Below, one piece after another: positions 1 to 24,228 of a stretch of DNA of 24,228 nt. A program made the translations under genes and the position numbers. Positions within the stretch are counted from its first letter, which is position 1. The number at the start of each line of letters is the position of its first letter. The notes under the pieces are model-generated. The model was not told where the DNA came from, did no database searches, and saw only the letters and a list, made by a program, of their open reading frames with translations. The DNA is taken from IMG/VR virus record IMGVR_UViG_3300030116_001245, positions 1 to 24,228 of that record. One strand, given 5' to 3'. This stretch comes from a virus.

Positions 1-1
1 T

Positions 2-235
2 CGTATATGCTGTAATCCTCACCATCTGCGTTGGGGTACTCATCAGGATAATATGGATGACATGAAGGAACGTGATCGTCATGGTATGCCTAAGACTGTG
101 GTACGTGCGATACTAAAGTTACGTGATGAAGGTAAGTCTCAGCGAGAAGTAGCTGAGTTATATGGCATAGCTAGGGAAACTATCTCAGCTATAGAAACTG
201 GAAGGAGTCATAAGGGGTTGACAAACAATGATTAA
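2..235 (+). CDS. HNH homing-type endonuclease, C-terminal fragment (5' end outside window)
   Basis: The frame is open from base 2, so the gene starts before the window and 77 codons are visible; the first internal ATG (53) is not a credible start. The visible part opens with CCNPHHLRWGTHQDNMDDM, the second half of an HNH_3-type nuclease core (C-x-NPxHL-x-x-GTxxDNxxDM), in which the Asn and His belong to the metal/catalytic site. After it, roughly residues 32-70, lies a helix-turn-helix (KSQREVAELYGIARETISAIETG) of the kind that ends many phage HNH endonucleases and helps bind target DNA. Such free-standing enzymes nick or cut DNA and spread between phage genomes. The gene is followed by a strong terminator. 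The family call is firm; the target and activity are unknown. Confidence 0.85.
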   Translation, partial: RICCNPHHLRWGTHQDNMDDMKERDRHGMPKTVVRAILKLRDEGKSQREVAELYGIARETISAIETGRSHKGLTNND

Positions 236-322
236 TATGTTTAGTCTAACTTACATCATGATTTCCTTTCTTGATTAAACCCAAGGGCAGTTGGCCTCCC
301 TGACTTTCTTGGGATAAACTTG

Positions 323-367
323 AAGCCCTATGATAAACAAAATATCATAGGGCTTTTCTTTTTATTT
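323..367 (+). terminator. Intrinsic terminator after the HNH gene
   Basis: A perfect 13-bp stem (AAGCCCTATGATA at 323-335 with TATCATAGGGCTT at 343-355) closes a 7-nt loop and runs straight into a T-rich tract (354-367, broken by single C and A). This is a textbook rho-independent terminator for plus-strand transcription leaving the HNH gene. It insulates the replication operon that begins at 410, which therefore needs its own promoter nearby. A weaker repeat, CCCAAG (280-285) with CTTGGG (308-313), lies just upstream. Confidence 0.9.
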
Positions 368-409
368 TGTTTATGTTATATTTAATTAGTACTAACAATG
401 GAGGGGTTC

Positions 410-1312
410 ATGGATAACGTAGTACAACTAGTTCCAAACAAAAGTATAGTTAAGAGAGAGGATTACTTTAGTGATGATAGTCCTTTATACTTTCAGACAT
501 GGGAAAGACCTGTGTATTTCTCAGGACATGGTGATAAGATGTATGAGAATCCTAATTATAAAGCGATAGTTAGGGTAGATGAACTAAACAATCCAACACA
601 GATAGGCATGGTAGGTAGGAACTATAAAGTTATACCTATGAAAGATATATGTAATGAAGTAGAGAACAGTCTTTGCGAAGTGATAGAGCCTGAACATCTA
701 GAGCAGGTTAAGACCAGAGACATGATGTCATATAAAGGAGGTATGCTGTTTAAGGAGTATACATTCCCAAGTATAACATTTAGAATTGCCGATGATGATA
801 TAGGATTTAGAATCATAATCATCACAGCATATGATGGATCAACATCATTTAGATTATATACTGGCGCAATCAATTTCTTCTGTCTTAACGGCATGGTCGA
901 TGGACAGTTCGAGATGCTAGTACGTAGACATACTAGTGGACTCACTATCCCTAGCATGACTGATCGAATCAAGAAAGGTGTAGAGATATTCCACACAAGA
1001 GCAGAGACATATCAAAGATGGATAGGCAAGACTATATCAGATGAAGATGCGAAGACAGTGTTTGAAGCAATACCCAACGTGTCTGAGCGCAGAGTAGATC
1101 AGCTAATGAATCAATACTTTCACGAAGCAATACGATATGGCAGAACTGTCTGGGCTTTGTACAATGCTGCTACATTCTATTCATCACACGATGAAGGTGA
1201 TTTCTCTGTTAGGAACACAGGCAATGATAACACTGCTGCTACACTAATGAATCGTGAGAGACAAATCAGGACGTGGGAAAACTCTGACACATTTAAACAA
1301 CTTGCTGCATAG
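410..1312 (+). CDS. DUF932-like phage protein
   Basis: A protein of 300 residues. I start it at 410, not at the in-frame ATG at 398, because GGAGGGG at 400-406 is an ideal ribosome site for 410 and would lie inside the gene otherwise. The middle of the protein has the pattern of the DUF932 (phage/plasmid LF812-type) family: a YKAIVR...YKVIPMKDI segment, then SYDGS-like AYDGSTSFRLYTGAINFFCLNGMV, then an amphipathic helical tail. DUF932 proteins are common in phage replication/recombination regions and are often suggested to act with recombination proteins, but the biochemical role is not settled. It is first in the operon, ahead of the nuclease, Sak4-like ATPase and SSB candidate. The family call is moderately sure; no enzyme activity is assigned. 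Confidence 0.6.
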   Translation: MDNVVQLVPNKSIVKREDYFSDDSPLYFQTWERPVYFSGHGDKMYENPNYKAIVRVDELNNPTQIGMVGRNYKVIPMKDICNEVENSLCEVIEPEHLEQVKTRDMMSYKGGMLFKEYTFPSITFRIADDDIGFRIIIITAYDGSTSFRLYTGAINFFCLNGMVDGQFEMLVRRHTSGLTIPSMTDRIKKGVEIFHTRAETYQRWIGKTISDEDAKTVFEAIPNVSERRVDQLMNQYFHEAIRYGRTVWALYNAATFYSSHDEGDFSVRNTGNDNTAATLMNRERQIRTWENSDTFKQLAA

Positions 1313-1320
1313 GAGGCATC

Positions 1321-1848
1321 ATGAGTAAAGACTTACAGGATGAGCCACTATCCCTAATAGATGGTGCAATAGTACGAGAGAAAGGTAAAGATAAGTTGTA
1401 CAAGGTAATCGTAGCTGAAGATGATTTCTTATCTTATCCTCACAGTACATCAGTTACATTAACTGATGGAGAGAACAATGTATCATACCATGACATTAAT
1501 ACTTTAGAACTTGTAACAGATAAACAAGATATACTAAAGGCAAAGCCTACAGTAAATCATGAACTAAATAATCATGAAGTAGATGAATGCATGGAGAAGA
1601 TTGAAGCACTCATCAAACATCTGGTACAGAAATATCAGACTTATGAAATTGGTAAGAAACTAACACTAAAGATTTACGCTGAATGTTTCGGAGGAGATCG
1701 AGGAGTAACTATCGAACATACAGCAACAGTTGACTATGATGAATCAATGACCAGCGATAATTTAGAAGAGTCATTTGTCATAGCACTAGAAAGGTATCGT
1801 GAAACTCAAGGCAACAAACCAAAGGAGATAATGTTCCATGAAACCTAA
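1321..1848 (+). CDS. Hypothetical protein, early operon
   Basis: I do not recognise this 175-residue protein. It is acidic and charged, with no membrane segment. The C-terminal third (TLKIYAECFGGDRGVTIEHTATVDYDE) looks like a small alternating beta-strand fold followed by a helix. The start is well supported: TAGGAGG ends a few bases before the ATG and the previous gene stops only 8 bp upstream. Its last 11 bases overlap the next gene, so it is co-translated with its neighbours in the replication operon. Confidence 0.75.
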   Translation: MSKDLQDEPLSLIDGAIVREKGKDKLYKVIVAEDDFLSYPHSTSVTLTDGENNVSYHDINTLELVTDKQDILKAKPTVNHELNNHEVDECMEKIEALIKHLVQKYQTYEIGKKLTLKIYAECFGGDRGVTIEHTATVDYDESMTSDNLEESFVIALERYRETQGNKPKEIMFHET

Positions 1849-2071
1849 GATAGAGAAAGACGTACCAATACCCGATGGGTACAACGCCCCCAGCAAATAC
1901 GATTGGATTAAAGACTTAGATACAGGTGACAGTTTTATATGGTCGTCCTATGACGTAAGTTCAGTAAGACAAAGAGCTAGAAAACTCAACATAGAGCTTA
2001 CACAACGAATAGTCGGGATGAACAAAGTCCGTGTGTGGATAACTAAATCATATGGAGAAAGTAATGAATGA
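1838..2071 (+). CDS. Small DUF7303-like phage protein
   Basis: A protein of 77 residues. The layout PIPDGY...YDWIKDLDTGDSFIW, a central SSVRQRARKLNIELTQR helix, and a closing NKVRVWITK strand is typical of a small family seen in many phages (DUF7303-like), whose function I do not know. AGGAG about 10 bases before the ATG inside the preceding gene, and overlaps at both ends (11 bp upstream, 8 bp with the chosen start of the next gene), support a real gene. The family assignment rests on the GDSF...RVW pattern only. Confidence 0.7.
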   Translation: MKPKIEKDVPIPDGYNAPSKYDWIKDLDTGDSFIWSSYDVSSVRQRARKLNIELTQRIVGMNKVRVWITKSYGESNE

Positions 2072-2546
2072 GATGAAAGATCTATTACTTCAAACATTCT
2101 ATGACAATAGTAGATCATTAGATGACTTTGAAGACAAAGTACCAGACATAGAAACTGATACCACTAATAACAAGAAAGCATTCCTGCAAGGCGCAATGAA
2201 CAAGGCGATGGCTCGTCACTATCTCGTGTCTATGCTCAACAGTGATATAAAGAAGAAGTATGATAAGTCGAAGAAGAGTCTCGATGAACTAGCTGGAGAG
2301 CTTGGAATAAATGTCGAAGTAAAGAGCGGGGACTCATTACCTATATACCAAAACGACAACTTCATCTTTACTAAGAAACGTAACTCTGAAACTACACAGA
2401 CATCATTAAAGGATTTCGTGACTGAGCTTAGAAAGCTAGGCGTTGAGAAAGATGTATTAGATAAAGCCTTTGCACATGCAACACAATTTAAGGATGGTAA
2501 CTTATACTATACAGTAGATATAGCGGAGAATGTAAATGAAAGGTGA
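2064..2546 (+). CDS. Hypothetical protein, early operon
   Basis: An unrecognised, charged protein of 160 residues. The ATG at 2064 is preferred over the in-frame ATG at 2052 because GGAG (2055-2058) sits five bases before it. Residues about 45-75 are Lys-rich and helical (KKKYDKSKKSLDELAGELGI), and the C-terminal half has a SLKDFVTELRKLGVEKDVLDKAF helix pair. There are no membrane spans or clear catalytic motifs. It overlaps genes on both sides, so it belongs to the co-translated early block. Confidence 0.7.
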   Translation: MNEMKDLLLQTFYDNSRSLDDFEDKVPDIETDTTNNKKAFLQGAMNKAMARHYLVSMLNSDIKKKYDKSKKSLDELAGELGINVEVKSGDSLPIYQNDNFIFTKKRNSETTQTSLKDFVTELRKLGVEKDVLDKAFAHATQFKDGNLYYTVDIAENVNER

Positions 2547-2820
2547 CACTCCAACTAAGCGTGTCAATGTCCTTGATATGTCAGATAAAGAACTAGAAGT
2601 ATTCCTTACTGGCATACGTGAACGAAGACTGAAGGCAATAAAGATATTTGAAGAAGGAGAGTTACTTAGAGAAGAAGCTAGAAAGAAACATTTAGACAAG
2701 TCGTTAGAACACGAACTTAAAATGTCTCAGAAAGAGATTGCTCAACTCGACAAAGTTATTGAGAAAGTAGAAAAGCGTACAGTAAAGATCAGAGCAATCA
2801 AGTTACAATTGGAGGATTAG
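2536..2820 (+). CDS. Small coiled-coil protein
   Basis: A protein of 94 residues with no recognised family. Almost the whole chain after residue 12 is predicted helical, with heptad-like spacing of Leu/Ile among many Glu/Lys/Arg (LEVFLTGIRERRLKAIKIFEEGE, then EIAQLDKVIEKVEKR), so a coiled coil or helical hairpin is likely. GGAG lies just before the start, inside the previous gene, and the stop is directly followed by the nuclease gene. This close setting with the Cas4-like nuclease and Sak4-like ATPase would fit an accessory protein of that complex, which is inference only. Confidence 0.65.
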   Translation: MKGDTPTKRVNVLDMSDKELEVFLTGIRERRLKAIKIFEEGELLREEARKKHLDKSLEHELKMSQKEIAQLDKVIEKVEKRTVKIRAIKLQLED

Positions 2821-2821
2821 T

Positions 2822-3892
2822 ATGGAACCATTCATACTGCATAACCTAGACATAAGGATGTCAACAGATGAAAATAAAGCCAGCCTACCTGCGTATGATC
2901 ACACTAAGTTATCTGCCATTAACACCTGCCCCACATGGGGTATTCTCAGATACAGTCTCCATAGAAGAATGCCGGGTGCTGGTAGGGAAATGGCACTCGA
3001 AGCTGGCGCAGCAGCACATGAGTCATTCGCTGCACTTAAATGGTTCCAGTACTACAGTAGACAAGCTGATACCGAAGCTAAGAAGTCACTTGCGGAAACA
3101 GAAGGATCTCGTATATTCGGAGTGGATAGATTCAATGAGATGCGACAGGTCATCGATGGCAGCAAAACAGACAGAACAAACGCTATTAATTTCTGCCTCG
3201 AAGCACTGTATACTAGCGGCTTCTACGATGATCCTCGGGACACCAGAAGAACTATCAGTAACTTGTCCGAGGGAATCATTTGCTATATCGATTCGTATGA
3301 TCTAGATAAATATACAATATACGAGAACAAGCATCGTATAGGAGTAGAGATAGCATTCGATCTTACTGTCTCAGTTGAGTGGGAGATGAACAAAGATCCG
3401 AAAGTTACTGTCGGTAGATTCACCGGCAAGATGGATGGACTACTATATAACAAAGACAAGCTAATGATATGGGAGGATAAGACGGGTGCTAGGATAGATG
3501 ATGCTTGGCTATCACAGTGGATAATGTCTCACCAAATCACTGGCTATTGTCTGGCAGCTTCTGCATTCACTGGGGAAGAATGCTTACAAGCACTGGTATC
3601 AGGAATGAAAGTACCAATAGCAAAGAACCCATCAGATACTATACGTAAAGAAATGGTAAACAGATCATATGATCCATTTATATTACAATGGGCTAACTGG
3701 TTTGTTCATTCAGTGGAGATGGATCAGTTATATATAGATCACATTGAACAAGCACCTAAATATACGCACTCTTGCAATAGATACTTTAGGCCATGCTCGT
3801 TCGTCCCATACTGTACGGCTGACACTGATGAAAAAAGTCAGATAGTTACAGAGATGGAAATAGATGAATGGTCGCCACTAACAGGAGAATAA
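2822..3892 (+). CDS. Cas4/RecB-like PD-(D/E)XK nuclease with likely Fe-S cluster
   Basis: A protein of 356 residues. It shows the PDDEXK_1 (Cas4/AddB-like) order: an N-terminal KLSAINTCPTWGILRY segment, His66 in AGAAAHESFA, Asp205 in GKMDGL, Glu218-Asp-Lys220 in WEDKTG, and a QITGY motif at 238-242. Four cysteines, C36 near the N-terminus and C318, C325 and C331 near the C-terminus, match the split Cys set that holds a 4Fe-4S cluster in Cas4, AddB and related nucleases. Such enzymes degrade or resect DNA ends to feed strand annealing. The next gene, one base away, is a Sak4-like ATPase, so the two probably work in phage recombination. There is no sign of CRISPR, so this is not a Cas gene in function. 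GGAGG precedes the ATG. Confidence 0.8.
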   Translation: MEPFILHNLDIRMSTDENKASLPAYDHTKLSAINTCPTWGILRYSLHRRMPGAGREMALEAGAAAHESFAALKWFQYYSRQADTEAKKSLAETEGSRIFGVDRFNEMRQVIDGSKTDRTNAINFCLEALYTSGFYDDPRDTRRTISNLSEGIICYIDSYDLDKYTIYENKHRIGVEIAFDLTVSVEWEMNKDPKVTVGRFTGKMDGLLYNKDKLMIWEDKTGARIDDAWLSQWIMSHQITGYCLAASAFTGEECLQALVSGMKVPIAKNPSDTIRKEMVNRSYDPFILQWANWFVHSVEMDQLYIDHIEQAPKYTHSCNRYFRPCSFVPYCTADTDEKSQIVTEMEIDEWSPLTGE

Positions 3893-3893
3893 T

Positions 3894-4700
3894 ATGGCAA
3901 AGGAACCAACGATTACACTCGGTGGAATAGAACTATCTACACCAAAGACTCAACCACGTAGAATGTCTATGGTTATATGGGGTCCAAGTGGTTCGGGTAA
4001 AACCACCCTAGCAGCTACCTCGCCTAGAAAAATCTTGTGGTTAAATTTCGATCCCGATGGCACTAGTTCGCTTATGAATCAGGAAAATATACTGATAGCA
4101 GACTACTCAACAGAGAAACCAAATATAGTAGAGAAGTTTAAGAACGAGAGTTGTGCTGGTATACGTGACTTGCTTGAGAACCATGCGGATATCGAGACAG
4201 TTGTATTCGACAGTATCACATCATTTAATGAACTAGCTCTACGACATGGAGTATCAATGACAAATGGAGCATCTATGGAGATGCCAACACTTCAAGGATA
4301 TGGCAAACGTAATTCATATACAATGCAAGGCATCATGAACGTCATCAAAACTACAGGAGCAAAGAATAAACACGTAATCTTCATCGCACATGAGGATGCG
4401 CCACAGAAAGATGAGCTAACTGGACAAATGCTGGTATCGATTCTGGTCGGAGGTAAAATGCAGTCTGAGATCCCGATCAAGCTATCCGAAGTATGGCATC
4501 TAGAGGATGATGGTAAAAAACGTAAAATAACTATCAGAGCTAATCGACTTAAAAAGCCTATGAAATCTAGGATGTTTTTAAGTAGTGGTGAGCGGGACTT
4601 TGAATGGAAATTCGATCCAGAGACTTGGGAGGGTGATACCATATCTGATTGGTACAAGAGCTGGATAGAAAATGAAGGCCGTAAACTAGAGCTACCATGA
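3894..4700 (+). CDS. Sak4-like RecA-fold ATPase (AAA_24 family)
   Basis: A protein of 268 residues. Walker A is GPSGSGKT (30-37) and Walker B is TVVFDS (103-107 region, Asp106), followed by a RecA-like sensor strand IFIAHEDAP. The C-terminus is a basic strand-rich section (KITIRANRLKKPMKSRMF). This is the layout of phage nucleotide-binding proteins of the AAA_24/Sak4 type, short RecA-fold proteins that bind single-stranded DNA and promote annealing or exchange with an SSB partner. The nuclease gene just upstream and the SSB candidate downstream fit that role. A metabolic or DnaB-type helicase is unlikely because the protein is short and lacks helicase motifs. Confidence 0.75.
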   Translation: MAKEPTITLGGIELSTPKTQPRRMSMVIWGPSGSGKTTLAATSPRKILWLNFDPDGTSSLMNQENILIADYSTEKPNIVEKFKNESCAGIRDLLENHADIETVVFDSITSFNELALRHGVSMTNGASMEMPTLQGYGKRNSYTMQGIMNVIKTTGAKNKHVIFIAHEDAPQKDELTGQMLVSILVGGKMQSEIPIKLSEVWHLEDDGKKRKITIRANRLKKPMKSRMFLSSGERDFEWKFDPETWEGDTISDWYKSWIENEGRKLELP

Positions 4701-4712
4701 ACAAAGTATCGT

Positions 4713-4803
4713 GAGGTACTAAATATAGTATCTCGAACTAATGCTATCCACAAGGTATAGGGGCTGGACTTGTAGATAGAATAACTGTATAACAACCAGT
4801 TCC
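4713..4803 (+). other. Intergenic inverted repeats between the ATPase and SSB-like genes
   Basis: The 134-bp gap holds two foldable elements and no credible ORF. GAGGTACT (4713-4720) pairs with AGTATCTC (4727-4734) over a 6-nt loop, with one G-U pair. GGGGCTGG (4760-4767) can pair with CCAGTTCC (4796-4803), using two G-U pairs, with a competing AACTG/CAGTT hairpin inside. Neither is followed by a T-tract, so terminators are unlikely. They may be mRNA structures or processing sites ahead of the SSB-like gene. This is weak evidence. Confidence 0.35.
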
Positions 4804-4834
4804 AATGTCACAGATAATGAAAGGAAAAAGTATC

Positions 4835-5257
4835 ATGAGTGACTTAGACCAACTATCAAGTATCGTTGAATTTTCAAGTGATCTTTCAAAAGCAGAAGCT
4901 CCAGAGCCGTTACCTGCTGGTGAGTACGAAGCGGTTATTAGAGCAGCAGAAGTAAAGATGTCACAGCGAGATACACGTTATGCCGCTGTTACATTTAATA
5001 TTTCTTCTGATCAGTATCCTGCTGATTACAAAGATGGAAATCCAGATGGTGCGACTCTTATCTACAGGCGAGTATCTTTAGAAGATAATCCTCAAGCCAG
5101 ATATGGTACGAAGAAATTTATCGAGTCTATCGGTGCTCCTTTAGGTAAAAAGGTTGATGTTAGCGAGTGGATCGGTATGGATGCAGTCGTTGAAGTAGGC
5201 CATGAAACGTATGAGGGCGTTAATCGTGCTCAAATACAACGAGTTAGAGCATCCTAA
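4835..5257 (+). CDS. Candidate ssDNA-binding protein (DUF669-like)
   Basis: A protein of 140 residues from the ATG at 4835, chosen because AAGGA at 4821-4825 sits nine bases upstream; the in-frame ATG at 4805 has no ribosome site. The EPLPAGEYEAVIRAAEVK opening, the alternating beta-rich middle (TRYAAVTFNI...GATLIYRRVSL), the small helix RYGTKKFIESIG and the final VVEVGHETYEGVNRAQIQRV strands match the DUF669/phage SSB-like pattern, which is thought to form an OB-fold-like single-strand binder. It sits between the Sak4-like ATPase and the helicase/polymerase genes, where an SSB is expected. No acidic C-terminal tail of the E. coli SSB type is present. The role is inferred from pattern and position. 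Confidence 0.55.
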   Translation: MSDLDQLSSIVEFSSDLSKAEAPEPLPAGEYEAVIRAAEVKMSQRDTRYAAVTFNISSDQYPADYKDGNPDGATLIYRRVSLEDNPQARYGTKKFIESIGAPLGKKVDVSEWIGMDAVVEVGHETYEGVNRAQIQRVRAS

Positions 5258-5293
5258 TATTTCTCCTGAAATAAAAAAGTGAAGGGTGTTCTT

Positions 5294-5350
5294 AGGGTTC
5301 GAGTAGACGTGTCAATATCTATTGCTAATCTACTCGAACCTTTCTCATTT
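5294..5350 (+). terminator. Inverted repeat, possible terminator after the SSB-like gene
   Basis: GGTTCGAGTAGA (5296-5307) pairs perfectly over 12 bp with TCTACTCGAACC (5329-5340) across a 21-nt loop, and the 3' arm continues into TTTCTCATTT. The stem and T-rich tail suit an intrinsic terminator or attenuator 36 bp after the SSB-like gene. The long loop and C-interrupted tail make it weaker than the one at 323. It lies just ahead of the ribosome site of the next gene, so it could also control that gene's translation. Confidence 0.55.
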
Positions 5351-5366
5351 ATGAAAGGAAATTGTG

Positions 5367-5570
5367 ATGCCTGAGTCTCAAAAACGAGCTTCATTTACTC
5401 GTCCTGTATTCTTCTTCTTTCAGATTAAGGATGATGATGGCAATCTCGTAGAATTTGATAGTTCTAATATGGAAATATTAGCTGCAACCCGTGATACGCA
5501 AACAGCCTTAGACATCTTAGATAAAGGTGATAAGACTATTACGTATAAGAAAGTTGAAACTATCACGTAA
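5367..5570 (+). CDS. Small hypothetical protein
   Basis: A protein of 67 residues. AAGGA (5355-5359) stands seven bases before the ATG; an adjacent in-frame GTG at 5364 is less well spaced. Residues 11-18 are a hydrophobic strand (FTRPVFFFFQI), followed by DDDGNLVEF and a helix TRDTQTALDILDKG, which reads as a small soluble alpha/beta protein and not a membrane protein. I recognise no family. It stands alone between two structured intergenic stretches. Confidence 0.6.
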   Translation: MPESQKRASFTRPVFFFFQIKDDDGNLVEFDSSNMEILAATRDTQTALDILDKGDKTITYKKVETIT

Positions 5571-5574
5571 CGTG

Positions 5575-5703
5575 TCTTGAAGATTGGTCCAGAAAGCGCA
5601 ACTTCAAGATAAATAGATAGATGGGGATGTTTCTAGAGGATCTTCAGACTGCTTGATTCGTGAGAATGAGCAGAATCCGGCCTAGCAGATTCACCCCATC
5701 TAT
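5575..5703 (+). ncRNA. Candidate structured RNA (hairpin plus four-way-junction-like fold)
   Basis: This is the largest gap in the early block and it folds well by eye. TCTTGAAG (5575-5582) pairs with CTTCAAGA (5602-5609), extended by TTG/CAA past a bulged A. Then ATAGATGGGG (5617-5626) pairs with CCCCATCTAT (5694-5703), enclosing three hairpins: TCTAGAG/CTTCAGA (5632-5648, one mismatch), CTGCT-ATTC-GTGA-GAAT-AGCAG (5649-5673, with a GNRA-type tetraloop) and AATC/GATT (5674-5691). The outline resembles a tRNA cloverleaf but has no T-arm, no proper anticodon arm and no CCA. A second AGCAG at 5684-5688 could compete for CTGCT, so a switch is possible. There is no T-run, so it is not a terminator. 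Function unknown. Confidence 0.45.
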
Positions 5704-5707
5704 TGTC

Positions 5708-5736
5708 TTGACACACATTTCACGATATGTTATTTC
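5708..5736 (+). promoter_or_regulatory. Possible sigma70-type promoter ahead of the RHH gene
   Basis: A perfect TTGACA lies at 5708-5713, five bases after the structured element. The best-spaced -10 candidate (TATTTC, 5731-5736, 17-bp spacer) is poor, while the better-looking TATGTT (5726-5731) is too close. A promoter here would drive the RHH and helicase genes and could be self-controlled by the RHH protein. Only the -35 box is convincing. Confidence 0.35.
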
Positions 5737-5765
5737 ACAGTATCAGTATCAAGAGGGGCAATGAT

Positions 5766-6044
5766 ATGACATATCCGAAAACTATATCAATACCACTTCC
5801 ACAAGATATACCTCGTGCCAGAGGCATCCATAGTACTGGAGGCTTTGGTGGAAATTTACGAGTGAGGTGTACCGATGATGAGAAGTTGTTAGTTCAATCC
5901 ATAGCAAATGATTTGGGGATTACTATGTCCTCTTTCTCTCGATGGTGCATTGTTCATTCAGCACAATCATTGAAGGAACATCAAAATGCTACAACAAGTT
6001 CAACCAACAACAACGGAGAATTACATGGTTCTTCGACAAGGTGA
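5766..6044 (+). CDS. Ribbon-helix-helix (Arc/CopG-like) DNA-binding protein
   Basis: A protein of 92 residues from the ATG at 5766; AAGAGGGG (5751-5758) is seven bases upstream. Residues about 30-70 have the ribbon-helix-helix order: a short strand NLRVRCT, helix DDEKLLVQSIANDLG, a tight turn (ITMSS), then helix FSRWCIVHSAQSLK. Proteins of this fold bind DNA as dimers through the strand and often repress their own promoter, which would fit the TTGACA box just upstream. The last 18 residues are a Ser/Thr/Asn-rich tail whose codons overlap the start of the helicase gene. A mobilisation-type RHH is an alternative, but no relaxase is present. Confidence 0.6.
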   Translation: MTYPKTISIPLPQDIPRARGIHSTGGFGGNLRVRCTDDEKLLVQSIANDLGITMSSFSRWCIVHSAQSLKEHQNATTSSTNNNGELHGSSTR

Positions 6045-7320
6045 TCTAAAGGATATAGAAAGAAATGACTTTCAATATGATGAAGACCAACTTACAGCTA
6101 TCGATCATTGTCTCGACCCAAGCAGACGTGTCGTTGCTATCACGGGCGAGGCCGGAACTGGTAAGACTACTATCATGCAAGATGTCTATAGACTCTGGAA
6201 AAAGCGTGGTAAAAATGTGGTCTTATGCGCTCCAACTGGGAAAGCTGCGAAGCGAATTACGGAAGCAACTGGGATTACAGCCTGTACCATCCACCGCTTA
6301 CTTGAATATCCTATGCCCGGAGAAATAGATGAGAACACTGGCAAGGCTCTCGTAAGTACTGATCCTAAAAGAGATAGGATGAATCCAATAGATTATAATG
6401 TCGTGTTAGCTGACGAATATGCAATGGTTAATACTGAAGTACATCGTAATCTTCTAGACGCATTACCAAGTGGCGGTTTAATTAGAATGTTTGGTGATGC
6501 TAACCAACTCCAACCAATTGAAGGTAGTAAGAATAGAAAGAAGAAGTATGAGTCACCATTTGTACGGATGCTTGCTAAGTTTGAGGGTACATGGTTAAAG
6601 AGTATTCATCGACAAGCTGAAGATTGTAGCATCATATCTAATGGACATAAAATTATTCACGGCATGATACCTGCTCGTAAAGATGACTTCGCAATGAAGA
6701 TTACTGATGAGCCTGTACATTCTGTAGAAGATTTTGTCATGGATAATCTTACTAATGGCATTGACTTTGGCACTACCGCACATCAAATCATATCACCAAC
6801 TAAGCAAGGATGGATAGGAACCACAGCACTTAACGCCACCATCCAAGGACTACTACAGAATTCAGACAAAGATAGTATAGAACTTGATCGCCATAAGTGG
6901 TCAAAGCAAGAGTATCTTCGTGTCTTTGTTGGTGATAAGGTCATCCAAACAGTTAATCAATATCCATTAGAAGTATTCAACGGAGAAACTGGCATCATTA
7001 AATCATTCGATGAAGCTGGTGGTGTCGTTATAGACTTTGGAGATAAGACTGTCACCATTCCATACACATTAGAAATGTCTGGTAGACAGGGAACCTACTA
7101 CATCAACCCACAAAAAGACTTAGACTTAGCATATGTAATCACTACGCACAAAGCTCAGGGCAGTGAGTACGATGAAGTCTGCTACATAATGAATCAGTCT
7201 CGGTCTTGGCAACTAAATAGAAAGAACTTTTACACAGGAATTTCACGAGCAAAACATAAAGTCACAGTTATCACCGATCAAAAGTCCCTATCATTAAGCC
7301 TAAGTAGAAAAGGGGAATAA
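6025..7320 (+). CDS. SF1B DNA helicase, RecD/Dda-like
   Basis: A protein of 431 residues from the ATG at 6025 (GGAG at 6015-6018); an in-frame ATG at 5986 also has an AAGGA and would add 13 residues. Motifs with the shorter start: Walker A GEAGTGKT (41-48), motif Ia APTGKAAKR, Walker B DEYA (130-133), motif III GDANQLQP (157-164), HRQ (195-197), motif V THKAQGSEYD (374-383) and motif VI YTGISRAK (403-410). This full set in a short protein is typical of phage Dda/RecD2-type 5'-3' helicases, which strip proteins from DNA or help forks start. It probably serves replication with the downstream PolA. It overlaps the RHH gene by 20 bp. Confidence 0.9.
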   Translation: MVLRQGDLKDIERNDFQYDEDQLTAIDHCLDPSRRVVAITGEAGTGKTTIMQDVYRLWKKRGKNVVLCAPTGKAAKRITEATGITACTIHRLLEYPMPGEIDENTGKALVSTDPKRDRMNPIDYNVVLADEYAMVNTEVHRNLLDALPSGGLIRMFGDANQLQPIEGSKNRKKKYESPFVRMLAKFEGTWLKSIHRQAEDCSIISNGHKIIHGMIPARKDDFAMKITDEPVHSVEDFVMDNLTNGIDFGTTAHQIISPTKQGWIGTTALNATIQGLLQNSDKDSIELDRHKWSKQEYLRVFVGDKVIQTVNQYPLEVFNGETGIIKSFDEAGGVVIDFGDKTVTIPYTLEMSGRQGTYYINPQKDLDLAYVITTHKAQGSEYDEVCYIMNQSRSWQLNRKNFYTGISRAKHKVTVITDQKSLSLSLSRKGE

Positions 7321-7322
7321 CT

Positions 7323-7535
7323 ATGCATATAGGTGGAGCCGAGTTTGTCATGGGTGTATCTCAGGAAACAGACGACATGGATGATTATTCAATGGCATTA
7401 AAGATTATTGTCTATGGTATGGACAATAACGATACAGTTAACAAAGTGTTTGAGGCTTTGTCTCAAGCACTATTAACACTAGATCCTCAACTAGAGCTAG
7501 CGGAGATTAAAGGTGACAAATCCCATATCAATTGA
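7323..7535 (+). CDS. Small hypothetical protein
   Basis: An unrecognised acidic protein of 70 residues (YSMALKIIVYGMDNNDTVNKVFEALSQALLTLDPQLELAEI), probably one strand and two helices. AAAAGGGG lies just before the ATG, only 2 bp after the helicase stop. Its 3' end contains the ribosome site and the GTG start of the next gene (23-bp overlap). Position ties it to the helicase-polymerase transcript; no function can be read. Confidence 0.6.
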   Translation: MHIGGAEFVMGVSQETDDMDDYSMALKIIVYGMDNNDTVNKVFEALSQALLTLDPQLELAEIKGDKSHIN

Positions 7536-7815
7536 CAGAATTGCTAAACGATTTTGTGATTCAGCTAACGAATTAATTACTGGTGATAGATCTATCTCGC
7601 ATGGTGATGCTGGCGTTAACTTTCAAACTATAGCTGAGTTGTGGAGTGCTTACCTAAACGTAAGTATCTCCGCAAGTCAGGTTCCCTTAATGATGGTGTT
7701 ACTTAAACTAGCTAGAATTAAGAATGGTAAATTTAATGAAGACGACTATGTTGATATGTGTGGTTACTCAGCATTAGCAGGAGAAATAGCTACGAAGGCA
7801 GAATCAGATGAATGA
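7513..7815 (+). CDS. DUF6378-like phage protein (GTG start)
   Basis: A protein of 100 residues. The pattern HGDAGVNFQTIAELWSAYL, followed by ISASQVPLMMVLLKLARIK and DDYVDMCGYSALAGE, is that of DUF6378, a small all-helical family common in phage replication regions, with conserved His-Gly-Asp and Asp-x-x-x-Asp acids that could bind metal or a nucleotide. The start is a GTG with GGAG seven bases upstream inside the previous gene. It overlaps the polymerase gene by 8 bp, which suggests coupled translation. The family is fairly sure, its job is not known to me. Confidence 0.7.
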   Translation: MTNPISIDRIAKRFCDSANELITGDRSISHGDAGVNFQTIAELWSAYLNVSISASQVPLMMVLLKLARIKNGKFNEDDYVDMCGYSALAGEIATKAESDE

Positions 7816-10234
7816 ACAGGAACTACTGTCCGAGTTTACTAAGAAAGCTAGAACAGCAGGTCTACAAATTGACTGCTTAGGATCAGGAGACATTAACAGT
7901 GAGTTGGCTATCATCGTGGAAGCTCCGGGAGAAAACGAAGCTAACATGAAGATGCCATTAGTCGGTGGGGCTGGCAGATTATTATGGGATATACTTAGAC
8001 CATATGGTATCACTCGTACCAACTGCTATGCCACTAATGTATGTAAGCGTAAGGTAGCATTGTCTACTAAGACTGACGCACGTAATCCAGTTAAGAAACC
8101 AGAGCTTGAACATTGGGAAGGACTCCTTGAATGGGAGCTAGACCAGTTACCCAATCTAAAGTACGTGCTAGTACTAGGAAACTTTGCACTTAAAGCTATA
8201 CTTAATGAAGACAAGATTACCTTATGGCGAGGATCAGTAGTTGATGCTGTAGTCGGACGCTCTCGTAAGCGTGTCAAAGCCATCGTCAATTATAATCCAG
8301 CAATGATATTACGTAACATGGATCTAGAACCAATCTATAAATTCGACATGGCAAAGTTAGATATGGTTATGCGTAACAAGTTTGTCGAGCATAAGATTAA
8401 AGAACACATTAATCCTACAGCAGAAGAAGCAGTAGATTGGATACGCATGATGCAGTTCAGCGAGAAGCCAGTGGCATTTGATATAGAAGTGTTGTCAAAT
8501 GAAACAGCTTGCATCGGCTTTGCTAACGATAGCCATGAAGGATACTGTGTAAACTTTAGAGATAAGAATACTAATAGATTTACTCTCGAAGAAGAGTGTA
8601 AAATATATGTAGCCTTACAGAAACTATTCTTAGATCCAGAGGTTAAATTAATAACACAGAATGGTAACTTTGACTGTTACTGGATAGGATACAAGGATCG
8701 ATTACATGTTAAACGAATTTGGTTTGATACTCTCTTGGCTCACCATACTCTTTATCCCCGGCTTCCTCATAATCTTGGTTTTCTTACTTCGCAATATACC
8801 ACCCACCCTTATTATAAGGATGAAGGACAGGCATGGAAGGAGGGTGGCGATATTGATCAATTCTGGAGATACAACGTTAAAGACTGCGCCATCACTTACA
8901 CAGTGCATGAGAAACTACATAAAGAATTGGCTGCTCAAAGTCTGGAAAAGTTTTACTTCGATCATGTCATGAAGCTGACACCACATCTTACTAGGATGAC
9001 AGTCAACGGAATCAGAGCAGACATTGGGTTAAAAGATAACATCGTCAAATCAATTGAGGCTGATGTAAATAAACTAAGCAAGCGATTCAACTTTGCAGTA
9101 CAGCAATGTACAGGTGATCCAAATCTCATAGTCAATCCTCGATCAGCACCACAGTTAGCTGACCTATTCTTTACCAAGCTAGGATTAATAGGTAGAGGAT
9201 CTACGACTAACAAGGCTAACCGCCAACGTATGTACGACCACCCACGTACATCTCCCCAAGCAAGACGAATGTTAGATATACTAGATGAGTACAAGACAGA
9301 ACATAAGTTCTATTCTGTATATGCTACTATGACTATTGACGAAGACCACCGCATTAGATGTGAGTGGAAACAGTTCGGTACTCAGTCTGCTCCCGGCAGA
9401 TTAAGTAGTTCATCTGTCATGTGGGGTAGTGGAGCTAACCTGCAAAATCAACCAAGCAGGGCATACCCTATGTTCATTGCTGATCCCGGATACATGTTTA
9501 CATACTTTGATCTATCACAAGCCGAAGCAAGAGTAGTAGCATATCAATGGGGAGTGCAAGGATTAATAGAAACATTCGAGCAAGCATCAGAAGATGATAA
9601 CTATGATGTACATCGAGGTAATGCTGCTAGAATATTCAAGTGTAACTACAATGATATACCCTCACATGATCGTGACAAAGATGGTAACATCACTAAAAGA
9701 TTCCTTGGCAAGCGTTGTGTTCATGGTCTTAACTATCGAATGCAAGCTCAAAAACTCGCAGAAGTCTGCGACATTTCACTGATGCAAGCACATGAAGCAT
9801 ACAGTGCATATCACCAAGCCTTCCCAGAAATACAAAAAGCATGGACTGATACTGTTAAGACTGTTCATTCAGAGAGAATGCTTTATACTCCTCTAGGTAG
9901 ACGCATGATATTTCTAGAACGTATACATGATGAGGCATTAGATAGTATTATAGCATTCATTCCTCAGTCTACTATTGGAGACAAGGTATCCTCAGTAATA
10001 TATAAATGTCACGAGGATGAAGAATGGCCTGACTCAGCACATGTTACCTTGAATATTCATGACGCATTAATTACTATTCACAAACCTGAAGATAAAGATG
10101 TTGTCACAAAGATCATGAAGAAACATGCAGAGTCACCTATAATAATACGAGGCCACGAAGTCAGCATACCAACTGACTTTAAACACAGTGTTCCTGACGA
10201 ACACGGAATACATAGATGGAGTACTTTAAAATGA
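7808..10234 (+). CDS. DNA polymerase I (family A) with N-terminal uracil-DNA-glycosylase domain
   Basis: A protein of 808 residues with three parts. Residues about 30-190 form a family-4/SPO1-type UDG-like domain: VEAPGENE (37-44), PLVGGAGRLL, TNVCKRK, VLVLGNFALKA, and NYNPAMILRN (161-170), where the usual His of motif 2 is Asn. Residues about 220-375 are a 3'-5' exonuclease with DIE (225-227), Asp289 in NGNFDC and YNVKD (355-359), so the proofreading residues are intact. Residues about 380-808 are the PolA core: motif A DLSQAEARV (568-576), motif B KRFLGKRCVHGLNY (630-643; Lys635, His639, Tyr643) and motif C HDA (751-753). There is no 5'-3' exonuclease domain. This is the phage replicative polymerase. 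UDG-PolA fusions are known in phages. It overlaps its upstream neighbour. Confidence 0.95.
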   Translation: MNEQELLSEFTKKARTAGLQIDCLGSGDINSELAIIVEAPGENEANMKMPLVGGAGRLLWDILRPYGITRTNCYATNVCKRKVALSTKTDARNPVKKPELEHWEGLLEWELDQLPNLKYVLVLGNFALKAILNEDKITLWRGSVVDAVVGRSRKRVKAIVNYNPAMILRNMDLEPIYKFDMAKLDMVMRNKFVEHKIKEHINPTAEEAVDWIRMMQFSEKPVAFDIEVLSNETACIGFANDSHEGYCVNFRDKNTNRFTLEEECKIYVALQKLFLDPEVKLITQNGNFDCYWIGYKDRLHVKRIWFDTLLAHHTLYPRLPHNLGFLTSQYTTHPYYKDEGQAWKEGGDIDQFWRYNVKDCAITYTVHEKLHKELAAQSLEKFYFDHVMKLTPHLTRMTVNGIRADIGLKDNIVKSIEADVNKLSKRFNFAVQQCTGDPNLIVNPRSAPQLADLFFTKLGLIGRGSTTNKANRQRMYDHPRTSPQARRMLDILDEYKTEHKFYSVYATMTIDEDHRIRCEWKQFGTQSAPGRLSSSSVMWGSGANLQNQPSRAYPMFIADPGYMFTYFDLSQAEARVVAYQWGVQGLIETFEQASEDDNYDVHRGNAARIFKCNYNDIPSHDRDKDGNITKRFLGKRCVHGLNYRMQAQKLAEVCDISLMQAHEAYSAYHQAFPEIQKAWTDTVKTVHSERMLYTPLGRRMIFLERIHDEALDSIIAFIPQSTIGDKVSSVIYKCHEDEEWPDSAHVTLNIHDALITIHKPEDKDVVTKIMKKHAESPIIIRGHEVSIPTDFKHSVPDEHGIHRWSTLK

Positions 10235-10401
10235 TTAAAAAGAAAGCGACTAAGCGTAGAGCAAGAACTAAGAAGGGTACGTACAAAGGAGATGATCCAA
10301 GTACACCTGACGTTAACGAAGCATATGTTAAAGAGAATATGTTTCATTCGAGTGTAATTGAAAACTACAATAACACGATGAAAAGATTCTATGGTAAATG
10401 A
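10231..10401 (+). CDS. Small basic protein
   Basis: A protein of 56 residues from the ATG at 10231, with GGAG at 10218-10221 upstream; an in-frame ATG at 10216 lies on the ribosome site itself. The first 20 residues are strongly basic (MIKKKATKRRARTKKGTYKG), the rest is polar with a VNEAYVKENMF stretch. It could bind nucleic acid through the basic head, but no family is recognised. The ATG shares its last base-pairs with the end of the polymerase gene, so it is translated from the same message. Confidence 0.55.
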   Translation: MIKKKATKRRARTKKGTYKGDDPSTPDVNEAYVKENMFHSSVIENYNNTMKRFYGK

Positions 10402-10468
10402 CATATTAAAACTTTCAATAGGGATAGTTATTATTGTATTATTTGTTGTGATAATTCTTAATACATGA
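10391..10468 (+). CDS. Tiny single-span membrane peptide (25 codons)
   Basis: An ORF of 25 residues that opens MVNDILKLSIG and then runs through an uninterrupted hydrophobic stretch of Ile/Val/Leu/Phe (IVIIVLFVVIIL) to end in NT. It fills the gap between the small basic gene and the DUF3987 gene exactly. Its ATG overlaps the end of the former, and its stop overlaps the start of the latter as ATGA (10465-10468), a classic coupling signal. The ribosome site is weak (AAAAG). Such a hydrophobic run of about 16-18 residues would form one transmembrane helix, possibly an inner-membrane effector or anchor. It could still be chance in AT-rich DNA, but the double fit argues for a gene. Confidence 0.5.
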   Translation: MVNDILKLSIGIVIIVLFVVIILNT

Positions 10469-11694
10469 ATTATAAATCCTTAGTTGATAATAATACTTTC
10501 ATTGGTCAGTACATGGAGTATATGTCTGACATTGAAACACCAGAAGCCTATGACTTTTGGTCTGCTATCTGGGCAATAGGAGTTGCGTGTGGAAGAGATG
10601 TATTTGTGGATCGCCCTCATCTTCCTGTGTATCTTAACTGGTACATTATCCTTGCTGCTGATAGTGGCACGACACGAAAATCGACAGCGGTCAGATCTAT
10701 TGAAAAAATTATACAACCACTACATACAGGACTTACTATCGGCACAAAAGTATCTCCCGAAAAACTCATCAATAGCCTCGCAAGTAAAACGAAAACTCAA
10801 GATACTGCTACGTGCGTCATAGCTGTCCCAGAACTAGTTACACTATTAGGTAAAGAAGGTTACATGGTTAATATGCCGGGGCTACTAACAGACTTGTATG
10901 ACTGTCCCGGTCACATTGATGGAGGTACTAAAGATGAAACGACCAGCATTAAAAATGTATATGTTAATTTGTTATCTGCGTCTACTCCTTCGTGGCTTGT
11001 TACCGCAATCAACCCCCAAGTTATTGAGGGAGGGTTTACGTCTAGGGTTATATTTGTTGCAGAAGATAAACGTAAGAGAGCGATACCTTGGCCGAAAGCG
11101 GAGAGAGCTAGCGAACAGACTGTTCGAGGAACGCTCAATGTACTCCAAGAAAAAGCAAGAAGTGTCCAAAGGATATCAGTCAACTCAACAGGATTGGACA
11201 TATTCAAAAAATGGTACATGGCTAGAGTAGGACATAAAGATGCATATCGAGCTAGCTTTGAAGCGAGAGAGGATGATCACGTACTAAAGTTAGCATCGTG
11301 TCTTAGCATTAATGACGAATCATTTCAGATATCATCACATCACATACGCAAATCAACCCGTATCATTGCTGACGTAAAGGATAAGGCTTATGCATTATTC
11401 GGTGAAGGGGCAGTCAATGATACGGGTGTTCGTATAAGTGACGGAATAGATAAGGTACGACAAGAACTTATCAAGGCTGGTATGGATGGAGTACGTCACA
11501 ACAATCTATATAAATCTGTGCGACATAAGATAGACAGCAAGGAGTTCGGACTGTTAATGAACATCATGCATGAAGCTGGTATGATTCAGCAATTTGAAAT
11601 TAAAGGAACTCGTGGGAAAATATATAGAGGAACCAATCACTTAGAGTCAATTGGGACTACTAGTAGACTCCTTCATCAAGTTGCTCCTCGGTGA
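10465..11694 (+). CDS. DUF3987-like phage ATPase (helicase/primase-associated)
   Basis: A protein of 409 residues. The FWSAIWAIGVACGRDVFVD opening, the phosphate loop ADSGTTRKST (65-74), the acidic strand CVIAVPELVTLLGK (Glu123 as Walker B), LTDLYDCPGH, LLSASTPSWL, and an arginine-finger-like GGFTSRVIFV match DUF3987-type ATPases, which often take the place of the replicative helicase/primase in phages. The P-loop lacks the usual Gly before Lys (RKST for GKST), as in a subset of this family. The C-terminal 80 residues look like a winged helix (GVRHNNLYKSVRHKI...FGLLMNIMHEAG). No primase (TOPRIM or AEP) domain is visible. It is last in the block, and its 3' end overlaps the convergent 1503-codon gene. 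Confidence 0.75.
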   Translation: MNYKSLVDNNTFIGQYMEYMSDIETPEAYDFWSAIWAIGVACGRDVFVDRPHLPVYLNWYIILAADSGTTRKSTAVRSIEKIIQPLHTGLTIGTKVSPEKLINSLASKTKTQDTATCVIAVPELVTLLGKEGYMVNMPGLLTDLYDCPGHIDGGTKDETTSIKNVYVNLLSASTPSWLVTAINPQVIEGGFTSRVIFVAEDKRKRAIPWPKAERASEQTVRGTLNVLQEKARSVQRISVNSTGLDIFKKWYMARVGHKDAYRASFEAREDDHVLKLASCLSINDESFQISSHHIRKSTRIIADVKDKAYALFGEGAVNDTGVRISDGIDKVRQELIKAGMDGVRHNNLYKSVRHKIDSKEFGLLMNIMHEAGMIQQFEIKGTRGKIYRGTNHLESIGTTSRLLHQVAPR

Positions 11695-14600
11695 ATATGC
11701 TGTTAGGTCAATGTTAATATTTCTTCTAAGTTTCCTAGACATCATTTCATTAAACTCTTGCATATGAGTTTCGATAACTTGCCATTGCATTGCTTTTAAT
11801 GTTGCAATATCTAGGTTCCATGCATCAATATAATTCTGCTTTTCTTGAGCACTTTTAGGAATAATAACTCTACCGCCTTCACCAAATAACTTATTAGCAT
11901 TTCGTGCTTGCGTTACTTTATCTTTAAGATCTTTAATTAGTCCATCCATCTTAGTAATCTCTGCCAAAATTGTAGGAGCAATGGTCATTAATTGGTGTTC
12001 TATTGGATCTTCTGTTGGAACAAGTGTGTCTCCTCCAGCAAGTAATCTTCCAGTAGCAGACATTCCACCAGTGTTAAGAATTTTTGTACGTTCAACTATT
12101 TCTGTAAGTGATGTTCTCGCTGCAAATAATTTTCTGGTAGTTTCATTGTTAGGATTAAATGACAATGTTCCCGGAAATAATGGGTTAACAAATCGAGCAG
12201 ACTTCTTTAAACCTAGTCCTGCTTCACTTAAAAATCTAGGAAAGCCTTCACTAAATGGTACTTTTACATCATCCCTACCTCCGAAGTAAGCATTTGAAGC
12301 TGCTAAAAGTGTTTGCATTCCTGCTCCACCTAACTCAGTAAGTACTGCTCCCATTCGTGTACTAAACTCATCACCTGTAGCTCTAACATTACGATCACCG
12401 CCAACACGAGAGTTTCCTCGTGGTGCTGCATGAAGAAATGAAAATGACTTTCCCTCTTCAGGATCAGTTACTACATTTAATCCTATCCTGAAATCCTTAC
12501 CTTCGTCAGCAAAAGCCATAGCTGCTCCTAATGGTGGAGGAGTTGGTATATCAAAAAATCTTGTGAGGCCAGCTAACATATGATCTCCGTTATCAGTAGT
12601 TACTCCAGCAGATAAATTAAAAAATAAATCCATTAACTCTATAGTAGTTCCTCTGACTAAACTAAACATAGGCTCGGCTGGAATAATGATGGCCTCACTT
12701 GGATGCTTACCCGGAATATATAATATCCTACTATTATTTCTCTGTTCAGGTGAGAGGAATTTCCAAAAGTGTTCTCGCTTTGTCATCTTTTGTACAGTAC
12801 CATCAGCATTTTGAATGTCCCAAGTCTGATCACCATCAGCAGTACTGTTCCATATAATTTCCATCGCTGTAGGAAATACAATTGTTCCCATAACAGCAGC
12901 ACCAAACTTACCGGGATTCTTTTTTAGCGCACGACCTGCAACAGACCACCCTTGCCACATCGCTCCCCAATATGGAATCGATGCATGAATGTTTCTCATT
13001 GTAGGATTAGATGGTAACTTGTTTACATCACCTGTTACTTCTCTAGTTTGTCGTCCTACTTCTCTCCAGAACTTTCCTTTTCCTGCACCTGTTGGAATTT
13101 CAGCTTCTCCAGCAAGTCTCATAGCTTTTGCTAATGCTGGTCCTTCGTGAAATGCATCATTTATATTCTTCCATGTTCTCCATATAAATGGTAAAGCATT
13201 AGCTCCGTAAGTTTCTCGCATCGGCATAACTACTGACTCTAATGCATTAGTAATGTTTCCACTATACGGACTACCTTGATAAGCTGAAGTAACAAGACCA
13301 CTTTCCGTCTGTAAATCTTGCATCATAACATTTTGAATTTTCTTCTGCGCCCAACCTCTAAGTGCTTTAGCTTGCTCTGGTGCTAAGTTTTGGAACAGAC
13401 CAAACTCTCGATCAAGATTTCTTGTTAAGATTGTTGATATATCTTTAGCAACATTATGACTAAGGTGTTGCCAGATTCCTCGAAACGATCCTAACCATTG
13501 TATTGCTCCTTCTTTAAATCCTTGCCCAGATGTAACAGCTAATGTAGATACTTGCTGATTATATAAGAATGCTGCAAAACCAAATGGAGAACCTCTACCA
13601 GTAGTTAAAGCCATCATATTCTTAGACCACTGATTAAAAAACTGAGGCCAATAACCTGTCAGTTTTCTATCCATCTTAATTGCAGAACGTAACAAAGGAT
13701 CAGGCACATTATAGATTAAACTTTCTCCATCTCGTGTAACTACCATTAAGTCGTCATGTTTAGCTATCCAATCCTCAATGCTAGTACGCTCATCAAAGTT
13801 AAATTTCTTTCGCACATTCTTTTCGGCACTAGTTAAAGCACCTTTTGATTTACCTTCTCCAGCTACCTGCGACCACTTAATATTACCTTTAACATTACCT
13901 AGTACATCTGAATCATATCTACCAACAAATTGTGCATGTTGTCCTGCGTTTGCATTATCAATCACAACTGTTCCTTTATGCATCCTAGTCCCAGATAAGT
14001 ACGACAGCATATTATATTCAGCATTATTTCTGTTAACAAAGTCAACTATATCATGCATGTATTGTTGAACACTACTTATAGGATCAAGTGGCTTATAGCG
14101 AGGCAGTTCTGGATCGTCTGCTATGCCCTTGAATCGAGCCATCATTCCTAGCTCTTTACCTTTAGTAGTATTATGTCCAAGTAATCTTGCAAGTCTACTT
14201 AGATAAGTACCTTTACTTGTTGTTACCATTCCGGGCAGGTAAGCATTACCAGCTTCGTCAACGAACTTAGCCTTCCATCCATCTACTATATCTTGTCTTA
14301 GTACTCTTCTTGCTACAGTGAACTTCAGCATGTCATCCATAATCGTGCTGATTTGAGTACTGAATTTGAAAAGTTCATCATCCATTTTCAGCGCATGAAT
14401 AGCTGAATTTATTGTAGTATCACTCCAAGGATTACCATCTTTGTCTCGTACAAATGACGCACCCTCACCAAACTCTGCCCTACGTTGTTTCTCTGTTCTT
14501 GCTAACAAGCCATCATTAAATATTTTCTGTCGTTCTTTGCTCATGCCCTGTAATGTACGCAAAATTGGTGCTAACTTCTCTGTTGACATAACAACATTAA

Positions 14601-16158
14601 ATGCTTCAGAAAAATTGCCACTTTCATATAGTTCTTTAACTGCTCTAACAGAATCTATACTACTAGCATTCGCTGTATTTCTGGCTATTTCCTGCGCTTT
14701 TGCAGCAGTCATACCGGGCTTAGTCATAAGTGCTTCAAACACTAAACGCTCTGCATGCGACTCTTGATCAACACCTGTTTCATATGCAGTTCTTAATTTC
14801 TTACCAGCAGTAGTTCTAGCAGCAGCATCAAGTAATCGTTTTACTACTCCACCGCTTGACTTTATTGGTCCATCTTCAACTGCACCAGTAGTCGGAGATT
14901 CTTCTTCGGCAGAAGCCTTTCTTTTATTTCGTTCTCTTTGTAAAAACCTTACCCATTGCGCTCGATCTTCTAATAAATTTTGTTTATATTCTACTAAGTC
15001 AGGAGCATATTGTTTATCTTTTGCTTTTTGAGCTAGCTCTTCTGGATTTTTTAATAGCTCATCAATTTCATTAATCCATTCTTCAAGTTGTATTTCTCTG
15101 TTTGATTTTGTTGCGGCTTCTGGCCCTGTCCATCCTTGCTCTTGAGCAGTTTTAAGTGGTCTTTCACCACCTTTAATAGGCATATCTTTTGTTAAATCTG
15201 ATGGATATCCTTTAATATAATTTTTGTTCTTACCTAGAAGTGCGAGTAATCCTATAAGAATAGAACCACCAATACCTTTCTTAATTAACTCAGTCCGTTC
15301 ATTGTCTTCTAACTTACGATCCATCGCTATGTCGCTGTCCGTTTGGCTATTAATCTCATCATTAACTTCCTGTGTACTTACTGCTTCATAGTCATCAAAG
15401 TTAAGTCCTTGAGGAGCACCATCTGGGGGAGTATCTTGTGGTGCAAGAACAGTTGCTCTTGCTTTTTCCCACTCGGCTCTTGGAATACCACCAGTTCCCC
15501 CTAACCATGTCGGTCTGGCATTAGGATTCCACATTGTAGGCATAAGTGTAGCTGCTGGAGTATTTTGTAATGCTTCATCTGACTCTATATATGCTCTCAT
15601 TCCTTGATCCATGCCCCCACCAATACCAAGTTGAGTTAGTCCTCGTGCTATTGTTTGTTTCTTTGTTCCTGCTTTAACAAAAGGAGTTACAGTTCTAATA
15701 AGTGCTGGAGCCATTCCTGCTCCTTTAGTTATCCATCCCGGTCCGGGAATAGCAAAACTAGCAGCAAGTCGTAAAGGTTGGTCAAGTAATGAAACTGGTT
15801 CTGGTATGTCTAATAGTTTGTTTACTCCCATACGCATTCCATGACTAAACTTAACGAATGGGTTTTCACCTAAATTTTTCATGAACTCTGTTCCCCAACT
15901 AGTATTAGGATCATCATCTCTTTGAACAGTAGTTGCAACTAACTCGTGAAGCATTCCCGGAACAGCAGGAATACCTGTTAATATGTCTGATAGACCAGCG
16001 ACACCTTGCTTTACTGGATTTACTGGGAGTACTCTATCTTCGGGAGGTGTGGAATCTACTTGTTGTTTTCCTAGTGTCGGATTAACAGTAGTTGGTTTAA
16101 CTTCATAGGCACTGAAATCGGGGGCTGACTTAGCTTCATAAGCAGAAAAATCAAGCAT
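11647..16158 (-). CDS. Giant virion/ejection-type protein (LPD38-like C-terminal region)
   Basis: A protein of 1503 residues, the largest in the window. The N-terminus has two copies of DFSAYE (3-8 and 14-19) then low-complexity, Pro-rich sequence. One hydrophobic segment lies near residue 295 (GGSILIGLLALLG). The middle is long, helical and charged. The C-terminal half (MDRKLTGYWPQFFNQWSKNMM, then ASIPYWGAMWQGWSVAGRAL, then SRILYIPGKHPSEAIIIP) recalls the LPD38-type region found in large phage polyvalent/internal proteins. It ends a run of four structural-type genes, much as T7 gp16 ends the internal-core set, so a capsid-internal protein ejected into the host is likely. No transglycosylase or protease motif was found. 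Only the domain likeness is uncertain; the gene is certain. Confidence 0.85.
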   Translation of the reverse strand: MLDFSAYEAKSAPDFSAYEVKPTTVNPTLGKQQVDSTPPEDRVLPVNPVKQGVAGLSDILTGIPAVPGMLHELVATTVQRDDDPNTSWGTEFMKNLGENPFVKFSHGMRMGVNKLLDIPEPVSLLDQPLRLAASFAIPGPGWITKGAGMAPALIRTVTPFVKAGTKKQTIARGLTQLGIGGGMDQGMRAYIESDEALQNTPAATLMPTMWNPNARPTWLGGTGGIPRAEWEKARATVLAPQDTPPDGAPQGLNFDDYEAVSTQEVNDEINSQTDSDIAMDRKLEDNERTELIKKGIGGSILIGLLALLGKNKNYIKGYPSDLTKDMPIKGGERPLKTAQEQGWTGPEAATKSNREIQLEEWINEIDELLKNPEELAQKAKDKQYAPDLVEYKQNLLEDRAQWVRFLQRERNKRKASAEEESPTTGAVEDGPIKSSGGVVKRLLDAAARTTAGKKLRTAYETGVDQESHAERLVFEALMTKPGMTAAKAQEIARNTANASSIDSVRAVKELYESGNFSEAFNVVMSTEKLAPILRTLQGMSKERQKIFNDGLLARTEKQRRAEFGEGASFVRDKDGNPWSDTTINSAIHALKMDDELFKFSTQISTIMDDMLKFTVARRVLRQDIVDGWKAKFVDEAGNAYLPGMVTTSKGTYLSRLARLLGHNTTKGKELGMMARFKGIADDPELPRYKPLDPISSVQQYMHDIVDFVNRNNAEYNMLSYLSGTRMHKGTVVIDNANAGQHAQFVGRYDSDVLGNVKGNIKWSQVAGEGKSKGALTSAEKNVRKKFNFDERTSIEDWIAKHDDLMVVTRDGESLIYNVPDPLLRSAIKMDRKLTGYWPQFFNQWSKNMMALTTGRGSPFGFAAFLYNQQVSTLAVTSGQGFKEGAIQWLGSFRGIWQHLSHNVAKDISTILTRNLDREFGLFQNLAPEQAKALRGWAQKKIQNVMMQDLQTESGLVTSAYQGSPYSGNITNALESVVMPMRETYGANALPFIWRTWKNINDAFHEGPALAKAMRLAGEAEIPTGAGKGKFWREVGRQTREVTGDVNKLPSNPTMRNIHASIPYWGAMWQGWSVAGRALKKNPGKFGAAVMGTIVFPTAMEIIWNSTADGDQTWDIQNADGTVQKMTKREHFWKFLSPEQRNNSRILYIPGKHPSEAIIIPAEPMFSLVRGTTIELMDLFFNLSAGVTTDNGDHMLAGLTRFFDIPTPPPLGAAMAFADEGKDFRIGLNVVTDPEEGKSFSFLHAAPRGNSRVGGDRNVRATGDEFSTRMGAVLTELGGAGMQTLLAASNAYFGGRDDVKVPFSEGFPRFLSEAGLGLKKSARFVNPLFPGTLSFNPNNETTRKLFAARTSLTEIVERTKILNTGGMSATGRLLAGGDTLVPTEDPIEHQLMTIAPTILAEITKMDGLIKDLKDKVTQARNANKLFGEGGRVIIPKSAQEKQNYIDAWNLDIATLKAMQWQVIETHMQEFNEMMSRKLRRNINIDLTAYSPRSNLMKESTSSPN
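16102..16152 (-). repeat. Tandem DFSAYE repeat coding for the N-terminus of the giant protein
   Basis: Residues 3-8 and 14-19 of the 1503-residue protein are identical (DFSAYE), spaced 11 residues apart, each followed by a short Lys/Pro linker. At DNA level the two copies are similar but not identical, so it is a conserved peptide motif or old duplication, not a recent slip. It may be a scaffold- or portal-binding tag. Confidence 0.7.
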
Positions 16159-16160
16159 GA

Positions 16161-16937
16161 TTACTTTCCAAAAGAAGTTACATCAATAAAACTTCCGTCA
16201 ATGTCAACAGCAAAATATCTTCCAGAACTATCAGGACCGACAATAGGGCCATTACCCTTCATTCCTCGAAAACTAAACCCTTTCCCATTCTTTCCCATTG
16301 TCACTGTTGATCCTGCATTGGAACTGACAAAGTTCCTTGTTGCATCTACTTGCTTTTGTTCACTTGCTGATGTTCCAGATTTTGGTACTTTTCGTGTACG
16401 TTTTTGTGATTCTGTGACTTCTTCAATGCTTATCTTACCATCAGCACCTCGCACTGTTTCATAGCGTTTTCTTTTCTCGCCTGTTTCATCTTTACCAGCA
16501 GCAGCAGTACTGATATTAGTTGGCTCGTGCCTTCTAAAGTCAGCAACACTTGATTGTTCTCCACGAAGTATCTTTTCAAGTCCGGGTAATGTAAAACTGA
16601 TCCCTGATTTTCCAGCAAGTGGACCTGCTCCTTCTCCCAAATTTTTGAAAATTTTACTAGTTTGTGATCCCAGTAGTCCTTGAAGTTCTCGCTGTCCATA
16701 CGCAGACTTAGCGGCTTCAGGTAGCATTTGATTATACTGAAACCCAATTTGGTGCATTAAGTTTTGATGCTTTAATCTTTCTAACGCTGATTTAGCCCGA
16801 GAATCTTGTCGTGCTAATAGATCTTTTAACTGACCTGCTTGCGTTAACTTAGTTAAATTTTGCGTTTGCTGTCGCCTGTCAGCAATGGATTTACTCCAGT
16901 TATTCATACCTTGTTGGAAGAAAGGGTCTAGTGCCAT
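16161..16937 (-). CDS. Putative internal virion protein
   Basis: A protein of 258 residues with no recognised family. The first 110 residues are helical and Gln/Lys-rich (KSIADRRQQTQNLTKLTQAGQ...ALERLKHQNLMHQIG), typical of phage internal or adaptor proteins. The second half is Ser/Gly/Lys-rich and likely disordered until a final strand pair (GPIVGPDSSGRYFAVDIDGSF) that could be a small beta unit. Start and previous stop share a base (TAATG), and the 1503-codon gene begins 2 bp after its stop, so these are translated as a set. The structural role is inferred from position and composition. Confidence 0.6.
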   Translation of the reverse strand: MALDPFFQQGMNNWSKSIADRRQQTQNLTKLTQAGQLKDLLARQDSRAKSALERLKHQNLMHQIGFQYNQMLPEAAKSAYGQRELQGLLGSQTSKIFKNLGEGAGPLAGKSGISFTLPGLEKILRGEQSSVADFRRHEPTNISTAAAGKDETGEKRKRYETVRGADGKISIEEVTESQKRTRKVPKSGTSASEQKQVDATRNFVSSNAGSTVTMGKNGKGFSFRGMKGNGPIVGPDSSGRYFAVDIDGSFIDVTSFGK

Positions 16938-17842
16938 TATCCGAATCCCATTCCAAAGTTAGACCAAGCCCCAGTATTAGATGTCTGATCTCCAAGTACC
17001 CTTTCTAGTAATGCTTGCTGGAACCTATTGTTTTCTGCTCGGGCTTGTCGATAATCTGCATCAGCTTGCATACCTTGTAGTACATTACCAATTCCCATAC
17101 CTATAGAAGCAGGAGCATATGAAGGTTGTGCCACTGGTGGTTTAGGTAACATAGCATTGGCTTGTGCAATAGATCCTATACTTTCAGTTCCGGGAATTTT
17201 TGGAGCATATCTAGGATCAGTACTCATCATCTTAGCCGCATTGAGTCCTGTCGTAGTGTATCTATCCCAATCCTTATCTGCGAGATCCAACGCTTCCTTT
17301 TCACCTCCCAGTTGTATCTGCGGGAGAACACGTTGTGTGAATTGCCTAACAAGATTAGGTGCGTTAGACATCCCCGAACGAGTTCGTTGCGCCAGTGCAG
17401 TAGCATCTTGAATGGCTGGATTAAGTATCGCATTTTTGATTCTGTCGTTGTCTGCATCAATTATTCCTCTTGCTTGATTAAGATTAAGCGGAGTACGTAA
17501 TGGTGGCAGGTTTCGAGCAATCTGGCCTCGTAAGTTTGCTCCTGCGTCAACGAGTGGCATCTTACCTTTTTCTTGTGCCAGTACGTTTTGTGCTCCGATG
17601 TCTACAGCCTCCTTAACAGGTCCAAATACTTCAGTCTTTTGGGGTGTTCCTGTTCCTCCCGGTCTGCCTACTGTAGTTCCGAATGGATCAACAGTGCCAG
17701 CATTTATATTAGCTATTGCATCTTGCCTAGCTTGTTCTTGTGCTCTAAAGTTTTGTTTATTTGCCTTGTCAGTACTAAACGCACCAAACATGGAGCCAAT
17801 ACCTGACGCAAATTGTCCTATGTTTCCTAAGTTTTCAAACAT
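16937..17842 (-). CDS. Putative internal virion protein, Gly/Ala/Gln-rich
   Basis: A protein of 301 residues. The opening FENLGNIGQFASGIGSMFGAF is a Gly-rich hydrophobic segment that could insert in a membrane, followed by KANKQNFRAQEQARQDA, a helical Gln/Ala-rich section. This is the style of podovirus ejection proteins such as T7 gp14, though no homology is claimed. The rest alternates Pro/Asn-rich loops and helices and ends in another helical stretch (QADADYRQARAENNRFQQALLERVLG). TAATG overlaps join it to both neighbours. No catalytic motif seen. Confidence 0.6.
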   Translation of the reverse strand: MFENLGNIGQFASGIGSMFGAFSTDKANKQNFRAQEQARQDAIANINAGTVDPFGTTVGRPGGTGTPQKTEVFGPVKEAVDIGAQNVLAQEKGKMPLVDAGANLRGQIARNLPPLRTPLNLNQARGIIDADNDRIKNAILNPAIQDATALAQRTRSGMSNAPNLVRQFTQRVLPQIQLGGEKEALDLADKDWDRYTTTGLNAAKMMSTDPRYAPKIPGTESIGSIAQANAMLPKPPVAQPSYAPASIGMGIGNVLQGMQADADYRQARAENNRFQQALLERVLGDQTSNTGAWSNFGMGFG

Positions 17843-19524
17843 TAAAATCTTCCACTTCCTAAACTGCTTAAACCTCTGTCACGTTTTGTTACGCCACTTC
17901 CTCTAGCAGCAAGCTCGTCTAGGAAACTAGGTGCGCCACTTACCAAACCTTGTGTTGCTCCAGCTTCAGATATTGCAGCTTGCGGATCAAATAACTGTTC
18001 TGCTCCAAGTTGTTCTCTAATACCTGATTCCAACTGAGGCAGTCGTCCCTGCACAAACGATTCCCTTTCGCTAGCAAACGGAGCAATGTCAAAGAAAGGA
18101 TCTCCCAGACTAAAACTACCAGCTTGCTGTAAGGCTCTGTCACGTATTAAGTCTACATCTCTTTGAGCCGTTCCCCTAATACTTTCTCCAATACCTTCCA
18201 ATCGTGACCTAGCCTCTGGCTCTGCACTACTAATAAATTGTCCAGCACTTTGACCACCTGTAGCACTAAGATTACCTCTAGCACCAAACCTAGCTATATC
18301 ACCTAATGCACTTTCACGTTGGTTAGTGAGTATATTATTAATAGCACTGTCATCAGTTATAGGCTCAAAAGCCTTTCCTGTAAACACATTACCTATCTGA
18401 CCTGTATATTCGTCACGTAATCTGCCACTTTCTTTGTCAAGTAATTCTTGTCCTAGACTTCCACTACCGAATTCACTTTGGAACTGTTGCTGATTTGCAT
18501 CAGGTCCAAGTGCTTGATTTCGTTTAAGAATTCCAGTTTTAATTATACTATTAAAGTATTCGTCAGTGATACCGGGATTAACAGTGTTAGCTAAAGTACT
18601 CTCTATTAACTGATCTAATGCAGCATTTCTGTCAAATGCAGGAACGCCACCAGTTTGGGCCACTTCATTTAATAATGTATTCTCATTCCAATCAGGCTGT
18701 GGATTCGAGAAGCTGGCATCCATTGGATATGCTTGACCATCTTTGTTAACTGCCATCTCTAATCCAGTAACAGGATCAGTATATGTACCAATTACTCCAC
18801 CAAGCTCAGTACCAATTCCTGCTAATACATTTAATCCTAGTGGCATGTAACTGAGTGGATCTTTTGCAGCCATGTCAATTAGGCCAGTACGATTATCGTT
18901 AATAAAATCACCATCCATAAGTGCATTATATTTATCAGTATATGTCGGAAGCCCATACATAGCCCTACTATCGGGACTAGTGCCAGCAGTAGAACGAGCT
19001 ACTCCGGGAATGTTACTAAGAGTTATGTTTTGTTTTCTTGCATTAGTTACAAGATTGTCAAATGCTTGTGGATCTTTCTTAGATAAAGTCTGTAATCCTT
19101 CATATCCATATTCATTTAGTAGGTTATTAAGAAAACCTGCTGGAGTACTTACATCACCTAATTGTTGTGCAGAACGTGCATTAACTATATCACTTATAAT
19201 ATTAGGACTAGCTGGATTAACAGTTCCAGTTAATACTGCACTCTTTGCTTCGGCCATAAAGTCATCAAACTCTGGACCAGAAATGCCACGATTTATTGCA
19301 TCGGTCATTATTGCGTATTTATTTGCATTCCATGCACCAATTCTATCGAGTTCTGCAAGCCTTGCTTCTTCTTGTTCCGCATCAATAATGCTATAAAGTG
19401 GTGATCTATTTGATGGACGTAGTAGTGTCGCATACTCACCATTAGCACCACCCCATACATTATCCAAGTCTTGCATAGATGCGCCAAAATCAAAGTCTTC
19501 TTGATCAAATTCGTTAACTGCCAT
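17842..19524 (-). CDS. Putative structural/internal virion protein
   Basis: A protein of 560 residues, acidic at the N-terminus (NEFDQEDFDFGASMQDLDNVWGG), Asn/Asp/Gly/Pro-rich in the middle, with a C-terminal third of Ala/Gly/Arg/Glu-rich helices (ARSRLEGIGESIRGTAQRDVDLIRDRALQQAG). No known domain is recognised. Size, composition and position at the head of the four-gene virion block right after lysis fit an internal or tail-tube-associated protein. The gene starts 2 bp past the lysozyme stop with no strong ribosome site, which suggests coupled translation. It shares its last base with the next start (TAATG). Confidence 0.6.
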   Translation of the reverse strand: MAVNEFDQEDFDFGASMQDLDNVWGGANGEYATLLRPSNRSPLYSIIDAEQEEARLAELDRIGAWNANKYAIMTDAINRGISGPEFDDFMAEAKSAVLTGTVNPASPNIISDIVNARSAQQLGDVSTPAGFLNNLLNEYGYEGLQTLSKKDPQAFDNLVTNARKQNITLSNIPGVARSTAGTSPDSRAMYGLPTYTDKYNALMDGDFINDNRTGLIDMAAKDPLSYMPLGLNVLAGIGTELGGVIGTYTDPVTGLEMAVNKDGQAYPMDASFSNPQPDWNENTLLNEVAQTGGVPAFDRNAALDQLIESTLANTVNPGITDEYFNSIIKTGILKRNQALGPDANQQQFQSEFGSGSLGQELLDKESGRLRDEYTGQIGNVFTGKAFEPITDDSAINNILTNQRESALGDIARFGARGNLSATGGQSAGQFISSAEPEARSRLEGIGESIRGTAQRDVDLIRDRALQQAGSFSLGDPFFDIAPFASERESFVQGRLPQLESGIREQLGAEQLFDPQAAISEAGATQGLVSGAPSFLDELAARGSGVTKRDRGLSSLGSGRF

Positions 19525-19526
19525 AT

Positions 19527-19967
19527 CTAACTCAAAAATAACTCTCGTTCAATTGCTCTACGTCTTACTAGTCCAGCAAGTATTCTTCCACCAGCCCTTC
19601 GCCATTTTGGAAACTCATCTGCTGCACCAATTCTATCATCCCTATTTAGTTTAGATCTAAGTGTACTCGACTGAAGGTTTCCACTTCCAATGTTATAACA
19701 CAGTGAACATAGTGCGCTAAATTCATTACTGTCTAATTGTACTCTCATTAGCTTACTTACTGTTTTTTCACTTTGCTCCAGATCCAAACGCAACAACTCC
19801 TCAGCTTCTTCGTAATTGATAGGTTCCATATCCATCGTGACAGGTCTACCATTAATCCTAGTAGTCCCGAACCCAATTGTTGTAACCCCTGCACTACACT
19901 TGTAAGGGCGTTTTTCAAAGCCTTCAAATGTCTTAATAATATTAATTCCAGCATCATTGCACCTCAT
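19527..19967 (-). CDS. Endolysin: GH24 lysozyme (T4/P1-type)
   Basis: A protein of 146 residues that cuts the peptidoglycan glycan strand. From the ATG at 19967 the catalytic residues are Glu15 (TFEGF), Cys24 (PYKCSAG) and Thr30 (VTTIGFGT). The 9- and 6-residue spacings are the same as Glu42-Cys51-Thr57 of P1 Lyz. LCYNIGSGNLQSSTL and GRILAGLVRRRAIERELFL are the standard downstream family motifs. An open frame extends upstream to a TTG at 20006, but the ATG is preferred because the small gene upstream stops 5 bases before it and GGGGAAG precedes it. There is no SAR or signal segment, so it depends on the holin for release. Part of the holin-peptide-lysozyme cassette. Confidence 0.9.
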   Translation of the reverse strand: MRCNDAGINIIKTFEGFEKRPYKCSAGVTTIGFGTTRINGRPVTMDMEPINYEEAEELLRLDLEQSEKTVSKLMRVQLDSNEFSALCSLCYNIGSGNLQSSTLRSKLNRDDRIGAADEFPKWRRAGGRILAGLVRRRAIERELFLS

Positions 19968-19972
19968 TATTC

Positions 19973-20071
19973 TTAATGTCTTCCCCACATTTTCTGCCAC
20001 AACCAATTATCAAGTCTCGTTACCTTTTTAGAAACCCAACGAACTGGCACACTTCGCCAAATTCCCTTCAT
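19973..20071 (-). CDS. 32-residue Trp-rich basic peptide in the lysis cassette
   Basis: An ORF of 32 residues that opens MKGIWRSVPVRWVSKKV and ends WLWQKMWGRH, with five Trp among many Lys/Arg. Its ATG overlaps the holin stop as ATGA (20068-20071), and its TAA lies 5 bases before the lysozyme ATG, so it fits the gap exactly. Amphipathic Trp/Arg-rich peptides tend to bind membrane surfaces, so it may help holin or lysozyme action or act as an antiholin. That role is inference. It is too short for ordinary gene finders. The ribosome site is only the GAAGAA within the holin end, in keeping with coupled translation. No family recognised. Confidence 0.6.
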   Translation of the reverse strand: MKGIWRSVPVRWVSKKVTRLDNWLWQKMWGRH

Positions 20072-20517
20072 TTCTTCGACCTATTTATCGCTCTACCACC
20101 AAACCAAAAAGAAATCACAGCAGCAAACAAGGCTTGCGTCTGATCATCCCAAGTTAATTGTACCGCATCTAGAGAAGAAATACCAGAAGCAGTTAACGCT
20201 AAATAAGCAGATACTTCAACGAACAGGAACAAACCAAAGAAAGCATAAGTAATAACTGGTCTAACACTTCCACGTAAACCATCTATCCATTTAACTCCTG
20301 TGTTTTGTACTGATTTCTGTAGTGCTTCTACCTCACGTATATCAGCTTCTACATTAACCATCTCTAGTTTTTGTACTGCTAGTTCTTTTTGTTGCCTTAT
20401 TTGCACTTCCATTATAGCGAGTTCGTGCTTTTTGTCTTGCTTATCTTGAAAGTAATCCATGACTTTAGGAAGAAAAGAACTGCCAAATCCAAGTAATGAT
20501 CCAAGTAATGATAACAT
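20068..20517 (-). CDS. Holin, three-TM type (GTA_holin_3TM-like)
   Basis: A protein of 149 residues. A hydrophobic N-terminal segment (LSLLGSLLGFGSSFLP, residues 2-17) is followed by a charged coiled coil (about 22-70), then DGLRGSVRPVIT leading into a membrane span (about 88-109) and a last span (about 128-143, ALFAAVISFWFGGRAI). The GLRGSVRP turn, the QALFAAVISFWFGGRA end and the order are those of the 3TM holin family described from gene transfer agents. It would form inner-membrane holes that let the lysozyme next door out. A strong AGGAGAGGA lies upstream of the ATG, overlapping the end of the preceding gene. Confidence 0.85.
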   Translation of the reverse strand: MLSLLGSLLGFGSSFLPKVMDYFQDKQDKKHELAIMEVQIRQQKELAVQKLEMVNVEADIREVEALQKSVQNTGVKWIDGLRGSVRPVITYAFFGLFLFVEVSAYLALTASGISSLDAVQLTWDDQTQALFAAVISFWFGGRAINRSKK

Positions 20518-20521
20518 TATA

Positions 20522-20713
20522 CTAGTCCTCTCCTTTAAGTCTTTCTAATCTAACAAGTACAGATGCACACTGTTCTATGTGCCTTCGTAAATTCTTAGTA
20601 TTAATAGGAGCAGTTACTATGTGTGGTTCTTCACTACCATTCATATATTCCAGAACTATGTGTGCTAGTCCTGTATATTCTCCAGCCCTCTTTTCTAATG
20701 AACAACTAATCAT
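20522..20713 (-). CDS. Small hypothetical protein before the holin
   Basis: A protein of 63 residues from the ATG at 20713, which forms an ATGA overlap with the phosphoesterase stop and has GGAAGAG six bases upstream; a longer in-frame start at 20728 is less likely. The chain has an N-terminal beta section (SCSLEKRAGEYTGLAHIVLEYM) and a C-terminal helix (NLRRHIEQCASVLVRLERLKG). It is soluble, with two Cys. No family is recognised. Its end carries the ribosome site of the holin gene, so it belongs to the lysis transcript. Confidence 0.55.
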   Translation of the reverse strand: MISCSLEKRAGEYTGLAHIVLEYMNGSEEPHIVTAPINTKNLRRHIEQCASVLVRLERLKGED

Positions 20714-21738
20714 CGGTTTCTCTTCCATGTTAAGTACTCTGCTCCCTCTTCAATGTCAGCAAATGGTTTAATACGTCTAGTTAATGCAGATTCTAATGGA
20801 TCAATAACAAACATAATACTTGCTCCTTGAATATTATCATGAAATCCATGTCTCGTAGCAAATTCATCTATCCATTTATATCCTCTGGCCCTAGCTAAAC
20901 ATACAACTCGTCCATCATCAAGTTCTTCTTGAGTCATTGCCCAATTATGATGATGTCCAGCTATATAAATGTCTGCGTGTTCTCCCCAAAGTGCTGCCCT
21001 TTTTTGTCCATGTAGCCTATTATATATAGATGTACCTTTATGATTATGTGAAGCATCTATTTTAATCTCAACATCATTAGGGAATGACAGCATAAACTTT
21101 GCTCTCCAATCTGCCATAGGTATTTTATGTGCATTGAGTGTTTTAAGATATGTAGAGAACTCTCCATCCATTGCATCGTGATTCCCCATCAGCCATACGA
21201 TCCAAGGAATTCCACTGTCTTCTAGAAACCATCGAGCAAGTCTTCGCTCAGTTTTACGACTAACATCATTCTCTGCATATAGTCTTATAAGATTTCCATA
21301 GCTCCAGTTATCAGCAGTATCCCCAAGGTTTACACAATATACACCATCGGTATTAGCTAATGTATCTATGTCAGATCTTAACAATGGAATGTTACAGCCA
21401 TTAGATCCAAGATGAGGATCACCAATAAATGTAATACCCACAGGCTTATCGTCTTTTATTTTAACTTTAAACCACTTCATTGAATCTTCGTAAGCTAACC
21501 TATTTGTAAATCGTTTTCCCATATGGTCCAGGATTTCTTCCGCAGATATGTCATCATCAGGAAATGTTGGAAGTTCTACGTTTTCTACGCTTGTTGGTTC
21601 TTTTGTAACTTTAAGAAGTCTCTTAGCTTTTGAATTTGATATTCCTAGTTGTCGTGCTACCTCTGCTTTATTATGTAATTCAGCATAAAGGTTGTGTGCC
21701 TCAATGACCTCTGGATGGTCAGTTGTATAAGTCGTCAT
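20710..21738 (-). CDS. Calcineurin-like metallophosphoesterase with HTH-like N-terminus
   Basis: A protein of 342 residues. The metal-site motifs are complete: GDPHLG (106-111), GDTADN (139-144), GNHD (185-188), His231/His233 and GHHHNW (261-266), so a two-metal phosphoesterase is nearly certain. It could be an Mre11/SbcD-like nuclease, a phosphodiesterase or a nucleotide hydrolase. Residues about 8-45 (EVIEAHNLYAELHNKAEVARQLGISNSKAKRLLK) form a helix-turn-helix-like unit, as in phage proteins of this type that may bind DNA. A TGAGG ribosome site precedes the ATG. The setting between tail genes and the lysis cassette is curious for a nucleic-acid enzyme. The substrate cannot be read. Confidence 0.85.
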   Translation of the reverse strand: MTTYTTDHPEVIEAHNLYAELHNKAEVARQLGISNSKAKRLLKVTKEPTSVENVELPTFPDDDISAEEILDHMGKRFTNRLAYEDSMKWFKVKIKDDKPVGITFIGDPHLGSNGCNIPLLRSDIDTLANTDGVYCVNLGDTADNWSYGNLIRLYAENDVSRKTERRLARWFLEDSGIPWIVWLMGNHDAMDGEFSTYLKTLNAHKIPMADWRAKFMLSFPNDVEIKIDASHNHKGTSIYNRLHGQKRAALWGEHADIYIAGHHHNWAMTQEELDDGRVVCLARARGYKWIDEFATRHGFHDNIQGASIMFVIDPLESALTRRIKPFADIEEGAEYLTWKRNR

Positions 21739-21761
21739 ATTATTGCCTCAAGTTATTGATA

Positions 21762-21986
21762 TTAAACGTCTTTTTCTTCAACTTTATTTTCACTTTCATC
21801 CTTCTTTGGAATGACTAAACAGATTGATGAAGCGAATGCTAGCGGAAGTCTATTTGCTGCTTCTCGAATCATCTCTGCTCCCCGGTAATAACATTCTTTT
21901 GATGTAAGATATGGACCCTTTTTATCTTCTAATTGCATAGCTGTCATGGAATTAATTGATGCGATTACTATTATTGCTTTAAACAC
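21762..21986 (-). CDS. Small secreted protein (GTG start)
   Basis: A protein of 74 residues starting at the GTG at 21986. CCTCCT on the plus strand (21992-21997) reads as a perfect AGGAGG five bases upstream, much better than the ATG at 22016, which lies inside the coding overlap. The N-terminus (FKAIIVIASINSMTA) is a cleavable signal peptide, with a likely cut after MTA; there is no lipobox. The mature part has two Cys (SKECYYRG and ASSICLV), suggesting a periplasmic disulfide, and a Lys/Glu-rich tail. It overlaps the TM/coiled-coil gene by 8 bp. It could be a spanin-like or periplasmic effector; this is inference. Confidence 0.6.
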   Translation of the reverse strand: MFKAIIVIASINSMTAMQLEDKKGPYLTSKECYYRGAEMIREAANRLPLAFASSICLVIPKKDESENKVEEKDV

Positions 21987-22335
21987 TTTTTCCTCCTGTC
22001 GGTGGATGCGTTCCATTGTGCATTTTATATAGTCTATCTATTTGAACTTCTAATGATCTTATACGCATATCAACTGCGCCATCTCTCTCGCTTCTATCCT
22101 TGAGAATTTGAGGAGAAAGAATGTCTTTAGACATCGTGTCTATGCTTGAAAGTGCAACAGCTTGACGGGCTTCTACTTTATCAAGGCGAGTATTTAGTTC
22201 TGCTAGATCAGTTTTAGCTTCATCTAACTTATCTATCATACCACGAATAGTAGTTTTCAGAACTCCCCACGTAGCAGCAAGTCCAGCAAGTACTGTTCCG
22301 AGAGTTACTAGCTCTCGTGGACCAAGCTCCAACAT
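21979..22335 (-). CDS. Membrane-anchored coiled-coil protein (i-spanin candidate)
   Basis: A protein of 118 residues. Residues about 9-27 (LVTLGTVLAGLAATWGVL) form one N-terminal transmembrane helix, followed by a heptad-like coiled coil (IDKLDEAKTDLAELNTRLDKVEARQ) and more helix to about residue 105 (MRIRSLEVQIDRLYKMHNG). The one-span-plus-coiled-coil layout is that of an inner-membrane spanin subunit (Rz-like). The overlapping downstream secreted protein would be the matching partner, but it has no lipobox. Other small phage membrane proteins have the same outline, so the role is tentative. It shares a base with the upstream gene end. Confidence 0.6.
   Translation of the reverse strand: MLELGPRELVTLGTVLAGLAATWGVLKTTIRGMIDKLDEAKTDLAELNTRLDKVEARQAVALSSIDTMSKDILSPQILKDRSERDGAVDMRIRSLEVQIDRLYKMHNGTHPPTGGKSV
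21992..21997 (-). promoter_or_regulatory. Perfect Shine-Dalgarno setting the GTG start
   Basis: AGGAGG on the minus strand lies five bases before a GTG at 21986 and inside the end of the previous gene. It selects the GTG as the real start over the in-frame ATG at 22016 and leaves an N-terminus that is a clean signal peptide. Confidence 0.7.
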
Positions 22336-22625
22336 TAAGGCTTAGTAGGCCAAGTAATTGTTTTAACAACAGTGGAGTCGTCATACTTAGAAGGTAAGTC
22401 TCGTAGATCCTGACGATACTTTTTCATCTCATCCGAAAGAGTTACATCACTTAAAGCATAGAAATCAGTTTCAGCCAACTTCCCATCTCGCTCTGCCCTT
22501 AGACTTTCAAATGCTCTCTTTGGAGCAGCGTCAGCCCAAGCCTTCTCTTCTGCTTCTCTTGCTTTTTGTTCGTCATCAGTGAGTTCTACCTCAACCCCAT
22601 CGACCATCTTTTTATAATTTGCCAT
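22335..22625 (-). CDS. Phage tail-assembly-chaperone-like protein
   Basis: A protein of 96 residues. The line LRAERDGKLAETDFYALSDVTLSDEMKKYRQDLRDLPSKY and the closing WPTKP form the well-known phage signature (R-x-x-R-D-x-x-L-x-x-x-D ... Y-R-Q-x-L-R-D-l-P ... W-P) of small tail-fibre assembly/chaperone proteins that sit directly after tail-fibre genes. It has exactly that position here. Its job would be to help fold or attach the fibres. The N-terminal 40 residues are an acidic helix. A strong AGGAGAA-type ribosome site precedes the ATG. The exact role has not been tested for most members. Confidence 0.7.
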   Translation of the reverse strand: MANYKKMVDGVEVELTDDEQKAREAEEKAWADAAPKRAFESLRAERDGKLAETDFYALSDVTLSDEMKKYRQDLRDLPSKYDDSTVVKTITWPTKP

Positions 22626-22637
22626 TTTCTTCTCCTA

Positions 22638-23279
22638 TTAGGCGTGTTTAATTTTATACAAAGTAAATCGTCCTGTAGAAATGTTTCCACTAGACATTAA
22701 AAATTGGAACGCATCACTCGCTCCAGCAGCAGCTACACTTGCAGCACCATGCATAACATGAATTGAGGAGAAAGAGGATGATCCGTGTGCTTTTCCTACT
22801 ATCCAAGTCATTGTAGTACATATATCTGAATCTGAAGGGTCATAAATATACAGTGTGAAGTTAAAATTACTACCAGCAAAAGTGTTATCTATATGTCCGG
22901 GATCAGTGCCAGATATATGGATTTCAGTATCTGCTCCACTCCCTTTTGTTGTGACGTTTGTAGTTGTATAATTGATATCCACAATCCACCCATAAGCAGA
23001 CGCAGACGAAATATAGCTGCTTCCTCCATCAGTGCTGTGCCTTAGATACAAGTTAGCATTGTCAGTTGCTGGCCTAATTCCACTACCTTGTATTACCCAG
23101 ACATCGGCAGAATCATCTACTCCTGTAAAAGAGATATTAGCTGTATCACTTGCTGCTGAAGTCGAAACAAGTTCCATAGGACTTGCAGAACCCCAAGTGC
23201 CATTCCCAAGTAAGGCTGTAGATGCACTAGCAGTACCAGTAGCACTTATCATCCCCACATCTATCTTAGTTTGCGACAT
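22638..23279 (-). CDS. Tail-fibre-like protein 2 (paralogue of the upstream gene)
   Basis: A protein of 213 residues, rich in Ser/Thr/Gly/Ala and beta strand. It aligns with the next gene upstream: ISATGTASASTALLGNGTW corresponds to LSATGTASSSTFLRGDNAW, then VSTSAASDTANISFTGV to VSTTTASNVSDVSFTNM, then IRPATDNAN to VIPATDSVT, and SSGNISTGRFTLYK to SSGNIESGIFKQFR. It lacks the N-terminal 110-residue part of its paralogue. Such modules are found in distal tail fibres or spikes that touch the host surface. A GGAGAA site precedes the ATG. Confidence 0.7.
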   Translation of the reverse strand: MSQTKIDVGMISATGTASASTALLGNGTWGSASPMELVSTSAASDTANISFTGVDDSADVWVIQGSGIRPATDNANLYLRHSTDGGSSYISSASAYGWIVDINYTTTNVTTKGSGADTEIHISGTDPGHIDNTFAGSNFNFTLYIYDPSDSDICTTMTWIVGKAHGSSSFSSIHVMHGAASVAAAGASDAFQFLMSSGNISTGRFTLYKIKHA

Positions 23280-23288
23280 TAATTTCTC

Positions 23289-24194
23289 CTAAGCGTTTGG
23301 CCGTCTAAATTGTTTAAAAATTCCGCTTTCAATATTACCAGACGAAAAGCTAAATTTAACTGCTACTATAGCTTCCGTGACATTATGATGACCTCCCATC
23401 TCACCATTTCCTATTTCATCATTCACATTACTGAAACCAAAATAATTTCCACCAAAGCAGGTTATTGTTCCCGAAGCTGCTGGATCAAAAATTGTAAATT
23501 CTATTGCCGAAGTACGCTCGTTGGATGCTGAACCCCACGCCTCTTGTGTCATTAATATTTTTGATGAGTATTCACCACTATCGCCATCGCCTCCATCATG
23601 CCTACCAGTACCAATGCCTCTATAATCAGAAGTTCTATAGGTGGGACCGGATACTCCTAATAGCGTATCAAATGTAACACTGTCGGTAGCTGGAATTACA
23701 TTTACCATCTGATAAAGATAGTCATACCCAGTGGCCATATTGGTAAATGACACATCAGATACATTACTAGCAGTAGTTGTGCTAACAAACTCATAGCCAC
23801 CTCCTGCTGGAGCAGCCCATGCATTATCTCCCCTGAGAAATGTAGAACTAGATGCTGTACCTGTTGCACTAAGTTCGGCTATTCCGATTGCGTCATCGGC
23901 CATTGCAGCATTGTTTACACCTCCAGCACTTACAGCAGTTGCGGTATTTACTGTACCAGATTTAAAATATTGGAAGGTAACTACATTGTTAGTCCCAGAT
24001 GGTGTTGCTGAGGTAGTGCTAAGAGTTGATCCACTTACTGTAAAGTCTACGTTAGGTACTTGTTCTACTCCCCCAACCACTAATCTAGTTGCTTGAGTTG
24101 TACCAATTTCATCTAAGGTAAAACTAGAGCCACCTCCATTGTGTCGTTTTACTGAAGGATCAAGTTGTTTTAATCCTGTCAAAAAGTTGCTCAT
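23289..24194 (-). CDS. Tail-fibre-like protein 1
   Basis: A protein of 301 residues. The N-terminal part (about 1-110; residues 36-80 read ATRLVVGGVEQVPNVDFTVSG...TFQYFKSG) is the beta-unit seen in many phage fibres (GV.Q.P..DFTVSG motif). A collagen-like Ala/Gly/Thr linker follows, then a distal domain (about 120-301) shared with the downstream gene. Receptor binding is the likely job of the distal part. AGGAGG five bases before the ATG marks a strong start. The minus-strand block continues upstream of the window, so its promoter and the other tail genes are not visible here. Confidence 0.75.
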   Translation of the reverse strand: MSNFLTGLKQLDPSVKRHNGGGSSFTLDEIGTTQATRLVVGGVEQVPNVDFTVSGSTLSTTSATPSGTNNVVTFQYFKSGTVNTATAVSAGGVNNAAMADDAIGIAELSATGTASSSTFLRGDNAWAAPAGGGYEFVSTTTASNVSDVSFTNMATGYDYLYQMVNVIPATDSVTFDTLLGVSGPTYRTSDYRGIGTGRHDGGDGDSGEYSSKILMTQEAWGSASNERTSAIEFTIFDPAASGTITCFGGNYFGFSNVNDEIGNGEMGGHHNVTEAIVAVKFSFSSGNIESGIFKQFRRPNA

Positions 24195-24228
24195 TAATAC
24201 CTCCTATACTTTCCAACCATATACTTTA

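What the first reader, a model, noticed from the sequence alone, without database searches (positions are those of the whole stretch)
1..24228. CCWGG is almost absent while CCSGG is common: selection against a Dcm/EcoRII-type site
Reading the whole window by eye I found one CCWGG (CCAGG at 21528-21532). If G+C is near 39%, chance gives about 20. CCCGG/CCGGG, which should be rarer (about 14), occurs roughly two dozen times. Nearly every Pro-Gly pair is coded CCC-GG or CCG-GG (for example in the polymerase, helicase, DUF3987 gene and giant protein), though CCA/CCT dominate for Pro elsewhere. CCTTGG and CCAAGG are present, so the bias is specific. Palindrome avoidance of restriction sites is known for phages; here it would mean the host population carries a CCWGG-cutting or repair (Vsr-like) system.
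Basis: partly seen in the sequence, partly recalled or inferred. Interest (0 to 1): 0.78.

Follow-up and report, generated by a model that had tools for sequence, protein, structure and literature searches.

The report
Phage purged of CCWGG restriction sites
This piece of a bacterial virus genome has shed almost every copy of the five-letter DNA site CCWGG, apparently to escape a bacterial cutting enzyme; this is a well-known kind of evasion, here seen to come and go within one virus family and to go along with which of two genes the virus carries at one locus.

Summary
Observation confirmed. The window has one CCWGG (21528) against 22-29 expected under composition, Markov and codon-shuffle nulls. 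All 21 prolines before GG are CCC or CCG, although CCA/CCT make up 244 of 283 elsewhere. CCWGG is the most depleted of 508 5-mer pairs. The deamination products CTWGG are not raised, so this is selection for mostly synonymous change.

Best explanation: long exposure of a probably virulent phage to CCWGG-cutting (EcoRII- or MvaI-type) restriction. Host and enzyme were not identified. In helicase relatives near-elimination recurs in distant lineages (0/74, 1/38, 1/41, 2/48) beside normal relatives. In a pattern-drawn sample of viral contigs CCWGG (14 of 79) and GGWCC (12 of 68) were the most often eliminated of 112 palindromes, so the phenomenon is common. C5-methylase/Vsr/EcoRII gene sets occur in Alphaproteobacteria.

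Unexpected: the locus between helicase and polymerase usually holds either a dNMP kinase or a DUF6378 gene. 25 of 31 DUF6378 carriers but 5 of 36 kinase carriers avoid CCWGG. CCWGG is the only palindrome whose difference between the two groups survives correction, though some others lean the same way. The link was found post hoc; host association is the simplest reading.

The parts
1..24228 (.). whole viral contig, depleted of CCWGG (1 seen, 22-29 expected)
   Evidence: virus record
21528..21532 (.). the only CCWGG in the window (CCAGG on +)
20710..21738 (-). calcineurin-like metallophosphoesterase gene (PF00149; phrog_7339 DNA repair exonuclease), holds the sole CCWGG
5986..7320 (+). exonuclease V/Dda-like helicase gene, used to find relatives; Pro-Gly at residue 111 is written CCC/CCG in 13 of 14 strong avoiders and 10 of 43 normal relatives
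7513..7815 (+). DUF6378 (PF19905) gene at the locus that holds a dNMP-kinase-like gene in many CCWGG-normal relatives
7808..10234 (+). family A DNA polymerase with an N-terminal uracil-DNA-glycosylase-superfamily domain
   Evidence: PF00476, PF03167, PF01612
3894..4700 (+). Sak4-like ATPase gene, used in the combined tree
10465..11694 (+). primase/helicase-like gene (PHROGs DNA primase; no Pfam match; one GenBank relative is labelled DUF3987)
11647..16158 (-). giant 1503-aa protein gene, no match in PHROGs or in GenBank phages by tblastn; holds 8 of the 23 CCSGG
19527..20006 (-). endolysin gene; five of the six first-listed bacterial-genome matches are named Alphaproteobacteria or Rhodospirill(ales/aceae)

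Best explanation
The phage lineage has been exposed for a long time to hosts whose Type II restriction system cuts unmethylated CCWGG (EcoRII- or MvaI-type). The part of its genome seen encodes no recognisable DNA methylase of the two families searched, so it escapes by not having the site. Mutations that remove CCWGG were selected, largely at the synonymous third base of proline in Pro-Gly pairs, where CCA/CCT becomes CCC/CCG; this accounts for the excess of CCSGG. Shown: depletion, specificity for W at the centre, the third-base route, recurrence in relatives, absence of a deamination signature. Inferred: that a restriction enzyme is the agent, and that hosts are Alphaproteobacteria.
For: Depletion under all nulls used. 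Pro-Gly codons 0 of 21 with W against 244 of 283 elsewhere. CTAGG/CCTAG 34 vs 33.4 expected and CTTGG/CCAAG 46 vs 52.3: no excess of deamination products. Aligned CCWGG sites kept: 0 of 9 (G021 to G025), 0 of 10 (L052 to G025), 0 of 3 (L051 to G025), 0 of 9 (L004 to window); the one-letter neighbours CCWGT/ACWGG and CCWGA/TCWGG are kept in 38 of 54 and 48 of 73, 24 of 43 and 15 of 29, 14 of 19 and 9 of 10, 11 of 33 and 7 of 23 in the same pairs. Near-elimination in some long relatives and normal counts in others. Method controls: T7 2 seen vs 59-87 expected, lambda 71 vs 84-120. No PF00145 in the window or in 50 relatives' records, no PF01555 in the window and 40 relatives' records. EcoRII-C domain in 11 of 385 and MvaI/BcnI domain in 9 of 385 (8 over cut-off) genomes drawn from the class of an endolysin-bearing alphaproteobacterial genome; 9 of 9 inspected EcoRII loci carry a C5-methylase (by sequence motif) and a Vsr gene next to it; one such methylase is 53% identical to E. 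coli Dcm. CCWGG methylation is reported in marine viral genomes (PMC9516812, passages and section 11 seen) and in a sea-ice Polaribacter genome (PMC12570018, passages seen).
Against: No host is known and no methylome or restriction test exists for this virus. EcoRII-C was absent from 8 genomes picked from the endolysin matches, the six first-listed and two other Alphaproteobacteria (its control genomes also gave no match, so the absence is weakly shown). The window avoids further words for which no enzyme was looked for or found. A methylase gene could lie in the unseen part of the genome, and many relatives' records are fragments.
Confidence: 0.82

Rival explanations
1. Mutational decay: a host Dcm-type enzyme methylates CCWGG and deamination turns it into CTWGG, without selection.
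For: Dcm-like methylases exist in Alphaproteobacteria. A few aligned losses are of this type: CCTGG to CTTGG once in each of the four aligned pairs that run from a less depleted relative.
Against: CTWGG words are at or below expectation. The central base alone changed, to C or G, in 5 of 9 and 6 of 10 aligned losses; in L004 to window central and second-base changes tie at 3 of 9 each. CCSGG is in excess.
Confidence: 0.03
2. A DISARM-type or other defence that marks CCWGG drives avoidance, rather than an orthodox Type II enzyme.
For: DISARM methylates CCWGG in Bacillus paralicheniformis (PMC5957327, passage seen).
Against: The same passage states that DISARM also inhibits phages lacking the motif, so losing sites should not help. 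Rusinov et al. [quoted passage not shown]
Confidence: 0.06
3. The virus itself makes a CCWGG-cutting or nicking enzyme (for instance against host DNA) and must spare its own genome.
For: Avoidance recurs within one family; a gene that looks HNH-like (label recalled from its motif, no family search run on it) is common in it.
Against: No Vsr in 35 records including the window. The HNH-like gene occurs in 9 of 12 depleted and 6 of 13 normal contigs. Other viruses avoid CCWGG as often or more: 15 of 43 and 14 of 79 against 6 of 41 family contigs.
Confidence: 0.03
4. Codon, dinucleotide or general palindrome bias, not selection on CCWGG.
For: Several other palindromes are absent from the window.
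Against: Codon shuffles that keep protein and codon use by next base give 14-33 sites; GCWGC and GATC are at shuffle expectation and GGWCC only mildly low, 13 against 16.8.
Confidence: 0.02

Closest known systems
Restriction-site avoidance by phages (e.g. T7, 2 CCWGG in 39,937 bases)
   Same: near-elimination of one Type II palindrome, in T7 the very same site
   Different: uncultured family whose polymerase matches among the 40 rows shown of 355 GenBank records are at most 27.1% identical; a broader set of absent words; avoidance gained or lost several times within the family
EcoRII restriction-modification with Dcm-like C5-methylase and Vsr
   Same: the CCWGG-cutting type of system that would drive this pattern; gene sets with all three genes found in bacteria
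   Different: found in bacterial genomes, not in this virus; no link to its host shown; cutting specificity of those enzymes not tested
MvaI/BcnI restriction family (MvaI CCWGG, BcnI CCSGG; specificities recalled)
   Same: alternative CCWGG cutter; 9 of 385 genomes, a methylase of the N4/N6 type adjoining in 3 of 4 loci inspected; one protein matches R.MvaI better than R.BcnI
   Different: specificity of these homologues unknown
Loss of site avoidance in hydroxymethylated coliphages (Rusinov et al. 2018, PMC6286503, passages seen)
   Same: a gene-content difference between related phages that goes with presence or absence of avoidance
   Different: here the difference is most significant for CCWGG, the only palindrome to survive correction, although several six-base palindromes lean the same way and CTGCAG and GCATGC the other; no thymidylate-synthase/hydroxymethylase-type gene (PF00303) was found in 29 records

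Membership tests
Restriction-site avoidance | site count far below composition, Markov and codon-shuffle expectation | tested here: met
Restriction-site avoidance | specific to the recognised degenerate set (W, not S, at the centre) | tested here: met
   CCWGG 1, CCSGG 23; aligned codons
Restriction-site avoidance | not explained by a mutational bias at the site | tested here: met
   CTWGG not enriched
Restriction-site avoidance | host carries a cognate restriction enzyme | not testable with these tools
   host unknown; only plausibility; EcoRII-C not found in 8 endolysin-matched genomes
Restriction-site avoidance | virulent rather than temperate lifestyle (where elimination is commonest) | tested here: inconclusive
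   no integrase among 24 window proteins scanned with PHROGs, no helicase relative confirmed in GTDB genomes; the window is a fragment
EcoRII R-M in Alphaproteobacteria (proposed driver) | EcoRII-C nuclease with adjacent C5-methylase | tested here: met
   9 of 9 loci inspected of 11 found; methylases recognised by motif, one by BLAST to Dcm
EcoRII R-M in Alphaproteobacteria (proposed driver) | cuts CCWGG | not testable with these tools
   only homology: EcoRII structures 3hqg/1na6, Dcm 53%
EcoRII R-M in Alphaproteobacteria (proposed driver) | present in this phage's host | not testable with these tools
   host unknown

The most novel reading that the evidence does not exclude
The gene at the helicase-polymerase locus is functionally tied to CCWGG-directed restriction: either the dNMP-kinase-like gene relieves a defence that reads CCWGG (and perhaps some other palindromes), or the DUF6378 protein belongs to a replication strategy used against hosts that carry EcoRII-type systems. 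The swap would then be a replication-gene switch between 'tolerate CCWGG' and 'purge CCWGG'.
Probability: 0.12. Interest if true: 0.65.

Novelty: new member of a known kind. Interest (0 to 1): 0.42.

Why it matters
It turns an eye-count into a measured trait mapped on the tree of an uncultured phage family. Site avoidance can serve as a fossil of which restriction systems a virus meets, and here it differs between close relatives. In the pattern-drawn sample of viral contigs CCWGG and GGWCC were the most often eliminated palindromes, which points to CCWGG restriction as a common selective pressure on phages. The kinase/DUF6378 split gives a concrete, testable genotype that goes with avoidance.

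Tried and rejected
Base-modification reading of the dNMP kinase: weakened, not excluded. Between kinase and DUF6378 carriers CCWGG differs most significantly of 103 palindromes, but CTTAAG, CCATGG, AGCGCT and others are also lower in DUF6378 carriers, while CTGCAG and GCATGC go the other way; no PF00303 gene occurs in 29 records. Viral self-methylation: no PF00145 in the window or 50 relatives' records, no PF01555 in 41 records including the window. Viral Vsr: none in 35. Host by helicase homology: 59 candidate stretches in GTDB genomes, none confirmed. Host by endolysin: 57 loci confirmed; five of the six first-listed are named Alphaproteobacteria or Rhodospirill(ales/aceae), 51-55% identical, but Hafnia and Clostridium follow at 50 and 49%, so this is a weak hint. 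Giant-protein searches found nothing. No GenBank phage matched one 20-kb stretch of one relative by DNA.

Against the kinase/DUF6378 link: it was noticed post hoc among 49 gene clusters present in three or more contigs; phylogenetic regression gives p 0.003 before correction for that screen, about 0.17 after multiplying by 49. L051 and L052 carry DUF6378 yet keep CCWGG; L077, L071, L018, L015 and L014 carry the kinase yet are low. The dereplicated count of 12 of 12 hides L051 and L052, which collapse onto the avoider L050, and L018, which collapses onto L007. Avoidance was set at observed/expected below 0.4; a floor of 4 expected sites removed none of the 67 contigs. Of 85 contigs 12 were not assayed because the locus is not fully covered, and 6 have neither gene, 2 of them low. 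Hold-out contigs under 90% identity to any discovery contig: 10 of 12 DUF6378 and 3 of 15 kinase carriers avoid.
Full report
What was checked. The window is a 24,228-base virus record, G+C 39.6%. It carries replication genes on the + strand (DUF932 protein, Sak4-like ATPase, SSB-like protein, helicase, a family A polymerase with a UDG-superfamily domain, primase-like gene) and, on the - strand, a giant 1503-aa protein, an endolysin and tail-fibre-like proteins. It is taken as a fragment: no terminase or capsid gene was recognised among the 24 window proteins scanned with PHROGs (one weak cross-match of the helicase to a terminase family, E 9e-5, disregarded; six short or partial frames were not scanned).

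The observation. CCWGG occurs once, at 21528; CCSGG occurs 23 times. Expectations for CCWGG are 22.4 (composition), 25.1 and 28.6 (orders 1 and 2) and 23.8 (maximal order). Codon shuffles that keep every protein give means of 21.9 to 24.6, and never fewer than 12 in 3000 shuffles. CCAGG/CCTGG is the most depleted of 508 5-mer pairs. All 21 prolines before GG use CCC or CCG, while 244 of 283 other prolines use CCA or CCT (p 6e-17). The excess of CCSGG is the mirror image of this swap: 21 of the 23 lie in frame with Pro-Gly.

Mechanism. Deamination of methylated CCWGG would leave CTWGG; those words are at or below expectation. In alignments with less depleted relatives every aligned CCWGG is lost (0 of 9, 0 of 10, 0 of 3 and 0 of 9 kept in four pairs), while one-letter neighbours are partly kept (38 of 54 and 48 of 73; 24 of 43 and 15 of 29; 14 of 19 and 9 of 10; 11 of 33 and 7 of 23). 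The contrast is weaker in the last pair, which is only 70% identical. The central base alone changed to C or G in 5 of 9 and 6 of 10 losses; in L004 to window central and second-base changes tie at 3 each. At Pro-Gly codon pairs in four genes, strong avoiders use S in 50 of 54, the middle group in 64 of 87, normal relatives in 41 of 196; this is partly circular, since the classes were defined by CCWGG counts. T7 and lambda behave as known under the same counts (T7 2 vs 59-87; lambda 71 vs 84-120). The simplest agent is a Type II enzyme cutting CCWGG. Published work finds avoidance mainly for orthodox Type II sites, with near-elimination in about one-tenth of viral genomes (Rusinov et al., PMC6286503, abstract and passages seen).

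Distribution in relatives. 85 rows including the window were placed on a quick helicase tree: 25 called depleted, 39 normal, 21 ambiguous. Depleted and normal rows are interspersed; with ambiguous rows left out the best tree needs 12 changes. Some calls are mild, and four sets of identical helicases carry different calls, probably because short contigs lack power. In 27 contigs of 13.5 kb or more, not dereplicated, strong depletion of CCWGG (under 0.3 of expectation, p under 1e-4) is seen in 7, the largest number for any of 128 palindromes: window 1/25, G005 1/38, G006 1/41, G025 2/48, G018 5/24, G037 4/55, G038 0/74; CTGCAG follows with 6 of the 15 contigs that can be judged and GAWTC with 6 of 27. 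Normal contigs include G020 48/68, G032 63/51, G028 27/31. With a stricter cut (15%) in 41 family contigs of 8 kb or more, CCWGG is strongly avoided in 6 of 41, behind CTGCAG (11 of 13), CAGCTG (10 of 14) and four others. G037 and G038 also nearly lack GANTC (6/167 and 6/130), as do the CCWGG-normal G034 and G040 (5/142, 8/109).

How common it is. In 43 non-family contigs of 8 kb or more that share only a related endolysin, 15 strongly avoid CCWGG, the next word GGWCC 4 of 39; after clustering, 9 of 22 clusters hold such a contig. In 120 contigs drawn by an arbitrary 14-mer, CCWGG is eliminated in 14 of 79 contigs with enough expectation and GGWCC in 12 of 68, nearly the same share; these are the two highest counts of 112 palindromes. 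So the finding is strong but of a common kind.

Possible source of the pressure. Of 57 endolysin matches in bacterial genomes, five of the six first-listed are named Alphaproteobacteria or Rhodospirill(ales/aceae) at 51-55% identity, with Hafnia and Clostridium next at 50 and 49%; a marine origin is inferred from isolate names. From the class of one of these genomes (taken as Alphaproteobacteria from its record title; the search names no genomes) 385 were searched: EcoRII-C domains in 11, MvaI/BcnI domains in 9, of which 8 over cut-off. In 9 of 9 EcoRII loci inspected, a C5-methylase (by motif) and a Vsr gene adjoin the nuclease; two of the nine nucleases are only 29% identical to the query; in 3 of 4 MvaI-like loci an N4/N6-type methylase adjoins. 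One nuclease matches EcoRII structures, one Vsr matches solved Vsr endonucleases, one methylase is 53% identical to Dcm over 377 aligned columns. None of 8 endolysin-matched genomes has EcoRII-C, in a search whose controls gave no match either. Seong et al. report CCWGG as a methylated motif unique to viral genomes in their ocean set, in a clade that also shows GANTC methylation (PMC9516812, passages and section 11 seen); a sea-ice Polaribacter genome shows CCWGG methylation (PMC12570018, passages seen).

Gene-content link. Screening 49 gene clusters in 25 labelled contigs (12 depleted, 13 normal; two intermediate contigs unlabelled) showed a P-loop gene in 12 of 13 normal but 2 of 12 depleted contigs. 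It matches deoxynucleoside monophosphate kinase (phrog_139; Pfam DNMK below its cut-off) and lies between helicase and polymerase; many avoiders have a DUF6378 gene there instead. Of 73 contigs in which the locus could be judged, 36 carry the kinase (pooled CCWGG 580 of 778), 31 DUF6378 (113 of 532), 6 neither (30 of 65), none both. 25 of 31 DUF6378 and 5 of 36 kinase carriers are below 0.4 of expectation. On a four-gene tree 7 independent well-supported pairs differ in the gene; on average 5.4 agree with avoidance, 0 disagree, 1.6 do not differ (median p 0.06), and phylogenetic regression gives p 0.003, uncorrected for the screen. Dereplicated at 80% identity: 12 of 12 DUF6378 and 4 of 23 kinase carriers avoid, with the exceptions L051, L052 and L018 hidden by the dereplication. 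Among 103 palindromes CCWGG differs most significantly between the groups (0.09 vs 0.71 of expectation, p 8e-5, the only one to survive correction by 103); CTTAAG, CCATGG and AGCGCT are also lower in DUF6378 carriers, CTGCAG and GCATGC lower in kinase carriers. This leans towards a host-linked allele rather than a general protective modification, without excluding the latter. Three papers in the library mention DUF6378 with phage (listing only); none was read.

Other absent words. The window also lacks ACSGT, CGCG and CGNCG. CpG pairs 2 or 3 bases apart are absent in the window and in G006, but present at spacings 4 to 12. Of 85 contigs (70 and 69 with enough expectation for CGNCG and ACSGT) only these two pass the test for CGCG and CGNCG avoidance, and only the window for ACSGT. 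The window's sister L001 (80.5% DNA identity) has 9 CGCG, 4 CGNCG and 4 ACSGT at aligned places, none kept in the window; other CpG words also turn over fast there (GCGC 2 of 9 kept, ACSGA/TCSGT 5 of 18).

Limits. No host, no methylome, a fragment, and an association found after looking. The restriction reading rests on pattern and precedent.

Noticed in passing
window 1-24228; G006 (L090-L092): CGCG and CGNCG are both absent from the window and from the distant relative G006; no other of 85 contigs passed the test, and the window's sister L001 has them. No enzyme was looked for.
   Followed up: partly
window 1-24228: ACSGT (ACCGT/ACGGT) is absent against about 16 expected; ACWGT is common. 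The only one of 85 contigs to pass the test.
   Followed up: partly
window 7513-7815; L036, L063 and others: dNMP-kinase-like or DUF6378 gene, never both, between helicase and polymerase, going along with CCWGG avoidance.
   Followed up: yes
L069, L070, L077, L079, L083: Distant members of the family nearly lack GANTC, the CcrM-type site (association with CcrM recalled).
   Followed up: no
L277-L285: EcoRII-like nucleases of (taken as) Alphaproteobacteria lie beside a C5-methylase and a Vsr gene in 9 of 9 loci inspected.
   Followed up: partly
L332-L451: In 120 pattern-drawn viral contigs GGWCC is almost as often eliminated as CCWGG (12 of 68 against 14 of 79).
   Followed up: no
window 7808-10234: Family A polymerase with an N-terminal uracil-DNA-glycosylase-superfamily domain.
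   Followed up: no

Follow-up and report, generated by a model that had tools for sequence, protein, structure and literature searches.

Disruptins are said to bind LPS and to be able to complement the loss of spanins. PMC12819732, citing Holt 2022, presents gp28 of phage phiKT as the archetype disruptin, describes it as a short amphipathic antimicrobial-like peptide and reports that disruptins are too diverse for systematic prediction. phiKMV-like endolysins have a C-terminal cationic amphipathic helix, for which an action on the outer membrane has been suggested, and spanins are often missed by annotation (PMC6139136). Here we describe a small gene in the lysis cassette of a 24-kb virus record, IMGVR_UViG_3300030116_001245, all 24,228 nucleotides of which were analysed and are referred to below as the window. 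It encodes a peptide that resembles each of these systems in some respects, and that belongs to a family with a near-invariant WLWxKxW core.

A peptide gene between holin and lysozyme

The plus strand of the window carries replication genes (for a Sak4-like annealing protein, a helicase, a DNA polymerase and a primase), and the minus strand carries lysis and tail-type genes, which places a peptide encoded on the minus strand in the late, lysis part. The peptide ORF is read from 20071 to 19973 (Table 1). As an earlier note on this DNA had claimed, its ATG overlaps the holin stop codon (TGA, 20068–20070) as ATGA, exactly to the base (20068–20071), and its TAA (19973–19975) is separated by 5 bases from the lysozyme ATG at 19967. 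The description of the ORF as filling the gap exactly in frame was right about the filling but not about the frame, as the ORF has its own, -1 relative to the holin. The five tryptophans and the basic character were confirmed, with a net charge of +7. The ORF list also offers a TTG start at 20006 for the lysozyme, which is unlikely, as the alignment with relatives begins at MRCNDAG. A metallophosphatase gene lies two genes upstream of the holin, and the interval between the two holds a 68-aa ORF.

Table 1. Coordinates of the peptide gene, its neighbours and the counterpart in a cultured phage.
Feature	Location	Strand	Description
WLW peptide gene	19973–20071	-	32 aa, Trp-rich, basic; MKGIWRSVPVRWVSKKVTRLDNWLWQKMWGRH
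Endolysin	19527–19967	-	146 aa, GH24-type phage lysozyme; PF00959, E 4e-41
Holin	20068–20517	-	149 aa; PF11351 GTA_holin_3TM (E 2.6e-5), phrog_6637; three-helix
ORF between phosphatase and holin	20522–20728	-	68 aa; no family match
Phosphatase	20710–21738	-	342 aa; PF00149 metallophosphatase domain, N-terminal helix-turn-helix-like stretch
XhlA-like protein, cluster C2	21979–22335	-	one N-terminal membrane helix and a coiled coil
HTVC033P peptide	MZ892993.1 14996–15160 (= L128 5980–6144)		unannotated frame overlapping gp34
HTVC033P gp34 (annotated)	15063–15233		overlaps the conserved peptide frame

The closest described counterpart is gp28 of Escherichia phage phiKT (NC_019520), which is 56 aa long with a net charge of +7 and whose gene, flanked by those of endolysin gp27 and holin gp29, overlaps one of them by 8 bases. 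The window peptide is likewise short, carries the same charge and lies between an endolysin and a holin, an arrangement that it shares with two relatives (L001/L002), whereas the genes of other groups in its family lie beside, not between, lysis genes. The gene order of the phiKT cassette is opposite to that of the window. gp28 has one Trp rather than five and lacks the WLWxKxW core, and its amphipathic moment (0.68 versus 0.44 ± 0.10 in shuffled sequences) is stronger than that of the window peptide. Homology between the two was considered and rejected (hhalign probability 0.2%, HMM 1.7 bits). The window peptide is therefore not a homologue of gp28, but it may work like a disruptin.

Unlike the C-terminal helices of phiKMV-like endolysins, the window peptide is encoded by a separate gene, and its family is paired with five endolysin families. 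Similar to spanins (Rz/Rz1 and unimolecular), it is the product of a probable third gene of the lysis cassette, next to those for holin and endolysin, and in both cases the genes are small and overlapping. Unlike spanins, the family peptides have no lipobox, signal sequence or membrane helix and are too short to span the periplasm.

Evidence for a coding gene

Of the 80 loci in which a related holin was found, L001 and L002 hold the ORF in the same holin–lysozyme gap. Amino acid identity to these relatives is 59% for the peptide, 69% for the lysozyme and 85% for the holin. When codons were compared between pairs of close members, pooled pN/pS was 0.36 in the proposed frame, whereas the two other frames gave 0.86 and 0.96. 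Ten separate pairs gave 0.34, compared with 0.78 ± 0.12 after randomisation (minimum 0.55 in 500 trials), and the window–L002 pair alone gave 0.36, a value reached by 0.4% of randomisations. The substitution bias that the earlier note had proposed looking for in relatives was thus found as a synonymous excess, and neither of the disruptions that it had named as counterevidence, frameshifts and stops, was seen. Family members often overlap neighbouring genes by a few bases (ATGA, TAATG), and a Shine-Dalgarno-like sequence precedes several member starts. Judged from these codon comparisons, the peptide gene is under purifying selection. The homologues and the synonymous bias support the proposal of a coding gene between holin and lysozyme, and we consider it almost certain that the ORF is one.

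A phage family with a WLWxKxW core

We identified family members by scanning viral contigs for the back-translated WLWxKxW core and by searching with a profile made from the matches, in which a clear score gap separated true members (E < 1e-5) from chance matches (E > about 1e-4). This yielded about 45 distinct members on IMG/VR viral contigs in roughly 19 separately placed groups, a division that is our own, by peptide and context, and in which the groups are not all fully independent. The peptides are 28–66 aa long, with a net charge of +4 to +14 and 2–6 Trp, and share a motif that is roughly FW[RH]S-x9-13-[LF][DN]xWLW[RQ]KxW. The near-invariance of the WLWxKxW core is partly built in, because the core pattern served to find most members. 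Those found independently, by holin search or tblastn (L065, L067/L074, L063, L048, L045, L076 and HTVC033P), share the core with the variations YLW, WLWSK and WLWTK.

When 36 members were searched against Pfam, PHROGs and NCBIfam at E 0.01, no family was matched, and no relative was found in the PDB; the family is new to these libraries. A host or prophage gene was considered and rejected, as a pattern scan of 84,980 species genomes of bacteria and archaea returned only chance-like matches; plasmids contained no family match. Each larger record with a convincing member carries one copy. The gene is present in only 7 of 25 larger records that have the same holin, and is thus an optional module. 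Most holin relatives do not have it; in these, holin and lysozyme abut, often through the same ATGA, which gives the peptide the look of an optional module cleanly inserted. A locus search based on the lysozyme reached distant lysozymes, none with a member upstream.

The only annotated cultured isolate with a member is Pelagibacter phage HTVC033P, an HMO-2011-type phage (PMC9038755). The annotated gp34 of this phage is probably mis-called, because its frame has no evident counterpart in the relatives L176 and L145. The product of the next annotated gene, gp35, is listed with an amidase domain and matches PF01832 glucosaminidase. The description of the family as aquatic and mostly marine-type is based on recognised relatives, the Pelagibacter phages.

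Placement beside cell-wall hydrolases

Besides the loci with the peptide gene between holin and lysozyme, there are others, L115/L118/L127, in which it lies immediately ahead of the holin–lysozyme pair. It overlaps the end of an M15_3 endolysin gene in L110 and of an SLT transglycosylase gene in L142, lies 67 bases from a convergent glucosaminidase gene in HTVC033P, and has Hydrolase_2 enzymes nearby in L122/L124/L149/L156. These neighbours represent five unrelated families: GH24, SLT, M15_3, glucosaminidase and Hydrolase_2. We measured this placement in the 19 groups that were found by DNA pattern or tblastn, without use of lysis genes. A holin or hydrolase lay within 300 bases of the peptide in 7 of the 19 and within 1.1 kb in 11. 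Random placement within the sampled loci gave tail probabilities of 0.0018 (300 bases) and 0.0003 (1.1 kb), and random placement in an assumed 45-kb genome gave 9e-6 and 3e-8, respectively. Placement beside hydrolases of five unrelated families points to lysis, and we consider it likely, judging from gene order, that the peptide gene has a role in this process.

The XhlA-like protein of the window matches PF10779 only weakly (E 4e-4, under the family cut-off). Its cluster, C2, is a recurrent neighbour, found within 3.5 kb of 10 of 41 distinct peptides and immediately before the peptide gene in L140/L064/L188/L065, and the window protein could be a lysis partner. A recurrent trio adjoins the peptide in L116, L140, L064 and L004 (clusters C7, C15 and C42), made up of a coiled-coil membrane protein (phrog_20984) and a secreted protein with cysteines, joined in some loci by a lipoprotein, with topologies that resemble i-spanin and o-spanin.

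We also looked for a lipoprotein ORF, the mark of an o- or u-spanin, by regular-expression scan. There was none in the 24-kb window and no convincing one in the complete HTVC033P genome; the final lipobox filter recovers the lipoprotein of L140 and, in Salmonella phage SEN34, the Rz1-like ORF. In L140/L064/L188 a lipoprotein gene, perhaps for an o-spanin, directly follows the peptide gene. Mutual exclusion between the peptide and lipoprotein (o-spanin) genes was considered and set aside as a trend only (1 of 9 peptide-bearing holins versus 8 of 30), as lipoprotein genes near peptide-bearing holins are not significantly rarer.

A possible third lysis component

AlphaFold2 predicted one helix in the window peptide, at residues 4–29 (mean pLDDT 79.7, pTM 0.35); a single predicted helix says little about function. 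The hydrophobic moment is modestly above that of shuffled sequences (mean z 0.79 in 29 members), and the whole-helix moment of the window peptide is low. The earlier note had suggested a membrane-active peptide that could time or assist lysis. The lysis-cassette part of this suggestion is supported by the company that the gene keeps across unrelated phages, whereas membrane activity, given the modest moment, and timing are conjectural.

Our leading, still tentative, explanation, which we put only slightly below an even chance, is that the peptide is a disruptin-like third lysis component doing the work of a spanin. In the window, translation of the peptide would be coupled to that of the holin, and the peptide would accumulate in the cytosol late in infection. 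Opening of the inner membrane by the holin would then admit it to the periplasm, where its amphipathic helix would place Trp at the membrane interface and Arg and Lys on lipid A phosphates, and it would permeabilise the outer membrane as the lysozyme cuts peptidoglycan. The charge, the tryptophans, the predicted helix, the position and the varied hydrolase partners fit a third lysis component at the envelope. Outer-membrane disruption, taken by itself, is a possibility that falls somewhat short of even. Against it are the weak amphipathicity, early-operon placement in several groups, the lipoprotein gene behind the peptide in L140/L064/L188, the groups with no lysis gene close by and the constancy of the core. 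WLWxKxW is kept far more strictly than would be needed in a generic antimicrobial peptide, and such rigidity points to a specific partner or lipid no less than to surface activity in general. It is conceivable, if doubtful, that through the WLWxKxW helix the family peptides bind one specific, conserved target in the envelope (lipid A, or else an envelope protein of the host) and replace spanins in phages of streamlined marine bacteria.

Alternative roles

The placement data also bear on a role earlier in infection. The gene occurs in late operons beside an endolysin, in terminase-proximal clusters and in replication clusters with a hydrolase (L149, L156). HTVC033P has it at the end of the early, DNA-replication operon, convergent with lysis genes of the other strand. 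A ribonucleotide-reductase-like gene (assigned by reading) precedes it in L126/L074 and L139/L177, where it likewise ends the early operon and faces opposite-strand lysis genes. Late expression is therefore doubtful in HTVC033P and in these groups. In the DNA available, five groups (L116, L119, L123, L146 and L223) are without a lysis gene in the vicinity, although several of these contigs end close to the peptide. Together with the strong conservation of the core, these settings would suit an early or middle host-takeover peptide with a conserved host protein or lipid as the target of its WLWxKxW helix; its closeness to lysis genes would then follow from the junction of early and late operons or from shared islands of small genes. 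However, in the window, L002, L140, L142 and L110 the peptide gene shares its strand with late or lysis genes and overlaps them, and placement tracks the hydrolase through different genome layouts. We regard host takeover as rather unlikely.

Similarly unlikely, by a small further step, is a lysis regulator, an antiholin or holin co-factor that binds holin or endolysin and sets the timing of lysis. The ATGA coupling in the window, the holin adjoining the peptide gene in the window, L002 and the L115 group, and a conserved core that suggests a protein partner would all agree with this. Yet a common surface for binding endolysins is unlikely given five unrelated neighbouring families, the peptide has no membrane-spanning segment like that of known antiholins, homologues of the window holin are missing from the DNA examined in several groups, and the same holin family functions without the peptide in most relatives.

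A small packaging or virion-associated protein tied to terminase is improbable: terminase-large-subunit-like genes (identified by reading, not by profile) follow the peptide in L142/L141 and L122/L124/L137/L146, but these are a minority of groups, and the L142 peptide gene also overlaps that of the SLT hydrolase. Weakest of all is a chance ORF without a protein product, which the length of only 99 bases and the absence of matches in curated libraries might suggest but which is already contradicted by the pN/pS of the ten pairs, in addition to homologues across many phages (E down to 1e-19) and the short stretches shared with adjacent genes in several groups, and is very improbable.

Implications for phage lysis

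About 13% of surveyed phages have no recognisable spanin, and the means by which they get through the outer membrane are an open question (PMC6139136). Because its conserved motif is tied to five endolysin families, the family described here can be found by profile and is testable, and one member is present in a cultured Pelagibacter phage, HTVC033P, in the annotation of which the gene was overlooked. On the basis of gene placement and conservation, this previously unnamed peptide family, widespread in aquatic phages and usually encoded beside a cell-wall enzyme, probably aids bursting of the host. If the family does replace spanins by binding a specific envelope target, it would represent a further, non-homologous solution to outer-membrane disruption.
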